From the NCBI RefSeq assembly GCF_011090385.1, contig NZ_SEWW01000001.1, forward strand, positions 434,001 to 498,000: 64,000 bases of DNA, written 5' to 3'. The notes under the pieces were generated by a model. It saw nothing but the letters and a program-made list of their open reading frames with translations. It searched no databases and was not told the DNA's origin. Shown one piece after another: positions 1 to 64,000 of the stretch; the stretch's first letter is position 1, and each line of letters starts with the position of its first letter. Origin of the DNA: Aquirufa beregesia (GTDB lineage: Bacteria > Bacteroidota > Bacteroidia > Cytophagales > Spirosomataceae). A program made the translations under genes and the position numbers.

Positions 1-26
1 TGGTTGAACAATAACTTAAATTGATA

Positions 27-221
27 TTAAAGACCTAACATTAAGTTTACACGGTCCATATCAGATGGAGAAACTAAGGTAGCGTGAACTAAGTTACGCT
101 TCTGCTTAGTCGTTTTTTTAGTAAGGATATGGCTATGAAAAGCGTGTTTACGCTTGATTTTACCAGTTCCAGTTACTTTGAAACGTTTCTTTGCTCCAGA
201 GTTGGTTTTAATTTTTGGCAT
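27..221 (-). CDS. rpmI: 50S ribosomal protein L35
   Basis: Small basic protein of the large ribosomal subunit, 64 residues, the usual L35 length. It starts [15 protein letters not shown] and carries the family's [11 protein letters not shown] stretch and Lys/Arg-rich body. It is the last complete gene of a minus-strand thrS-infC-rpmI series. rplT (L20) would normally follow and would lie beyond the left edge of the window. The gap to infC is 86 bases with no terminator-like hairpin, consistent with co-transcription. Confidence 0.97.
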
Positions 222-307
222 TATTGTAAAAATTAAATTTAAAATTGGGAATGCAAAAGTATAAAAAATACCCTTTAATTCCCTGTTTTGATGAAAAAAA
301 ATTGAAA

Positions 308-868
308 TTATTTCTTGGCAGCTTTAGGAGAGAAGATAATGCTCATACGCTTACCTTCTAATTTAGGCATGTCGTCTGGTTTACCAAATTCTTCCAGGCC
401 TTTAGCGAAGTTCAATAATAACATTTCGCCACGCTCTTTGAAAACAATGGTACGTCCCACAAAATGCACATAGGCTTTTACCTTTGCACCTTCTTTTAAG
501 AAGTTAACCGCATGCTTTAATTTAAAATTAAAATCGTGCTCATCTGTATTAGGGCCGAAACGAATCTCCTTAATGACCGTTTTAGTGGCATTAGCTTTGA
601 TTTCTTTTTGCTTTTTCTTTTGATCATACTTGAACTTAGCATAATCAATGACCTTACAAACAGGAGGAACTGCATTAGGAGAGATTTCGACCAAATCTAA
701 ACTCTGAGATTCAGCAATCGCTAAGGCTTTAGAAAACTCATAAACACCTTGTTCAATATTTTCTCCTACTAATCGCACTTCTGCAACCCCTCGAATTAGG
801 TTATTGATTCTGTAAGGCTCCTCTTCTCGTTTGTTTCCTCTGTAATTGTTATTGGGGCGTAAAGCCAT
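308..868 (-). CDS. infC: Translation initiation factor IF-3
   Basis: Binds the 30S subunit, discriminates the initiator tRNA and start codon, and prevents premature 50S joining. The 186-residue protein has both IF-3 lobes: the N-lobe contains [25 protein letters not shown] and the Tyr/Lys-rich linker helix ([14 protein letters not shown]), and the C-lobe contains [14 protein letters not shown] and the conserved [13 protein letters not shown]-like strand. The start is a plain ATG (complement of 866-868) rather than the AUU used for autoregulation in enterobacteria, so that control is not evident here. It lies between thrS and rpmI, the classical order. Confidence 0.97.
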
Positions 869-985
869 AAAGTAAAATTTCGTTTAATAATTATTGTTAA
901 TTCTTGTATTCAATTCGAAAGCTATATCAATTTTAACGCATTTGCAAACAAAAGAGTTTCAAGCAATTGATATTCTCCAATAAAT

Positions 986-2926
986 CTATTTATCGTGTGT
1001 CAATTGTTGAATTTCCTCCTGAGCGATAGCCATAAATGCATCCAAAGTCATCGAGCCTAAGTCGCCTTGTCCTTTTTTACGGATACTCACCAATCCTTCT
1101 GCTTGTTCCTTATCACCCACAATGATCATGAAGGGAACTTTGGAAACTTCTGCATCACGAATTTTGCGTCCGATCTTCTCATCACGGTGATCAACGTAAC
1201 CTCTTAAATCACGCTCTTGTAAACGTAAATAGATCTCATTGGCATAATCTTCATATTTCTCTGAAATCGGCAATACAGCCAATTGATCTGGAGACAGCCA
1301 TAAAGGAAAATTCCCTGCTGTATTTTCAATCAAAATAGCCACAAAACGCTCCAAAGAACCGAAAGGGGCTCGGTGAATCATGACGGGACGGTGCTTTTGA
1401 TTATCTGAGCCAGTATATTCCAATTCAAAACGCTGAGGTAATTGATAATCCACTTGAATGGTTCCTAACTGCCATTTTCTACCTAGAGCATCACGTACCA
1501 TGAAATCCAGCTTAGGGCCATAAAATGCTGCCTCGCCATATTCCACCACATAAGGTAAACCTTTTTCTTGCGCTGATTTAATGATGGCCGCTTCCGCTTT
1601 TTCCCAATCTTCATCACGACCAATGTATTTTTCACGGTCCGTTTTATCTCTCAATGATACCTGTGCAGAAAATTCATGAAAGCCTAAAGCCTTAAAAACA
1701 TAAAGCACCAAATCAATCACCTTCATAAATTCATCTTCCACTTGATCTGGCCGACAAAATATATGGGCATCGTCCTGCGTAAAACCTCGCACACGTGTCA
1801 ATCCATGTAATTCACCCGATTGCTCATACCGATAAACCGTTCCAAACTCAGCTAATCGTAAAGGTAAATCCTTGTAAGAGCGAGGTTTGACTTTATAAAT
1901 CTCACAATGGTGAGGACAGTTCATTGGTTTCAATAGAAACTCTTCCCCTTCATCAGGTGTATGAATTGGCTGGAATGAATCTTTACCATATTTGGCATAA
2001 TGACCTGAAGTCACATACAATTCTTTACTACCAATGTGTGGAGTCACCACGGGTGAATAACCCGCGCGAACTTGGGCTCTACGTAAGAAATTCTCCAATC
2101 TCTCCCGCAAAATTGTTCCTTTAGGCAACCATAAAGGCAATCCTAGACCTACCTTTTCTGAAAATGCAAATAGCTCTAATTCCTTACCTAGTTTACGGTG
2201 GTCACGGCGTTTAGCTTCTTCTAACAAGAATAAATATTCTTCCAACTCTTTCGCTTTAGGGAAAGTAATGGCATAAATTCTAGTCATTTGCTTACGCTTC
2301 TCATCTCCACGCCAGTAAGCACCTGCTACACTTAGTAATTTGACTGATTTTATAAATCCAGTTTGAGGAATATGAGGTCCACGACATAAATCCGTGAAGT
2401 TTCCTTGTGTATAAAAGGTTATTGAACCATCTTCCAAACCTTCTAATAATTCTAATTTATATTCATCGTCTTTCTCTTGAAAATAGGCGATAGCATCAGC
2501 TTTCGCGACAGGTTTACGTAGGTACTCGCTTTTTTGACGGGCCAGTTCCAGCATTTTATCTTCAATCTGCTTAAACTGATCACTTCCAAATTCTTTATCA
2601 CCTAAATCAATGTCATAATAAAATCCATTCTCAATAGCTGGACCAATTCCAAATTTCGTACCTGGATATAAAGCCTCTAATGCTTCTGCCATTAAGTGAG
2701 CAGATGAATGCCAAAATGTCTTTTTACCTTCCGTATCATTCCAGGTTAATAATTGAACGTGCGCATCAGCTTGAATAGCGGTAGAGGCATCTACTACTTG
2801 ATCGTCTACTTTGGCTGCTAACACATTTCTTGCTAAACCTTCTGAAATTGACAACGCAACTTCCATTGGTGTTACACCTGAATTATACTCACGGATATTT
2901 CCGTCGGGAAAAGTAATTTTTATCAT
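986..2926 (-). CDS. thrS: Threonyl-tRNA synthetase
   Basis: Charges tRNA-Thr in the cytoplasm. The 646-residue, full-length protein shows the expected order: an N-terminal TGS domain (residues about 1-62), the second additional editing domain with [11 protein letters not shown] near residue 73 and DLCRGPH near 180, a class II catalytic core with the zinc-binding [11 protein letters not shown] and the motif 3 segment [12 protein letters not shown], and a C-terminal anticodon-binding domain with [17 protein letters not shown] and [10 protein letters not shown]. Zinc ligands and editing residues look intact. First gene of the thrS-infC-rpmI cluster. Confidence 0.98.
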
Positions 2927-2979
2927 TCGTACAAATTTTATGCAATTTACAAATTAAGCAGGAATATTAGGAGCGTATT

Positions 2980-4095
2980 TTAATTTTCAGAGGGCGCTGT
3001 AGCCAAACTATCATTTTGAACATGTGCAGAATCCAAATTTCGATTCATCAATCGATACTTTAAACTTTTAAACCTCGCATCGCTAGGGTATAATTGTTGT
3101 GCTGAATCCAGCAGTGCCAAACTCTTCACTCTCTCTCCCAAATAAAGCCAACAAATGGATTTAGTAAATAGGGCTTCAGGAGAATACGGACTATCGCTTG
3201 GGATTTTATCAAAAAAGGCCACAGCTTTATAGTAGTCTCGATTTTTAAAGTAAAAATTTCCTAATTCAGCAAACAAACTTGGATTAGAAGAAAAGGAAGC
3301 TAATACACTAGCATATACTTTTTCGGCCCGAGGAACTTGACGAATTTTAGCCAAAAACCTGGCCCAAAAGCGTAGTAGATGAGGATCATTGGGGAATTTC
3401 TTACGAGCAGCGAATAACTGAGCTTGATAATCCAACATAGGTACCCGATCTCCTTGGTGTTGGAAATACAATCGAGCTAAAGGAGTATCTGACAAATAAA
3501 TGCCACTGCTATCACGGACTGCTTTCATCCAAGATAAGGTATCACCCACAGATAAATTACGTAAGGTATACACATAGGCTCTGTCCTTGGGCGATAAACC
3601 TACTTTTAGACTTTTAGCCAAATAGTAATTGGCTAATTTAGTTTGGCCATTTTGTGCATATATTTCTGCCAATAAAATCCATAATCCTGGAGCAGAAAAA
3701 CCTGCTTCCTCTAATGATTTAGCATCTTTTAAGGCCTCGGTATATTCTTCTAAGTGGTAGTGAGTTTGAGCCGAAAGAAATAAAAAATCCAAATCACCCG
3801 ATTCTATTTGAAGCGCTCTTTGAATATCTTCAGAGGCCAACAAATATTTCCTTTGAGCAAAATATGCCTTAGATCTTACATAATAGAGGGTAGAAGACGG
3901 TTTATCTTCAATGATCGCACTGACGAATTGTATCACTCGCTGTGGATCTTCTCCTTTTAAAAAGGCCGATGCAGGGGGTATTTTTTCGCCTTTTGAATCT
4001 TGATTCGTCTCACAAGACATCAATAAACTGCCCAGCCCAAGCAAGGCTATCCAAGAAAAAATTAAAATCCAATATCGATTACTAGAGGATACCAC
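2980..4095 (-). CDS. TPR-repeat lipoprotein
   Basis: Probable lipoprotein of 371 residues. A hydrophobic N-terminus ends in a lipobox-like LLMSC with Cys at about residue 28, and the rest looks like a string of tetratricopeptide repeats (segments such as ALFTKSICWLYLGERVKSLALLDSAQQLYPSDARF), implying a protein-protein scaffold in the envelope. The only start that keeps the signal peptide is GTG (complement of 4093-4095); there is no in-frame ATG upstream before a stop and the next Met is inside the lipobox. Its first 34 bases overlap the end of the upstream protease-barrel gene, so translation of the two is probably coupled and the products may work together. Exact function not recognised. 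Confidence 0.8.
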   Translation of the reverse strand: MVSSSNRYWILIFSWIALLGLGSLLMSCETNQDSKGEKIPPASAFLKGEDPQRVIQFVSAIIEDKPSSTLYYVRSKAYFAQRKYLLASEDIQRALQIESGDLDFLFLSAQTHYHLEEYTEALKDAKSLEEAGFSAPGLWILLAEIYAQNGQTKLANYYLAKSLKVGLSPKDRAYVYTLRNLSVGDTLSWMKAVRDSSGIYLSDTPLARLYFQHQGDRVPMLDYQAQLFAARKKFPNDPHLLRFWARFLAKIRQVPRAEKVYASVLASFSSNPSLFAELGNFYFKNRDYYKAVAFFDKIPSDSPYSPEALFTKSICWLYLGERVKSLALLDSAQQLYPSDARFKSLKYRLMNRNLDSAHVQNDSLATAPSEN

Positions 4096-6875
4096 TCGAT
4101 TTGCTTGGTTTGAGATTTATATAAACAACGAACTCCGATTTCAAAACTTTGGGCAAAACGCATCAAGTGAAATTGGGACGACAAATCTACACCGAATGAT
4201 TGGAATGTAGTGGTAGTCGTACCATCTTTTACGATATTTTCTCCCTGTGAAGCATCAAAAAAGATGTTTCCTTTTAATCGTTTGACATACAATAATCTAC
4301 CTAAATTAAAATCCGTATTAGCTATGCGGAATTTATAATCGGCGGAAAAGGTATACAAACGATTATATAACACGGTAGTATATCCACGAGGCAAGGCTAA
4401 GGTACTAGCAAAGGTATAATTACCATTGGATTGTTGCTGATAGGCTCCCCTCAAGGAAATACTATGATGCTTGAATAAGCCAGGAACAAATCCCTTTCCT
4501 TGAGCTGACCAAATTTCCGAATTTAAATTTTGACTAAACGGAGTTCCTTGCCAGTGCAAACCAATTTGATATCCCCAAGGTGATTGCACATCCCAATAGG
4601 CTCTATTCAGTAATTTTGAATAGGAAATAGCATGAGTCATGGAAGAATACATGCCATTAAATGCCTCACTTTTGAACCGTAAGGGTAAATCGTAGCCACT
4701 AACCTGAAATAAAGAATAGGTGGATGAAATGGTTAAAAATTCTGCATAAGCTGAATGTGTTAAGTTAAATGGCAAGCGAATTCCGAGGTCTCCTTTAGTT
4801 TGCATCCAATTATCTGTACGTAAACTGTCAAAGGGTGCACGTTTATCAATATACAAACTCGTACTTCGTTGACTACTTTGAAAAGATGCATCAAATACCG
4901 GAAATAATCCTTGGTAGGAAAATCGAGTAAATTGAGTTCCAGAACGTTCATTAGGGTCATATTGATATCCTACACCCGCCTGAAATGTGTTGGTGACATT
5001 CTTAGATAACAAGCTTATTTCCAATTGATTTCCTTGGGCTGCAATGAGTGGTCCCCAGGAATACACATTGAAAATATTCCATTTGGAATATTTTTGACTC
5101 GAGTAATTAGGTCTTGCTTCTTGTAAAATACGTGTAGGCTTTGTCTGAACAACCATAGGACTCCATGCCTCATTGCTTAATTTTTTTTGCATAATGGCAT
5201 CTCCTGTAGCACGATAAGCTTGATATATTATCTTATCATTGGCTACTACTTGAGCGGAATAAGCACCAAAATGGGCATGGGTGATCACTTGTTGCTGTTT
5301 GGTTTTTACATTGATTCGAACAATCTGATCAATTCCATCAATGGGCTGATTGAAATAAACAAAATCACCTAGTAAATAAGGCGCCCCTACATTATTACTA
5401 CCTAAGTTAAACTCATGAATCAAGTTAAATCGCTCTAAATCCATCACTCGAATGGATTTTTGATGCTGGTATTTCAGCACATAAACTAATCTATTTTGAT
5501 CTGCTAATCGAGCATGCAGCACTTGTTCTCCAGGAGAAATACCCATTTTTTTTATCAACTGTCTAGTCTCTACATCAAGCAACAACAAATGAGATGAACC
5601 ATCATTATTCTGAACTAGGGTTAGAACTTGAGTACCATCCTGACTAATGGATGGATTTATCCATTTTTCATCTCCATCCCAAAAAGACTTTTCCTTTGTT
5701 TCTAGGTTAAAAAAGACCAAACGTGTTCCTTGTTTTTGCCCCCAGCGCATATCATACTTGATTTCAGACCAAACCACCCATTTTTCAGATGCCGAAAGCA
5801 TATTCATTTCTGAAATTGGACCTAATTTGGTTAATTCCTTTTCCTGCCCTTGAGTAACTTCTACTAATACAGGAATCGTAGAAAATCCAGATTTAATAGC
5901 TACGAAAGTATTTTCTGATATCCAACATGGATATTCATAGGGAGTATAGCCATGAGAAACCTTGGGACTGATTTGTTCTGAATAATCTGAGCTAGCTAAT
6001 TGCCTCAATTGGATAGAATCTCTCAATTCTTGTAAAGCCAAATGACTTAATTGATCAATGCTTAGACCTGTTCGATCTTTTAGAACAGATGAAAAGGCAA
6101 AAGGATAGGGTCGCTGTAATGCTTTTTGCCAGATTTGACCAATGGCTAATTCTCCCTGCTTTTGACGAATATATTGACTCAAATACTGACCAAAAACATA
6201 ATGATTAGGCACCAATTGTCGGAATGATTTTCCCATCATTTTACCATAGGAAGGAATACCATATTCCATTAAATAAGCTTGTAAAGGCAAATAGAACTCG
6301 GGAATTTTACTTCGGCCTATAGGATTCAATCTGGTTTCGGTCTCTACCGCATCTCCTTCCCACAACCAGTTTGGGATGATTAAATTAGAATATAATGCTT
6401 GTCCATTACTTCCCCAAAGACTTCTAAATACCTTGGCTAAACCTTGTCGCCCCAATTCATTTTGAAACATATGCCTAGTTTCATGACTCACGAGCATTTC
6501 CAGCCATTCATTGGTTCCTACTAAAGCTGGATTTTGAGTGGGAATCGTAAAAAATTCAGCCCTTGGTGCGTTTAGACTAACAAAACCGTTGGAATAAATG
6601 CCTTTGTTTTGTAATACAATTTTCCATGGATGAAGTTTACTAGGTATAGTTTGTCCAACTTGAGGGACATGTTTTTCCAAATAATATGCAGTTAATTGTG
6701 CCAAACTATCGGCATCTTCGGGATAGATAATTTGTATGGCTTGATTGGGGACCTGTAGTCGTTTCCAGCGAACAGAAGCTGGGTTTTGATCTAATAACGA
6801 ATAATTAAGTTGCCCCATTAGCCAAGGCGACAAACCTATAAACCACAAGAATAAGACGAATTTCTTTACAGCCAT
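4062..6875 (-). CDS. Secreted zinc-metalloprotease-like / beta-propeller / outer-membrane barrel protein
   Basis: 937 residues with a signal peptide (MAVKKFVLFLWFIGLSPWLMGQ). An HExxH motif, HETRH, lies at residues 131-135, followed about 38 residues later by WEGDAVETE, which could supply the third zinc ligand as in gluzincin-type peptidases. The middle (about 300-590) has repeated TolB/WD40-like strands (for example SISQDGTQVLTLV), suggesting a beta-propeller. The C-terminal third is rich in alternating aromatic strands and ends in Phe (VIDIGF), as expected of an outer-membrane barrel. The start overlaps the end of the aldehyde dehydrogenase gene by 10 bases; its own end overlaps the TPR lipoprotein. 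I infer a surface or periplasmic protease anchored by a barrel; the substrate is unknown. Confidence 0.7.
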   Translation of the reverse strand: MAVKKFVLFLWFIGLSPWLMGQLNYSLLDQNPASVRWKRLQVPNQAIQIIYPEDADSLAQLTAYYLEKHVPQVGQTIPSKLHPWKIVLQNKGIYSNGFVSLNAPRAEFFTIPTQNPALVGTNEWLEMLVSHETRHMFQNELGRQGLAKVFRSLWGSNGQALYSNLIIPNWLWEGDAVETETRLNPIGRSKIPEFYLPLQAYLMEYGIPSYGKMMGKSFRQLVPNHYVFGQYLSQYIRQKQGELAIGQIWQKALQRPYPFAFSSVLKDRTGLSIDQLSHLALQELRDSIQLRQLASSDYSEQISPKVSHGYTPYEYPCWISENTFVAIKSGFSTIPVLVEVTQGQEKELTKLGPISEMNMLSASEKWVVWSEIKYDMRWGQKQGTRLVFFNLETKEKSFWDGDEKWINPSISQDGTQVLTLVQNNDGSSHLLLLDVETRQLIKKMGISPGEQVLHARLADQNRLVYVLKYQHQKSIRVMDLERFNLIHEFNLGSNNVGAPYLLGDFVYFNQPIDGIDQIVRINVKTKQQQVITHAHFGAYSAQVVANDKIIYQAYRATGDAIMQKKLSNEAWSPMVVQTKPTRILQEARPNYSSQKYSKWNIFNVYSWGPLIAAQGNQLEISLLSKNVTNTFQAGVGYQYDPNERSGTQFTRFSYQGLFPVFDASFQSSQRSTSLYIDKRAPFDSLRTDNWMQTKGDLGIRLPFNLTHSAYAEFLTISSTYSLFQVSGYDLPLRFKSEAFNGMYSSMTHAISYSKLLNRAYWDVQSPWGYQIGLHWQGTPFSQNLNSEIWSAQGKGFVPGLFKHHSISLRGAYQQQSNGNYTFASTLALPRGYTTVLYNRLYTFSADYKFRIANTDFNLGRLLYVKRLKGNIFFDASQGENIVKDGTTTTTFQSFGVDLSSQFHLMRFAQSFEIGVRCLYKSQTKQIEWYPLVIDIGF

Positions 6876-8281
6876 TTTAAAATAAAATCAAGCATCCAAC
6901 GAACTTTAACGTGGTAAGGGGGATATAACATTTTCATCATCCGGCTATGTTGGATTAACACTGATTTTTGATTAGAAAACTCGATAAAACCGTATTTGCC
7001 TCCTGTTTTACCAATTCCTGAGTTGTTAACCCCACCAAAAGGTAGCTCACCATGACCGTAATGGATTAAGCAATCATTCACCACCACGCCGCCTGAGCTC
7101 GTATTTTTTAATATATGCTGCGTAAACTCTTCGTTTTCTGAAAATATATAAAGAGCCAAAGGCTTTTCTTCCTTCGCTAATTGATCGATGATCTGTTGCT
7201 CATCTTTGTATACTAAAATGGGTAGAATAGGGCCGAAAATTTCCTCTTGCATGATTTTCATATCATGATGGCAATTGGTCAAAACGGTAGGGGCAATGAA
7301 ACAATCTTGTTCATCTGTTTCTCCACCAAATAATACATTGGCCCCATGTAATTTAGCGTCTTCTAGTAAACTAAGGATCCGACTAAAATGTCGAGAATTG
7401 ACAATTCTAGCATAATCTTTACTTTGTTGAACCCCTTTTTTATCAGAATTATAAAAACGATTCACCGCCTTTTCTAAAGCTTCTAAAAAGGAGAAATAAT
7501 GCTTCTCGTGCACATACACATAATCTGGGGCAATGCAAGTTTGACCATTATTTAAAAATTTACCCCAAGCTATTTTTTGGGCTGAAGCATCAATGTCCGC
7601 CTGAGGACCAATAATGGCAGGAGATTTGCCTCCCAACTCTAAGGTCACGGAAGTCAGATGTTCAGCTGCGGCTTTCATGACCAATTTCCCAATTAAAGGA
7701 CTGCCTGTAAAGAAAATATGATCAAATTTTTGTTCTAATAAATAGGTAGAAACGGATGCATCACCTTCAAAAACAGCCACTTCACTTCGATCAAACAAGG
7801 CGGTAATCATCTTTTTAATAAAAGAAGAGGTGGCTGGACTTAGTTCTGAGGGCTTTAACATAACTGCATTTCCAGCAGCAATGGCTAAAAGTAAAGGACA
7901 GATAGCTAAATTAAATGGGTAATTCCAAGGAGCAATGATTAAGCACATACCTTTGGCTTCCATTTGGACATACCCTTGAGTACCTAAAAGTAGGAGTGGA
8001 GTATCTACTTTTTGAGGTTTCATCCAGGATTTCAAATGACTACATATATGGTCTATTTCTCTTTTAACCCCTAATAGCTCCGCCAGAATAACCTCGGATG
8101 ATGGTTTTTTAAAATCATCATATAGTGCATCAAACAATTCCTTCTTATGAGAAATCATGTATTTTTCAATGGACTTCAATTTCTCAATACGTTCCTTGTG
8201 AGTCGTGTTTTTAAGACGTGACAAAGACGATTTTTGAACCCAAAATACGTCTGCTATTTGATCTTCAATCGGTGAAACCAT
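6866..8281 (-). CDS. Aldehyde dehydrogenase (NAD(P)+-dependent, class 3-like)
   Basis: Oxidises aldehydes to carboxylates. The 471-residue protein has the ALDH motifs: PWNYPFNL near the cofactor site, FTGSPLIGK in the Rossmann fold, the general base in TLELGGKSP, the catalytic Cys in NNGQTCIAPDYV, and EIFGPILPI. Length, the absence of an N-terminal extension and the hydrophobic C-terminus (VRWMLDFILKWL) match class 3/fatty-aldehyde dehydrogenases, which can be membrane-associated. It starts five bases after the unknown gene at 8287 and overlaps the next gene by 10 bases, so it is in one transcription unit with its neighbours. The natural aldehyde is not evident. Confidence 0.93.
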   Translation of the reverse strand: MVSPIEDQIADVFWVQKSSLSRLKNTTHKERIEKLKSIEKYMISHKKELFDALYDDFKKPSSEVILAELLGVKREIDHICSHLKSWMKPQKVDTPLLLLGTQGYVQMEAKGMCLIIAPWNYPFNLAICPLLLAIAAGNAVMLKPSELSPATSSFIKKMITALFDRSEVAVFEGDASVSTYLLEQKFDHIFFTGSPLIGKLVMKAAAEHLTSVTLELGGKSPAIIGPQADIDASAQKIAWGKFLNNGQTCIAPDYVYVHEKHYFSFLEALEKAVNRFYNSDKKGVQQSKDYARIVNSRHFSRILSLLEDAKLHGANVLFGGETDEQDCFIAPTVLTNCHHDMKIMQEEIFGPILPILVYKDEQQIIDQLAKEEKPLALYIFSENEEFTQHILKNTSSGGVVVNDCLIHYGHGELPFGGVNNSGIGKTGGKYGFIEFSNQKSVLIQHSRMMKMLYPPYHVKVRWMLDFILKWL

Positions 8282-8286
8282 GGCCT

Positions 8287-9042
8287 TTAAGACTTAAATA
8301 TTTCTCTTAAACTATTTTCTAAACCATCAAAATACCGGTTATTTCCAGCGGGTTTTCTCAAGGAGTCACCTGCCACATACCACAATCCATCTCCAGGATA
8401 TACCGCAAAAGAATGGATACTTTTTAATTCTTCTTTAGCTTTATCAGCTTGAAAATCAGCAATATAAACAGTATTCATTAAAGCTTGCAAACGATCCCAA
8501 TCCGAAATCGTTTTTAACACAGAGCCTGATTCCTGATAGGTGAAGTTTAAATTTTCAAATGACAATTCACCCTCAATCCGGACCCATTCATCCAATTCGT
8601 TCTTAAACTGAAATCCTAAAAATAAGGGTAATTCTCTCCCAGCAGTCTCAAAAATGGATTGAATGAATTCTTGAATTAAATTTTCTTCGATTTCCAACAT
8701 TCTAGGCACTTTGGTCGTAGAATTAGGATATTCTAACATAATAAAGGGTTCCTCGTCACGAGGCTTACAAGATCCGGATTTATAGGTATCAAATCTGGCT
8801 GCTAGCCTTTGTTGCCAGGCAGATGAAATACTTCCTTTCCAAATCCAAGATTCATCCGTAGGTAAGCCTTCCGCAATTAATTCTTCTTTTGAAAAATCTT
8901 CCCGGTCGGTATATTGAATTTCTACTTCCAAAGAGGCTTCTGGAGTACCAAATCCAATAAATCGAATGAGTGATTCAAAATGGTAAGGAGCTGGAACGTT
9001 ATTAGCACTCTCATAAAATAAATTAAAATTTGTCATGGGCAT
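8287..9042 (-). CDS. Conserved-looking hypothetical protein next to menE
   Basis: 251 residues, no signal peptide or membrane segment, acidic, with aromatic-rich segments (ESWIWKGSISSAWQQRL; GDGLWYVAGDSLRK). I recognise no family or catalytic motif. Two in-frame ATGs exist, at 9042 and 9036; the second gives a protein beginning MTNFNLFYESA and is equally plausible. The gene overlaps the end of menE by up to 20 bases and is followed after four bases by the aldehyde dehydrogenase, so it is very likely co-transcribed. A role in menaquinone synthesis is only a guess from position. Confidence 0.75.
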   Translation of the reverse strand: MPMTNFNLFYESANNVPAPYHFESLIRFIGFGTPEASLEVEIQYTDREDFSKEELIAEGLPTDESWIWKGSISSAWQQRLAARFDTYKSGSCKPRDEEPFIMLEYPNSTTKVPRMLEIEENLIQEFIQSIFETAGRELPLFLGFQFKNELDEWVRIEGELSFENLNFTYQESGSVLKTISDWDRLQALMNTVYIADFQADKAKEELKSIHSFAVYPGDGLWYVAGDSLRKPAGNNRYFDGLENSLREIFKS

Positions 9043-10105
9043 GAGATTCTTTGGATGAAGATTGAAGATACAAAGCTACCGTTTTCAGGCTATCCAATTT
9101 ACCATTTGAATTAAATAAGAATTTTGGCAGGCAAATAATCGACTTAGGGATTTGTTTTGAAGACAAATGCTGTAATAAATAGTGTTTTAAATGATCCCCA
9201 AAATCAATTTGCTCTGAAGATTCTATAAATAAAACCGCTTTTTGTCCGTATAGTTCATCAGGAATACCTGCTACAAAGGAAAGGCTTGAAATACCCTTTT
9301 CTAGAAAATATGCTTGTATGTATTTTTCAATTTGACTAGGTATTAATTTCATTCCACCTGAATTAATGACAAAATCTTTTCTTCCCAAAATTCGGAATCG
9401 TTGATCCTCATTTAATTCGGCTAAATCGTTGGTTTCTATCCAGCTGTGATTAGTCACTTGGGATCGAACACAAATACACGCATCTTCATTCAGCTTTACT
9501 TCAACCCCCGGAAGAGGATGTAGGAAATCATCCGCTTCTAATGATATGGGGCGATAAGCTATATGTGACACAGTTTCCGTCATGCCATAAGTTAAAAAAA
9601 TAGGGAAATCTTGTTTCTGGGCAAGATTTTCAATCTCAACAGATATAGCCGCTCCACCAACCAAAACACCTTTTGCTCCTTTAAATGGAGCTAACAATGA
9701 CTCCTGTTGTAGTATATATTGTAACTGAGGAGGAACTAGGGAAGTCATCCGGATGGGTATTTCCTGGGGAATTTCAGGCTGATTACTGGGTTCCACAATA
9801 ATGAGTTGTAAATCCCATACCAAGGCTCTCACCACAACCATCACACCTCCAATAAACTTGACCGGTAAACATAATAAAGCGCCATCTCCAGCCTCCAATC
9901 CAAGCCATTCACCTGTTAACTGGGCTGAATGCATCATTTGTTTCCGATGAATACGAATGGCCTTGGGCTGACCTGTAGAACCAGAAGTATGGAAGTTAAA
10001 CCATTCATTTCCTGCGTTCCAAGATTGACAAAATTCAATCACCTCTGCTTCAAAAGCCGTAGAAGGAATAGGGAACACATTTGACTTTGGAGAAATTACC
10101 AGCAT
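9023..10105 (-). CDS. menE: o-Succinylbenzoate-CoA ligase (short MenE-type AMP-binding enzyme)
   Basis: ANL-superfamily adenylating enzyme that would convert o-succinylbenzoate to its CoA ester in menaquinone synthesis. It has the AMP-binding P-loop-like FHTSGSTGQPKAI, the adenine/substrate motif FLTYGMTETVSHI, the hinge-region RILGRKDFVINSGGMKLIP and a C-terminal NSNGKLD lysine. At 360 residues it is much shorter than typical MenE (about 450-500), with the N-terminal subdomain reduced; short forms are common in Bacteroidota. menB lies 0.5 kb away on the opposite strand, which supports the assignment over other acyl-CoA ligases. Confidence 0.85.
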   Translation of the reverse strand: MLVISPKSNVFPIPSTAFEAEVIEFCQSWNAGNEWFNFHTSGSTGQPKAIRIHRKQMMHSAQLTGEWLGLEAGDGALLCLPVKFIGGVMVVVRALVWDLQLIIVEPSNQPEIPQEIPIRMTSLVPPQLQYILQQESLLAPFKGAKGVLVGGAAISVEIENLAQKQDFPIFLTYGMTETVSHIAYRPISLEADDFLHPLPGVEVKLNEDACICVRSQVTNHSWIETNDLAELNEDQRFRILGRKDFVINSGGMKLIPSQIEKYIQAYFLEKGISSLSFVAGIPDELYGQKAVLFIESSEQIDFGDHLKHYLLQHLSSKQIPKSIICLPKFLFNSNGKLDSLKTVALYLQSSSKESHAHDKF

Positions 10106-10188
10106 ATAATCAATGAATCATTCCAAAATTAACCAAACATTCTCTAATTTTGAGGGTTACAGCTAGGATTTACCTTAATTAATTGAGC

Positions 10189-10638
10189 ATGTCCGAGGAT
10201 CCTTTCTTAAATCCCATTAATCCAGAAAAAGTAGCCCAAAACCCAGGGCTTTTGCCATATGCACATACAGCAGGTTCTGCTGTAATTAAGCCGGAAGATA
10301 TGGGTAAGGCAAAAGGTCGGTCGGTGAAAGCCATGCGGCAGCAGACGGATCGACAAATGAATCTGCTCTATGAACAAATGGAAGTGTTGGCTAAACAAGC
10401 TAAATTATTAGCCGAAAGAAAAGAGATTTCGGAGCGTATTTATGATGCGGCAATGGGTTTTGAACCTATTATTAGTGAAACGTATTATCTATATGAAAAG
10501 GAGAATGGAACGGATTTATTATCTTTAGTGGCTCCACATGAATGGGGGCGTTCATTTAAGTATAGTCGATTTTTAGCCAAAGTAACATTATTAGCAGACC
10601 ATACCTGGGATGTGATTTATAACCAAGAAAACGAATAA
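10189..10638 (+). CDS. DUF2452-like protein
   Basis: Small soluble protein of 149 residues with no signal peptide. It has a helical, Gln/Lys-rich centre (MRQQTDRQMNLLYEQMEVLAKQAKLLAERKEISERIYDA) and a conserved-looking C-terminus (SLVAPHEWGRSFKYSRFLAKVTLLADHTWDVIY), which resembles the uncharacterised DUF2452 family. I chose the ATG at 10189; an in-frame TTG six bases earlier would add only Met-Ser. It is separated by three bases from menB and so probably forms the first gene of that operon. Function unknown. Confidence 0.7.
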   Translation: MSEDPFLNPINPEKVAQNPGLLPYAHTAGSAVIKPEDMGKAKGRSVKAMRQQTDRQMNLLYEQMEVLAKQAKLLAERKEISERIYDAAMGFEPIISETYYLYEKENGTDLLSLVAPHEWGRSFKYSRFLAKVTLLADHTWDVIYNQENE

Positions 10639-10641
10639 ACA

Positions 10642-11466
10642 ATGACATCAAATTTTCCCTGGAAAGCGATTAAGGAGTACGAAGAAATTCTGTTTCAACA
10701 ATACAATGGAATCGCCAAAATTTCCATCAATCGTCCACACAAACATAATGCCTTTACCCCTAAAACGGTACAAGAAATGTCGGAAGCGATGGAATTAGCG
10801 AGACAAGATACGACCATTGGTGTTATCATATTAACTGGCGAAGGAGGGAAAGCATTCTGTTCAGGTGGTGACCAAAGTGTACGAGGTGATGGAGGATATG
10901 TGGGGCAAGATTTAGTTCCTCGTTTAAATGTATTGGATTTACAAAGACAAATCAGAACTATTCCAAAACCAGTAATAGCCATGGTGGCAGGCTGGGCAAT
11001 AGGAGGTGGACATGTATTACATGTAGTTTGTGATTTATCCATTGCAGCAGATAATGCTCGTTTTGGACAAACAGGACCCAACGTCGGTTCATTTGATGGA
11101 GGATTTGGAGCATCCTATTTGGCTCGTGTAGTTGGACAAAAGAAAGCAAGAGAAATTTGGTACTTATGTGATCAATATGATGCTCAAGAAGCTTTACAAA
11201 TGGGTTTAGTGAATAAAGTAGTTCCATTGGATCAATTAGAAGCGACTACTATTTCCTGGTGTGAGCGGATATTAGAAAAAAGTCCTATTGCGCTACGCAT
11301 GCTAAAATCATCCTTCAATGCCGAATTAGATGGACAAGCAGGTATTCAAGAATTAGCGGGTAATGCTACCTTATTATATTATTTATCGGATGAAGCCAAG
11401 GAAGGAAAAAATGCCTTCTTAGAAAAAAGAAAACCAGATTTCTCTAAATTTCCTAAATTCCCATAA
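10642..11466 (+). CDS. menB: 1,4-Dihydroxy-2-naphthoyl-CoA synthase
   Basis: Crotonase-fold enzyme that cyclises o-succinylbenzoyl-CoA to dihydroxynaphthoyl-CoA in menaquinone synthesis. 274 residues, standard length. Visible signatures are [12 protein letters not shown], the oxyanion-hole segment [56 protein letters not shown] (MenB-specific) and the C-terminal [18 protein letters not shown]. The [11 protein letters not shown] stretch separates MenB from ordinary enoyl-CoA hydratases. With menE nearby this supports menaquinone as a respiratory quinone. The next gene starts one base after its stop codon. Confidence 0.96.
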
Positions 11467-11467
11467 T

Positions 11468-11872
11468 ATGAATCATTGGTTAGTTAAATCAGAACCTTTC
11501 AAATATTCTTGGGAAGATTTCGTTAAAGAGGGAAAGTCCGTTTGGGATGGAGTAAGAAATTACCAAGCCAGAAACAATTTGATGGCCATGAAAAAAGGCG
11601 ATTGGGTGTATTTTTATCATTCCAATGAAGGCCTAGAAGTGGTCGGATTAGCCGAAGTCAGTAAGGAGCATTATCCTGATCCTACCACGGAAGATCCTCG
11701 CTGGGTGGTTGTTGAACTGATTCCTATACGGAAATTTACGAAAACCGTTACCCTTAAACAGATGAAATTAGATGAACGTTTGAGCAATCTGGCCTTATTG
11801 AAGCAATCTAGACTTTCAGTAACACCTGTTGACAAGCCTGAATTTGATATTATCATGAGCCTAACAGAATAA
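11468..11872 (+). CDS. EVE-domain protein
   Basis: 134-residue PUA-like EVE-domain protein. It begins NHWLVKSEPFKYSWEDF and continues VWDGVRNYQARNNLMAMKKGDWVYFYHSNEG, the hallmark of this family (as in THYN1 relatives), where the domain binds modified bases in DNA or RNA. It is the standard length for the stand-alone bacterial form and is packed tightly between menB and a secreted protein. Its target base is unknown, and nothing in the neighbourhood (no methylase/restriction pair) points to a defence role. Confidence 0.9.
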   Translation: MNHWLVKSEPFKYSWEDFVKEGKSVWDGVRNYQARNNLMAMKKGDWVYFYHSNEGLEVVGLAEVSKEHYPDPTTEDPRWVVVELIPIRKFTKTVTLKQMKLDERLSNLALLKQSRLSVTPVDKPEFDIIMSLTE

Positions 11873-11876
11873 ATAT

Positions 11877-13490
11877 ATGAAACGTTTTCATCAATTCAAG
11901 CTATTTTTGGGTTGCCTTTTGGTAGCCACTTTGTTTCAAGCCAATGCCCAAATAGGGCAAAGAATTGAATTCCCAGTTGGAGGAAAGGACTTAGAATCTT
12001 TCACCATTCCTATTGGTAATCAAGGAGTTATCATTCTAAATCAATTGGGTAAGCAGGAATTTAGTATTCAAAAATTCTCGACCAATTTGGAACAAGTTTG
12101 GTACACTTCAGGGACGATTGATAATGGTCTAGATTATGTAAATCATAGTTTTGATGGCAAATCCTTAAATCTTTTGTTCAGTCGATTCAAGAGTAATTCC
12201 TATCAAATTGTACGCGTCAATGTCTCCAAAGGCAGTTTTGAAAAGTTCCAAATCTATTCAGTGGATAGAATGGAAATTTCCAATTTCAAAGCCCTTAATG
12301 AATCCTTGTTTATTGGAGGTATCGTCAATAATCAACCCGTCATTTTATTTACAAACTTGAAAGAACGTAAAACACGTATTCTTCCTGCTGTAGTAAAAGG
12401 CCAAGCAGAAATCCAATCCATGGATTTAGATTCCATCCAACAGCAGGTTAATGTGACCTTTTCGGTGGGAAATCGAGCTAAAAATTATCAGTTGATCATT
12501 AAATCTTTTGATGAAGATGGAGGGCAAATTGGACAAATTGTCATGAATCCTAATGAAGAATTTGCCATGATGAATGCCAAGTCTACCCAACTAAATGATT
12601 CTTTACAAGTAATAGTGGGCACTTATGGTCATAAAACCACTATTGGATCTTCCAAAGGACCAAGTTCACAAGGTATCTATTTCAATTCTTACTTAGATGG
12701 GGAATTGCTTCAATCAAAATTTCACAGTTTCACTAAATTTTCCAATTTCTTTAATTTTTTAACTCCTAAACAGAAAGAAAAACAAGAAAAGAAAATCAAA
12801 GACAAGGAAAGCAAAGGCGAGGACCTTCGATTGGATTATCGTTTATTAATTCACGAAATCATCAAAAAAGGCGATCATTACATTGTTGTAGCAGAAGCAT
12901 TTTATCCTGATTACAAATACAATAATTTTGGACCATATGGTTCTATGATGGGCCTAGGAGGTTTTTACTCACCATGGAGCATGATGTATAATCCTTACCG
13001 CTGGGGCTACGGATATTATGGTTTATATTCTCCCTATTCTAGCTATTATAGTCCTTGGGGTTATCGTGGATACAATTATTATGGTAACCAACAGCAGTTT
13101 GATGGTTGGGTTTATACCCATGCGGTTATTGTGGAATTGGATGAAAAAGGAGATTTACTTTGGGATCACTGCATCGACATGAAAGATCTTAAAGAGCCCA
13201 AATTGATTCAAAAAATCAAAACCTCCATCCAAGGAGATCAAATTGTACTTTCCTTTAACTTAGACAATCAAATCATTACCAAGACCATCAGAAATCAAGG
13301 GAAATCAGAAAGTGAAAGTATCCAAAACATCAGCACAGAAAATGAGGGTGATAAAATTAGAAGGAGCAGCCGTTCTGAGTTGAACTATTGGTTTGGCCCT
13401 TACTATTTAGCCAATGGGTACCAAACTATTTCGAATGAAGAAGGTCGCCGTTCCGTATATTATTTAAATAAGATAGAAATCCAGAAATAA
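11877..13490 (+). CDS. Secreted hypothetical protein with a Gly/Tyr-rich segment
   Basis: 537 residues with a clear signal peptide (MKRFHQFKLFLGCLLVATLFQANAQ). The body resembles repeated beta-strands. A Lys/Glu-rich charged stretch lies at about residues 298-320 and is followed at about 348-413 by a segment very rich in Tyr, Gly, Ser, Pro and Trp (pieces such as WGYGYYGLYSPYSSYY). After it, sequence resumes with an ordered VIVELDEKGDLLWDH. No family recognised. The low-complexity aromatic segment could be a surface-exposed flexible or adhesive loop; this is inference. It follows the EVE gene by four bases and precedes the methyltransferase gene by two. Confidence 0.75.
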   Translation: MKRFHQFKLFLGCLLVATLFQANAQIGQRIEFPVGGKDLESFTIPIGNQGVIILNQLGKQEFSIQKFSTNLEQVWYTSGTIDNGLDYVNHSFDGKSLNLLFSRFKSNSYQIVRVNVSKGSFEKFQIYSVDRMEISNFKALNESLFIGGIVNNQPVILFTNLKERKTRILPAVVKGQAEIQSMDLDSIQQQVNVTFSVGNRAKNYQLIIKSFDEDGGQIGQIVMNPNEEFAMMNAKSTQLNDSLQVIVGTYGHKTTIGSSKGPSSQGIYFNSYLDGELLQSKFHSFTKFSNFFNFLTPKQKEKQEKKIKDKESKGEDLRLDYRLLIHEIIKKGDHYIVVAEAFYPDYKYNNFGPYGSMMGLGGFYSPWSMMYNPYRWGYGYYGLYSPYSSYYSPWGYRGYNYYGNQQQFDGWVYTHAVIVELDEKGDLLWDHCIDMKDLKEPKLIQKIKTSIQGDQIVLSFNLDNQIITKTIRNQGKSESESIQNISTENEGDKIRRSSRSELNYWFGPYYLANGYQTISNEEGRRSVYYLNKIEIQK

Positions 13491-13492
13491 TT

Positions 13493-14398
13493 TTGAAGCA
13501 GTCCACATCCATTGCCATTGAAACACCTCAATTTTGGGGAGATAATTATCAGTTAATCGACTCAGGTGGATTTGAAAAGCTGGAAAAATTTGGAGAATTC
13601 ACAGTCAGAAGACCTGAACCGCAGGCTATTTGGGCTAAATCTCTATCCGAGCAAGAATGGCAAAAACTGAGTCATGCGCATTTTAAAAAAGAAAAAGGAA
13701 GCCAAGAGCGTGGACAGTGGGAAGTGAAAGGCAAAGTTCCTGACAAATGGTTTATGCCATACCAATCAGAACGATTAAACCTATCATTCAAAATTTCGCT
13801 TTCCTCTTTTAAACATGTGGGATTATTTCCAGAGCAAGCATCCAATTGGGAGTTTTTAGCTGCCAAAATACCTTTGTTTCAAAGACCTAGTCCCAAATTT
13901 TTAAACTTGTTTGCTTATACTGGGGGAGCTAGTTTAGTTTGTCGACAAATGGGAGCGGAAGTGACCCATGTAGATTCTGTCAAGCCTGTGTTATCTTGGG
14001 CTAGAGAAAATATGGAAGTCTCAAAACTAGACGGAATCCGATGGATGGCGGAAGATGCCTTGAAATTTGTTAAAAGAGAAGCTAGGAGAGGTAATTTTTA
14101 TCAAGGAATACTCTTAGATCCACCTGCCTATGGAAGGGGGCCTGATGGGGAAAAATGGGTCTTAGAAGAACAAATTGAAGATTTATTGCTTTCTGTCAAA
14201 GAAATATTAGACCCTGAAGAACATCTATTGTTGAGTAATGTGTATTCCTTAGGATTCTCCACTTTAGTGGTAGAAAATCTCATGAATGGCATATTTGACG
14301 TACCTTCTTCGGCAGAATCGGGAGAGCTCTATTTAAACGACAATAGCGACAAAAAACTACCTTTAGGAGTCTTTCATCGCTATTACCATCGCTTATAA
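13493..14398 (+). CDS. Class I SAM-dependent methyltransferase (RlmI-like)
   Basis: 301 residues. A SAM-binding Rossmann fold is visible: FLNLFAYTGGASLVCRQMGAEVTHVDSVKPVLSWARENM, then AEDALKFVKREARRGNFYQGILLDPPAYGRGPDGEKW, where DPPAYGRGP is the catalytic-loop motif seen in RlmI/RlmK-type 23S rRNA methyltransferases. There is no N-terminal PUA domain, so the exact RNA target is open. No ATG precedes the conserved region: the reading frame opens with TTG two bases after the previous stop and the next Met comes too late, so I infer a TTG start and translational coupling. Convergent with folD. Confidence 0.82.
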   Translation: MKQSTSIAIETPQFWGDNYQLIDSGGFEKLEKFGEFTVRRPEPQAIWAKSLSEQEWQKLSHAHFKKEKGSQERGQWEVKGKVPDKWFMPYQSERLNLSFKISLSSFKHVGLFPEQASNWEFLAAKIPLFQRPSPKFLNLFAYTGGASLVCRQMGAEVTHVDSVKPVLSWARENMEVSKLDGIRWMAEDALKFVKREARRGNFYQGILLDPPAYGRGPDGEKWVLEEQIEDLLLSVKEILDPEEHLLLSNVYSLGFSTLVVENLMNGIFDVPSSAESGELYLNDNSDKKLPLGVFHRYYHRL

Positions 14399-14404
14399 GT
14401 ACCT

Positions 14405-15295
14405 CTAGTTTTTAGGATAAATTGTTCCTTTGGCCGCTAGTAAGGTGTTTTTCATTAATGATACAATCGTCATTGGACCCACACCTTTAGGTACTGGAGT
14501 AATGTATGAACATTTAGGTGCTACATCGGCAAAATCCACATCACCTTTCAATGCAAAGCCTGATTTTTTGCTGGCATCCTCTACACGGGTTAAACCAACA
14601 TCAATCACCACCGCACCTTCTTTGATGTATGCAGCTTTAATGAACTCGGGTTTACCTAATGCAGCAATGACTATGTCACCTTGGGCGCAAATTTCTTCCA
14701 AATTTGGCGTTCTTGAATGTGTTAAGGTTACTGTACAGTTTCCTTGAGGATGGTTTCTTTGCATCAAAATGGACATAGGTAAACCAACAATCTGGCTACG
14801 ACCCACAACCACACAATGCTTTCCTGCTGTTTGAATATGGTAATAAGCCAATAAATCCAATACGCCTTGGGGTGTTGCTGAGATATAGGCAGGTAAGCCT
14901 TTGGCCATTCTACCTATGTTAATGGGATGAAATCCATCGACATCCTTGGAAGGAAGAATGGTTTCCATCACTTTATCTGGATTTATATGATCTGGTAAAG
15001 GTAATTGAACAATCAAACCATCCATATCTGGATTATCATTAACTCCTTGAACAGCTGCCAATAATTCAGCTTCCGTGATAGTAGGTTCAAAACGCAGGAG
15101 AGTGGAAGTGAAACCTAATTCTTCACAAGATTTAACTTTATTAGCCACATAAGTTTCAGATGCTCCATTATTTCCAACTAAAATGGCCACTAAATGTGGA
15201 GCTCTTTGACCAGCTGATACTAAATCCTGAACTTCTTTGGCAATCGAGGCCTTCATTGTTTCAGAAACAAATTTGCCATCAATAATCTGACTCAT
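14405..15295 (-). CDS. folD: Methylenetetrahydrofolate dehydrogenase / cyclohydrolase
   Basis: Bifunctional one-carbon enzyme interconverting 5,10-methylene- and 10-formyl-tetrahydrofolate. The 296-residue protein has the FolD signatures: [16 protein letters not shown] with the catalytic Lys, [27 protein letters not shown], the Rossmann [11 protein letters not shown] and [10 protein letters not shown] near the C-terminus. Full length with all key residues present. It ends six bases from the convergent methyltransferase gene and lies 22 bases downstream of topA on the same strand. Confidence 0.97.
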
Positions 15296-15317
15296 ACCCT
15301 ATAATTAATTGTTTATA

Positions 15318-17807
15318 TTACTTTTTTCTTCCCCTTTTAGGAGCTGGTGCTTGTTCGCCTAACTCTAAACATTGTTCTAAAGTTAGTTCTGCAGGATTCT
15401 GATCCTTAGGAATCTTCACATTACGTTTTCCAATCTGAATGTAAGGACCATACATGCCATTGACAATCTTCACTTGGTCGTTTTCAGCAAATTCCTTGAT
15501 AAATTTATTAGCTTCTAAATTTCGCTTAGCTAATATGATTTCAATAGCTCTTTCAGAACTTAATGTAGCTAAATTGTCTGTTTTACCTAAGGAGTAATAT
15601 TTCCCAGCATGCTTAACATAAGGTCCAAAACGACCTTTCCCCGTGGAAATTAATTCATTTTCAAAAGTTCCTAAACTTTCTGCCTCGGCTACTTTCTGAG
15701 CTGATTCTAAAACACGCATAGCTCCTGCCAAATCCAAGGTAAAAGGGTCTTCTGTCTCTGGCAAACTAGTGAATTTACCATCATATTTAATGTATGGCCC
15801 TAATTTTCCTGCACCAATAACCAATGGTTTATCTTCATGTATACCCACTTCACGTGGTAATTTTGGACGTTCTAATAATGCAATAGCCTCTTCTAATGTT
15901 AAATTTGAAATGGATTGATCTTTAGAAAGATTAGCAAAAACGGGTTTATCTTCTTCTCCGGACTCCCCTAATTGAACAAAAGGACCAAACTTGCCTAGAC
16001 GAACGGATATTTTCTTTCCTGAAGCAGGATCTACTCCTAATTCTCTTCCACCACCCACAGAACTACGAGAAATAGACTTACTATCTTCAATGGTTTGGTG
16101 AAAAGAACCATAAAAATTCTTCATCAATTGAGTCCAAGCTAATTTGCCCTTCGCCACATTGTCAAACTCATCTTCCATTTCAGCAGTGAAAGTATAATCC
16201 ACTACTTCTTCAAAATTCTCTACCAAAAAGTCCGTTACCAAAGTCCCAATATGTGTCGGGAATAATTTTGCTTTCTCCGTTCCAACAATCTCTGTATTCT
16301 TTTGACCAACAATCTCATCATCCTTTAATATCCAGGTTTGAAACTCTCGCTCTTTTCCTGCCCGATCTTCTTTCACAACATAAGCACGCTTAATGATCGT
16401 CGAAATAGTAGGAGCATAGGTAGAAGGTCTACCAATTCCTTTTTCTTCCAAAGCTTTTACCAAACTAGCCTCTGTATAACGAGCTGCAGGTCTAGAAAAA
16501 CGCTCCTGAGCCTTTAATTCAGTCAAATCAAGTACTTGACCTATGGATAAAGGAGGCAACATATCTTTGTTTTCATCCTCCTCTTCTTCATCTTTTCCTT
16601 CAAGATATGCCTTTAAGAAACCCTCAAAAGTAACCACTTCACCTTGAGCGATCAACAATTCCGAAGTGCTGGAAATCTGAATTTGCGCTGTAGTACGTTC
16701 AATCACAGCCTCAGACATTTGAGACGCAATGGCACGTTTCCAAATCAACTCATATAAACGTTTTTCACGCGCATCACCTGATATAGAATTGACTTCAAAA
16801 TCAGTAGGACGAATGGCTTCGTGAGCCTCTTGTGCACTTTCGCTCTTGGTTTTAAACTGGCGAGCATGATGAAATTTAGCTCCATAAGCTGCTTCAATAG
16901 CCGCCTTAGCCTTATCTCTAGCTTCCTGAGATAACATGGTTGAGTCAGTACGCATGTAGGATATCCGTCCTGATTCATATAATTTTTGAGCAATTTGCAT
17001 GGTAGTAGCTACCGCATAACCCAATTTTCTGGATGCTTCTTGCTGCAATGTAGAGGTCGTAAATGGAGGTGCAGGTGATTTTTTAGCAGGTTTAGTTTCT
17101 AAATTTTTAATGCTAAAATTGGCTCCAACACACTTCTTTAAGAAGGTTACAGCCTCTTCTTCGGTTGCAAAATTCTTGGGTAATTCCGCTTTTAATACTT
17201 TTTTACCAGGTAAATTGAATAAGGCGGAAATTTTGTAGGTTCCAACGCTTTCGTGTTTTTCAATTTCTTTTTCCCTTTCAACAATCAAGCGAACAGCTAC
17301 GGATTGTACGCGTCCTGCAGATAGTCCTTTTTGCACTTTTGACCAAAGAACAGGAGATAATTCAAATCCGATTAAACGATCCATGATTCGACGAGCCTGT
17401 TGAGCATTCACCAAATCCATATCAATTTTACGTGGAGTCAAAATGGCATTTTGAATAGCCGATTTCGTGATTTCTCTAAAAACAATCCTTTTGGTATCGT
17501 CTTTTAAACCTAAAGCTTCTTTTAAATGCCAAGAAATGGATTCTCCCTCACGGTCGTCGTCAGTCGCTAACCAAACTTCTTCAGAAGATTTAGCTAAACT
17601 TTTCAATTCCGAAATCACCTTGGTTTTATCCGGTGAAATCACATACGTTGGCGTAAAATCATGTTCTATATCAATCGCCTTATCGCCCTTGACAGGAAGA
17701 TCCCTCACGTGACCAAACGAAGATTTCACCACAAAATCTTTACCCAAATACCCTTCGATGGTTTTAGCTTTTGCAGGCGACTCCACGATGACCAAATTTT
17801 TTGCCAT
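15318..17807 (-). CDS. topA: DNA topoisomerase I (type IA)
   Basis: Relaxes negative supercoils through a 5'-phosphotyrosyl intermediate. In 829 residues it shows the TOPRIM start (NLVIVESPAKAKTIEGYLG), the acidic TOPRIM motif WLATDDDREGESISWHL, ARRIMDRLIGFELSP, SAGRVQS, and the active-site Tyr in ISYMRTDST. The C-terminus lacks zinc-finger Cys pairs and instead has several GPxVxx-type repeats (GPFVQLGE, GPYIKYDGK, GPYVKHAGK, GPYIQIGKR), the common non-zinc form. A TATATTTG box 38-45 bases upstream of the start matches the Bacteroidota -7 consensus. Confidence 0.98.
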   Translation of the reverse strand: MAKNLVIVESPAKAKTIEGYLGKDFVVKSSFGHVRDLPVKGDKAIDIEHDFTPTYVISPDKTKVISELKSLAKSSEEVWLATDDDREGESISWHLKEALGLKDDTKRIVFREITKSAIQNAILTPRKIDMDLVNAQQARRIMDRLIGFELSPVLWSKVQKGLSAGRVQSVAVRLIVEREKEIEKHESVGTYKISALFNLPGKKVLKAELPKNFATEEEAVTFLKKCVGANFSIKNLETKPAKKSPAPPFTTSTLQQEASRKLGYAVATTMQIAQKLYESGRISYMRTDSTMLSQEARDKAKAAIEAAYGAKFHHARQFKTKSESAQEAHEAIRPTDFEVNSISGDAREKRLYELIWKRAIASQMSEAVIERTTAQIQISSTSELLIAQGEVVTFEGFLKAYLEGKDEEEEDENKDMLPPLSIGQVLDLTELKAQERFSRPAARYTEASLVKALEEKGIGRPSTYAPTISTIIKRAYVVKEDRAGKEREFQTWILKDDEIVGQKNTEIVGTEKAKLFPTHIGTLVTDFLVENFEEVVDYTFTAEMEDEFDNVAKGKLAWTQLMKNFYGSFHQTIEDSKSISRSSVGGGRELGVDPASGKKISVRLGKFGPFVQLGESGEEDKPVFANLSKDQSISNLTLEEAIALLERPKLPREVGIHEDKPLVIGAGKLGPYIKYDGKFTSLPETEDPFTLDLAGAMRVLESAQKVAEAESLGTFENELISTGKGRFGPYVKHAGKYYSLGKTDNLATLSSERAIEIILAKRNLEANKFIKEFAENDQVKIVNGMYGPYIQIGKRNVKIPKDQNPAELTLEQCLELGEQAPAPKRGRKK

Positions 17808-17844
17808 TCTATTAAATTGAATAATGTAAACTAAAAAATGACCT

Positions 17845-17852
17845 CAAATATA
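17845..17852 (-). promoter_or_regulatory. Candidate -7 promoter element for topA
   Basis: Reads TATATTTG on the minus strand, an exact match to the Bacteroidota -7 consensus TAnnTTTG, and would give a leader of roughly 30 nt before the topA ATG. No TTG is present at the ideal 19-base distance upstream, so this rests on one element only. Confidence 0.35.
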
Positions 17853-17915
17853 CTTGCTTAAAATGAATTTCTAGCGAATGATACAGAAGCATTGAAAAAA
17901 AATCTATTTGTTCAA

Positions 17916-20219
17916 TTAATCCGGGAGATTCCCTATCCGAATTCTTGAATTGAGATTTAAGCGTAATCCAACATAATTAAATTGGCCATTGATAAAGCTA
18001 GCAATAGCCTCTAAACGAAATATTTTTAATAGACCATCCAATCCATAACCGACTTCTGAATATAAAAGTTTTTGATTTTTAATGTAAACGGTATTAGCTA
18101 TCAATAATTCTTTCACATAGGATTTTTTCATTCCTAATATGGGTTTCAACCACAAGTTTGAGAATTGAAACAAGGATAATCCTTCAATATAAGTACCTGC
18201 TGTGCTGTAGGCATAATGGTTTACATTCAGACGCTGATTAGCTCCTGAAGTGAAATTTTGGTAGTAACCAACCAAACGATGAGAAGCTAACATTTCGCCG
18301 GCCTGTACCAAGTTCATGGTTCCGTTATAATGCTTAAAATCAATAAAATAACTAGGGGCATCGCCGATGAATGTACCGGCATTGATGATAAAGCCTGTTT
18401 TTATCCAAGGAGAAAGTGCCATATTTTGTAAATAAGAAAGCTCTATCATGTTAAATTGGGCACTAGATTCAGCCACACCTTTCCATCCTGCTCGGTATTT
18501 AAATAAAATGAGAGGTGAGGATCCCCATTCACTTTCACGAATATGGTTGCGGTAATATTGGGTTAAAAAGGGTCTAAATCCTACCGTTAATTGACTGATA
18601 AAAGCTTGGTGTGTCTGAAACCCATCTTGAGTATATTCCTCATTTTGAGGATTATTAGACGTGAATTTCCGATTCAGGTAATTGAACCAATAGTAATCCG
18701 TAGTATTATCCATCTGACTTCTCCTAGACCATTCAAGACTACTTTTGAGGAAGAACTTAGAGGAAAAACGCTTGATTAAAGCCAAATTCCAAAATTCCTT
18801 CCGATAGATTTTCATTTGATTATTTTTCAACAAAAGTGTTGAAAGGGAGTTCATCTCAGGAGAAATGGAATTATCGGGATTCAATTGTTGAACAAAATCT
18901 CCTTGGGCTAAAGAAATATCAAAGGAATCCGTTTTATATCTCAATTTCACATAACCTGTATTTCTATTCAACCCAAACGACCGTCTACCCAAAAATTCTG
19001 CCTCTAGAAAACGATACCTTGCCCAGCGTTTTCTAAATACTAAACCAGCATTAGCCACAAATCCTTCCACCGTATTAAAGTTGGAATCAAATACAGGTGA
19101 TTTATAATAAATTTCAAATGGATAAAAATCCTTTTGACGGGGGCCATAGTAAAACGACTTGGAAAAAAGCAATTGATTCAATGAAAATGGGCTTTTTCGT
19201 AAAGTATCAATAGACGCCTCCAACAAATTGGAAGTCATGGAACCTTGAAAAAAATGATCTTCTTGCGTATTGTGCTTGATTTCTTCACGCTGGACATAGC
19301 GCACAGAATCCATGGTAATCAGACCACTTTGAGGGCGCGACTTCCATTTTCTCAACAATGACTGATGAAAATTACCCAATAATTGGGTGGCAAATACTTC
19401 ATCAAACCCAATTTCAGCAATATTTAATCGCTCTTGAGATTGATTGGGAATGTGAAACCCCGGTTCTGCTTTCCAACTCTGAGGAGTCTGTTGCACTTCT
19501 TCTTGTAATATGAATTCCCCGTAATTACCCATGAGTCCACCTGCCAAGGTAAAATAAGCCGATTTAGGTAACCAGGCTTGATTAACCCATTGATGTTGTA
19601 AATCCATATGATACAGTAAAGCATCGGATTCAACTTGAGCTTCCCATCGAATAATCCACCCAGTATTACTTAATGTTAATTTACCTGTAAACAAACGATC
19701 CCCAGTGGAGCTTGGTCGAACTTCAAATTGAAAGCCCTTTTGTCCACTAACTAAGGTGTCACCCTTGTATACATATGAATAATACTCTCGCCCTTGATAG
19801 TTGAGCGGGGAAACACAGTTCGTACCAATGAAATCTTGATAAAAATCGGGCCAGAAAAATAGGGTAGGCCTAGGGTATTTTTTTTGAAAGCCTTTTACAT
19901 CAATGATTTCATGAATCATTTGATTCAAACTTTTCACATAAACTTTAACATGAGTTTGATTTCCATACCATTGGCCTTCCTGTATCCCTTCGTTTTTTTT
20001 CAATCGATTTTTGGCTAAGCCAATAACCTGATTAAAACGGCCTTTTTCTTTGGTAATAACTTCAGCAGAAAAATGTCCCATCAATGCACTGTGTTGTGGC
20101 GCCAATTCCAAGGCTCTCGTGATTAAGGTATCCATAGAATTGCTTTTTTGACCGAAGGCAAAAAAGCTTCCAGAAAAAACCAGAAGAAAACAAAAAGAAG
20201 AAATCCGCTTAAATCTCAA
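17916..20219 (-). CDS. DUF5686-family outer-membrane barrel protein, short form
   Basis: 767 residues, with a signal peptide (KRISSFCFLLVFSGSFFAFGQ). The central part (IGTNCVSPLNYQGREYYSYVYKGDT, FTGKLTLSNTGWIIRWEAQ) and the long beta-rich C-terminal half resemble the DUF5686 family of Bacteroidota, but the N-terminal carboxypeptidase-regulatory-like domain present in the paralogue at 27328 is missing. The frame opens with TTG at the complement of 20217-20219; the first ATG would remove the signal peptide, so a TTG start is inferred. Probably an outer-membrane protein of unknown substrate. Divergent from aconitase across a 170-base gap. Confidence 0.7.
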   Translation of the reverse strand: MRFKRISSFCFLLVFSGSFFAFGQKSNSMDTLITRALELAPQHSALMGHFSAEVITKEKGRFNQVIGLAKNRLKKNEGIQEGQWYGNQTHVKVYVKSLNQMIHEIIDVKGFQKKYPRPTLFFWPDFYQDFIGTNCVSPLNYQGREYYSYVYKGDTLVSGQKGFQFEVRPSSTGDRLFTGKLTLSNTGWIIRWEAQVESDALLYHMDLQHQWVNQAWLPKSAYFTLAGGLMGNYGEFILQEEVQQTPQSWKAEPGFHIPNQSQERLNIAEIGFDEVFATQLLGNFHQSLLRKWKSRPQSGLITMDSVRYVQREEIKHNTQEDHFFQGSMTSNLLEASIDTLRKSPFSLNQLLFSKSFYYGPRQKDFYPFEIYYKSPVFDSNFNTVEGFVANAGLVFRKRWARYRFLEAEFLGRRSFGLNRNTGYVKLRYKTDSFDISLAQGDFVQQLNPDNSISPEMNSLSTLLLKNNQMKIYRKEFWNLALIKRFSSKFFLKSSLEWSRRSQMDNTTDYYWFNYLNRKFTSNNPQNEEYTQDGFQTHQAFISQLTVGFRPFLTQYYRNHIRESEWGSSPLILFKYRAGWKGVAESSAQFNMIELSYLQNMALSPWIKTGFIINAGTFIGDAPSYFIDFKHYNGTMNLVQAGEMLASHRLVGYYQNFTSGANQRLNVNHYAYSTAGTYIEGLSLFQFSNLWLKPILGMKKSYVKELLIANTVYIKNQKLLYSEVGYGLDGLLKIFRLEAIASFINGQFNYVGLRLNLNSRIRIGNLPD

Positions 20220-20389
20220 ATTGGGCTTAACAATGGTTTTAACAAGGAGAAATTAATCGATAAAAAGTAAATTCAAATGTAAAATTCACAAAAAACTGCT
20301 GCAAAGGAAATGATATTTACAAAAAGTGGCAAAAAGGTGGCGGTAATCTATTAATTTTATGAACAATTTATTAAAACCAACATTGACTC

Positions 20390-22654
20390 ATGGCCTTTGA
20401 TATTGAAATGATTAAAGCTGTCTATGACCGCATGCCGGCTAGAATTGCCGCAGCACGTGCATTGACAGGAAAACCGCTTACATTAACGGAAAAAATTCTT
20501 TATAGTCACTTGTGGGAAGGTACTCCTTCCACCACATTTACACGTGGAGGTTCCTATGTGGACTTTGCACCAGACCGTGTTGCTATGCAAGATGCTACGG
20601 CTCAAATGGCCTTATTGCAATTTATGCAAGCTGGTCGTCCGCAAGTTGCCGTACCTTCAACCGTACACTGTGATCACTTAATTGAAGCTAAAGTAGCTTC
20701 TACCACTGACCTAAAAGTGGCAGTTGACAAGAATAAAGAAGTGTATGATTTCTTATCATCTGTTTCAGATAAATACGGTATTGGTTTCTGGAAACCAGGA
20801 GCTGGTATTATTCACCAAGTCGTTTTAGAAAACTATGCTTTCCCTGGTGGAATGATGATTGGTACTGACTCGCACACAGTAAATGCGGGTGGTTTGGGTA
20901 TGATTGCGATTGGTGTTGGTGGTGCCGATGCTTGTGATGTCATGGCTGGTTTAGCTTGGGAATTGAAATTCCCTAAGTTGATTGGTGTTAAATTAAAAGG
21001 AAAATTAAACGGTTGGACTTCAGCTAAAGATGTTATCTTAAAAGTTGCTGGAATTTTAACTGTTAAAGGTGGTACTGGTTGTGTGGTTGAATATTTTGGA
21101 GAAGGTGCTACTTCAATGTCATGTACGGGTAAAGGAACTATTTGTAACATGGGAGCAGAAATTGGTGCAACCACTTCTACTTTTGGTTACGATGATTCTA
21201 TGGCTCGTTATTTAGAGTCTACAGGAAGAGCCGATGTAGCTGCCTTAGCCAACGGCATTCGCGAGCATTTAACGGCCGATTCAGAAGTTTATGCAAATCC
21301 TGAAGCTTATTTTGATCAGGTAATTGAAATTGATTTGGATACATTGGAACCACACGTAAATGGTCCATTTACGCCAGATTTAGCTACGCCTATTTCTAAA
21401 TTGAAAGAATTAGCTATCAAAAACAACTGGCCTACGAAAGTGGAGGTTGGTTTGATTGGTTCATGTACCAACTCTTCTTATGAAGATATTGCTCGCGCTG
21501 CTTCTTTAGCCAAACAAGTAGCCGCTAAAGGCTTAAAAACCAAAGCACAGTTTACCATTACTCCAGGATCTGAGCAAGTACGTTACACGATCGAAAGAGA
21601 TGGTTTTATCTCAACATTTGATTCCATTGGTGCTACTGTATTTTCGAATGCTTGTGGACCATGTATTGGTCAATGGGCTCGTCCAGGTGCTGAAAAAGGA
21701 GAAAAGAACACCATTGTTCACTCATTTAACAGAAACTTTGCCAAACGTGCTGATGGTAATCCCAATACCTACGCTTTTGTAGCTTCACCAGAAATTGTTA
21801 CCGCTTTAGCTATTGCTGGTGATTTGACATTCAATCCTTTAACAGATACGTTGACCAACGAAAAAGGAGAACAAGTGAAATTGGAGGCTCCAACAGGAGA
21901 TGAATTACCAAAGCTAGGTTTCGCTGTAGAAGATGCAGGATATCAAGCTCCAGCTGAAGATGGTTCAGGTGTCCAAGTAAAAGTGGCCCTTACTTCAGAT
22001 CGTCTTCAATTATTAGCTCCCTTCTCAGCTTGGGAAGGAACCGATTTGAAAGGTTTAAAATTATTGATTAAAGCAAAAGGTAAGTGTACTACAGACCATA
22101 TTTCCATGGCTGGTCCTTGGTTAAAATACCGTGGACACTTAGACAATATCTCTAACAATATGTTGATTGGTGCTGTGAATTTCTTCAATGAAAAAACAGA
22201 TAATGTCAAAAACCAATTAACAGGTGTTTATGGTGCAGTACCTGATACTCAACGTGCTTATAAAGCAGCAGGTATTGGTACAATTGTAGTAGGTGATACT
22301 AATTATGGCGAAGGTTCTTCTCGTGAGCATGCTGCCATGGAACCACGCCATTTAGGAGTTCGTGCAGTATTAGTAAAATCTTTTGCCCGTATTCACGAAA
22401 CCAACTTGAAGAAGCAAGGTATGTTAGCTTTAACATTTACCAATGAAGCGGATTATGACAAAATTCAAGAAGATGATAGTATCAATATCCTTGGATTAAA
22501 AGATTTTGCTCCTGAAAAGCCATTGACTATTGAATTAACCCATGTAGATGGAAGCACAGATAGTTTCCCTGTTAACCACACGTACAATGCGCAGCAAATC
22601 GAATGGTTTAAAGCCGGTGGAGCATTGAATATCATTCGTGCTTCGATTAAATAA
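20390..22654 (+). CDS. acnA: Aconitate hydratase
   Basis: TCA-cycle enzyme converting citrate to isocitrate with a [4Fe-4S] cluster. 754 residues, resembling the mitochondrial-type aconitase. Cluster ligands appear in [15 protein letters not shown] and in [12 protein letters not shown]. The active-site region [33 protein letters not shown] and the swivel-domain [22 protein letters not shown] are all present. It is followed by a strong hairpin terminator at 22669-22702, so it is probably monocistronic. Confidence 0.96.
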
Positions 22655-22668
22655 GTATAAAATTGTAA

Positions 22669-22702
22669 AAGGGCGCAAAATTCACTAGTTTTGCGCCTTA
22701 TT
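22669..22702 (+). terminator. Terminator after aconitase
   Basis: A perfect 9-bp stem (GGCGCAAAA at 22672-22680 pairing with TTTTGCGCC at 22689-22697) with an 8-base loop, followed by a short T-containing run. Lies between acnA and prs. Confidence 0.75.
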
Positions 22703-22738
22703 TCAGATAAACCAACCATTGTTCCTTAATTTTTCTAA

Positions 22739-23680
22739 ATGGCAGCGATAAATGCAGTAAAAATATTTTCAGGTTCAGCGTCCAATTATTTGGCCAAAGA
22801 AATTGCTAAATACTATGGAAAAGATTTGGGTGCAGCCACCACATTGCGCTTTTCAGATGGAGAAATGTCTCCAAGTTTTGATGAGTCAGTTCGTGGTTGT
22901 GATGTATTCATCATTCAATCTACATTCCCTTCGGCTGATAATCTAATGGAATTATTATTGATGATTGATGCTGCCCGAAGAGCTTCTGCACACTATGTTA
23001 CCGCAGTTATTCCTTATTTTGGATATTCTCGTCAAGATCGTAAAGATCGTCCAAGGGTAGGTATAGGAGCTAAATTGATTGCCAACCTGTTGACTGCCGC
23101 TGGAGCTGATCGTTTAATGACGATTGACTTACATGCCGGTCAAATTCAAGGTTTCATGGATTTTCCAGTGGACCATTTGGAAGGTACGGCTATTTTTATC
23201 CCTTATTTGAAATCCTTAGGACTTGAAAATCTAACTTTTGCCTCTCCAGATGTGGGTGGAGTAGTTAGAACAAGAAATATGGCTAAGTTTTTCAATGCCA
23301 ACATGGTTATTTGCGACAAACACAGAAAGCGTGCCAATGAAATTGCTTCCATGCAATTAATTGGAGATGTAGAAGGGGCTAATGTAATATTAGTAGATGA
23401 CTTAATTGATACCGGTGGTACCATGTGTAAAGCCGCTCAATTGATCATGGACAAAGGCGCAAAATCGGTGAGAGCTATTGTTACCCACCCTGTTTTATCA
23501 GGTAAGGCTTATGACAATATCTCCAATTCTGTTTTGACGGAATTAGTGGTAACAGATACTATTCCTTTAAAAGAAGAATGCGCCAAAATTAAAGTTCTTA
23601 CCGTTTCGGAATTATTCGCCAAGGCGATCGGAAGAATTAGAGATCACGAATCTATCAGTTCATTATTTATTAAATATTAA
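22739..23680 (+). CDS. prs: Ribose-phosphate pyrophosphokinase (PRPP synthetase)
   Basis: Makes PRPP from ribose-5-phosphate and ATP for nucleotide, His and Trp synthesis. 313 residues, standard class I length. Signatures: FSDGEMSPSFDESVRGCDVFIIQS, YFGYSRQDRKDRPR, TIDLHAGQIQGFMDFPVDHL (metal-binding) and the PRPP loop VILVDDLIDTGGTM. It is followed 59 bases later by rplY with no hairpin between them, the usual prs-rplY arrangement in Bacteroidota. Confidence 0.97.
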   Translation: MAAINAVKIFSGSASNYLAKEIAKYYGKDLGAATTLRFSDGEMSPSFDESVRGCDVFIIQSTFPSADNLMELLLMIDAARRASAHYVTAVIPYFGYSRQDRKDRPRVGIGAKLIANLLTAAGADRLMTIDLHAGQIQGFMDFPVDHLEGTAIFIPYLKSLGLENLTFASPDVGGVVRTRNMAKFFNANMVICDKHRKRANEIASMQLIGDVEGANVILVDDLIDTGGTMCKAAQLIMDKGAKSVRAIVTHPVLSGKAYDNISNSVLTELVVTDTIPLKEECAKIKVLTVSELFAKAIGRIRDHESISSLFIKY

Positions 23681-23739
23681 TTTCAACCGTTTTCAGGGGA
23701 TAGCGTGATGCGACAGACTGGGAACTTAACAAAAACAAC

Positions 23740-24306
23740 ATGAAAAAATTAGAGATTGTAGGGTTTAAAAGAGCGAATCTCGGAAGTAAGGGCGCGAAAG
23801 ATTTGCGTACTGAAGCTTTAGCTCCTTGTGTATTGTATGGTGGAAAAGAGCAGGTTCACTTTGCTGTTCCAATGATCCTTTTCCGTGACTTACTTTACTC
23901 ATCAGATGTTTACGAAGTAGCATTGAACATTGAAGGTGATCAATACCGCGCTATTTTACAAGATGCGCAGTTTCACCCAGTAAATGAAATGATATTACAC
24001 GTTGACTTTTTAGAAATTGTTGATAACAAGCCTATTAAGATCGATGTACCTATCAAAATTATTGGTAACTCTCCTGGTGTTATTAAAGGGGGTAAAATGA
24101 TCCAAAAGTTACGTAAAGTGACTTTGAAAGGATTAGCTGAAAACATTCCTGATTTTGTTACTGCTGATATTTCTGGTTTAGACCTAGGACAAACAGTTAA
24201 AGTAAACAAATTGGATGTGAAAGGATGTGAGATATTGAATCCAATGTCCAATCCAGTAGCAACGATCGATATCCCAAGAGCATTAAGAGGTAAATTAACT
24301 GCTTAA
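23740..24306 (+). CDS. rplY: 50S ribosomal protein L25 (CTC family)
   Basis: 5S-rRNA-binding ribosomal protein, long CTC/TL5-type with 188 residues: an N-terminal L25 domain (IVGFKRANLGSKGAKDLRTEALAPCVLYGG) and a C-terminal beta domain (VDFLEIVDNKPIKIDVPIKIIGNSPGVIKGGKM, then DLGQTVKVNKLDV). A pth gene often follows rplY, but here the operon ends at a terminator and a repeat-filled convergent gap begins. Confidence 0.96.
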   Translation: MKKLEIVGFKRANLGSKGAKDLRTEALAPCVLYGGKEQVHFAVPMILFRDLLYSSDVYEVALNIEGDQYRAILQDAQFHPVNEMILHVDFLEIVDNKPIKIDVPIKIIGNSPGVIKGGKMIQKLRKVTLKGLAENIPDFVTADISGLDLGQTVKVNKLDVKGCEILNPMSNPVATIDIPRALRGKLTA

Positions 24307-24334
24307 TTCTAGGAATATCTTTCTGATAGAGATT

Positions 24335-24366
24335 CAAAAAAGCCCTCCAATTGGAGGGCTTTTTTA
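24335..24366 (+). terminator. Terminator after rplY
   Basis: Near-perfect palindrome: AAAAAAGCCCTCCAA followed directly by TTGGAGGGCTTTTTT. The GC-rich GCCCTCC/GGAGGGC core with A and T runs on both sides can act in both directions. It closes the prs-rplY unit just before the repeat locus. Confidence 0.85.
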
Positions 24367-24370
24367 GTTA

Positions 24371-24400
24371 TTAGGGATTAGTGTTTAGAATGAAAAATTA
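24371..24400. repeat. Left arm of a 30-base inverted repeat bounding repeat locus 1
   Basis: Pairs with 25013-25042: by eye 26 of 30 positions are complementary. It directly abuts the A-type element on its inner side. Confidence 0.6.
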
Positions 24401-24554
24401 GGTTAATCCCAACGAAAGATTGGAACGTAGCTTGAGCGAAGCGGAAGGCGGATATTTGACCCTGCGCATAGGCCATGTGTGAAAGCGTCAAAGATTAAAG
24501 CCGTAAGCGGAGAGACAATCGGTTCTGCGGAGCAGAATTCGTCTTGGATTAACC
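24401..24554 (+). repeat. A-type structured interspersed element, copy 1
   Basis: 154 bases bounded by a perfect 9-base inverted repeat, GGTTAATCC (24401-24409) and GGATTAACC (24546-24554). The interior contains TTTGAC...GTCAAA arms and a TTCTGC/GCAGAA hairpin. Nearly the same sequence recurs in reverse at 50399-50553, with about 17 differences by eye, several of them compensatory. It shares recognisable blocks with the B-type elements (AGCGG, TTTGACC, GCATAGG, GTCAAA, GCGGAATTCG). Confidence 0.85.
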
Positions 24555-24574
24555 GTACTCCTGCTGTTTTTTTT

Positions 24575-24602
24575 GTTTCTTTTTTTATGAAAAAAAAGAA
24601 AC
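24575..24602. repeat. A/T-only hairpin beyond the 3' end of A copy 1
   Basis: GTTTC plus seven T, a 3-base loop, then eight A plus GAAAC. Equivalent hairpins lie beyond the 3' end of every A or B element in the window. It may act as a weak terminator or mark the element end. Confidence 0.6.
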
Positions 24603-24689
24603 ACCATGAAAAGTAGTATTCCAATAATGTTAATGATAAAAGGAAACAAAATAAGCCAAACCTTTATTGTTTCATCATTTCACTAGGAT

Positions 24690-24713
24690 TTTCTTTTTTT
24701 GAAAAAAAAGAAA
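24690..24713. repeat. A/T-only hairpin beyond the 3' end of B copy 1
   Basis: TTTC plus seven T, a G, then eight A plus GAAA. Because B copy 1 is reversed, this lies beyond its 3' end, facing the hairpin of A copy 1 across an 87-base A/T-rich spacer. Confidence 0.6.
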
Positions 24714-24731
24714 CAAAAAAACTTCTTTTTT

Positions 24732-24878
24732 GTCGTCCAGCCAAGGCGAATTCCGCTTTGCGGAACCGTGATTCTCTCCGCTATCGCCTATATTTTTGAC
24801 GCCGACGCGCATCACCTATGCTGAGGTCAAAACCTCGTCTACCGCTGCGTTCATCACATTTCGCTGGAGCTGGACGAC
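24732..24878 (-). repeat. B-type structured interspersed element, copy 1
   Basis: 147 bases bounded by a perfect 10-base inverted repeat, GTCGTCCAGC (24732-24741) and GCTGGACGAC (24869-24878). Read on the minus strand it has the same order of blocks as the A elements: a CGAAA start, AGCGGTAGACGAGG, TTTTGACC, GCATAGG, GTCAAAA, GCGGAG, the hairpin TTCCGC/GCGGAA, then TTCGCC. A second copy is at 50621-50767. Confidence 0.85.
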
Positions 24879-24920
24879 GGAACTCTCTTTCTTAAGAAAA
24901 TTCTACATTCTACATTTCTA

Positions 24921-25005
24921 GGTTAATCCCAACGAAAGGTTGAAACGGAGCTTGAGCGAAGCGAAAAGCGAATTCCGCTGAGCTGAACGACGTGATTCTC
25001 TTTCC
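24921..25005. repeat. Chimeric A/B remnant
   Basis: The first 40 or so bases match the 5' part of an A element (GGTTAATCCCAACGAAAGG, then GAGCTTGAGCGAAGCG). The sequence then switches to one resembling reversed B (GCGAATTCCGCTGAGC..., CGTGATTCTCTTTCC). The middle and the terminal partner are missing. It looks like a deletion or recombination product between an A and a B copy. Confidence 0.6.
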
Positions 25006-25012
25006 AAAAATC

Positions 25013-25042
25013 TAATTTCTAATTCTAAACGCTAATCACTAA
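25013..25042. repeat. Right arm of the 30-base inverted repeat bounding locus 1
   Basis: Complementary at 26 of 30 positions (by eye) to 24371-24400. It directly precedes the hppA terminator. Confidence 0.6.
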
Positions 25043-25072
25043 AAAAGGTCAACCCAACAGGATTGACCTTTT
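25043..25072 (-). terminator. Terminator after the pyrophosphatase gene
   Basis: Stem AAAAGGTCAA (25043-25052) with TTGACCTTTT (25063-25072), loop of 10 bases. In the minus direction it sits about 20 bases past the hppA stop and ends in a T run. Confidence 0.7.
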
Positions 25073-25092
25073 CACATAAAACCAAATTCAAA

Positions 25093-27261
25093 CTATTTCT
25101 TTGCCACAATCTTCATGACGATAGGAGCCTTCTCAACGTGAGAAACTTTGCCATCTGTTTTTGCTATATAAGGAGCAATAACTAACGAAACGATCGACAT
25201 TAATTTAATCAAAATATTCATAGATGGTCCTGAAGTATCTTTGAATGGATCACCTACAGTATCTCCCGTCACCGCTGCTTTGTGTGGCTCAGATCCTTTT
25301 TTATAAGTCACTCCATCAATTAAAACACCTTTTTCAAATGATTTTTTTGCATTGTCCCAAGCTCCACCTGCGTTAGATTGGAATATACCCATCAACACAC
25401 CTGAAACCGTAACACCCGCTAATAAACCACCCAAAACTTCTGGTCCCATGATAAAGCCAACAATAACTGGTACCGATAAAGCAATGGCTCCAGGTAACAT
25501 CATCTGACGAATCGAAGCTTCTGTTGAGATAGCTACACATTTTTCATATTCTGGCTTGGCTTTATATTCCATAATACCTGGAATTTCACGGAACTGACGA
25601 CGAACCTCATTCACCATTTCCATAGCTGCTTTTCCTACTGCTGAAATACATAATGCAGAGAAAATAAAGGGTATCATACCACCTACAAATAAACCAGCTA
25701 ATACATCCGCTTTATAGATGTCTATTTGTGTAATACCTGAAATACCTACAAATGCACCAAATAGAGCTAATGAAGTTAATGCCGCAGAAGCGATTGCAAA
25801 TCCTTTACCTGTGGCTGCTGTTGTATTACCAACCGCATCTAAATTATCTGTACGCTCACGAACTTCAGCTGGTAATTGAGCCATTTCTGCAATACCACCC
25901 GCATTATCAGCAATGGGTCCAAATGCATCAATAGCCAATTGCATAGCTGTTGTAGCCATCATACCTGCCGCAGCAATAGAAACTCCATAAATTCCAGCAA
26001 AGAAATAGGAGAAGTAAATACCAGCAGCTAAAACCAAAATAGGCAATACCGTTGACTCCATACCTACAGCTAAACCACCAATGATGTTTGTCGCATGTCC
26101 AGTACCTGATTTCTGTACGATTGAATCCACTGGACGTTTTCCCATAGCCGTGTAGTATTCCGTGATGATAGACATCAATGTACCTACAATAAGACCTACA
26201 ATAATGGAATAGAATACATCCATGGCAGTAAAACTAAATCCACGTAAAACCAAGGATTCTGGTAAAATATTCTTCACTAAAAAATAGGAAGTAATGAACG
26301 TGATTGCAATCGATAAGTAATTGCCTGTATTCAAGGCATTTTGAACCGAATCCGTTTCATTTTTAATACGAACAAAGAAAGTAGAAACCAATGAAGCTAA
26401 TAAGCCTACACCAGCAATCAACATCGGCAATAAAACAGGGGAGAAGCCTCCATAGTTATCACTAACTTCTATTTCCTGACCTAACACCATTGTTGCCAAG
26501 ATAGTGGCCACATAAGATCCGAACAAGTCAGCTCCCATACCAGCTACGTCACCCACATTGTCACCCACGTTATCAGCAATAGTGGCAGGATTACGCACAT
26601 CATCTTCAGGAATACCTGCTTCTACTTTTCCAACTAAATCAGCTCCTACATCGGCTGCTTTGGTGTAAATTCCACCACCCACACGAGCAAATAAAGCAAT
26701 TGATTCTGCACCTAAAGAAAAACCAGCTAATACCTCAATGGCTGTTTTCATCTCATTGGATGTTAAAGCTTGACCCTGAGCAAAAATCTGATAGAAGGTA
26801 ATGAATAAACCGCCTAATCCTAAGATAGCTAAACCAGCTACACCCATTCCCATCACCGAACCTCCAGTAAATGAAACAGATAATGCTTTAGCTAAGGAAG
26901 TTCTCGCAGCTTCCGCTGTACGAACATTGGCTTTGGTTGCTACGATCATACCAATATAACCTGCTGTAGCAGAAAATATGGCTCCAATCAAAAAGGCAAC
27001 CGCAATAAGTGGTGAAGAGTGAAATCCAGGTCCTTCCTGATTTCCTAACCATGCCAATAATATCGCAGTGGGGATTGCGAAATAGGCTAATATTTTCCAT
27101 TCTGCTTTCAAAAAGGCGATTGCACCATCTGCAATATAACCTGAAAGCTCTTTCATTGTGTCATTTCCAGCATCTTGCTTCGATACCCAGCTAAACTTCC
27201 AAGCCGTGTACAACAATCCTACTATTCCAAAAGCAGGAACTAAGTAAACAATTGAATCCAT
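25093..27261 (-). CDS. hppA: Membrane-bound pyrophosphatase, K+-dependent (Na+ and/or H+ pump)
   Basis: Inner-membrane pump of about 16 helices that uses pyrophosphate hydrolysis to export Na+ and/or H+. 722 residues. The substrate-binding and pump residues are in [60 protein letters not shown] and the C-terminal [20 protein letters not shown]. Around residues 478-487 it reads [10 protein letters not shown]: Ala and Gly at the two diagnostic positions indicate the K+-dependent class, most of whose members pump Na+. Flanked upstream by a strong promoter match and downstream by a terminator, so monocistronic. Confidence 0.95.
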
Positions 27262-27297
27262 AAAGTGTGTTTTAGATTATTCCAAAAAAATTTGTTA

Positions 27298-27327
27298 CAA
27301 AAATAAGAATTTTGGCGTATAAAACAA
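27298..27327 (-). promoter_or_regulatory. Bacteroidota-type promoter for the pyrophosphatase gene
   Basis: On the minus strand a TTG (complement of 27325-27327), exactly 19 bases, then TATTTTTG (complement of 27298-27305). This is a full match to the Bacteroidota housekeeping consensus TTG-N19-TAnnTTTG. The predicted start would leave a leader of about 30 nt before the ATG. The TTG lies immediately beyond the stop codon of the upstream DUF5686 gene. Confidence 0.65.
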
Positions 27328-29916
27328 CTAAAATGGAAATCTAAGCAATAGCTTGAAACGCTCAGGAACCCAATTACCCACGGGATAGGCTAGCTCTAAA
27401 CCCAGAAATTTACCAATGCCCGAAATACCATAAACGAACTCTTGATACGAACCTTGATTAACCCCTTGTAACATGTGAAGTCGGTTATAAACCACATATT
27501 CTCGGATACCGTATTGCGTCAATACATTCCATTGGCTCAACAACAATTTCCTTGGTTCCCACTTCGCATGCAGTTTAATATGATTATCTGTGGTACTAAA
27601 AGCATAATAGGGTAAAGCTCGAAACGATTGCTCATTGGCACTAATAAACATCGTTTGATTGCCATTAAAATGTGTATAATCTAGAAAATTAGTCGCCTTT
27701 TGTAAATAAGTAGTATAATTCAATTGAAGATTCAATGTACCTAAACGTGCCAAATTGATGAATTGGCTATAATCTAAATTCAAGCGCTGAAATTGATCAT
27801 CACCTGTTCCAAATGCATATATGAAATTAAAGGAAGGGCCTTCATTATTATTAATTCGCCGAACTCCATTAAATCGATTCCATGAGGCTTTGGGTTGCCA
27901 TCGAAAACCTATTGAACCCGCTACTTGATTTCCTCTATTCGGAATTTGATTGCCCCAAGCCTCATTTACTGGCATATTGGGTTCAAAAACCTTATCTTGA
28001 TTCAACCAGCCATGCTCAACCGAATTATTCAACATTTCTCTATTTCTAAATTCAATCAAAGATAAAAACCGAAGACTCGGAGTGAATTGGTATTGGTAAT
28101 TTAGATTTACATAATTTTTTTGAAATAGGTTGACATAATTTTCTGATAAAATTACAGCATACAGGGTATTCAAAAAGGGTGAAATCGGATTACTCCGATT
28201 TATTTGAAATACATTACTCCCTATCTCTGCTTTCAAATATTGGCGATTTTCATCAAAATTTCGCTCCAGATACACATCTCCATTCCAGGCATGACGAGCA
28301 ATAGCATACCGAACATTGGCACCCAAGGCCAAATAATTATTCCTTCCATAGCGATTCCTATACACTAAACTTCGGTCTACATAAAAGCCATCTACGGCAT
28401 TAAAACCTCCTCCAAATGAACTTAAATTCAGGCTTTTACCGATGGAGTTCTTTTCATAATTGTAATATTTTCCATAAATCAAATGCCCAAATTGGAATTT
28501 AGGCAATGCGTTGATAGAATCTTTTCTTCTCTTATCGGCACCAGCAATCCATAAACTATCCGCTTCTTTGTACCCGACCTTTTCCCCCTCCGTTAAAGGT
28601 ACCTGACGTTCTTCTTCCCAAAAACTTTCCGACTTATTTCTTGACATGGAATCCACTTCAAACGTATAATCAGAAGTCAAACCATCCATTTTAGCTAAAT
28701 TCTCCTTTTTCTCTAATTTGTCTACTTCCTTCAATACTTCTTTTAACTTCTTCCTGGTCAGCTCTTTACCCAAAGCCATTTTGGGATCTTTTACCTTTTC
28801 TCTATTTATTTCCTTAGCTAATTCCTTATTCAATCGCTCTTCAATGATGGCAGGTTTAACGACAAAGGCAGGATTTACTTTGATCTGATACTGCTTTATT
28901 TGTGTGATGTATCTAAAGTTGGCTTTAATCCCGAAGGCATCAAAATTGACTTGAGAATCATATTGAATGGGCATCCAAACACCTTGAAACAAAGCATTTT
29001 GTTGCGTAAACCCATAAGATCCATTGGGATCCTTAAATCTCAGCTGAAAAGAATATATACTCCAAGTATCTTCTACTACTTGTACCGTTCCTTCAAATAA
29101 GTCGTCATAACTAGCTCTAGGCTGAACCTGAATCTTACTGATGGTCATACCTTCTTGCGTAAAACTGCCCAAATAGGCAAATTTATATAGTTGAAATGCT
29201 TGGGGACCAAAGGGCGACCATAAGCTTACCCATACTTTAGGACGATAAAAGTTGGTTTGGGTCACTCGTAGATTCAACCCTTGATTTAAGGCAGGAGGCA
29301 AATTATTTCGGTTAGAAATGACTTTTTCTTGTAATCTATTCGGTTTCTGATAACTAACTTGGTTAATTCCCTCTAACACATATGTACTTCCCACTTTCAC
29401 CCCCATTTCTTTTTCTATCTTTTTCCCTCCCAACATTTTCACCAAAGAACTTACCTCTGTCACCTTGCCTGACCCCTTCACATAAGCCTTAGCTTCATAT
29501 GCATCTAATTCTTTTAAGTGAAATGGCGCCATAGCAATCATTCGACGCATAATACCTATGGCAGGATCCTCCTTTAAACCACTTACATTGACTTCAACTA
29601 AGGCCACAGCCTGCTCTTCCAAAACTACATCCAATAACTTATCTGAAGTTCCTGATTCCAATTCGATGGTAAATGTCTTGGGACTATGACCTAAAAAACG
29701 AAAGACCAGATTGTGTTTGCCTACTCCCGTTTTAATCGAATATTTTCCATCTTCATTGGCTGTGGTTCCCTTATTCTGATTAGATACCCAAACCGTAGCA
29801 AAAGGCATCACTTCTCCTTGTTTATTTCGGATAGTTCCATGAATTTGCTGTCCATGTAAAGAAGAAACAAAAATGAAAAATAGAGAAAGAGAGAAAAGTA
29901 GTTTTATAGAATTCAT
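27328..29916 (-). CDS. DUF5686 / carboxypeptidase-regulatory-like outer-membrane protein
   Basis: 862 residues with a signal peptide (LLFSLSLFFIFVSSLHGQ). Residues about 23-110 form a carboxypeptidase-D regulatory-like domain (IHGTIRNKQGEVMPFATVWVSNQNKGTTANEDGKYSI), followed by the DUF5686 region and a C-terminal beta-barrel ending in Phe (RFPF). A Lys/Glu-rich coiled segment (about 370-420) lies between plug and barrel. TonB-receptor-like layout, but no TonB box or plug motif recognised. Paralogous in layout to the shorter protein at 17916. A TATTTTTG box at 29933-29940 (minus) is a plausible -7 element. Confidence 0.82.
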   Translation of the reverse strand: MNSIKLLFSLSLFFIFVSSLHGQQIHGTIRNKQGEVMPFATVWVSNQNKGTTANEDGKYSIKTGVGKHNLVFRFLGHSPKTFTIELESGTSDKLLDVVLEEQAVALVEVNVSGLKEDPAIGIMRRMIAMAPFHLKELDAYEAKAYVKGSGKVTEVSSLVKMLGGKKIEKEMGVKVGSTYVLEGINQVSYQKPNRLQEKVISNRNNLPPALNQGLNLRVTQTNFYRPKVWVSLWSPFGPQAFQLYKFAYLGSFTQEGMTISKIQVQPRASYDDLFEGTVQVVEDTWSIYSFQLRFKDPNGSYGFTQQNALFQGVWMPIQYDSQVNFDAFGIKANFRYITQIKQYQIKVNPAFVVKPAIIEERLNKELAKEINREKVKDPKMALGKELTRKKLKEVLKEVDKLEKKENLAKMDGLTSDYTFEVDSMSRNKSESFWEEERQVPLTEGEKVGYKEADSLWIAGADKRRKDSINALPKFQFGHLIYGKYYNYEKNSIGKSLNLSSFGGGFNAVDGFYVDRSLVYRNRYGRNNYLALGANVRYAIARHAWNGDVYLERNFDENRQYLKAEIGSNVFQINRSNPISPFLNTLYAVILSENYVNLFQKNYVNLNYQYQFTPSLRFLSLIEFRNREMLNNSVEHGWLNQDKVFEPNMPVNEAWGNQIPNRGNQVAGSIGFRWQPKASWNRFNGVRRINNNEGPSFNFIYAFGTGDDQFQRLNLDYSQFINLARLGTLNLQLNYTTYLQKATNFLDYTHFNGNQTMFISANEQSFRALPYYAFSTTDNHIKLHAKWEPRKLLLSQWNVLTQYGIREYVVYNRLHMLQGVNQGSYQEFVYGISGIGKFLGLELAYPVGNWVPERFKLLLRFPF

Positions 29917-30048
29917 ATGAAGGGCTTTAATACAAAAATAGTTTGAGATTTTATATGTAAACTTTTTTTATGACAAAGGGTAAAATAAAGTAGTAAGTAG
30001 AATTACCAATCCTAACGTAAAGAAGATAAATTTGTTTTTCTTTTGATT

Positions 30049-31251
30049 ATGGCTATTACACATCGACAACTATTTCTTGATCATCTTGCTAAAACTTCTG
30101 ATGCACCTTTGGCTTTGGAAATTGAAAAAGCGGAACATATATATCTATATGATGATCAAGGTAAATCCTATATGGATTTAATCTCAGGTATAGCCGTTTC
30201 CAATGTGGGTCATCGACATCCTAAAGTTATTTCTGCCATTAAAAACCAATTAGATGCCTACATGCATTTAATGGTTTATGGGGAATACATCCAAAGTCCA
30301 CAGGTAAAACTAGCCGCTGCCCTAGTAAAATCAACCCAATCTTCCAGATTGAATCAAGTCTATTTTACTAATTCAGGAACAGAAGCCGTAGAAGGAGCCA
30401 TGAAACTGGCCAAAAGATACACGGGAAGAACTGAAATTATTTCCTGTTTTCAAGCCTATCACGGTGCTACACAAGGCGCCTTGTCTTTAGCTGGGGATGA
30501 AAATTTTAAGAACAGTTTTCGTCCCTTATTACCTGATATTCGCCATATTCGACATGGGAATGTAGTTGACTTAGCTCAAATCACGCATAAAACAGCGGCT
30601 ATTGTCATAGAAATAGTGGGTGGAGAGTCAGGAGTGAGGTTAGCTTCCAAATCCTATTTTCAAGCGCTAAAACAACGATGCCAAGAAACTGGATGTCTGT
30701 TAATCATAGATGAAATACAAACAGGCTTTGGAAGAACAGGTACATTTTGGGCATTTCAAGCCATGGACATAGAACCTGATATTTTACTTTCTGCCAAAGG
30801 AATGGGAGGGGGGATGCCCATTGGTGCTTTTATTGCACCAGAAGAAATCATGCAAAGCCTTACAGTAAGACCCGTTTTAGGTCATATTACCACTTTTGGG
30901 GGTCATCCTGTGTCATGCGCTGCCTCCTTGGCCACGCTAGAAACTATTTTTGAAGAACACTTATTGGATGATGTTGAAAAGAAAAGTCAACTTTTTAAAG
31001 ACCTTTTAATTCATCCAAGTATCAAAGAAGTACGGGGTATTGGTCTGATGTTGGCTGTTGAAATGGATTCTTTCCAAACAGTCAAAGCGGTTATTGACAC
31101 TTGTATTGAACAAGGATTAATCACCGATTGGTTTTTATTTTGCGATTATTCCATCCGCATTGCACCACCTTTGGTGATTACAGAAGACGAAATAAAAATA
31201 GCCTGTAACATCTTGCTACAGGCTATCCAATTAGTTACTACTAAAAATTAA
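30049..31251 (+). CDS. Class III PLP-dependent aminotransferase
   Basis: 400-residue aminotransferase of the acetylornithine/4-aminobutyrate group. Signatures: YMDLISGIAVSNVGHRHPKV, FTNSGTEAVEGAMKLAKRYTGR, CFQAYHGATQGALS, the cofactor Asp in LIIDEIQTGFGRTG, the PLP-binding Lys in LLSAKGMGGGMPIGAF, and TTFGGHPVSCAA. The donor and acceptor cannot be told from sequence. I use the ATG at 30049; a TTG six bases earlier is in frame. A TAAATTTG box (30027-30034) just upstream matches the -7 consensus. Its stop codon overlaps that of the convergent thioredoxin gene. Confidence 0.9.
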   Translation: MAITHRQLFLDHLAKTSDAPLALEIEKAEHIYLYDDQGKSYMDLISGIAVSNVGHRHPKVISAIKNQLDAYMHLMVYGEYIQSPQVKLAAALVKSTQSSRLNQVYFTNSGTEAVEGAMKLAKRYTGRTEIISCFQAYHGATQGALSLAGDENFKNSFRPLLPDIRHIRHGNVVDLAQITHKTAAIVIEIVGGESGVRLASKSYFQALKQRCQETGCLLIIDEIQTGFGRTGTFWAFQAMDIEPDILLSAKGMGGGMPIGAFIAPEEIMQSLTVRPVLGHITTFGGHPVSCAASLATLETIFEEHLLDDVEKKSQLFKDLLIHPSIKEVRGIGLMLAVEMDSFQTVKAVIDTCIEQGLITDWFLFCDYSIRIAPPLVITEDEIKIACNILLQAIQLVTTKN

Positions 31252-31571
31252 GCGTGCTTCAATAAAGCTTCAGCTAATACTGATTTTGGTAAGTTTCCAC
31301 CTACTAAACGCTCCTTCATTTCTCCATTTTTGAAAACCATCAATGTTGGAATAGAACGAATACCCAAAGAAGCAGGTACCGCTGAATTTAAATCCACATT
31401 CATTTTAGCTACAATCGCTTGACCTTCTACTTCACCTGCCAATTCTTCTACTACGGGTCCAATCATTTTACACGGACCGCACCATTCAGCCCAAAAATCC
31501 ACTAATACCGGAGTATCAGAACCTATTAACTCTTGAAAATTGGCATCAGTAGCCTCTACGTATTTTCCCAT
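31248..31571 (-). CDS. trxA: Thioredoxin
   Basis: Cytoplasmic dithiol reductant, 107 residues, the canonical size. Active site WAEWCGPCKMIGPVVEEL and the cis-Pro segment GIRSIPTLMVFKNGE are intact, with no signal peptide. Its 3' end overlaps the convergent aminotransferase by four bases. It lies 65 bases downstream of dnaE on the other side without a clear terminator. Confidence 0.97.
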   Translation of the reverse strand: MGKYVEATDANFQELIGSDTPVLVDFWAEWCGPCKMIGPVVEELAGEVEGQAIVAKMNVDLNSAVPASLGIRSIPTLMVFKNGEMKERLVGGNLPKSVLAEALLKHA

Positions 31572-31636
31572 GATTTATTTTTTATTAAAATTCAAAATTA
31601 AACATTTTTATTATTTCTATTGGATAAACAAGCTAA

Positions 31637-34600
31637 TTAAGATATCAATTTTACCGTAATGTTCTCTATTTCAGCCAATTCGTCCATTAAAGACTTTTCT
31701 ATATTCAATTGCATTTTGCGCGACATAAAATCAAGCTGCAACCTATCTACTTCATCGTACACCTCAATCACCAACTTTTTGTTTCCCTTATGTCTTTCTA
31801 AGGTATCTAACAAATGATCTAATGAAGTTTTGTTTAAACTATGTAAGTTCAAAGAAAGTTTCATTTCCTTCGTTCTAGAAGATAAAATTTCTGACAAAAG
31901 CTCAATGGATTGAATTTTGAAGGCTTTTTGATCCGAATAAGAGTTTTTATTTTTATAAACTCCTTGAATAAATAACAGTCGATCGAGACCAATGAAGCGT
32001 TCAAATTCAATATAATCCTTGGCAAAAAGCGCAAACTCGGTTGTACCAGTAAAATCCTCCAAACTGAAAATCATGAATTGATTTCCGTTTCCTGAGGTTC
32101 GCACGTTCATTTTGGTTACAATACCAGCAAAGGACTGTACATTTCCACCTTTTAACTCCAATTGTGAGACGCTAGAATTACAGAAATTATTGATTTCTAT
32201 TCGATACTCATCCAATGGATGTCCTGAAATGTAAACGCCTACTACTTCCTTCTCATTCTTCAATTGCTCCATCACAGACCAGGCTTCAGCAATGGGTATT
32301 CTTGGTTTAGCAATGTCATTACCCGTACCTGCTCCTAACTCGCCAAATAAGGACTGCGTGGCGCTGGCTTTCAATTCTGCCATGCGTGAGGCATATCTTA
32401 CTATCTTCTCAATAAAAGTGGTATTCTCTTGATCCACATGAAAATAATGGGAGCGAGGAATTTCTGTAAAACAGTCAAAAGCTCCAGCAAATGCCAGGGA
32501 CTCCAAACTTTTCTTATTCACTTGGCGTACATTGATTCTGGAAACAAAATCAAAAATATCGGTATACTCCCCATTTTTCGCTCTTTCCTCTACAATGGCA
32601 TCAACAGCTGCTTCACCCACTCCTTTGATGGCCCCTAGTCCAAAACGAATATGTCCCTTTTTATTAACCGCAAAATACCTTTCTGATTCATTCACATCGG
32701 GAACCAATAAAGGAATTCCCATGCGTTTACACTCATCCATGAAGAAGGTAATCTTTTCAATATTACCTAAGGAGTTAGAAAGTACCGCCGCCATGAACTC
32801 AGAAGGGTAGTTAGCTTTCAAATACCCTGTCTGGTAAGCCACTAATCCATAGCAAGTTGAGTGTGATTTGTTAAAGGCATATTGAGCAAATGCTTCCCAG
32901 TCGGTCCAAATTTTCTCCAATCGATCTGCTGGGTGATTATTGACTTGTCCACCTTCCATGAACTTACCCTTCATTTTATCGATCGTCGCCTTATCCTTTT
33001 TACCCATAGCCTTCCTCAAGACGTCCGCATCACCTTTGGTGAAATTGGCCAACTTCTGAGAAAGAAGCATCACTTGCTCTTGATACACCGTAATTCCATA
33101 GGTATCACTTAAATACTCTTCCATTTCTGGCAAATCGTATTCAATTTTCTCTCTTCCGTGCTTACGGGAAATGTAATTAGGAATATAGACCATTGGACCT
33201 GGTCTAAACAAAGCATTCATGGCAATCAAATCAGAAAACTGATCGGGCTTTAAATCCTTCAGGTGTTTTTGCATCCCCGGAGATTCAAATTGGAAGGTAC
33301 CATTCGTTTCTGCTCTTTGATATAATTCAAATGTTTTAACATCATCCAGAGGAAGAGTGTCCAAATCAATCGTTATTCCATGATTTTGCTTGATCAAGCG
33401 AATGGCTTCCTTTAAAATAGATAAGGTCTTTAAACCTAAAAAGTCCATTTTAATCACACCAGCGTTTTCAATGACTGAACCATCAAATTGTGTGATCAAT
33501 AAACTAACATCCTTGGACGTGGCAACGGGTAAAATATCCGTTAAATCATTGGGAGCAATGATAATACCAGCGGCATGTATTCCCGTTCCTCGAACCGAAC
33601 CTTCCAATACCAAAGCATTTTCAATCACCCGGGAGGCTAAACCACCACCCGCTTTGATTTGCCTTAATTGCTTGACTTGCTCTAATTCCTCACTCGATAA
33701 ATTTTCTTTATCGGCCAAACTACCGTCGCCAGTTAAAGGAGCGTTCATCACACGCTCTAACGAAATTTTGGGCTTATCTGGTACCAATTTTGCTAAAGCA
33801 TTGGATTCGGAAAGGGGTAAATCCAATACACGAGCCACGTCTTTGATAGACATTTTGGCTGCCATGGTACCGTAGGTGGCTATATGTGCTACTTGATTAC
33901 GTCCATATTTCTCCACGACATAATCTATGACCTTTTGTCGGCCCTCATCATCAAAATCCGTATCAATATCAGGTAAAGACTTTCTATCAGGATTTAAGAA
34001 ACGCTCAAATAGTAAATTGTACTTAATGGGGTCAATATTGGTTATTCCCAAACAATAGGCCACAACTGACCCTGCCGCAGAACCACGACCTGGTCCCACA
34101 TATACTCCTAAATCCTTTCCTGCATTAATAAAATCAGCCACAATCAAGAAATAACCTGCAAACCCCATGGTTTTTATGGTATGTAATTCAAATCGCAAGC
34201 GCTCTTCAATTTCTTGGTTGATATCCACATAGCGCTTTTTGGCTCCTTCCATGGTCAAATGCTCCAAGAAATCATCCTGACTCAAAAAGGTACTAGGGAT
34301 TTGGAAATTCGGCAATAAAACATCCTTTTTCAACTCCAAGGTTTCTACTTTGCCGACAATCTCATTGGTATTATCAATGGATTCAGGAATATGTGACCAC
34401 AATTGGGTCATTTCTTCCGTGGTCTTGAAATAAAATTGATCATTATAGAAAGCAAAACGCTTTCCTTTCATATCAAAATCACCTTCTATATCCTTATAAG
34501 TAGGAGTGGACTGCTTTTCACCTGTATTAATACACAATAAAATATCGTGTGCATTGGCATCTTTTTGGTCCAAATAATGGCTGTCATTGGATGCTATAAC

Positions 34601-35200
34601 TTTTACATTGTATTTCTTCGCAAAACGCAACAAGACTTCATTCACCGTCTGTTGCTCAGGAATATGGTGATTTTGTACCTCGATGTAATAATCCTCACCA
34701 AATAAATCCAACCACCATTTAAATTCCTTTTCTGCTTCGGCTTCACCTGAACGTAAAATGGCTTGAGGAACGCTGGCTCCTAAACAACATGTTGTTGCAA
34801 TTAACCCTTTATGGTATTTCAACACCAATTCTTTATCAATCCTGGGATATTTGGAATACATCCCTTCCATAAATCCCAGAGAACATAATTTCACTAAGTT
34901 TTGATAACCTTCTGGGTTTTTGGCTAGAAAGAGTTGGTGATACCTTTTATCCTTTTGCTCCTTGGTAAAGCTTTGCTTATGGCGGTCAGTCACTAAATAA
35001 AACTCACATCCCACAATGGGTTTAACACCATGTTTACCTGCTTCTGCTACAAATTGGAACACACCAAACATATTTCCATGGTCAGTAATGGCCACAGCCG
35101 GCATATTATCTGCCTTGGCCTTTTTAAACATGGAAGATATCTTGGACGCACCATCCAAAAGAGAAAACTGAGAGTGATTGTGCAAATGCGAAAACTGCAT
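31637..35200 (-). CDS. dnaE: DNA polymerase III alpha subunit
   Basis: Replicative polymerase, 1187 residues. N-terminal PHP domain starting FSHLHNHSQFSLLDGASKISSM, a C-family palm with catalytic acids in GPGRGSAAGSVVAYCLGITNIDP and LPDIDTDFDDEGRQKV, the fingers region with SHSTCYGLVAYQTGYLKANYP, a tandem helix-hairpin-helix (RFGLGAIKGVGEAAV) and a C-terminal OB-fold (VQSFAGIVTKMNVRTSGNGNQFMIFSLEDFTG). Complete DnaE1 type, no intein. Its ATG is three bases past the end of the upstream DUF2461 gene. Confidence 0.98.
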   Translation of the reverse strand: MQFSHLHNHSQFSLLDGASKISSMFKKAKADNMPAVAITDHGNMFGVFQFVAEAGKHGVKPIVGCEFYLVTDRHKQSFTKEQKDKRYHQLFLAKNPEGYQNLVKLCSLGFMEGMYSKYPRIDKELVLKYHKGLIATTCCLGASVPQAILRSGEAEAEKEFKWWLDLFGEDYYIEVQNHHIPEQQTVNEVLLRFAKKYNVKVIASNDSHYLDQKDANAHDILLCINTGEKQSTPTYKDIEGDFDMKGKRFAFYNDQFYFKTTEEMTQLWSHIPESIDNTNEIVGKVETLELKKDVLLPNFQIPSTFLSQDDFLEHLTMEGAKKRYVDINQEIEERLRFELHTIKTMGFAGYFLIVADFINAGKDLGVYVGPGRGSAAGSVVAYCLGITNIDPIKYNLLFERFLNPDRKSLPDIDTDFDDEGRQKVIDYVVEKYGRNQVAHIATYGTMAAKMSIKDVARVLDLPLSESNALAKLVPDKPKISLERVMNAPLTGDGSLADKENLSSEELEQVKQLRQIKAGGGLASRVIENALVLEGSVRGTGIHAAGIIIAPNDLTDILPVATSKDVSLLITQFDGSVIENAGVIKMDFLGLKTLSILKEAIRLIKQNHGITIDLDTLPLDDVKTFELYQRAETNGTFQFESPGMQKHLKDLKPDQFSDLIAMNALFRPGPMVYIPNYISRKHGREKIEYDLPEMEEYLSDTYGITVYQEQVMLLSQKLANFTKGDADVLRKAMGKKDKATIDKMKGKFMEGGQVNNHPADRLEKIWTDWEAFAQYAFNKSHSTCYGLVAYQTGYLKANYPSEFMAAVLSNSLGNIEKITFFMDECKRMGIPLLVPDVNESERYFAVNKKGHIRFGLGAIKGVGEAAVDAIVEERAKNGEYTDIFDFVSRINVRQVNKKSLESLAFAGAFDCFTEIPRSHYFHVDQENTTFIEKIVRYASRMAELKASATQSLFGELGAGTGNDIAKPRIPIAEAWSVMEQLKNEKEVVGVYISGHPLDEYRIEINNFCNSSVSQLELKGGNVQSFAGIVTKMNVRTSGNGNQFMIFSLEDFTGTTEFALFAKDYIEFERFIGLDRLLFIQGVYKNKNSYSDQKAFKIQSIELLSEILSSRTKEMKLSLNLHSLNKTSLDHLLDTLERHKGNKKLVIEVYDEVDRLQLDFMSRKMQLNIEKSLMDELAEIENITVKLIS

Positions 35201-35203
35201 ATA

Positions 35204-35887
35204 TTACTTAATAGAAAAGGGTTCTTTATCAAAAAAAATGGCATTCAAGAAATCCAAATAGGGTTTCAATACCTGTGCATCCTGTATTAGACTTTCCACA
35301 AACAAGGGACTAATAACTTCTGAATCGCTATATTTTCGCCAAAAAAATAATTGTTTCTTCTTCAATAGTTCTATTTCTGGATGATCTACCACATATCCTT
35401 TGGGCATTTTTTTTAAAGAATCACCTACGGGTTCTCCAAAGGCTTTCAAAAAAGTAGGAGCATGTATAATTCCTTTCAAATGCTGCGCATTATAGTCTAT
35501 CTCTTGTCGAAATAAGGCCAATTGCTCCGGACTTGGATCATACATTCCTCCACCTAAAAACGACTTGCCTCCTGGTTCTATGTGTACATAATAATCCATT
35601 AAACCCGACTTGCGACCACCTTCAGAGAAACTGGCTGAAAACCAAGTTTTATAGGGAGCCTTGTCTTTGGCAAAGCGAACATCACGGTAGATCCGATAGG
35701 AGCAATGCTTTAATTCCACACCGTCCATATTTTCAAAATCAGCAAATAGCGAAATGAGCTGAATAGTAAATTGGTCAAAAGCCGACTTTTGTTCTAGGAA
35801 TCTTTCCTTGTTTTCTCCAAACCATTCTCTCGTATTGTTTTCTTTTAAATCAGATAAAAAGGTCAAAAGGGAAGTAGGAATGGACAT
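35204..35887 (-). CDS. DUF2461-family protein
   Basis: 227 residues from the ATG at the complement of 35885-35887 (a TTG at 35902 is in frame and would add five residues). The sequence FLSDLKENNTREWFGENKERFLEQK, YRIYRDVRFAKDKAPYKTWFSASF and YYVHIEPGGKSFLGGGMYDPSPEQLALFRQEID is characteristic of the widespread, uncharacterised DUF2461/TIGR02453 family. No signal peptide. The conserved Arg and Asp/Lys residues suggest an enzyme, but no reaction is known to me. Directly upstream of dnaE on the same strand. Confidence 0.9.
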   Translation of the reverse strand: MSIPTSLLTFLSDLKENNTREWFGENKERFLEQKSAFDQFTIQLISLFADFENMDGVELKHCSYRIYRDVRFAKDKAPYKTWFSASFSEGGRKSGLMDYYVHIEPGGKSFLGGGMYDPSPEQLALFRQEIDYNAQHLKGIIHAPTFLKAFGEPVGDSLKKMPKGYVVDHPEIELLKKKQLFFWRKYSDSEVISPLFVESLIQDAQVLKPYLDFLNAIFFDKEPFSIK

Positions 35888-36003
35888 AGGCCTTGGAATC
35901 AAAAAATATAAACGAATTTAAATAAATAAGTCAATACTTGCCCGCAAATTTTGGGAGTTTCGCGCTATTTTCTTGATTTTTGTAAAACATTAAATTTTTA
36001 AGC

Positions 36004-37482
36004 ATGCGCATTCTGACGGGCATTCAATCTTCTGGTCGGCCACATTTAGGAAATATATTAGGAGCCATCCTACCAGCGGTTGAACTTTCTAAGAAATCTG
36101 GTAATGAATCTTTCCTTTTTATAGCAGATTTACACACATTAACGAGTCTAAAAGATGGGGCAACCATCCGAGCCAATACCTTATCCATTGCTGCCGCTTG
36201 GTTAGCTTGTGGTCTTGATACCCAACATACGTATTTTTATCGCCAGTCGAAACTCGCTCCTTACCATACGGAATTATTATGGTATCTATCCTGCGTGACG
36301 CCTTTCCCAATGCTGGCCAATGCCCATAGTTTCAAGGATAAATCCAACAAATTGGCTGATGTGAATGCGGGCTTATTTACCTATCCCGTTTTACAAGCCG
36401 CTGACATTCTATTGTATGATGCTAACCTGATACCTGTTGGTAAAGATCAGCGTCAGCATATTGAAATGACGAGGGATATGGCAGAGGGAATAAATCGTTT
36501 AAACATTTTAAGACAGTTAAAAGAACAAACAAATAATGCCCCAAACAGTCTACTGGAATCATTAAATCTATTAGATTCCAAAATAAAAAGTCATAATTAC
36601 GTTTTTTTAAACAATGATATTTTTATAAACCCATTAGAATATATAAATCTTTTTAAAGATTATTACAAACAAATTGAATTAAAACATCGAAATAATGCAA
36701 TAGATTACAGTAATAACAATACTACTACATTCAATTTTAATTTAAAATATGCTGCTAAAATAGTAATTGAAATTAATTCGAATATCCAGAAAATTAAAAA
36801 TAGCATTAAGAATAAGGACATAGATTCTATTTCAAATTCACTAATTATTAAAACAATTGGACTAATTGAAGACACTGGAATAATTCTTCAGACATACAAA
36901 AGTTTTATTGATAACTATCCTATTTTTGGATCAAAGCATACGAATCATGGTACAGATATTAATAATTATGATTTACTGAATCAAAATGAATTTCTATTAA
37001 ATACTATAATTGAAAATAGTATTTTCGTCATTCCAGAAGCTGAAATTTCCGAGCATGTCATGACGATCCCAGGCATCGATGGACAAAAGATGAGCAAATC
37101 CTTGAACAATTACATAGATATATTTTCAGATGAAAAGGATTTATTGAAACAAATCAAAAAAATTGTGACGGATGCCACCCCTTTGGAGGATCCGAAGAAT
37201 CCAGATGAGGATATTACGTTTAAATTGTATCAATTGATTGCTTCTCCAGAGGAAGTAGCTCAAATGCGGGCTAATTACTTGCAAGGAGGTTACGGATACG
37301 GACATGCCAAACAAGCTTTGTATGAGGCTATGTTGGCATATTTCAAAGATGCCCGAGAGAAATTCGATTATTATATGGCCAATCCCAAGGAAATTGAAGC
37401 CAAATTAGAAGAAGGAGAGGCCCGAGTAAAACCTATTGCTGAGGCTACGATTCAACGAGTACGTGAAATCTTTCAGTTTTAG
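36004..37482 (+). CDS. trpS: Tryptophanyl-tRNA synthetase with a large in-frame insert
   Basis: Class Ic synthetase charging tRNA-Trp. The usual bacterial protein has about 330 residues; this one has 492. The normal motifs are all present: the HIGH-equivalent GRPHLGN at 11-17, VGKDQRQHIEMTRDMAEGIN at 145-164, FVIPEAEI at 341-348, the KMSKS loop at 362-366, and a normal helical C-terminus. The extra length is a single block between residues about 165 and 340 that replaces the usual short NHxYGE-like loop. The frame is unbroken throughout, so it is presumably translated. Base composition and amino-acid use differ sharply between insert and host. Confidence 0.93.
   Translation: MRILTGIQSSGRPHLGNILGAILPAVELSKKSGNESFLFIADLHTLTSLKDGATIRANTLSIAAAWLACGLDTQHTYFYRQSKLAPYHTELLWYLSCVTPFPMLANAHSFKDKSNKLADVNAGLFTYPVLQAADILLYDANLIPVGKDQRQHIEMTRDMAEGINRLNILRQLKEQTNNAPNSLLESLNLLDSKIKSHNYVFLNNDIFINPLEYINLFKDYYKQIELKHRNNAIDYSNNNTTTFNFNLKYAAKIVIEINSNIQKIKNSIKNKDIDSISNSLIIKTIGLIEDTGIILQTYKSFIDNYPIFGSKHTNHGTDINNYDLLNQNEFLLNTIIENSIFVIPEAEISEHVMTIPGIDGQKMSKSLNNYIDIFSDEKDLLKQIKKIVTDATPLEDPKNPDEDITFKLYQLIASPEEVAQMRANYLQGGYGYGHAKQALYEAMLAYFKDAREKFDYYMANPKEIEAKLEEGEARVKPIAEATIQRVREIFQF
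36496..37023 (+). other. AT-rich, Asn-rich insert within trpS
   Basis: About 176 codons inside trpS without counterpart in ordinary TrpRS. G+C counted by hand is 12/60 at 36661-36720 and 13/60 at 36781-36840, against 23/60 at 37321-37380 in the host part. About 30 of 176 residues are Asn, with many Ile, Lys and Tyr. It looks helical (YAAKIVIEINSNIQKIKNSIKN; IIKTIGLIEDTGIILQTYKSFI). It lacks intein splice motifs (no Cys/Ser start, no HN-C/S/T end). No flanking direct repeat was obvious. Edges are approximate within a few codons. Confidence 0.85.
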
Positions 37483-37484
37483 TC

Positions 37485-38033
37485 ATGTGGCCACAATGGG
37501 ATAGTGATGTATTTCAATGGATCAACCAAGCGCATGCGAGTGGTCTAGATGAAATCATGGTGCTTTTATCCAACCGCTGGATTTGGGTTCCTATGTACCT
37601 GTATTTGATTTACATCGTTTACCAACAAAAGAAAAAGCTATTTTTAGCTTCCATATCCTATTTGATTTTATGCATCGTTTGGGCAGACCAGATATCGTCT
37701 AGTATTTTGAAACCTTATTTTCATCGATTAAGACCCTGTCATGTACCAGAATTTAGTTCTTGGATATATTTACCAGATGGTTGTGGTGGATTATATGGAT
37801 TTTGTTCGTCCCATGCTGCTAATTCGTTTGCTTTGGCTTTTGGCTTTTATGTTATAACCCAACATAAAATTGCCAGAAATATATTGTTGCTATGGGCTTT
37901 TCTAGTCTCTTACAGTCGAGTTTACTTAGGAGCCCATTATCCGCTGGATGTCATTACAGGAGCCACAGTGGGCATTTTGGGGACTTATATATTAAAATAC
38001 CTCATTTACGACAAGCTTGTTAAAAAAGCATAG
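37485..38033 (+). CDS. PAP2-family membrane phosphatase
   Basis: 182-residue inner-membrane protein with several hydrophobic helices. The three phosphatase motifs are visible: KPYFHRLRPC (K-x6-RP), CSSHAANSFA (the PSGH motif, here SSHA) and SRVYLGAHYPLDV (SR-x5-H-x3-D). Likely a lipid phosphatase such as phosphatidylglycerophosphate or undecaprenyl-pyrophosphate phosphatase; the substrate cannot be told apart. It begins two bases after trpS. Its last 28 bases overlap the convergent acyl-CoA reductase gene. Confidence 0.9.
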   Translation: MWPQWDSDVFQWINQAHASGLDEIMVLLSNRWIWVPMYLYLIYIVYQQKKKLFLASISYLILCIVWADQISSSILKPYFHRLRPCHVPEFSSWIYLPDGCGGLYGFCSSHAANSFALAFGFYVITQHKIARNILLLWAFLVSYSRVYLGAHYPLDVITGATVGILGTYILKYLIYDKLVKKA

Positions 38034-39019
38034 GTATCAATTCCATCGGCAAAGTCGCTCAGCCCAGGCTGTTGGCTTTTTCCAAAACCTACCTGATTTT
38101 CATGATCTGATTCAGCTCCTACAATGCATTGAATTTTTCCTTCTGAAGTTTGAATCCACGATTGCAATTCATCGGGAGAGGCATACTTTCTCAAATAAAC
38201 AACACCTACGGGAGAGACTAAATCTTGACTTTCTTGAATCAATAAATTTCCTAAATCAAAATGGGGAATCTGATTTAAGAGAAATAAGGTTTTATGGTAC
38301 TGGTAATTGTTGGAATACTTGGTATGATCTAAAACCCAATGGTATTGAGTTAACACATCAAACAGCGGGGTAGGGTCATAAGCCTCTGGTATAGCGATGG
38401 TCGATACATTTCTACAACCCAATCCATAATAAGAAAATACATCGCTAGCTAAAGCATGAAAATCCTCTTGAGATTCTGAACCATCTAACACAGCAATGGA
38501 AGTCCTATTCTTGCGTATAATATGCGGTATTGTAGCAAAATAATGGGCAAAATAAGAACCAGAGAAATCGCTTCCTGTAGCAATGACAGCATCCATACCT
38601 TGCAATCGTTCAATCAGTTGAATGGGCACATCAGAGCTGAACTCCTGCATTGCTTGGACATACAATAACATGATGGATTTATCCTGAGAGCTCAATTTAA
38701 TGTAGGCCTCATTACCACTGGCTAATGTCATTAATACATCGTGAATTCCTACGGCAGGAAGATTTCCTGCTAAAATTAAGCCCACTTTGTGGCTAGCTGG
38801 TACTTGATGGGGGTGTTGAAGGAAAAAAGCATCCCAAGCGGCCACATCAAAAAATTGCTTTTGAACAGCCTCCATGGCTTCTCGGATGAGGTGCTCGGAG
38901 AACCAAGGATTCTCATTTTTAGCTCTATCTACAAAAAGTTCTATTTTTTCCTTGTTAGATGACTTTGTGAAATAATCAGACAAAAAGGCAATGAGCTGTA
39001 AAAATGACTCTTTTCTCAT
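38006..39019 (-). CDS. LuxC-like acyl-CoA reductase
   Basis: 337 residues from the ATG at the complement of 39017-39019; the frame remains open further upstream (to 39136) but that segment is unlike the family and overlaps the probable promoter region. The sequence KVGLILAGNLPAVGIHDVLMTLASGNEAYIKLSSQDK and YYGLGCRNVSTIAIPEAYD (candidate catalytic Cys) fits the LuxC/acyl-CoA reductase family, which reduces acyl-CoA to aldehyde with NADPH. In Bacteroidota it is typically divergent from a dicluster ferredoxin gene, as here. Physiological role unclear. Confidence 0.8.
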   Translation of the reverse strand: MRKESFLQLIAFLSDYFTKSSNKEKIELFVDRAKNENPWFSEHLIREAMEAVQKQFFDVAAWDAFFLQHPHQVPASHKVGLILAGNLPAVGIHDVLMTLASGNEAYIKLSSQDKSIMLLYVQAMQEFSSDVPIQLIERLQGMDAVIATGSDFSGSYFAHYFATIPHIIRKNRTSIAVLDGSESQEDFHALASDVFSYYGLGCRNVSTIAIPEAYDPTPLFDVLTQYHWVLDHTKYSNNYQYHKTLFLLNQIPHFDLGNLLIQESQDLVSPVGVVYLRKYASPDELQSWIQTSEGKIQCIVGAESDHENQVGFGKSQQPGLSDFADGIDTYAFLTSLS

Positions 39020-39167
39020 AAATGGAATGGTTCTTAGCGTGTAATGAGAATGCAAAGTTCTAAAAAATTTGCAATAGTCTTTTAAAAATATATAGTATTC
39101 AAAATTTTGGATGTAAATTGCAGAAATTTCTTTCAAAAAGGACGATTAAGGTCTTAAACAAAAGATT

Positions 39168-39515
39168 ATGGCTATTATTATTACAGATGAGTGTATTAAC
39201 TGTGGGGCTTGCGAACCAGAATGCCCGAATACAGCAATTTATGAAGGTGGAGTTGAATGGACTTGGGCAGGAGGAACGGCTTTAACAGAAGTTGAATTAG
39301 GTGATGGCTCTACCATGGATGCCAAAGCACCTGTTGAGCCCGTTTCAGAAGAATTTTATTACATCGTTCCAGATAAATGCACGGAATGTACTGGGTTTCA
39401 TGAGGAACCACAATGTGCAGCTGTTTGTCCTGTGGATTGCTGCGTACCTGATCCAGATCATGTAGAAGATAAAGAAACCTTATTAGCTAAAAAAGCTTGG
39501 TTACATGCTGAATAA
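39168..39515 (+). CDS. 4Fe-4S dicluster ferredoxin
   Basis: 115-residue electron carrier with two Cys clusters: [22 protein letters not shown] near the N-terminus and [31 protein letters not shown] near residue 70. The longer spacing inside the second set (CxxC-x8-CxxxCP) is the YfhL/FdxA-like type. An acidic loop separates the clusters. It is divergent from the acyl-CoA reductase gene and followed by a strong terminator. The partner enzyme is unknown. Confidence 0.93.
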
Positions 39516-39867
39516 TTAGCTATTATATAGATTCCAGAAGAGACCTGCCAAGTGCAGGTCTTTTTTTTTGCCTCAGTTTAATCCAAACCAACTTTTTCCT
39601 AGTCAGGTTATTCAATTTATACTATTCTAAGAAACAAAACCCCAAATTGCATTTTTTCAAAAAATAGGTTTTATTTTCAATATCATTTTTATGCATTTTT
39701 GTAATTATTCGAATTTAAGGTTTAATTTTAAACTATAAATTGTAATATTTTTGAATAATTATCATTTTTAGGTTTAATTTTTATCAATAATTCTTGTTTT
39801 GTATTTTTTTTAAAACAATATTTGTCCCGTAGTCAAGCATTTATTTTCCCATTAAAATTTAAAGAAT
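39516..39867. other. 352-base AT-rich gap: ferredoxin terminator plus leader of the porin-amt operon
   Basis: Beyond the terminator the sequence is extremely A/T-rich. Imperfect direct repeats are visible: AGGTTTTATTTT at 39665-39676, AAGGTTTAATTTTAAA from 39718, and TTAGGTTTAATTTTTA from 39768, the last two about 50 bases apart. TATCATTTTT and TTATCATTTTT also recur. These could be operator sites for nitrogen control or mere low complexity. No full TTG-N19-TAnnTTTG promoter was found and no sigma-54 (GG-N10-GC) site was obvious. Confidence 0.5.
39541..39570 (+). terminator. Terminator after the ferredoxin gene
   Basis: AGACCTGC (39541-39548) pairs perfectly with GCAGGTCT (39554-39561) around a 5-base loop, followed by nine T. 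Confidence 0.88.
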
Positions 39868-41022
39868 ATGAAAAAATCAATCTTTACCCTCTTATTGTCA
39901 GGAATTAGCTTTTTGGGATTTTCCCAAGAAAAAGAAGCTGAGAGCTCAAAATTTACATTTTCGGGTTACATCGATTCGTACTATATGTTAAATTTTAACA
40001 ATCCGACAAATCGCAGCAATCTAGGCGTTGCAGGAAACGAAAGAGCATTTGATCAAAAATCAAATCAATTCTCTTTAGGATTGGTGCAAACCAAATTTGG
40101 CTATGCTACAAAAACTTCTGATGTGGTTGTTGATTTAACTTTTGGACCCAATGCTGACCTTGGTCAATATGGTAACGTAGTTGGACCATTAGGAGTAGGA
40201 AAAGCTTCTACCGCTTTAGCTATTAAACAAGCGTACTTCAACTGGAAGCCGAGCGACAAATGGACATTCACTGTTGGACAGTTTGGTACACACATTGGAT
40301 ATGAAGTCATTGATGCTCCTGTGAATTACAATTATTCATTGTCTAACTTATTCAACAACGGTCCTTTCTACCATATTGGAGCTAAAGCCAATTATGCTTT
40401 CTCTTCTAAAGCCGCTTTGATGTTGGGTATTGTGAACAACGTGGACAATTTAAACGACAACAACTCTTCTAAGGGATTCATTGGTCAATTCTTTTTTGCT
40501 CCTAAGGAAGGTTGGAATGTATATATCAACGGAATTACTTCCAATGAGTCAGCTCCATTAGCTAGTGGAAAAGATGATTCGGGCAGTTACAACCTATTTG
40601 ACTTAACCACCTCTTATCAAATTAGCCCTAAATATTTAATTGGTTTAAACGCAGCTTACGGTTCACAAACAGGTGATTTCCAAGGCGGTGGAAGTGTAGG
40701 CGATAGCAAAGCTTGGGGTGGAGTAGCACTTTACTCTAACTATGCCTTCACAGATCACTTTAGCTTAGGAGGCCGTTACGAAGTATTTGACAATACTAGT
40801 GGAGCTAGAGCCTTACGTGGCATCAATGCAGCTGGTGAGACTGTAGGAACGGACGTTAGTTCATTTACTTTAACAGCTACTTTCACCACCGCAGAAGGAC
40901 ACTTATTAATCAAACCAGAATTAAGAACAGACTCTTTCAAAACAGCACAATTTGTGGATGGTGATGGAAAGTCTCAAAAATCACAAGCCACATTTGGAAC
41001 AGTCTTTATATACAAATTTTAA
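39868..41022 (+). CDS. Outer-membrane porin (BBP2/OmpL-like)
   Basis: 384 residues with a signal peptide (MKKSIFTLLLSGISFLGFSQ). The mature N-terminus FTFSGYIDSYYMLNFNNPTNRSN and NQFSLGLVQTKFGYATKTSDVVVDLTFGPNADL resemble the putative beta-barrel porin-2 family, and the last strand ends KF. Alternating strands continue throughout. It is only 20 bases upstream of the ammonium transporter gene, so the pair probably forms an operon in which this protein admits small nitrogenous solutes across the outer membrane; that link is inference from position. Confidence 0.82.
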   Translation: MKKSIFTLLLSGISFLGFSQEKEAESSKFTFSGYIDSYYMLNFNNPTNRSNLGVAGNERAFDQKSNQFSLGLVQTKFGYATKTSDVVVDLTFGPNADLGQYGNVVGPLGVGKASTALAIKQAYFNWKPSDKWTFTVGQFGTHIGYEVIDAPVNYNYSLSNLFNNGPFYHIGAKANYAFSSKAALMLGIVNNVDNLNDNNSSKGFIGQFFFAPKEGWNVYINGITSNESAPLASGKDDSGSYNLFDLTTSYQISPKYLIGLNAAYGSQTGDFQGGGSVGDSKAWGGVALYSNYAFTDHFSLGGRYEVFDNTSGARALRGINAAGETVGTDVSSFTLTATFTTAEGHLLIKPELRTDSFKTAQFVDGDGKSQKSQATFGTVFIYKF

Positions 41023-41042
41023 TTTAACCTAAATTTACGGAC

Positions 41043-42386
41043 ATGACAACACAAAAACCAACTTGGATTCCGCTTCTAGTATTACTTGCAGTTGCGGTGC
41101 TTGCATTGTTTACCGATCTACCTGGATCGATTCCTACAGAAGGCATTGATACGGGTGACACAGCCTGGCTCATCGTTGCCTCTGGTTTGGTTCTCTTAAT
41201 GACTCCTGGATTAGCTTATTTCTATGGGGGAATGGTAAATCATAAAAATGTGATTTCTACTATGTTGCAATCTTTCATTGCCATGGGTGTAATCAGTGTA
41301 ATTTGGGTAATTTTTGGATTCAGCTTAGCATTTGGAGATTCCATTGGTGGCTGGATTGGTGACCCCACTACCTTTTTTATGTTCAATAATGTGTTTGACC
41401 ACAAATTATCATTAGGATCTGCTGACCAAATTAAATTCACGATTCCTTTTGCTCTATTTGCTTTTTTCCAAATGAAGTTCGCGGTAATTACGCCAGCTTT
41501 GATCTCAGGAGCTTTAGCAGAAAGAATTAACTTCAAAGCTTACGTTTTATTCATGGTGCTTTTCTGCATCTGTGTATATTCTCCATTAGCTCACTGGACA
41601 TGGCACCCAGATGGATTCTTATTCAACTTAGGTGTATTGGATTTCGCAGGTGGAACGGTAGTTCACATGTCAGCTGGATGGGCAGCATTAGCTGGAGCTC
41701 TTTACTTACGTCGTAGAAAATCGCACATTGAATCTAACATTTTGCCTCCAGCTAATATTCCATACGTATTGTTAGGAACAGCATTACTTTGGTTCGGATG
41801 GTTTGGTTTTAATGCGGGCTCTGCCTTAGGCGCTAACTCATTATCTGTAACCGCTTTCGCTACTACGCATATCGCTGCTGCATCTGCAGGTTTATCTTGG
41901 ATCTTGTTTGATATAACTCGTGGTAAAAAAGTATCTGCTTTAGGTTTCTGTATCGGTGCTGTTGTTGGTTTAGTAGCCATCACACCAGCAGCTGGTTTTG
42001 TAACATTACCTATAGCCATCTTCATCGGTGTAATTGCAGCCTTGGTATCCAACATCATCGCTCACTGGAGAGCATCTTCTAATTTAGATGATACCTTAGA
42101 CGTATTCCCTTGCCATGGTGTAGGTGGAATGATGGGTATGTTAATGACTGGTATTTTCGCTACAAGCGCAGTGAACTCAGCAGTTGCTAGTAACGGTTTG
42201 TTCTACGGTGAAACAGATTTATTCGTAAAACATATTTTAGCTCTTGCTATTGTTTCCGCCTTTGCTTTTGGCGTATCCTATATCCTTTTAATTGTAACGG
42301 ATAAAATTATTCCATTACGTGTTAACGAGGAAGAAGAAAGATTAGGTTTAGACATTTCGCAACACGACGAGTCGATCTCGGAATAG
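41043..42386 (+). CDS. amtB: Ammonium transporter (Amt family)
   Basis: Inner-membrane channel for ammonium uptake, 447 residues, about 11-12 helices. Family motifs: DTAWLIVASGLVLLMTPGLAYFYGGMV, AGGTVVHMSAGWAALAGALYLRRR with the first pore His, GTALLWFGWFGFNAGSAL, and DVFPCHGVGGMMGMLMTGIFA with the second. The extra hydrophobic N-terminal segment (WIPLLVLLAVAVLALFT) looks like an uncleaved helix or signal. No glnK (PII) gene adjoins it, unlike many amt operons. Ends before two terminator-like hairpins. Confidence 0.96.
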   Translation: MTTQKPTWIPLLVLLAVAVLALFTDLPGSIPTEGIDTGDTAWLIVASGLVLLMTPGLAYFYGGMVNHKNVISTMLQSFIAMGVISVIWVIFGFSLAFGDSIGGWIGDPTTFFMFNNVFDHKLSLGSADQIKFTIPFALFAFFQMKFAVITPALISGALAERINFKAYVLFMVLFCICVYSPLAHWTWHPDGFLFNLGVLDFAGGTVVHMSAGWAALAGALYLRRRKSHIESNILPPANIPYVLLGTALLWFGWFGFNAGSALGANSLSVTAFATTHIAAASAGLSWILFDITRGKKVSALGFCIGAVVGLVAITPAAGFVTLPIAIFIGVIAALVSNIIAHWRASSNLDDTLDVFPCHGVGGMMGMLMTGIFATSAVNSAVASNGLFYGETDLFVKHILALAIVSAFAFGVSYILLIVTDKIIPLRVNEEEERLGLDISQHDESISE

Positions 42387-42399
42387 TCTAACAATAGGC

Positions 42400-42475
42400 A
42401 AAGCCGCAAGTAATGGTTCTTGTGGTTTTGTTTCAATCAAAAAGTCGGAAGCTTCTAGTTTCCGGCTTTTTTGTT
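42400..42475 (+). terminator. Two successive hairpins after amtB
   Basis: First: AAAGCCGCAAG (42400-42410) with CTTGTGGTTTT (42419-42429), including two G-U pairs. Second: AAGTCGGAA...TTTCCGGCTT between 42442 and 42468, ending in a T run. The second is the better terminator. Confidence 0.65.
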
Positions 42476-42484
42476 TGTAAATCA

Positions 42485-43810
42485 TTACACGAATTGTTCT
42501 AGTAAAATATCGGCCCGCATCAATCCTTCTTCGTCCATGGAATTATAACGAACAGGCTGTACGGTATTGATCAGAAGGGGATCATAGGGAACGCGAACGC
42601 GAACATAGTTCTCAGAAAATCCTTCCATAAAACCATTAGAAGAAGCTTCTTCAAAAAGCACTTTACCTTTTCGACCCAATTGGGTCTCATAAAATGCCCG
42701 ACGTTTTTTATCAGAAAGGATATGTAACATCTTAGAACGTTCTGCTTTTACCTTTGCATCTATTTTCGGCTGAATATCAACCGCATAAGTATTGGCACGT
42801 TCTGAATAAGTAAATACATGCAAATAAGAGATATCTAAGTCATTCAAAAAATGATAGGTATCTAAAAACATCTCCTCGCTTTCGCCAGGATGACCTACAA
42901 TCACGTCAACTCCAATGCAAGCATGTGGCATCAGTGATTTAATTTCTCGAACTCGGTCAGCATACAATTCCCTTTGGTACCTACGTTTCATTAAACGCAA
43001 AACCGCATTAGATCCAGATTGCAAGGGAACATGAAAATGAGGAACAAAATACTGGGAATCAGCCAAGTATTGTAATAATTCGCTATGCAATAAATTAGGT
43101 TCAATGGATGAAATCCGAAAGCGATTTAAATAACTTTGCGCATCAAGCGCTTGTATCAAAGCAAAAAAGGATTCCACTCGTTTACCTTGTTGAATGCCAA
43201 AATCACCAATATTTACGCCTGTTAATACCACTTCTTTCACTCCTTTTTCCGCAATTTCCTTCACTAAACCCAGCACATGCTCAATGCTACTCGACCTACT
43301 TTGTCCACGTGCTAAAGGGATGGTACAGTAGGAGCAAGGGTAATCACAACCATCTTGAACTTTTAAGAAAGTCCGTGTTCGGTCATTGACAGAATAGGAG
43401 GCATGGTAATCCAAATCATAACGAATTTCAGAGGCTATGACTTTAGGTAGGGTATTTTTCTTATCGGAAACAAAATAAGGTGAAATAATATCAGCTAATT
43501 GAAATTTCTCATTGGCTCCTAAAACCAAATCAACTCCAGGAATTTGAACAATTTCATCGGGTTTCAATTGGGCATAGCAGCCCAAAATGACAACCACTGA
43601 TTCGGGATTGATTTTTTTAGCTTCTTTAACAACTTTTTTACACTTTTTGTCTGCTTGATCTGTTACGCTACAGGTATTAATAACAAAAAGATCTGGAGAT
43701 TGCTGGAACTCCACCCGCTCAAAACCCATAGGTTCTAAGGAACGAGCAATGGTGCTAGACTCGGCAAAATTCAACTTGCAACCTAACGTATAAAAAGCTA
43801 ATTTCTTCAT
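42485..43810 (-). CDS. mtaB: tRNA (ms2t6A37) methylthiotransferase
   Basis: Radical-SAM enzyme adding a methylthio group to t6A37 of tRNA. 441 residues. N-terminal UPF0004 domain with FYTLGCKLNFAESS, VINTCSVTDQADKKCKK and GCYAQLKPDEI supplying three cluster Cys; radical-SAM motif DGCDYPCSYCTIPLARGQSRS; VLTGVNIGDFG; a C-terminal TRAM-like domain. The VNIGDFG and TCSVT patterns fit MtaB rather than MiaB or RimO. It interrupts the nitrogen-assimilation cluster on the opposite strand. Confidence 0.9.
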   Translation of the reverse strand: MKKLAFYTLGCKLNFAESSTIARSLEPMGFERVEFQQSPDLFVINTCSVTDQADKKCKKVVKEAKKINPESVVVILGCYAQLKPDEIVQIPGVDLVLGANEKFQLADIISPYFVSDKKNTLPKVIASEIRYDLDYHASYSVNDRTRTFLKVQDGCDYPCSYCTIPLARGQSRSSSIEHVLGLVKEIAEKGVKEVVLTGVNIGDFGIQQGKRVESFFALIQALDAQSYLNRFRISSIEPNLLHSELLQYLADSQYFVPHFHVPLQSGSNAVLRLMKRRYQRELYADRVREIKSLMPHACIGVDVIVGHPGESEEMFLDTYHFLNDLDISYLHVFTYSERANTYAVDIQPKIDAKVKAERSKMLHILSDKKRRAFYETQLGRKGKVLFEEASSNGFMEGFSENYVRVRVPYDPLLINTVQPVRYNSMDEEGLMRADILLEQFV

Positions 43811-43837
43811 GGGGCATACTAAGCTGCAAATTTAAAA

Positions 43838-43867
43838 CAAAAATGGCGGATAAATCCGCCATTTTTA
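43838..43867 (-). terminator. Terminator after the GSII gene
   Basis: AAAAATGGCGGA, a 3-4 base loop and TCCGCCATTTTT form a strong palindrome between the GSII stop and mtaB. The A and T runs on both sides make it usable in either direction. Confidence 0.85.
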
Positions 43868-43898
43868 ACCATTTATGATTTAATCGTTCCCCCCAATA

Positions 43899-44912
43899 TT
43901 AATATTTGGCTGTTTTTACCGTTTTAATAATTCTAGATGCCACTTTATATGGATCTGCAGCCGAATTAGGACGACGATCTTCTAACCAACCTTTCCATCC
44001 TTTTTCTACCGTTGCGATAGGGATACGAATAGAAGCTCCACGGTCAGAAACTCCATAAGAGAACTGGTGAATGGACTGCGTTTCGTGTTTACCTGTCAAA
44101 CGTAAGTGGTTATCAGCACCATACACTTCGATGTGCTCTTTCACTAGTGGAGCAAATGCCGAACAGATTGCATCATAAGTACCTTTTTCTCCACAAGTAC
44201 GTAAAGCTGTATTAGAGAAGTTGGCATGCATACCTGAACCATTCCAATCTAATTCACCTAGAGGCTTACAGTGCCAGTTGATGGCTACACCATATTTCTC
44301 ACCTAATCTTTCTAATAAATAACGAGCTACCCAAATTTGATCACCCGCTTCTTTAGCACCTTTCGCAAAAATTTGGAATTCCCACTGACCAGCAGCTACT
44401 TCGGCATTGATACCTTCTACATTTAAACCTGCTTCTAAACAAATGTCTAAATGTTCCTCAACGATATCTCTTCCAAATGCATTACTTGCACCTACAGAAC
44501 AATAGTATGGTCCTTGTGGCGCTGGATAACCGTTAGATGGGAAACCTAAAGGCTTGTTGGTTTCTGTATCCCACAAGAAATATTCTTGTTCGAAACCAAA
44601 CCAAAAATCGTTATCATCATCTTCAATGGTAGCACGACCATTGCTTTCATGTGCTGATCCATCTGAATTCAACACTTCGCACATCACTAAATAGGCACTT
44701 TTTCTAGCAGGATCTGGGCAAATGAACACAGGTTTCAAAAGACAGTCAGAAGAACCACCTGGAGCCTGCTCAGTAGATGAGCCATCAAAGCACCACATAT
44801 CACAATCTTCTAGTCGACCACTGAAGTTATTTTCAATCTTTGTTTTAGAACGTAAACTCTGAGTAGGTTTGTAACCGTCAAGCCAAATGTATTCAAGTTT
44901 AGATTTTGCCAT
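43899..44912 (-). CDS. glnA: Glutamine synthetase, type II (eukaryote-like)
   Basis: Makes glutamine from glutamate, ammonia and ATP. 337 residues, matching the short GSII class rather than GSI (about 470). Motifs: EYIWLDGYKPTQSLRSKT, DGSSTEQAPGGSSDCLLKP, FWFGFEQEYFLWD (metal ligands), NGSGMHANFSN, the GKHETQSIHQFSYGVSDRGASIRIP stretch and YLEDRRPNSAADPY-like WLEDRRPNSAADPY. It has no Tyr adenylylation loop of GSI. It is divergent from a GSIII gene across a 244-base gap that must hold promoters for both. Confidence 0.96.
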   Translation of the reverse strand: MAKSKLEYIWLDGYKPTQSLRSKTKIENNFSGRLEDCDMWCFDGSSTEQAPGGSSDCLLKPVFICPDPARKSAYLVMCEVLNSDGSAHESNGRATIEDDDNDFWFGFEQEYFLWDTETNKPLGFPSNGYPAPQGPYYCSVGASNAFGRDIVEEHLDICLEAGLNVEGINAEVAAGQWEFQIFAKGAKEAGDQIWVARYLLERLGEKYGVAINWHCKPLGELDWNGSGMHANFSNTALRTCGEKGTYDAICSAFAPLVKEHIEVYGADNHLRLTGKHETQSIHQFSYGVSDRGASIRIPIATVEKGWKGWLEDRRPNSAADPYKVASRIIKTVKTAKY

Positions 44913-45156
44913 GATTTTAAACGTGTTTTTATTAAAAATTCATTTTTTGTAACAAATGCAATGCAAAAATAAACCTGTTTTTAAGAAAAACAATTTTTTG
45001 AAATAAAAAATATACAATTTCATCACAAACAAACTTGAAAATAAAAAACATGACATTTATTTGATATAACAAGATATACGGGAAAAAGAGATTAAATTTG
45101 TTTCAAGTAACAAGCAAAAATCCTATTTTTACGTTCTTGATAACCAAATTCCAACC

Positions 45157-47364
45157 ATGGCAATAACTAGATTCAAAGCTCTTGAATTAGCTCAAAGTAG
45201 AGCTACTGCCGTTGTGAAAATCCCTACTGAAAAAGTAAGTGATTATTACGGCAATATGACATTTAATGATGAGGTAATGCGCTCATTATTATCTCCTGAA
45301 GCGTACCTTAAGATTACAACAGCGATTAATACTGGTTCTAAAATTGACCGCGATGCGGCTGATGAAGTAGCAGCAGCGATGAAATCTTGGGCTATTTCTA
45401 AGGGAGCAACTCACTATACGCACTGGTTTCAACCTTTAACAGGAACTACGGCAGAGAAACATGACTCGTTTTTTGACATTGATTTAAGCACAGGTAAGGC
45501 GGTAGAAAAATTCAAAGGATCTGCTTTGGTTCAACAAGAGCCAGATGCATCCTCTTTTCCTAATGGAGGAATTCGTTCCACATTTGAAGCACGTGGTTAT
45601 ACAGGTTGGGATCCTTCTTCGCCTGCATTTATCATGGAAAATGCGGCTGGAACTGCTACTTTATGTATTCCTTCTGTATTTGTTTCCTATACAGGAGAGG
45701 CTTTAGACTATAAAACACCTTTATTAAAGTCCATTGAATTAATTGACAAAGCAGCTACAGCTGTGGTGAAAGAATATTTCAATCGTGATGTGACTAAAGT
45801 AGTTCCTACTGTGGGTATCGAGCAAGAATACTTTTTAATAGATGAAGCTCTTTACAATGCTCGTCCAGATTTAATGATGGCGGGAAGAACAGTATTTGGA
45901 CATGCACCAGCCAAAGGTCAACAATTAGAGGATCACTATTTTGGATCGATTCCAACTCGTGTGAATGCCTTCATGGTTGATTTTGAAATTGAAGCTTTAA
46001 AATTAGGTATGCCGGTTCGCACACGTCATAATGAAGTGGCTCCAGCGCAATTTGAGGTAGCTCCGACTTTTGAAGAAGCTAACTTAGCTTGTGATCACAA
46101 TGCACTTTTGATGGACTTAATGTCGAAAGTAGCTGTAAAACATAAATTAAAAGTATTGTTCCATGAGAAACCATTTGCGGGTATCAATGGATCAGGTAAA
46201 CATAATAACTGGGCTTTAGGTACTGATACGGGTGTCAATTTATTGGGACCATCATCTAAACCTAAAGAAAACCTTCGTTTCTTGACTTTCTTTGTTAACG
46301 TAGTAAAAGCGGTACATGATAATGCCGATTTATTGCGTGCTTCTATTGCTTCTTCAGGAAATGAGCACCGTTTGGGAGCCAATGAAGCGCCACCAGCGAT
46401 TGTTTCTGTTTTCTTAGGATCTACCATGAACAATGTGTTGGACGACCTAGAGAACATGAAGGACATCGAAGAATTCCAATTAGAAAAAGGAGATAATGTA
46501 TACTTAAAATTAGGTATCAATAAAATCCCTTCCTTGATTTTGGATAATACCGACCGTAACAGAACGTCGCCATTTGCTTTCACAGGAAATAAATTTGAAT
46601 TCCGTGCCGTAGGTTCATCTGCTAATTCAGCTGCCCCTATGACAATTTTGAATACGATTGTTGCCAATCAATTGATTCTATTCCGTAAGGAGGTTGATAG
46701 CATCTTAGAAAAAGGAGTGAAGAAAGAATTGGCTATTATGGATGTATTGAAGCGCTATGCCAAAGAATCTAAGAAAATCCGTTTTGAAGGAAATGGATAT
46801 TCTGATGAATGGGTAGAAGAAGCAGCCAAGAGAGGTTTGTCCAACATGAAGACTACTCCAGAGGCACTATTAGTATACACTCGTCCTGAATCCATTGAAT
46901 TATTCACGAAATACGGCATTTATTCCAAAGAAGAAATGCATGCCCGTTACGAGATTGAATTGGAAAACTACATTAAGAAAATCCAAATTGAATCGCGTGT
47001 TGTAGGTGATATGGCCATTAACCACATTGTTTCTACCTCGTTGAAATACCAAACTCAATTGGTAGAAAATGTTAAAGGACAGAAAGAAATTGGTATTGAT
47101 CCTCAGTATTATGCACCTACGGTTGAAATGATTAAAAAAATCTCTGAATACACTTCTAAGGTTGTTTTATTGCAAAACGACATGACTGAAGCAAGGAAAG
47201 AGGCTAATAATGTGGAAAATATCGAAGAAAGAGCGTTCTTGTATGGCTCAAAGGTCAAAGGCTTTTTCGAAGAAATCCGTTATGCAGTGGATAAATTGGA
47301 ATTAATCATTGATGACGATGAGTGGCCACTACCGAAGTACAGAGAATTATTAATGATTAAATAG
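45157..47364 (+). CDS. glnN: Glutamine synthetase, type III
   Basis: Large glutamine synthetase characteristic of Bacteroidota and cyanobacteria, 735 residues. Class III signatures: FQPLTGTTAEKHDSFFD, FPNGGIRSTFEARGYTGWDPSSPAF, GIEQEYFLID, RHNEVAPAQFEVAPTFEEANLACDHN, HEKPFAGINGSGKHNNWAL and NRTSPFAFTGNKFEFRAVGSSAN. Complete. Upstream, TTTG (45097-45100) and TATTTTTA (45122-45129), 21 bases apart, loosely resemble the Bacteroidota promoter. The next gene begins 11 bases after the stop codon. Confidence 0.97.
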   Translation: MAITRFKALELAQSRATAVVKIPTEKVSDYYGNMTFNDEVMRSLLSPEAYLKITTAINTGSKIDRDAADEVAAAMKSWAISKGATHYTHWFQPLTGTTAEKHDSFFDIDLSTGKAVEKFKGSALVQQEPDASSFPNGGIRSTFEARGYTGWDPSSPAFIMENAAGTATLCIPSVFVSYTGEALDYKTPLLKSIELIDKAATAVVKEYFNRDVTKVVPTVGIEQEYFLIDEALYNARPDLMMAGRTVFGHAPAKGQQLEDHYFGSIPTRVNAFMVDFEIEALKLGMPVRTRHNEVAPAQFEVAPTFEEANLACDHNALLMDLMSKVAVKHKLKVLFHEKPFAGINGSGKHNNWALGTDTGVNLLGPSSKPKENLRFLTFFVNVVKAVHDNADLLRASIASSGNEHRLGANEAPPAIVSVFLGSTMNNVLDDLENMKDIEEFQLEKGDNVYLKLGINKIPSLILDNTDRNRTSPFAFTGNKFEFRAVGSSANSAAPMTILNTIVANQLILFRKEVDSILEKGVKKELAIMDVLKRYAKESKKIRFEGNGYSDEWVEEAAKRGLSNMKTTPEALLVYTRPESIELFTKYGIYSKEEMHARYEIELENYIKKIQIESRVVGDMAINHIVSTSLKYQTQLVENVKGQKEIGIDPQYYAPTVEMIKKISEYTSKVVLLQNDMTEARKEANNVENIEERAFLYGSKVKGFFEEIRYAVDKLELIIDDDEWPLPKYRELLMIK

Positions 47365-47375
47365 TCTGTCACCTT

Positions 47376-47933
47376 ATGACACAAATAAGCAATCCCGGAT
47401 TTTCTCCCGAGGAAATCAAACGTTTGAAGGAGCTTTGCGCAACTGAACAACGTACCTTTATTTTGATCGAAGACGAAGATCTTCCGGTAAGCAATGATAG
47501 AGAAATGGTCCACATACAGTTTGTGGGCCATTTTGAGCAAAAGGAGGTTGTCTATGACGCTATCCTTTGCACGCTTCAGTTACATTATTCTAGCTTATTA
47601 TATGAAGCAGCAGAGAGAGAAGCTATCCAACATTTCCCGCTGTATGTTCCCATAGAAAACCGGGATGAAACCTATCAAGCGAATGATTCATTAGATGAAG
47701 AAGTGGAAATGATGGTTTTAGAAATCATCGAAGAAATGGAAGAAAACGATGAAATCAAAGTAAGTGAATATGTAGAAGTGGATAAAGACTTTGATTTTGG
47801 TATCGGTTTGGAGGCTGCTTTATATGTTCCTGCGCTGACAGATGAGGTGATTGAGCAATTCATCCACGACTTCAATGCGGATGCTATACAATTAGATACT
47901 TCCTTATATTCGTTTAAATCTGAAGAAGAGTAA
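47376..47933 (+). CDS. Acidic hypothetical protein between glnN and rsmE
   Basis: 185 residues, strongly acidic (DSLDEEVEMMVLEIIEEMEENDEIKVSEYVEVDKDFDFG), soluble, no signal peptide, no recognised motif. Starts FSPEEIKRLKELCATEQRTFILIEDEDLP. It is tightly spaced with both neighbours (11 bases from glnN, two from rsmE), so it is very probably translated as part of one operon. Function not recognised. Confidence 0.75.
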   Translation: MTQISNPGFSPEEIKRLKELCATEQRTFILIEDEDLPVSNDREMVHIQFVGHFEQKEVVYDAILCTLQLHYSSLLYEAAEREAIQHFPLYVPIENRDETYQANDSLDEEVEMMVLEIIEEMEENDEIKVSEYVEVDKDFDFGIGLEAALYVPALTDEVIEQFIHDFNADAIQLDTSLYSFKSEEE

Positions 47934-47935
47934 GC

Positions 47936-48652
47936 ATGAGTATTCCGGTTTTTTATGAGCCAAATCCAATTGCTAGCCCATTTTTAAGCGAAGAAGAGTC
48001 CATTCATGCCCATCGGGTCCTCCGTTTAAAATCGGGAGACCCGATTTTTATTTTAAATGGAATTGGTCAAAAGTTTGAAGCCAAAATTGACCAATCCACC
48101 AGTAAAAAGACGACATTCCACCTGCTAAAAGAAATAGAAAATTCGGCCTTGCCAGCCTATTCTATTCATCTATGGATAGCCCCCACCAAACAAATGGAGC
48201 GCATGGAATGGATGGTCGAGAAATGTGCGGAATTTGGAATTCAATCCATTGGGTTTTTCCATTCTCGGTATTCAGAAAGAAAAGAGATCAAAACACATCG
48301 TTTAGAAAAAATTGTCGTTTCGGCTTTGAAACAGTCTAAAAACCTGTTTTTGCCGAATATTTACCCAATCATTTCCTTCAAAGAGCTTGTCAAACAACTA
48401 AGTAACAAGGAACATGAGCAAAAACTATTTGCTTATATATCGAATCCTCCAAGTCCAAGTTTAAGTAAAAGTATACAACAAAACCAAGCTTATCATATTT
48501 TGATTGGCCCAGAAGGAGATTTTTCAACCGAGGAAAGTGCTGCTTTATTAGCGAGTGATTGGACTCCTTTTAGCTTGGGAAAAGCTATTTTAAGAACTGA
48601 AACAGCTGGATTAGCTGCCACCCATGCCATTCATCTATTACATGAAAATTAA
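47936..48652 (+). CDS. rsmE: 16S rRNA (uracil-1498-N3)-methyltransferase
   Basis: SPOUT-class RNA methyltransferase, 238 residues. An N-terminal PUA-like domain (HAHRVLRLKSGDPIFILNGIGQKFEAKI) is followed by the knotted SAM-binding domain with MERMEWMVEKCAEFGIQSIGFFHSRYSERK, HILIGPEGDFSTEE and SLGKAILRTETAGLAATHAI, all diagnostic of RsmE. Its 3' end overlaps the DUF4159 gene by 11 bases. Confidence 0.95.
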   Translation: MSIPVFYEPNPIASPFLSEEESIHAHRVLRLKSGDPIFILNGIGQKFEAKIDQSTSKKTTFHLLKEIENSALPAYSIHLWIAPTKQMERMEWMVEKCAEFGIQSIGFFHSRYSERKEIKTHRLEKIVVSALKQSKNLFLPNIYPIISFKELVKQLSNKEHEQKLFAYISNPPSPSLSKSIQQNQAYHILIGPEGDFSTEESAALLASDWTPFSLGKAILRTETAGLAATHAIHLLHEN

Positions 48653-49301
48653 GGCATTTCTTTTCTTATTTTTAGGTCTAAGTCAAGCTATTTTGGCACA
48701 AAATCCCCTGTTTAAAATTGCCAAAGTAAAATACAAAGGGGGAGGAGATTGGTATGCCAATAAGACTTCATTGCCTAATCTCATTCAATTTGCTAACCAG
48801 CAAAAGAAAATGGGCATCGATCCTAGTCCTGAGACCGTGGAATTAGCCAGTCCCATGCTTTGGAATTATCCCTTCATACATTTGACAGGGCATGGTAATG
48901 TGCTTTTCGACAAAGAGGAACAAAGAAACTTACGACAATATTTATTGGGTGGAGGTTTTCTGCACATTGATGATAACTATGGTTTAGATAAATCCATTCG
49001 TAGAGAAATGGCGAAGGTCTTTCCTGAATTAAGTTTTGTGGAATTACCATTCAGTCATCCCATTTATTCACAAGCATATTCCTTTCCCAAAGGTTTACCC
49101 AAAGTACATGAGCACGACGGCAAGGCTCCCCAAGGATTTGGATTGATTTATCAAGGTCGACTTATCTGTTTTTATTCCTATGAATGCGATTTGGGAAATG
49201 GATGGGAAGACGAAAGCATTTACCATGATCCGGTTGAAAAAAGAGAGGCTGCACTTAAAATGGGAGTCAATCTCCTTCAATTCGCTTTCCTACACCCATA
49301 A
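48642..49301 (+). CDS. DUF4159-family secreted protein
   Basis: 219 residues from the ATG at 48642, which gives a good signal peptide (MKIKAFLFLFLGLSQAILAQ); the upstream in-frame ATG at 48624 would add six residues and weaken it. The body (VKYKGGGDWYANKTSLPNLIQFANQQ, ASPMLWNYPFIHLTGHGNVLFD, LRQYLLGGGFLHIDDNYG) resembles DUF4159, a glutamine-amidotransferase-like fold of unknown role. Overlaps rsmE by 11 bases, implying coupled translation. Confidence 0.85.
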   Translation: MKIKAFLFLFLGLSQAILAQNPLFKIAKVKYKGGGDWYANKTSLPNLIQFANQQKKMGIDPSPETVELASPMLWNYPFIHLTGHGNVLFDKEEQRNLRQYLLGGGFLHIDDNYGLDKSIRREMAKVFPELSFVELPFSHPIYSQAYSFPKGLPKVHEHDGKAPQGFGLIYQGRLICFYSYECDLGNGWEDESIYHDPVEKREAALKMGVNLLQFAFLHP

Positions 49302-49390
49302 CTGATAAAAATCATAAAAGTATATTGGAATACTAGAGATTCTTAAACTTTTCATGGCTAAATTTGTAGCCATATCTTATTATTACTTTT
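49302..49390 (+). promoter_or_regulatory. Possible promoter with overlapping hairpin upstream of the desaturase
   Basis: TAAATTTG at 49359-49366 matches the -7 consensus and is embedded in a small perfect palindrome GGCTA-aatttg-TAGCC (49356-49371). No TTG at the ideal distance. The palindrome could be an operator overlapping the promoter; weak evidence. Confidence 0.3.
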
Positions 49391-50152
49391 ATGCAATTAG
49401 TACTTCCTGCTTTTATTATTCATTGGTACGTATCTCTATTTAGTCAAACTTTCTTCCTACACCGTTATTCAGCACATAAAATGTTCTTAATGAACAAATT
49501 CTGGGAGAAATTTTTCTATTTTCTTACTTATTTATCCCAAGGATCTTCCTTTTTAAGTCCAAGAGCTTACGCCATTCTACATAGAATGCACCATGCATTT
49601 TCGGATACTCCTAAAGATCCACATTCACCGATGTTCTCCAGCAACGTCTTTACGATGATGTGGAAAACAAAGAACATTTATAATGCGGTTTTGAACCGTT
49701 CTCAAAAAGTAGAAGAGCGTTTTGAGCATGATTATCCCGTTTCTAAAACCATCGAAAAAATTGGTGATTCTTGGGTTTCAAGAGTCGGCTGGGGAGTGGC
49801 CTATTCTTCTTTCTACATTGTTGCCTACAAATATTTTGATATGCACTGGGCATTCTTCTTTTTGTTACCTGTACATTTTTTGATGGGGCCTGTACATGGC
49901 GCTATTGTTAATTGGTCTGGTCACAAATATGGCTATCAAAATTATGACAATCATGATCATTCGAAGAACTCTTTGGTAGTAGATGTTTTGATGATGGGAG
50001 AACTGTTTCAAAACAATCACCATAAATTACCGAATCGTGTCAATTTTGCTACCAAATGGTTTGAGATTGACCCAACTTATCCTATGGTAAAATTATTGAC
50101 TTGGTTACGTATTATTCGTCCCAATGTAAAAGATCCTAATTCCAAGTTTTAA
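49391..50152 (+). CDS. Acyl-lipid/acyl-CoA desaturase (membrane di-iron)
   Basis: 253-residue integral membrane protein introducing a double bond in fatty acyl chains. The three histidine boxes are present: HRYSAH (with FFLHRYSAHKMF), HRMHHAFSD, and NNHHKLPN near the C-terminus, ligating the di-iron centre, separated by hydrophobic helices. DesC/delta-9 type is likely from the box spacing and short length. Monocistronic: a possible promoter precedes it and a strong terminator follows. Confidence 0.92.
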   Translation: MQLVLPAFIIHWYVSLFSQTFFLHRYSAHKMFLMNKFWEKFFYFLTYLSQGSSFLSPRAYAILHRMHHAFSDTPKDPHSPMFSSNVFTMMWKTKNIYNAVLNRSQKVEERFEHDYPVSKTIEKIGDSWVSRVGWGVAYSSFYIVAYKYFDMHWAFFFLLPVHFLMGPVHGAIVNWSGHKYGYQNYDNHDHSKNSLVVDVLMMGELFQNNHHKLPNRVNFATKWFEIDPTYPMVKLLTWLRIIRPNVKDPNSKF

Positions 50153-50171
50153 TTATATAAATTGATGTTAG

Positions 50172-50203
50172 AAAGCCCTGAATTTATTCAGGGCTTTTTT
50201 TTA
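50172..50203 (+). terminator. Terminator after the desaturase
   Basis: AAAGCCCTGAAT pairs with ATTCAGGGCTTT around a minimal loop, followed by a run of T. Confidence 0.88.
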
Positions 50204-50216
50204 TCAACTGTCCCGC

Positions 50217-50232
50217 CCTGAAATAAGTTGAC
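50217..50232. repeat. Left arm of a 16-base inverted repeat (IS-end-like)
   Basis: CCTGAAATAAGTTGAC, complementary to GTCAACCTATTTCAGG at 50972-50987 in 15 of 16 positions. The two arms enclose the A and B elements of locus 2. Sequence of this kind resembles insertion-sequence termini in Bacteroidota, but no transposase remains between them. Confidence 0.5.
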
Positions 50233-50355
50233 AGTTTTTAGGACGACTCAGCTGGTAGTTATCGAACATTAATATTTGGGATTTTCCGATATGTATTTAT
50301 TGAAGCAATACATGTTATTTTATATCGCACTCTACTTTAATGCGATTACTTAGGT

Positions 50356-50381
50356 ATTTCTTTTTTTTTAAAAAAAGAAAT
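50356..50381. repeat. A/T-only hairpin beyond the 3' end of A copy 2
   Basis: ATTTC plus nine T, then seven A plus GAAAT. Because A copy 2 is reversed, this is on its 3' side, as for the other copies. Confidence 0.6.
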
Positions 50382-50398
50382 AAAAAAAAATGAAGTAC

Positions 50399-50553
50399 GG
50401 TTAATCCTAAGACGAATTCCGCTACGCGGAACCGATGTTCACTCCGCATACGGCTTTAATCTTTGACTCTAACGCACATGGCCTATGCGCCGGGTCAAAT
50501 ATCCGCCTACCGCTTCGCTCATGCTACGTTCCCATCTTTCGTTGGGATTAACC
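50399..50553 (-). repeat. A-type structured interspersed element, copy 2
   Basis: 155 bases bounded by GGTTAATCC and GGATTAACC (50399-50407 and 50545-50553). On the minus strand it aligns end to end with the copy at 24401-24554. The internal hairpin is TTCCGC/GCGGAA instead of TTCTGC/GCAGAA, so both arms changed together. Confidence 0.85.
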
Positions 50554-50620
50554 TCATCAGTTGTCTTTATTAGAGTTTAGTTTTTAGAATGAATTTTGAG
50601 ATTTTTTGATAGAAAATACC

Positions 50621-50767
50621 GTCGGTCAGTACGAGCGAAAGATGATGAACTCAGCGGTAGACGAGGTTTTGACCTTAGCAAAGGCGATGCGTGTCGGCGT
50701 CAAAAATATAGGCGATAGCGGAGTGAATCACGGTTTCGCGAAGCGAAATTCGCCTTTGATGACCAAC
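50621..50767 (+). repeat. B-type structured interspersed element, copy 2
   Basis: 147 bases, same length and block order as the copy at 24732-24878. The ends are GTCGGTCA and TGACCAAC, complementary except for one position, although they differ from the ends of copy 1. The internal hairpin is TTTCGC/GCGAAA instead of TTCCGC/GCGGAA, again changed on both arms. Confidence 0.85.
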
Positions 50768-50785
50768 AAGAAAAGAAGTTTTTTC

Positions 50786-50812
50786 GTTTCTTTTTTTTCA
50801 AAAAAAAGAAAT
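50786..50812. repeat. A/T-only hairpin beyond the 3' end of B copy 2
   Basis: TTTC plus eight T, a C, then eight A plus GAAA; same design and same side as at the other three elements. Confidence 0.6.
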
Positions 50813-50971
50813 ACCGTAAAATTGGATTTTAAGTGATGTTATTTATGAGCTGATTCAAAAGAACTATAATCACATCATTTACCATGGCCTTTAATTTTTA
50901 TAAAAAGAAAGACTTTGGAGGTTTTGAAACTGCTAAATTTTTATTTAAGATGTATTATTAATAAACCCAAA

Positions 50972-50987
50972 GTCAACCTATTTCAGG
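50972..50987. repeat. Right arm of the 16-base inverted repeat (IS-end-like)
   Basis: GTCAACCTATTTCAGG, partner of 50217-50232. Confidence 0.5.
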
Positions 50988-51009
50988 ACAAGGCAACACT
51001 TTGAATATT

Positions 51010-51045
51010 TTAAATAAAAAAGGCCCAAAATGACATCCTGAGCCT
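51010..51045 (-). terminator. Weak terminator after the E2 gene
   Basis: On the minus strand AGGCTCA and TGGGCCT form a 7-bp stem with one G-U pair, followed by a T-rich run. It sits 20 bases beyond the E2 stop codon. Confidence 0.55.
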
Positions 51046-51064
51046 AATTTATAAAAAAATCTAT

Positions 51065-52333
51065 CTATAATTCGTGATCAGTGATATTGAATTTCTCTAA
51101 ATAATCAGAAACTCGTTTCAAGAAACCTCCTCCCAAAGAGCCGTCTATAACTCGGTGATCATACGAATGAGAAATGAACATCTTTTGACGAATAGCAATC
51201 TGATCACCTTGAGGTCCAGAAATCACGGCTGGTTTCTTTTCAATCACTCCAAAGGCCAAAATACCTACTTGCGGTTGAACAATGATTGGAGTTCCCATCA
51301 AATTACCAAATGAACCGATATTGGAGATGGAATAGGTACCTCCTTCTAAATCAGAAGGCGTTAACTTATTTAATCTAGCGCGATTAGACAGATCATTGAC
51401 CTTTTTAGTCAATTCCAATAAAGATAATTTATCAACTTCATGAATGACAGGGACAATTAAATTACCATTAGGCAAGGCCACAGCCATACCAATGTTAATT
51501 TGTCCATGCTGTACTAAGTAGTTGCCTTCCACTGAAATATTCATTCCAGGAAAATCCTTCAGAGCTTTAGCCGTAGCCATAATCAATAAAGGAGTATAGG
51601 TAATTGGCTCTTTGTATTTGGCCAAAAAATGGGCCTTTTCTGTTTCACGCCAAGTAACCATAGCTGTCATATCTGCCTCCAAAAATGAAGTAACGTGCGG
51701 AGCTATACGCTTAGAGTCAACCATACGCTCGGAAATCATCTTACGCATACGGTCCATTTCTATCACCACATCACCTGGTAGACGTAATCCCGGACCTTGA
51801 CTCAAAGTGCCAGAGGCTATCATGCGCTTAGAATTACGTACAGCAATGTAATTCAACACATCTTTTTTAGTTACTCGCTGATCTAAACCCGAACCTTTAA
51901 TGGTACTCAGTTCTCGTTGAGTTACATTTTCTTGTAAGCAAATTTGTTTGATCAAGGGAGAAATCCAAGGATTCGATTTTTCCTCATTTTGACCTAGAAT
52001 CCCTAAACTCACATCCGTTAATAATGCCAATTCTTCATGTTCAGGAAACAAGCTAGACACCGAAGCATTAGTAGATGTTTCTGCCGAATTTTCCGTTGAA
52101 TCAATCACACAAATAGCCTTACCGATGGTAGCAATTTCACCTACAGGAACGATAATCTTTTGTAAATAGCCTGAAACGGGACTTGGTACTTCGGTATCAA
52201 TCTTATCGGTAGCAACCTCTAAAATAAATTCATCCGCTTCCACATAATCACCTGGTTTTTTCAACCAGTTTAATACGGTAGCTTCCATGATACTTTCACC
52301 CATTTTAGGCATAATGACTTCCATGATGGCCAT
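51065..52333 (-). CDS. 2-oxo acid dehydrogenase E2 component (dihydrolipoyl acyltransferase)
   Basis: 422 residues. Lipoyl domain at 1-80 with the lipoylated Lys in EVATDKIDTEVPSP; a peripheral-subunit-binding domain at about 125-165 (WISPLIKQICLQENVTQRELSTIKGSGLDQRVTKKDVL); a catalytic acyltransferase domain with the active-site His in ISHSYDHRVIDGSLGG. Only one lipoyl domain, so a branched-chain or 2-oxoglutarate E2 is as likely as pyruvate. No E1 or E3 gene adjoins it. An ATG three codons downstream (MEVIMPKMGES) is an alternative start. It begins two bases after cinA. Confidence 0.92.
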   Translation of the reverse strand: MAIMEVIMPKMGESIMEATVLNWLKKPGDYVEADEFILEVATDKIDTEVPSPVSGYLQKIIVPVGEIATIGKAICVIDSTENSAETSTNASVSSLFPEHEELALLTDVSLGILGQNEEKSNPWISPLIKQICLQENVTQRELSTIKGSGLDQRVTKKDVLNYIAVRNSKRMIASGTLSQGPGLRLPGDVVIEMDRMRKMISERMVDSKRIAPHVTSFLEADMTAMVTWRETEKAHFLAKYKEPITYTPLLIMATAKALKDFPGMNISVEGNYLVQHGQINIGMAVALPNGNLIVPVIHEVDKLSLLELTKKVNDLSNRARLNKLTPSDLEGGTYSISNIGSFGNLMGTPIIVQPQVGILAFGVIEKKPAVISGPQGDQIAIRQKMFISHSYDHRVIDGSLGGGFLKRVSDYLEKFNITDHEL

Positions 52334-52335
52334 AC

Positions 52336-53589
52336 TTATTGAGTCAATTCGTTTAACAAAAATTTCCTAACTAAATTCAGGCAGCTGAGTGCCGTCATAT
52401 GTATTATTTGTTTCCTCGTTCCTGCTAATTGCAATTTCCGAGTAATCACACCCTGGGAATGAGATAAAGCAATCCAAACTGTACCAACAGGCTTCTCCTC
52501 GGTACCTCCATCTGGACCAGCAATTCCTGATGTCGCCAAGGATAAAGTACTATTTAATTTCTCTCTGACGCCATTTGACATAGCCACAATGCAAGCTTCG
52601 CTAACAGCACCTTCTTGTTCCAATAGGGTAAGAGAAACACCCAAAGTAGCTATTTTTACCTCATTGGCATAAGATATCACTCCGCCTTTAAAATAAGCAG
52701 AACTTCCTGCGATTTCGGTGAATAAATGAGATAAATAACCACCAGTACAACTTTCAGCTACAGAAATACTCGCGCCTTTTTCTATCAATAATTGACCTAT
52801 AACTTGGGATAATTCGTCTTGCTCATAACCAAACACATAAGGTTTGATGAGGGGCATGACACGGTTTATTTCCTGTTGAATATCTTGATTCAATTGAGAT
52901 ACACTGTCACCAAAGCCGGTTAATCGTAATTTGACAATTCCCAAAGAAGGCAAATAGGCTAATTTAATATAACTAGGTAAGGATAATTCCCAATCTTGAA
53001 TCATATCAGATAAATAGGATTCACCGATGCCCACTACTTTAACAATCTTATGAACAATAGTAGGCGTTTTGAAATGTTTGGCTACCCGAGGTAAAACCAA
53101 ATCTTCCATGATGGCTTTCATTTCAAAAGGTACTCCTGCCATGGATACCCAAACCGTTCCTTTTTCTTCAAACCACATCCCAGGAGCAGTTCCCTGTTTA
53201 TTTTGGACATATTGTGCCTTGGTAGGAAGTAAAGCTTGATCTCGATTCAAATCACTTAATTCACGCCCTCTTTTCTCAAAGAAAACACGTACATCTTCCA
53301 GTGCTTGCGGATGATATGCCATATCGCAATCAAAGAAATTAGCTAGTACTTTTTTGGTTAAATCGTCTTTCGTAGGGCCTAATCCACCTGTAATGAATAC
53401 GATATCAGCTCGATGTTGTGCTTCTTCTAGAATGCTTACAATTTCACTTTCCTGATCGCCTACGGACGACTTCCTTATGGTTTTAATTCCTATTTTATCT
53501 AATTCAAGGCTAATCCATTGGGTATTGGTATCCAATATTTGCCCATAAAGAATCTCATCCCCAATCGTAATAATTTCTGCTCGAACCAT
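52336..53589 (-). CDS. cinA: CinA-family protein (nicotinamide-nucleotide amidase)
   Basis: 417 residues with both CinA domains: an N-terminal MoCF/COG1058 domain (AEIITIGDEILYGQILDTNTQWIS, FITGGLGPTKDDLTK, QALLPTKAQYVQNKQGTAPGMW) and a C-terminal PncC amidase domain (ISVAESCTGGYLSHLFTEIAGSSAYFKGGVISYANEVK, ATSGIAGPDGGTEEKPVGTVWIA). The product should recycle NMN from damaged or spent NAD. Divergent from gldC with an 84-base gap. Confidence 0.95.
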   Translation of the reverse strand: MVRAEIITIGDEILYGQILDTNTQWISLELDKIGIKTIRKSSVGDQESEIVSILEEAQHRADIVFITGGLGPTKDDLTKKVLANFFDCDMAYHPQALEDVRVFFEKRGRELSDLNRDQALLPTKAQYVQNKQGTAPGMWFEEKGTVWVSMAGVPFEMKAIMEDLVLPRVAKHFKTPTIVHKIVKVVGIGESYLSDMIQDWELSLPSYIKLAYLPSLGIVKLRLTGFGDSVSQLNQDIQQEINRVMPLIKPYVFGYEQDELSQVIGQLLIEKGASISVAESCTGGYLSHLFTEIAGSSAYFKGGVISYANEVKIATLGVSLTLLEQEGAVSEACIVAMSNGVREKLNSTLSLATSGIAGPDGGTEEKPVGTVWIALSHSQGVITRKLQLAGTRKQIIHMTALSCLNLVRKFLLNELTQ

Positions 53590-53673
53590 TAAGTTTTCTT
53601 ACTTTTGTACGAAAATACGATTTATTTGGGATAGAATTTAGTCCATGAATCGAAAAACAATTCAAATTAAGCG

Positions 53674-54024
53674 ATGAAACAATCAGAGATAAATTTCAAA
53701 ATTAGTTTAGACGAAAATAACATTCCTGAACAAATTTCCTGGTCAGCCACAGATAATCCCAATGAAGGGATTGAAGAGACAAAAGCGATATTGGTAGCTA
53801 CCTGGGATCCTTATCATAAAGGCACGTTGACTTTGCCCTTATGGACCAAAGAGATGGAAGTATTAGATATGAAACGCTTTTTCATTGAAATTTTAGGTAC
53901 TGTTTCTGAGGCTTCCTTGCAAGCCACTGGAGATAGTTTTTTTTCTCAGGAAATTGAACAAGTTTGTATGACTTTGTCTAGTCATTTAAAGAAAGAAATC
54001 ATCGCGGCTGAAAAGGGTCAATAA
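53674..54024 (+). CDS. gldC: Gliding motility protein GldC
   Basis: 116 residues, soluble, no signal peptide. The sequence SEINFKISLDENNIPEQISWSATD, AILVATWDPYHKGTLTLPLWTKEMEVLDMKRFFIEIL closely resembles GldC, a small cytoplasmic protein needed for full gliding motility in Flavobacterium and kept in many non-gliding Bacteroidota. Presence alone does not prove gliding; the core gld genes are not in this window. The next gene follows after 11 bases. Confidence 0.85.
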   Translation: MKQSEINFKISLDENNIPEQISWSATDNPNEGIEETKAILVATWDPYHKGTLTLPLWTKEMEVLDMKRFFIEILGTVSEASLQATGDSFFSQEIEQVCMTLSSHLKKEIIAAEKGQ

Positions 54025-54035
54025 CACTAATTTAC

Positions 54036-55085
54036 ATGAAAGTATCCCATTTATTCATTGCCTTAATGCTCTTTATTACTTTGCCTAGCATGGCTCAAAA
54101 GGGCATCAATTTCATTAAAACGGGCAATTTCAATACAGCTGTCGCTACCGCCAAACAACAAAGCAAACTTTTATTCATGGAAGTTTATGCGCCAGATTGT
54201 CATATTTGCAATGCTTTTAAAGGAACCTTTGCCCAACCCCAAGTAGGAGCTTTTTACAATGCTAAATTTGTCAATTTCCAATTGGATATTCGTAATCCTG
54301 AAAATCAAAAGCTCCTAAAAAAGCTTAAAATTACCATTAATGCCACACCTACTTTCATTTTCATGGACCCTGCTACTTTACAAATCGTAGGGGCCAAGAT
54401 TTTTGGAGAAAGAGATAATTCGGTCATTAATGTAAATTCCATAGCTCAAAAAGCTGTTAATCCAGCAGAACATGCCCAGAACTATGCCAAAAGGTTGAAA
54501 GCTGGGGATAAAAATCCTCAATTCTTATTAAACTATGCTGAATATGCCCGGATAATGGGTGATACAACGTCCAATATTTTAGCTTTCAATGAGTTTGCTA
54601 AAACCTTGAATCCCAATCAATATACCTCTCAAAGTACGTTCAATGCCATTCAAATGGTCATGATGAATAACAACAATGTGCTATTTGATTATTTCATCAA
54701 CCACATTCCGGCTTACGAAAGAATTTACGAGGCCAATCCGGTAAGGATGAGTTATGAGAATATCTTTCAAATCGTTTTGACGAGTTCGCAGGCCAATAAA
54801 TTAACCATAGCTGATATTCAAAAGATTAAGAGTCAAATGAGCAAGGCCGGTTTGGACCCAGGCTCGATTCAAAGAAGAATGTGGATGGTGGAAAGTTCTT
54901 TATTGTTTAAACAGAGGAAAGCGACTCAGGCCATTCAAGTCATAGAAAAACTACTAGCAGTACTTCCTAATGCCCCAGGCCCTAAGGAATATCAATATTT
55001 ATGCGATTACGTCAATGGCAAAACCAAGGACAAAAAGGCATTAGCCTATGCCAAATCACATTGGTGTAAATTTGGAATGAGATAA
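54036..55085 (+). CDS. Secreted thioredoxin-fold protein with a helical C-terminal domain
   Basis: 349 residues with a signal peptide (MKVSHLFIALMLFITLPSMAQ). Residues about 30-135 form a thioredoxin-like domain with the redox-type motif APDCHICNAF and the cis-Pro segment INATPTFIFMDP. The rest is a long helical region (YAKRLKAGDKNPQFLLNYAEYARIMGD) that looks TPR-like. It is likely a periplasmic thiol oxidoreductase or a non-catalytic scaffold; CHIC is unusual compared with CGPC but keeps both Cys. It probably shares an operon with gldC. Confidence 0.82.
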   Translation: MKVSHLFIALMLFITLPSMAQKGINFIKTGNFNTAVATAKQQSKLLFMEVYAPDCHICNAFKGTFAQPQVGAFYNAKFVNFQLDIRNPENQKLLKKLKITINATPTFIFMDPATLQIVGAKIFGERDNSVINVNSIAQKAVNPAEHAQNYAKRLKAGDKNPQFLLNYAEYARIMGDTTSNILAFNEFAKTLNPNQYTSQSTFNAIQMVMMNNNNVLFDYFINHIPAYERIYEANPVRMSYENIFQIVLTSSQANKLTIADIQKIKSQMSKAGLDPGSIQRRMWMVESSLLFKQRKATQAIQVIEKLLAVLPNAPGPKEYQYLCDYVNGKTKDKKALAYAKSHWCKFGMR

Positions 55086-55087
55086 AT

Positions 55088-55276
55088 TTAGCGAAAAAGA
55101 GCTCGGTAAATCATCACAGCCACACAAATTAAAAACATCACAATCGATATTTTATTAATCATGTGCATCGTACGAATATTAAAGTTCGTTGGTGCACCTG
55201 GTTTAGGCTTTTGAAATACACGAATGAAGTAAGTGAAAACTTCTCCTATTCTGAATTGTTCTTTTAGTCTGCTCAT
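55088..55276 (-). CDS. Small single-helix membrane protein (DUF6728-like)
   Basis: 62 residues: a basic N-terminal half (RLKEQFRIGEVFTYFIRVFQKPKPGAPTNFNIRTMHMIN) and one hydrophobic helix at the C-terminus (ISIVMFLICVAVMIYRALF). It resembles a small uncharacterised Bacteroidota family that I associate with DUF6728. It lies one base after the ispG stop on the same strand, so it is probably co-translated with ispG. Function unknown. Confidence 0.7.
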   Translation of the reverse strand: MSRLKEQFRIGEVFTYFIRVFQKPKPGAPTNFNIRTMHMINKISIVMFLICVAVMIYRALFR

Positions 55277-55277
55277 C

Positions 55278-57293
55278 TTAGTTGTTCGTTTCTTGCGGAT
55301 CTTTCCAAATTCCGTCTTCTTTGATTAATTGAATTAATTCATCCACAGCAGAATCTGCCGGCACCGACTTTTTAACGACTTCCTGACCACGATACAAGGC
55401 AATTTTGTCTTTCCCTATACCTACATAGCCATAATCGGCATCGGCCATTTCACCTGGGCCATTTACGATACAACCCATGATTCCGATTTTCACCCCTTTT
55501 AAATGATCGGTCACTTGTCGGATTCTGGCTGTTGTTTCTTGAAGATCAAATAAGGTTCTTCCGCAAGAAGGGCAGGAGATGTATTCTGTTTTTGAAATGC
55601 GCACCCTACATGCCTGTAAAATTCCGAAATTCGTAGAATTCTCTAAGGAGGATTGTGCTTGTAAACTTGATAGAGATAGCATTAATCCATCCCCAAATCC
55701 ATCAATGAATAAAGCTCCAGCATCTGTTGGTGCAAATAATTGAAACTGATTAGCATGGATATCTTGGTAGTTTAAACGTATCACGACAGGTAGAGCAATT
55801 CCTTGCATGTCTAATTCAAAAAAGGCACGGCGAATAGCAGCCATTCGGTTAGAGAAGCTCGAAGAAAGCACTAATACCTCATTCTGAGCCAATTTAAGGG
55901 CATTGACCAATAAGTCATTGGTCCAAATCTCTTCGGCATCAGCATGCACAAAATTAAGTTGGGCGTGTTTCTTGCTTGCCTTCAACCAATATTCGGCCTC
56001 AAATAATGGGAATTGGTGCTCTGAATGACTCGATTGGAGCCATGTTTTGGCAAGTTGGATTTGTTTCAATCCATTAGGCAGCATAAAATCCAAATCTAAT
56101 GTACCTGTAAACAAATAATCTGCTCCCAAATCATTCATGGCCCATTTATCCGGTTCTGGCAAATAAAAATGGCCAATGGATTTCAAATCCTCCATGCCTA
56201 TGCTTTTCAAATGCGAAAAATCAGCAATAACACGTGGTACTTGATGTCCACCAAAATTCATTAATTCGCTACTTTTTCTTCTGGTATGAGCAAATGGATT
56301 AATGGGGGAATCGAATCCTGAAGGTAAATTTGTTAGACTAGGAATAGGAGCATTAGGACGATTGCGACCTACATAACGATTCACCAAATCCTTAGCAACA
56401 GGAATTTCAAGTTCAGGATCCTCTGTTAAGGATACACGAATGGTATCTCCTAATCCGTCTTCCAATAAAGTTCCAATTCCCACGGCAGATTTAATCCGGC
56501 CATCTTCTCCTTCACCAGCCTCAGTCACTCCTAAATGTAAAGGGTAGGCCTTAAAATGGCCATCTACCAGCTTTTTACTCAATAAACGGTAGGCTTCTAC
56601 CATCACTTGAGTATTGGAAGCTTTCATGGAAAGAACGAGGTTAAAGTAATTTTCATCTTCGCAGATACGTAAAAATTCCAAAGCGGATTCCACCATTCCT
56701 AAAGGAGTATCACCGTAGCGACTTAAGATACGATCAGATAATGACCCATGGTTTGTACCAATGCGCATGGCGGTGCCATATTCTTTACAAATTTTCACCA
56801 AGGGTAAGAATTTATCTCGAATTCGCTCCAATTCTGATTGATAGGATGTTTCTGTATACTCTAGCGTTTCAAAACGTTTTTTATCGGCATAATTACCCGG
56901 ATTAATGCGTACTTTTTCTACGATTCTAGCGGCTAATTCAGCCGCATTGGGTGTAAAATGTATATCGGCCACTAAAGGGGTTTTATAGCCTTTAGCACGT
57001 AAGCCTTTACGGATATTTTCCAAATTTTGAGCCTCCTTGACGGAGGGTGCCGTGATACGTACCAATTCACAACCTGCATCAATCATACGCATGGATTGTT
57101 CTATGGATCCATGAGTATCCATGGTATCCACCGTTGTCATGGATTGTATCCGAATGGGGAAATCAGAACCTAACATCAAATCTCCAATCGAAACAGGAAT
57201 CGTTTCTCTCCGCTGATAGCCGAACAAGGTAGGAGCATAGATGTTCCCATCGCTGATCAAATGAGCTGAAGACGATTGTAGGATGCTTGACAT
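55278..57293 (-). CDS. ispG: 4-Hydroxy-3-methylbut-2-enyl diphosphate synthase, long form
   Basis: Penultimate step of the MEP isoprenoid pathway, an iron-sulfur enzyme. 671 residues from the ATG at the complement of 57291-57293; the frame extends 39 bases upstream to a TTG that lies inside the neighbour's terminator and is unlikely. N-terminal TIM barrel (IGDLMLGSDFPIRIQSMTTVDTMDTHGSIEQ, LVADIHFTPNAAELAA, VRINPGNYAD), a large middle insertion typical of plant, Chlamydia and Bacteroidota enzymes, and a C-terminal cluster domain with CPSCGRTLFDLQ and MGCIVNGPGEMADADYGYVG. Confidence 0.96.
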   Translation of the reverse strand: MSSILQSSSAHLISDGNIYAPTLFGYQRRETIPVSIGDLMLGSDFPIRIQSMTTVDTMDTHGSIEQSMRMIDAGCELVRITAPSVKEAQNLENIRKGLRAKGYKTPLVADIHFTPNAAELAARIVEKVRINPGNYADKKRFETLEYTETSYQSELERIRDKFLPLVKICKEYGTAMRIGTNHGSLSDRILSRYGDTPLGMVESALEFLRICEDENYFNLVLSMKASNTQVMVEAYRLLSKKLVDGHFKAYPLHLGVTEAGEGEDGRIKSAVGIGTLLEDGLGDTIRVSLTEDPELEIPVAKDLVNRYVGRNRPNAPIPSLTNLPSGFDSPINPFAHTRRKSSELMNFGGHQVPRVIADFSHLKSIGMEDLKSIGHFYLPEPDKWAMNDLGADYLFTGTLDLDFMLPNGLKQIQLAKTWLQSSHSEHQFPLFEAEYWLKASKKHAQLNFVHADAEEIWTNDLLVNALKLAQNEVLVLSSSFSNRMAAIRRAFFELDMQGIALPVVIRLNYQDIHANQFQLFAPTDAGALFIDGFGDGLMLSLSSLQAQSSLENSTNFGILQACRVRISKTEYISCPSCGRTLFDLQETTARIRQVTDHLKGVKIGIMGCIVNGPGEMADADYGYVGIGKDKIALYRGQEVVKKSVPADSAVDELIQLIKEDGIWKDPQETNN

Positions 57294-57330
57294 AGGTAGT
57301 ATATTTATACCAAATTTACGAAATACAAAC

Positions 57331-57370
57331 AAAAAGCCTCATCTCATGAAAATAAGATGAGGCTCTTTTT
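57331..57370 (-). terminator. Terminator after the sugar transporter gene
   Basis: GCCTCATCT (57336-57344) with AGATGAGGC (57355-57363), a perfect 9-bp stem with a 10-base loop. On the minus strand it ends in a T run, separating the transporter unit from ispG. Confidence 0.85.
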
Positions 57371-57381
57371 ACATGATGATA

Positions 57382-58587
57382 TTACCAAGAACTCTTTTTG
57401 TGTCCGATTGTTGCGTAAAATAGAATAAACAAATAGCATGGCACCATGATTACATAGGCTAATTGCGTATTTTGAATTCTATCAGCAATATCGCCATACA
57501 ATAATGGAATTAAAGCTCCTCCAGAAATCATCATAATAATTAAAGCTGAACCCAATTTGGTATATTTCCCTAAACCACGAATGGCTAAGGGCCATAAAGC
57601 TGGCCACATTAAAGCATTGGCTAAACCTAACATAGCTAAACACATCACGGAATAATATCCGTCTAAAAGTACGGTTCCAAGAGAAAATACAACCCCTAAA
57701 ATAGCTGAATAATTCAAGGCTTTTTGTTGAGATAAAATCTTTGGAATGAACAAAATTCCTACTACATATCCTGCCAACATGCCATATAAAGTATAGGTTG
57801 TAAAGGTTTTGGCTACTTCCATTTCGATACCTTGAGATACACCATAATTGATGATGGTATCACCCGCCATTACTTCGACTCCCACATATAAAAAGAATGC
57901 CACCAAACCCAAAACTAGGTTTGGATAGGCCCATACACTAGGACGTTGTTCAGCAGCAGATTCTTCACTTTCTGCGGCTTCAACTTCTGGAAGGGTAGAG
58001 AAACGAACCAACAAGGCTAAACCTACTAAAACCCCTGTCATAATTAAATAGGGATTTACCACAATGCTTAAATCTTTCGCATCTGTGGTGGAGGATAATA
58101 ATAATCCACCAAAAATAAATTGGCTTAATATGCCGGCAACTTTATTACAAATACCCATCACCGAAATACGTTTGGCGGCAGAATCTGGAGAGCCTAAAAT
58201 GGTTACATAAGGATTAGAAGCTGTTTGCAATAAAGCTAATCCAGTACCTATCACGAATAATCCCAAAAGAAACATGGGATAATTGGACATTTGAGCAGCT
58301 GGAACAAACAGTACTGTTCCCACAGCCATGACAATTAATCCCAAAGACATGCCGTTTTTGAAACCTGTTTTAGCCAATACCCAAGAAGAAGGAATGGCCA
58401 TAACAAAATAAGAAATGAAAAAGGCTGAAGTCACTAAGAGTGATTCAAAGTTATTTAAGGCAAATGTTGCTTTAAAAAAGGCAATTAATACGGAGTTTAC
58501 CCAGGTCACAAATCCAAATACAAAGAAGAGTATTCCGATAATTAATAGCGCAGCTGAGGTGTTGGTAGGTTTGTTTGTAGTTGTCAT
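57382..58587 (-). CDS. Sugar MFS transporter (FucP/GlcP-like)
   Basis: 401-residue integral membrane protein with about 12 helices. The start (LLIIGILFFVFGFVTWVNSVLIAFFKATFALNNFESLLVTSAFFISYFVMAIPSSWVLAKTGFKNGM), the GLALLQTASNPYVTILG stretch and NALMWPALWPLAIRGLGKYTKLGSALIIMMISGGALIP are typical of the FucP-like sugar:H+ symporter group (fucose, glucose/galactose, GlcNAc members). It lies six bases after the GH109-like gene and shares its transcript. The sugar cannot be assigned; an amino sugar is a reasonable guess from the neighbour. Confidence 0.9.
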   Translation of the reverse strand: MTTTNKPTNTSAALLIIGILFFVFGFVTWVNSVLIAFFKATFALNNFESLLVTSAFFISYFVMAIPSSWVLAKTGFKNGMSLGLIVMAVGTVLFVPAAQMSNYPMFLLGLFVIGTGLALLQTASNPYVTILGSPDSAAKRISVMGICNKVAGILSQFIFGGLLLSSTTDAKDLSIVVNPYLIMTGVLVGLALLVRFSTLPEVEAAESEESAAEQRPSVWAYPNLVLGLVAFFLYVGVEVMAGDTIINYGVSQGIEMEVAKTFTTYTLYGMLAGYVVGILFIPKILSQQKALNYSAILGVVFSLGTVLLDGYYSVMCLAMLGLANALMWPALWPLAIRGLGKYTKLGSALIIMMISGGALIPLLYGDIADRIQNTQLAYVIMVPCYLFILFYATIGHKKSSW

Positions 58588-58593
58588 AAAGGT

Positions 58594-59946
58594 TTAATAG
58601 TTATCATGTAAAGCAAAAATAGGTTGATTGGTTTTCCATTTTCCTCGTGTGAAATCTGGAATTTTAACAGGAGTAGATCCTTTGGCAATGGATTCTTCTG
58701 ATAGGGGTGATATAGCTGACCAAGCGGCTGCATCATATACATCTATAGGGGGGGCTACTTTGTTTTTAATCGATTCAATGAAGGCTCTTAACACAAAATA
58801 GTCAATTCCTCCATGGCCAGCATTCTCGGCATCTTGTGCATGAGCTTTCCAAAGCGGGTGGTCATATTTCTCTTGGTAAGGTTTGAATGGCTCCCAACTA
58901 TGTGCTTTCGGAGAAACACCTTCTAAGTAAATGGACTTGTTATCATCCATCCATAATCCTTGGGTTCCTTGTACGCGAAAACCTAAGGAATAAGGTCTTG
59001 GGGAGTTGGTATCATGAGAAATCATGATGGTTTCTCCATTGGCACATTTGATTAAGGAGGTTACTACGTCTCCCAATTTAAACTTGGTCTTGGCATTGGG
59101 ATGATCTTTCCCACCTTTATCCACAATATATTTCTGTAAACCCAAGGCTGGACTAGCCATAGATGTTACATATAAAAACTGATTTCCGCGATTGATATTT
59201 AACATTTCCGCCACAGGGCCTAAGCCGTGAGTTGGATAAATATCGCCATTGCGGTCTATGGAATGTTGAGTCCTCCATTTAGCCTCAGAAAATCCTTTCT
59301 CGCCAAATTCAACTCCACCACCATAGGCTTTGACTCCATCATTAAATTTGACTTCTCGTAAATCATGTTGGTAGCCGCATTGGACATGGGTTAAAGAGCC
59401 GAACATGCCTTGACGAACCATATTTAAGACCGCTAGGACGTCACGACGGTAGCAGACATTTTCCAAAATCATGCAATGTGAACCTGTTTTTTCATACATA
59501 TTCACCAAATCCCATGATTCTTTCAAGGTGACTGTAGCTGAAACCTCCACACCCGTGTATTTCCCTTCTTTCATGGAAGCCAAGGCCATAGGCACATGCC
59601 ATTCCCAAGGAGTGGCAATAATCACGCCATCTATATCATTCCGTTTGACTAAGTTTTCAAAATCATGATCGCCTTGTTGATATACAACCGCTTCTTTACG
59701 GCCTTTATCACGAATCATTTTTTGTGAAATCTGAATAGCCTGAGGATCTATATCACATATAGCTATAATTTCCACATCCGAACGATACATTGCCATTTCC
59801 AAATGATTTCTTCCACGAAGCCCCACACCAATGAAACCTAAACGCACTTTTGTTTGTTCTGGTGTTATGCCTTTTAAAATAGTGGGAAATAGAGCAGCAG
59901 ATGAAGTATATAGCAGCGATTTTGAAATAAAATTTCGCCTTTTCAT
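58594..59946 (-). CDS. Gfo/Idh/MocA oxidoreductase resembling GH109 glycosidases
   Basis: 450 residues. The N-terminus MKRRNFISKSLLYTSSAALF is a Tat-type signal. A Rossmann domain follows (VRLGFIGVGLRGRNHLEMA). The segments EVSATVTLKESWDLVNMYEKTGSHCMILENVCYRRDVLAVLNMVR, AKWRTQHSIDRNGDIYPTHGLGPVAEMLNINRGN and HDTNSPRPYSLGFRVQGTQGLW match the NAD-dependent GH109 alpha-N-acetylgalactosaminidase family closely. It would act in the periplasm and release N-acetylgalactosamine from glycans. Identity rests on remembered family patterns; generic sugar oxidoreductase is the alternative. Paired with a sugar transporter. Confidence 0.85.
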   Translation of the reverse strand: MKRRNFISKSLLYTSSAALFPTILKGITPEQTKVRLGFIGVGLRGRNHLEMAMYRSDVEIIAICDIDPQAIQISQKMIRDKGRKEAVVYQQGDHDFENLVKRNDIDGVIIATPWEWHVPMALASMKEGKYTGVEVSATVTLKESWDLVNMYEKTGSHCMILENVCYRRDVLAVLNMVRQGMFGSLTHVQCGYQHDLREVKFNDGVKAYGGGVEFGEKGFSEAKWRTQHSIDRNGDIYPTHGLGPVAEMLNINRGNQFLYVTSMASPALGLQKYIVDKGGKDHPNAKTKFKLGDVVTSLIKCANGETIMISHDTNSPRPYSLGFRVQGTQGLWMDDNKSIYLEGVSPKAHSWEPFKPYQEKYDHPLWKAHAQDAENAGHGGIDYFVLRAFIESIKNKVAPPIDVYDAAAWSAISPLSEESIAKGSTPVKIPDFTRGKWKTNQPIFALHDNY

Positions 59947-60025
59947 AAATTGTTAAACTGGTTTTAGGTAATGAAATTGAAATTTAATCAAAATATGGCT
60001 GTAAATTTATATCCAAATTAAAAAA

Positions 60026-60448
60026 ATGATAGAGCTTCCCCGTGTTAGTGTATTTAGAAAAGAGCATTTTAATGCGGCTCATCGATTATTCCATACAAAT
60101 TGGTCGGACGAAAAAAACCAGGAAGTGTTTGGATTATGTAATAATCCCAATTATCATGGCCACAATTATGAATTAATTGTGCAAATTACTGGAACAATTA
60201 ATCCAGAAACGGGTTATGTGATAGACATGAAAGAAGTTTCCCAACTGGTTCAAAAGGAAATAATACATAAATTCGACCATAAAAATCTCAATTTAGATGT
60301 TCCCGAATTTGCTCATTTGAATCCTACAGCTGAAAACATTGCTTGTGTCATTTACCAAAAGATTAGAGCTGCACTTGCCTCCCACCTTGATTTAAAAATT
60401 AGATTATATGAAACAGAAAGAAATTTTGTTGAATTCCCTGCTCATTGA
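60026..60448 (+). CDS. 6-Pyruvoyl-tetrahydropterin synthase-like protein
   Basis: 140 residues, PTPS/QueD fold. Zinc ligands H19 (FNAAHRL), H44 and H46 (NYHGHNY); catalytic Cys38; D84-H85 (KFDHKNLNLD) and E129 (LYETERN). The stretch GLCNNPNYHGHNY and DHKNLNLDVPEF with TAENIA is closer to eukaryotic-type PTPS than to typical QueD, and no queC or queE is adjacent. It would convert dihydroneopterin triphosphate to 6-pyruvoyl-tetrahydropterin. It overlaps folE by 41 bases. QueD function remains possible. Confidence 0.85.
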   Translation: MIELPRVSVFRKEHFNAAHRLFHTNWSDEKNQEVFGLCNNPNYHGHNYELIVQITGTINPETGYVIDMKEVSQLVQKEIIHKFDHKNLNLDVPEFAHLNPTAENIACVIYQKIRAALASHLDLKIRLYETERNFVEFPAH

Positions 60449-61112
60449 TACGGAAAATTTCCATTTCACAGATGATGAGATTGGAGATAATCACATAGCG
60501 ACTTCGATAGAAACTCCTATGAGATCAGATGCATTTGATCTTTCTGATGCAGAAAAAATCAAAAAAATCGAAGAACATTTTAAAGAAATCATGTTGACCT
60601 TAGGTCTAGATCTAAACGATGATTCTCTAAAAGGTACACCTAAGCGTGTTGCAAAAATGTACGTAGAAGAGATTTTTAGCGGATTAAATCCTAAAAATGA
60701 GCCTCAGGTAGCCCTATTTGAAAATAAATTCGGCTATAATGAAATGCTTATTGAGAAAAATATCAGTTTCTATTCGAATTGTGAACACCATTTCGTGCCT
60801 ATCGTAGGTAAAACTCATATTGCCTACATTTCTTCAGGTAAGGTCATTGGTTTGTCCAAATTGAATCGCATCGTTCAATACTATGCCAAAAGACCGCAGG
60901 TTCAAGAGCGTTTAACGATGCAAATTGCCAAGCATTTGCAAAAAGTATTGGAGACGGAACATGTGGCTATTTATATCGATGCCAAACACCTTTGTGTTTC
61001 TTCACGTGGCGTAAAAGATGATGCTACGTCTACCATTACTTCCTTTTATGGAGGTAAATTCCAAGAAGAATCAACGAAAAAAGAGTTTTTTGGTGGTATT
61101 CAGTCCATATAA
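60408..61112 (+). CDS. folE: GTP cyclohydrolase I
   Basis: First step of folate and pterin synthesis, GTP to dihydroneopterin triphosphate. 234 residues. Signatures: LGLDLNDDSLKGTPKRVAKMYVEEIFSGL, the zinc-binding FYSNCEHHFVPIVGKTHIAYI, GLSKLNRIVQYYAKRPQVQERLT, and the third ligand in HLCVSSRGVKDDATSTITSFYGG. The ATG at 60408 lies inside the upstream PTPS gene (41-base overlap). The long N-terminus carrying IATSIETPMRSDAF is normal for Bacteroidota, so the overlap seems real. Confidence 0.96.
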   Translation: MKQKEILLNSLLIDTENFHFTDDEIGDNHIATSIETPMRSDAFDLSDAEKIKKIEEHFKEIMLTLGLDLNDDSLKGTPKRVAKMYVEEIFSGLNPKNEPQVALFENKFGYNEMLIEKNISFYSNCEHHFVPIVGKTHIAYISSGKVIGLSKLNRIVQYYAKRPQVQERLTMQIAKHLQKVLETEHVAIYIDAKHLCVSSRGVKDDATSTITSFYGGKFQEESTKKEFFGGIQSI

Positions 61113-61811
61113 ATGGGAGTATATGTTATTGTAGGAGCAAGTCAAGGAATTGGTTACTCCATAGCAGAGCAATTGCTTGCGTCTGGACATCGTGTACTTA
61201 ATTTTTCAAGAAAAGCGTCAGATTTAGCTGGGATTGAGAATTACACGTGGGACGCACTTCAAGAGGACGATCGTATTTTTTCCTCCCTGCAAGGGCCCAT
61301 TGACGGTTTGGCATATTGTCCTGGTAGTATCATTTTAAAACCATTTCATCGCCTTAGCACTTCCGATTTTGAAGTAGATTTTAAAATCAATCTTATAGGT
61401 GCGGTTCGTGTAATTCAAGTTTTATTAGCTTCTTTAAAGCAATCTGATAGTGCTTCCATCGTTCTTTTCAGTACCGTGGCAGTTCAAACAGGTATGGGAT
61501 TCCATGCATCTATAGCCAGTTCTAAAGGTGCCATTGAAGGACTTACTCGATCTTTAGCTGCAGAATTCAGCAGTTTAAAAATTCGTGTGAATGCCATTGC
61601 TCCTTCATTAACTCAAACACCATTAGCTCAAAATCTTTTGAGTAGCCCTGAGAAAATCGAAGCGGGTGGAAAAAGACATCCATTAGGCCGAGTGGGGCAG
61701 GCCGAAGACATAGCCAATTTAGCATTTTTTTTATTGAAGCCTGAAAATTCTTGGATAACAGGACAAGTGATTGGAGTAGATGGAGGAATAGGAAGCCTAA
61801 GAACGGTTTAA
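61113..61811 (+). CDS. Short-chain dehydrogenase/reductase with an atypical active site
   Basis: 232 residues, Rossmann fold with GASQGIG at 8-14 and the C-terminal ITGQVIGVDGG typical of SDRs. The catalytic Ser (S120) and Lys (K138) are in place, but the Tyr of YxxxK is replaced by Ile134 (FHASIASSKGA). Its start codon directly abuts the folE stop, so it belongs to the PTPS-folE operon and may reduce a pterin, in the manner of sepiapterin reductase; that is inference. It overlaps the convergent CDF gene by 15 bases. Confidence 0.85.
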   Translation: MGVYVIVGASQGIGYSIAEQLLASGHRVLNFSRKASDLAGIENYTWDALQEDDRIFSSLQGPIDGLAYCPGSIILKPFHRLSTSDFEVDFKINLIGAVRVIQVLLASLKQSDSASIVLFSTVAVQTGMGFHASIASSKGAIEGLTRSLAAEFSSLKIRVNAIAPSLTQTPLAQNLLSSPEKIEAGGKRHPLGRVGQAEDIANLAFFLLKPENSWITGQVIGVDGGIGSLRTV

Positions 61812-62783
61812 TTGTTCTAAAAAATGCTTTTGATTCAGAGCTAAATTCACGTTATTCCATTCAATTTTTTTAACAAAAACATGGGCTCTAATGGGGCAAT
61901 CAGTCACCTGACAATGGGCACAGCATTCGTCCAAACAGGGGTCTGCGTGGACAAATATCTCAATATGCGTAGGAAGGACTTGAGATAAAGTACCTTCAAA
62001 GTCATGAATTTCCTCATGAACATGGTTTAAATCCCAATAGCGAGGAAGTGTTAAATGGCAGTCGATATGTAAATCACCCCCATATTGCTGAACCCGTAAA
62101 TTGTGTAAATCAATCCATTCATCCTGTTGATTTTTAGTAATCCAATCAATCACCAATCGAAATACTTTGGGATTAGTTTCATCCATTAAAGCTGCTACTG
62201 AAGTACGAATCAAACGGATACCTTGCCAAAACATGAAAAATGCAAATAGGAGAGAAGCCGCAGAGTCTACCCATAACCAATTAGTAAAATACGTAATAGC
62301 TAAGGCTAAAACGACCAACAAACTATTATAAGCATCTAAACGCAAATGTTTACCATCTGCCACCATGGTGGGAGAATGTTCTTTTTTACCCATTTGAATC
62401 AAGAAATAACCCATAATACCATTCAAGGCAGAGGATCCCAAAGAAATGGCCATACCCATATCTAAACTCTTGAGTTGTTGATTCGTCCACAAATGCTGAG
62501 AGGCGTGTAAAAAGATATAAGCGGCAGCCAACAAAATCAATACTCCTTCTAATCCCGAGGCAAAGAATTCAATTTTACCGTGCCCATAAGGGTGATTTAG
62601 GTCTTTGGGCAAAGAGGCTAAATAAACAGAATAAAAGGCAAAAGCTCCTGCCACCACATTGATGATGGATTCTAAAGCGTCTGTCAATAAGGTCGTGGAA
62701 CCACTTAAATAATAGGCATAAAACTTCCCAATTAAAATCAAGACACTGGCTGAGAAAGTAATAAGCAGCAAACGCTGTTTCAT
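61797..62783 (-). CDS. Cation diffusion facilitator metal transporter
   Basis: 328-residue inner-membrane exporter of Zn2+, Fe2+ or similar ions. Six hydrophobic helices; site-A ligands appear in TLLTDALESIIN (helix 2) and GKHLRLDAYNSLLVV (helix 5); HPYGHGKIEFFASGLEG is a classic CDF loop. A cytoplasmic ferredoxin-like domain follows (YGGDLHIDCHLTLPRYWDLNHVHEEI). After it comes an unusual Cys-rich stretch, ADPCLDECCAHCQVTDCPIRAH, that could bind extra metal. Ion specificity not assignable. Confidence 0.92.
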   Translation of the reverse strand: MKQRLLLITFSASVLILIGKFYAYYLSGSTTLLTDALESIINVVAGAFAFYSVYLASLPKDLNHPYGHGKIEFFASGLEGVLILLAAAYIFLHASQHLWTNQQLKSLDMGMAISLGSSALNGIMGYFLIQMGKKEHSPTMVADGKHLRLDAYNSLLVVLALAITYFTNWLWVDSAASLLFAFFMFWQGIRLIRTSVAALMDETNPKVFRLVIDWITKNQQDEWIDLHNLRVQQYGGDLHIDCHLTLPRYWDLNHVHEEIHDFEGTLSQVLPTHIEIFVHADPCLDECCAHCQVTDCPIRAHVFVKKIEWNNVNLALNQKHFLEQLNRS

Positions 62784-62832
62784 AGAGAAAAATTATGCAC
62801 AAAGATACAGCAATTCCTTATATTTTTACGGG

Positions 62833-63384
62833 ATGGAACTACATGATAAACCTTGGAAAACTCTTTCCAAAAATACCGTATATGAAAACCCTTGGATACG
62901 AATTGAGCATCATGAGGTCATTAACCCCAATCAAAAAGAGGGGATTTATGGATTGGTACACTTTAAAAATACGGCTGTTTCCATCTTTCCTTTGGATGAA
63001 GAGGGAAATACCTATTTAGTAGGTCAATATCGCTATACCTTGGATGCGTATTCTTGGGAATTACCGGAGGGTGGATGCTTGATTCAAGATGAGGAAATTC
63101 CCTTGGAAGCAGCAAAAAGGGAATTGGAAGAAGAAACGGGTTTGCACGCCCAGGAATGGATTGCATTAGGAACCTGCTATTTATCCAATTCGGTAACGGA
63201 TGAAAAAGCCTATATGTTTTTAGCCAAAAATCTTCAACAAGGAATAGCTGCCCCCGAAGAAACAGAGTCTCTAATTGTCAGGAAGCTGCCTATTCAGGAA
63301 GTGTTTACCATGGCAGAAACTGGGGAAATTCAAGATGCATTAAGCTTATTGACCATTTTAAAAGTCAAATCACTTATATCGTGA
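62833..63384 (+). CDS. Nudix hydrolase (ADP-ribose pyrophosphatase-like)
   Basis: 183 residues. A Nudix box is visible in GCLIQDEEIPLEAAKRELEEETGL, with the REL-EE-TG core intact but one more residue than the standard G-x5-E-x7-RE spacing. The preceding VGQYRYTLDAYSWELPEGG is typical of ADP-ribose pyrophosphatases (NudF-like), which hydrolyse ADP-ribose to AMP and ribose-5-phosphate. It overlaps the convergent surE gene by 11 bases. Confidence 0.9.
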   Translation: MELHDKPWKTLSKNTVYENPWIRIEHHEVINPNQKEGIYGLVHFKNTAVSIFPLDEEGNTYLVGQYRYTLDAYSWELPEGGCLIQDEEIPLEAAKRELEEETGLHAQEWIALGTCYLSNSVTDEKAYMFLAKNLQQGIAAPEETESLIVRKLPIQEVFTMAETGEIQDALSLLTILKVKSLIS

Positions 63385-64000
63385 AATCCCAATGCTTCAT
63401 CTCTTCTAAAGCCTGATAATCCGTTAAATCGTATTTAACAGGAACCACCGTGGCGTAATTCTCTGCTAACCAATCTAAATCAGTTCCATTATTTAGATCT
63501 TCATTATGTAAAAAGCCATCCATCCAAAAATAGGGTTGGCCATAAGGATCTTTTCTTTCTTCAAAAAACTCTCGATAGACGGCCTTGGCTTGTCGGGCTA
63601 CGCGAATTCCTTGAATGGGAGCTTCCGTTTTGGCAGGAAAATTCACATTGAGAGTTAAACCTTCATGCAAACCATGCTCCAAGACTTGCTGGGCTATTTT
63701 GACGATTAAATCATGACAATGACTAAAATCCGCATCACTGGCATACTCACATAAGGAAAATCCTACGGCAGGAATCCCCTCCATGGCAGCTTCAATAGCC
63801 GCAGACATGGTACCCGAATATAAAACAGAAATAGAGGCATTGGAACCATGATTAATACCAGAAACCATTAGGTCAATCTTACGGCCTTTTAAAATATAGT
63901 GCTTACCAAACTTCACACAGTCAGCAGGAGTACCTGAACATTTATAAGAAAGTATATTAGGTCCAAAAGTTTCTGTTTTGGTAACCCGAATAGGAGTTCC
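63374..64000 (-). CDS. surE: 5'/3'-Nucleotidase SurE, 5' end cut by the window
   Basis: Metal-dependent nucleoside monophosphate phosphatase. Visible are GTPADCVKFG (upstream of any start codon, in the same frame), KIDLMVSGINHGSNASISVLYSGTMSAAIEAAMEGIPAVGFSL and LNVNFP, all SurE hallmarks. The frame stays open to the last base, so the N-terminus with the DDG metal site lies outside the window; a GTG at 63916 is not the true start. Convergent with the Nudix gene. Confidence 0.95.
   Translation of the reverse strand, partial: GTPIRVTKTETFGPNILSYKCSGTPADCVKFGKHYILKGRKIDLMVSGINHGSNASISVLYSGTMSAAIEAAMEGIPAVGFSLCEYASDADFSHCHDLIVKIAQQVLEHGLHEGLTLNVNFPAKTEAPIQGIRVARQAKAVYREFFEERKDPYGQPYFWMDGFLHNEDLNNGTDLDWLAENYATVVPVKYDLTDYQALEEMKHWDFTI

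What the first reader, a model, noticed from the sequence alone, without database searches (positions are those of the whole stretch)
24401..50767. A two-subfamily, ~150-bp interspersed element whose terminal inverted repeats differ but stay self-complementary
Four near full-length copies (24401-24554, 24732-24878, 50399-50553, 50621-50767) share block order and length. A copies end in GGTTAATCC/GGATTAACC, B copy 1 in GTCGTCCAGC/GCTGGACGAC, and B copy 2 in GTCGGTCA/TGACCAAC. The interiors are homologous, yet the ends differ in sequence while keeping complementarity. That is hard to explain by drift and suggests selection on a fold (RNA, or a single-stranded DNA hairpin used for movement). I do not know a described family with this design.
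Basis: seen in the sequence. Interest (0 to 1): 0.85.

Follow-up and report, generated by a model that had tools for sequence, protein, structure and literature searches.

The report
Paired folding repeats in Aquirufa genomes
A freshwater bacterium and some of its relatives carry dozens of copies of two related 150-letter DNA repeats that fold back on themselves and largely keep that fold as their sequences change, a new family most like the small paired hairpin repeats already known as passive mobile DNA in bacteria.

Summary
The four copies lie at the stated coordinates, A and B are homologous (106 of 142 aligned consensus positions), and their terminal stems differ while staying largely paired. 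The host genome has 43 A and 22 B matches. The repeat occurs in 6 of 38 genomes of the genus (Aquirufa, by contig match) and as one divergent copy in another genus. Covariation supports one fold: a long arm plus a side hairpin. The strand running into the T-tract folds better in 75 of 83 A and 61 of 61 B copies. Hairpins belong to a module: 140 of 147 full-length copies are followed by a palindrome (PAL), and 72 of 72 neighbouring A/B pairs are inverted. Three comparisons show an A-B pair precisely present or absent at one PAL. No Rfam match at gathering threshold, no enzyme partner found, target duplication unresolved. Best reading: a new REPIN/BIME-like family of non-autonomous hairpin repeats, propagated and lost as DNA, the fold being recognised. 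The enzyme is unknown; an RNA role and palindrome-templated mutation are not excluded.

The parts
24401..24554 (+). A copy (hairpin repeat, ends GGTTAATCC/GGATTAACC)
24576..24601 (.). PAL palindrome, A side
24602..24689 (.). variable linker between the two PALs
24690..24713 (.). PAL palindrome, B side
24732..24878 (-). B copy (ends GTCGTCCAGC/GCTGGACGAC), tail-to-tail partner of the A copy at 24401
24921..24973 (+). truncated A copy (A positions 1-53)
50209..50995 (.). IS3-like MITE (TIR about TGTCTTGTCCTGAAATAGGTTGAC) that carries the PAL-A-B-PAL cassette; the orthologous site in G016 has no insertion. Limits read by eye from the TIR motif
50357..50380 (.). PAL palindrome, A side
50399..50553 (-). 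A copy, head-to-head partner of the B copy at 50621
50621..50767 (+). B copy (ends GTCGGTCAGT/GATGACCAAC)
50787..50811 (.). PAL palindrome, B side

Best explanation
A and B are two diverged versions of one ~150-nt hairpin repeat that works as a non-autonomous mobile DNA element, like the paired REP hairpins of REPINs/BIMEs but about four times longer. Each hairpin has an outer stem, a side hairpin and a long irregular arm, and is usually followed by a T-tract and the PAL palindrome. A and B always stand as inverted neighbours, tail-to-tail (A>-PAL-linker-PAL-<B) or head-to-head, singly or in alternating arrays. The fold of one strand is probably what is recognised while the DNA is single-stranded, by an unidentified enzyme acting in trans; that would let stem sequences drift if pairing is largely kept. 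Arrays grow and shrink by recombination, and an A-B pair can be lost precisely between its two PALs. Shown: homology, covariation, strand bias, module layout, inverted neighbours, between-species turnover, presence/absence at PAL. Inferred: recognition as ssDNA, the enzyme, and loss rather than gain at PAL. My odds: a non-autonomous mobile or amplifying repeat 0.75; fold recognised as ssDNA 0.45.
For: Copy number and spread. Fold; examples are A columns 32/106 (AT 52, TA 30, AA 1 of 83; E=0.02), B 116/126 (CG 38, TA 22, CT 1 of 61; E=0.02) and, weaker, A 126/134 (CG 56, TA 22, TG 5; E=0.43). Position 6 of the B end occurs as G, A, T and C, each with its complement in at least one copy. Strand bias. 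Homologue in another genus with a third end sequence (CATTTAATC/GATTAAATG), a similar branched fold (z -4.92) and a PAL-like palindrome. Of 147 full-length copies at the 74 sites fetched from four genomes, 140 have a PAL within 70 bp 3' (A 81 of 86, B 59 of 61); of 72 neighbouring A/B pairs 35 are tail-to-tail, 37 head-to-head and 0 same-way. Exact PAL pattern in 6 of 6 carrier and 0 of 10 non-carrier genomes of the genus that were searched. Orthologous sites without A/B. Filled/empty PAL pairs whose flank matches overlap by 24-26 bp. Convergent ORFs at 15 of 24 non-edge clusters against 9 of 49 neighbouring ORF pairs in the window, p=0.0004.
Against: No transposase is tied to A/B. Y1 transposase genes occur in 5 of 6 carriers but also in 3 of 10 non-carriers, and not in the carrier G005; in 10 of the 12 Y1 loci examined no A/B match was better than E=0.64, and other hairpin repeats were seen by eye beside several of them. 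No target duplication could be read. Six site groups are occupied in all four species compared, so copies are old or the gaps are hot spots. Fold energy of the window B copy is unremarkable (z -0.29), of window A modest (z -2.04). Two A covariation measures do not exceed shuffles (pairs with changes on both sides 5 against 5.4; further pair types 20 against 21.4). One strong B signal (columns 5/13) is not a base pair. G.U excess over A.C is not significant by pairs (A 14 against 5, p=0.06; B 9 against 3, p=0.15), and for B pairs predicted on the other strand it is reversed (G.T 11, A.C 22 cells). A strand spanning one B-A pair would pair B with A (-162.0 kcal/mol) rather than fold each alone (-53.8 and -44.1).
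Confidence: 0.5

Rival explanations
1. RNA element: A and B act in transcripts that read through from convergent genes, as terminators, 3'-end stabilisers or RNase III sites, and selection keeps the RNA fold.
For: Strand bias; T-tract after the hairpins; convergent intergenic position; six site groups occupied in four species.
Against: The simple scan calls no terminator at the full A or B copies of the window and finds promoter-like sites at about shuffled frequency (not built for Bacteroidota promoters). No Rfam family at gathering score. Locus 1 of the window has A/B in the host only, among five genomes readable there. In a transcript spanning the pair, B would pair with A.
Confidence: 0.25
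2. No selection: the repeats are dead palindromes; quasi-palindrome template switching and gene conversion between copies restore complementarity and spread variants.
For: Many copies, arrays and partial copies allow conversion; the linked non-structural block in B (columns 5/13) looks like shared haplotypes; most B ends keep one or more mismatches.
Against: Internal loops and a branched fold are kept rather than turned into a perfect palindrome. A similar fold persists in another genus, 109 of 141 aligned positions identical to the A copy at 50399 and 117 of 140 to a short A copy in L070.
Confidence: 0.15
3. Ordinary MITE of an IS3-family element: A/B are cargo of, or derived from, IS3-like elements.
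For: The 50-kb pair and two copies in L069 are bounded on both sides by IS3-like TIRs; 9 more of 27 host clusters have one inward TIR within 350 bp, and 22 of the 23 TIR motifs found in the host loci lie near a cluster (loci are centred on clusters). IS3 genes (HTH_Tnp_1, rve) lie in one array.
Against: 15 of 27 host clusters have no inward TIR within 350 bp and only 3 have both. A/B ends do not resemble the TIR (by eye). No TIR motif was found around the other-genus copy.
Confidence: 0.1

Closest known systems
REPIN / BIME (REP hairpin pairs, RAYT-associated)
   Same: Inverted pairs of hairpins, arrays in alternating orientation, intergenic, many copies (definitions from abstracts: PMC3116915 in its outline, PMC2817692 in the search listing).
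   Different: Hairpins ~150 nt with a branched fold instead of 20-40 bp; extra PAL and linker; no RAYT tied to them.
Rickettsia palindromic elements (RPE), ERIC, RUP
   Same: 100-200-bp repeats whose transcripts form long stem loops, with terminal inverted repeats (table and passages of PMC2229807).
   Different: No conserved TA termini seen and no target duplication read; two subfamilies with different ends; module structure. No direct sequence comparison with those families was made.
CIR repeats of Caulobacter/Brucella
   Same: Two arms joined by a linker (passage of PMC2229807).
   Different: Each arm here is a branched hairpin; the GANTC motif was not tested.
Integron attC sites
   Same: Sequence varies while a single-strand fold is kept (recalled).
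   Different: No cassette ORFs seen between the repeats; ends do not show the recalled GTTRRRY/RYYYAAC cores; no integrase searched.

Membership tests
REPIN/BIME | Hairpin repeats paired in inverted or alternating orientation, extragenic, many copies | tested here: met
   72 of 72 neighbouring A/B pairs inverted; 43 A and 22 B matches; in 25 of 27 host clusters no ORF of 90 aa or more overlaps the cluster, 2 have a small one.
REPIN/BIME | Short (20-40 bp) palindrome with unpaired GTAG or CGTC tag (abstract of PMC3733652) | tested here: not met
   A is 154 bp, B 147 bp in the window. Tags were not tested; B commonly starts CCGTCG, A shows no such tag by eye.
REPIN/BIME | Linked RAYT (Y1) transposase | tested here: not met
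   Y1 hits in 5 of 6 carriers and 3 of 10 non-carriers; no A/B match better than E=0.64 in 10 of the 12 Y1 loci.
MITE of a DDE transposon | Identical TIRs matching an autonomous element | tested here: inconclusive
   A and B ends differ from each other; 20 flanking proteins scanned include one IS3 pair. Genomes were not searched for an autonomous copy.
MITE of a DDE transposon | Target-site duplication | tested here: inconclusive
   Empty sites at locus 1 are too diverged to read; linear copies show only heptad-type direct repeats, seen by eye.
Any Rfam family | Score over gathering threshold | tested here: not met
   0 matches in the window. At relaxed thresholds 25 and 8 matches, all below gathering; the best (Phe_leader, E=0.0048) covers the L25 gene's own terminator.
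Integron attC | Integrase and cassette ORFs | not tested
   No integrase search was made.
Functional RNA | Discrete transcript | not testable with these tools
   No RNA-seq available.

The most novel reading that the evidence does not exclude
PAL is a recombination site and the A-B hairpin pair a cassette that is excised from and inserted into PAL as folded single-stranded DNA: an integron-like, gene-free cassette system in which the hairpins are the recognised ends. The tail-to-tail (A>-PAL-linker-PAL-<B) and head-to-head (PAL-<A-B>-PAL) forms would be two openings of one circle.
Probability: 0.1. Interest if true: 0.85.

Novelty: new variant of a known kind. Interest (0 to 1): 0.5.

Why it matters
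It extends paired-hairpin repeats to long branched folds in a Bacteroidota genus, with two subfamilies and a relative in another genus that let one ask whether the fold or the sequence is recognised. Orthologous filled, empty and solo-PAL sites in sequenced species make gain and loss directly testable.

Tried and rejected
RAYT/IS200 link: Y1 genes found, but without A/B beside the 10 of 12 loci examined. Phage origin: the A pattern has 0 exact matches in viral contigs. Known RNA. A gene partner: 20 proteins beside array sites and 6 in the window are mostly ordinary genes or of no family. A PAL-free form of the MITE, which would have shown insertion of the whole PAL cassette: none among the places listed, a capped list. 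L072, where two A copies flank a gene: the gene is RmuC-like. My first reading, that the head-to-head pair is the basic unit, and my second, that the tail-to-tail unit is, both fell: the two junction types are about equal, 37 and 35.

Papers: 'Aquirufa' with 'repeat' gave 7 papers, judged from the listing only, none about genome repeats; 'Aquirufa' with 'genome' and 'transposase' gave none; other searches. Seen: outline with abstract of PMC3733652 and PMC3116915; passages of PMC2229807; PMC2817692 in the search listing only.

Rows dropped: hits covering under 80% of a query and copies with N before the 92 A and 62 B distinct sequences; then 9 of 92 A and 1 of 62 B for length. From 83 A and 61 B I took 32 and 15 representatives and left out one of the 15 B, a truncated copy, so 14 B were aligned. 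One B row with a mis-set 3' end stayed in the end table.
Full report
Observation. A and B consensus sequences share 106 of 142 aligned positions; the printed alignment is more similar inside than at the ends. In the 3,231,072-base genome A has 43 and B 22 matches at E<=0.001, partial copies included. A truncated fifth copy lies at 24921-24973.

Where it occurs. With DNA of A, 6 of 99 genomes searched match, all of one genus. With a covariance model of A (R1) 6 of 38 genomes of the genus match, with 59, 58, 35, 18, 14 and 6 places, B copies among them, and 7 of 222 of the family; the seventh is one copy in another genus (G215, 96.4 bits, stricter filters). A pattern for A in 84,980 species genomes gave 46 stretches, in four named Aquirufa species and one MAG labelled Cytophagaceae; the host's own records may be left out there. 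No hit in viral contigs.

Fold. Both subfamilies fold as an outer stem, a CGAA/TTCG stem, a side hairpin and a long arm; the structures counted were set by hand from the folds. On 32 A representatives of 83 kept copies, 96.5% of cells pair; 46 cells have changes on both sides against 19.9 (sd 3.5) shuffled and 1-8 for slid versions. On 14 B: 95.5%, 17 against 6.0 (sd 1.9), slid 0-7. Two other A measures are not above shuffles: pairs with changes on both sides, 5 against 5.4, and further pair types, 20 against 21.4. B ends of the same copy pair better than shuffled ends, although only 6 of 61 copies are fully Watson-Crick over ten positions. A ends are nearly invariant, 69 of 83 exact, so there sequence as well as pairing seems constrained.

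Strand. RNA energy is lower on the strand that runs into the T-tract in 75 of 83 A and 61 of 61 B (DNA parameters 76 of 83 and 61 of 61). Against shuffles, z is -2.04 for window A, -0.29 for window B, -4.92 for the other-genus copy and -3.25 for its other strand. G.U cells exceed A.C cells on the chosen pairs (25 to 6 and 16 to 6), not significantly by pairs (p 0.06 and 0.15), and the sign reverses for B pairs predicted on the other strand.

Module. Over 74 sites in four genomes, 140 of 147 full-length copies have a PAL within 70 bp 3'. Neighbouring A/B pairs are tail-to-tail (35, gaps 144-315 bp) or head-to-head (37, gaps 34-315 bp), never same-way. Linkers between tail-to-tail PALs are of several kinds that I could not relate by eye (cut output). 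The exact PAL pattern occurs in 6 of 6 carriers (54 in the host) and 0 of 10 non-carriers searched. The copy in G215 has the hairpin, a T-tract and one PAL-like palindrome.

IS3-like elements. Of 27 host clusters, 3 have IS3-like TIRs facing inward on both sides within 350 bp, 9 on one side, 15 none. IS3 elements thus often sit beside these repeats and carry some, but do not bound most of them.

Turnover. Among 74 sites (27, 23, 14 and 10 from G000, G033, G021 and G018), flanks give 33 site groups. Seven include all four species; one of these is a lump of 14 sites joined through flank matches that look IS-derived, leaving six, four of them matched on both flanks in every pair. Nineteen groups are seen in one species only; sites that I did not fetch would lower that number. 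At shared sites the content and orientation often differ, so sharing may be old copies, repeated insertion, or both. Window locus 1 (L25 and H-PPase genes) has no A/B in G005, G016, G021 or G033; in G018 the flanks end at contig ends in IS-like sequence, so it is open. Locus 2 is occupied in G000, G033 and G021, reduced to one PAL in G018, and without insertion in G016 and G005. In the host genome one IS context exists three times filled and once empty (L269), another once filled (L060) and once empty (L268). With the G018/G033 pair, all flank matches overlap by 24-26 bp, the PAL itself. At locus 2 loss is the simpler history, since three species are filled; replication slippage between the PALs would explain it.

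Position. 15 of 24 non-edge clusters lie between convergent ORFs of 90 aa or more, against 9 of 49 neighbouring ORF pairs in the window, two of which hold the repeats (p=0.0004); intergenic length was not controlled for.

Interpretation. Inverted pairing of two homologous hairpins, alternating arrays, convergent intergenic placement and a strand-biased fold match what REPINs and BIMEs look like. Membership fails on length and on the RAYT link, so I call it REPIN-like, not a REPIN. The enzyme is unknown. RNA function and non-selective restoration of pairing remain possible.

Noticed in passing
L069 (G000:C10:37000-56000), units at about 2659-3553 and 14983-15877: A 12-kb stretch of genes is flanked by two inverted copies (99.3% over 895 bases) of the MITE carrying A-B; it could invert or move as a composite.
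   Followed up: partly
L242, L243, L244: A 178-aa RAYT-like Y1 transposase gene has other hairpin repeats beside it (TTCGACATG..CATGTCGAA type, by eye), unlike A/B.
   Followed up: partly
L234, L235, L236, L238: IS200-like Y1 genes lie near repeats with CCATGGATTTAAATCCATGG or close variants, in tandem in L235 (by eye).
   Followed up: no
window 24368-24394, 24897-24920, 25005-25040; locus 1 in G016 and G033 (L178, L175): Intergenic heptad-type repeats (TTAGNNN and CATTCTA units, by eye) lie around the repeats and at the orthologous sites.
   Followed up: no
L067 4407-4457, L059 3694-3744, L066 3709-3754, window 24921-24973: Four of five 5' A fragments in the host loci break between A positions 47 and 53 (the fifth, in L059, at 33), suggesting a recurrent derived form.
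   Followed up: no
L057 2746-2820: tRNA-His gene close to an A/B array, about 90 bases before its first repeat.
   Followed up: no
L265 1501-1700: The single other-genus copy lies just upstream of a small gene that looks like an XRE-type antitoxin (by eye, no domain search), with no toxin-sized gene between it and the copy.
   Followed up: no
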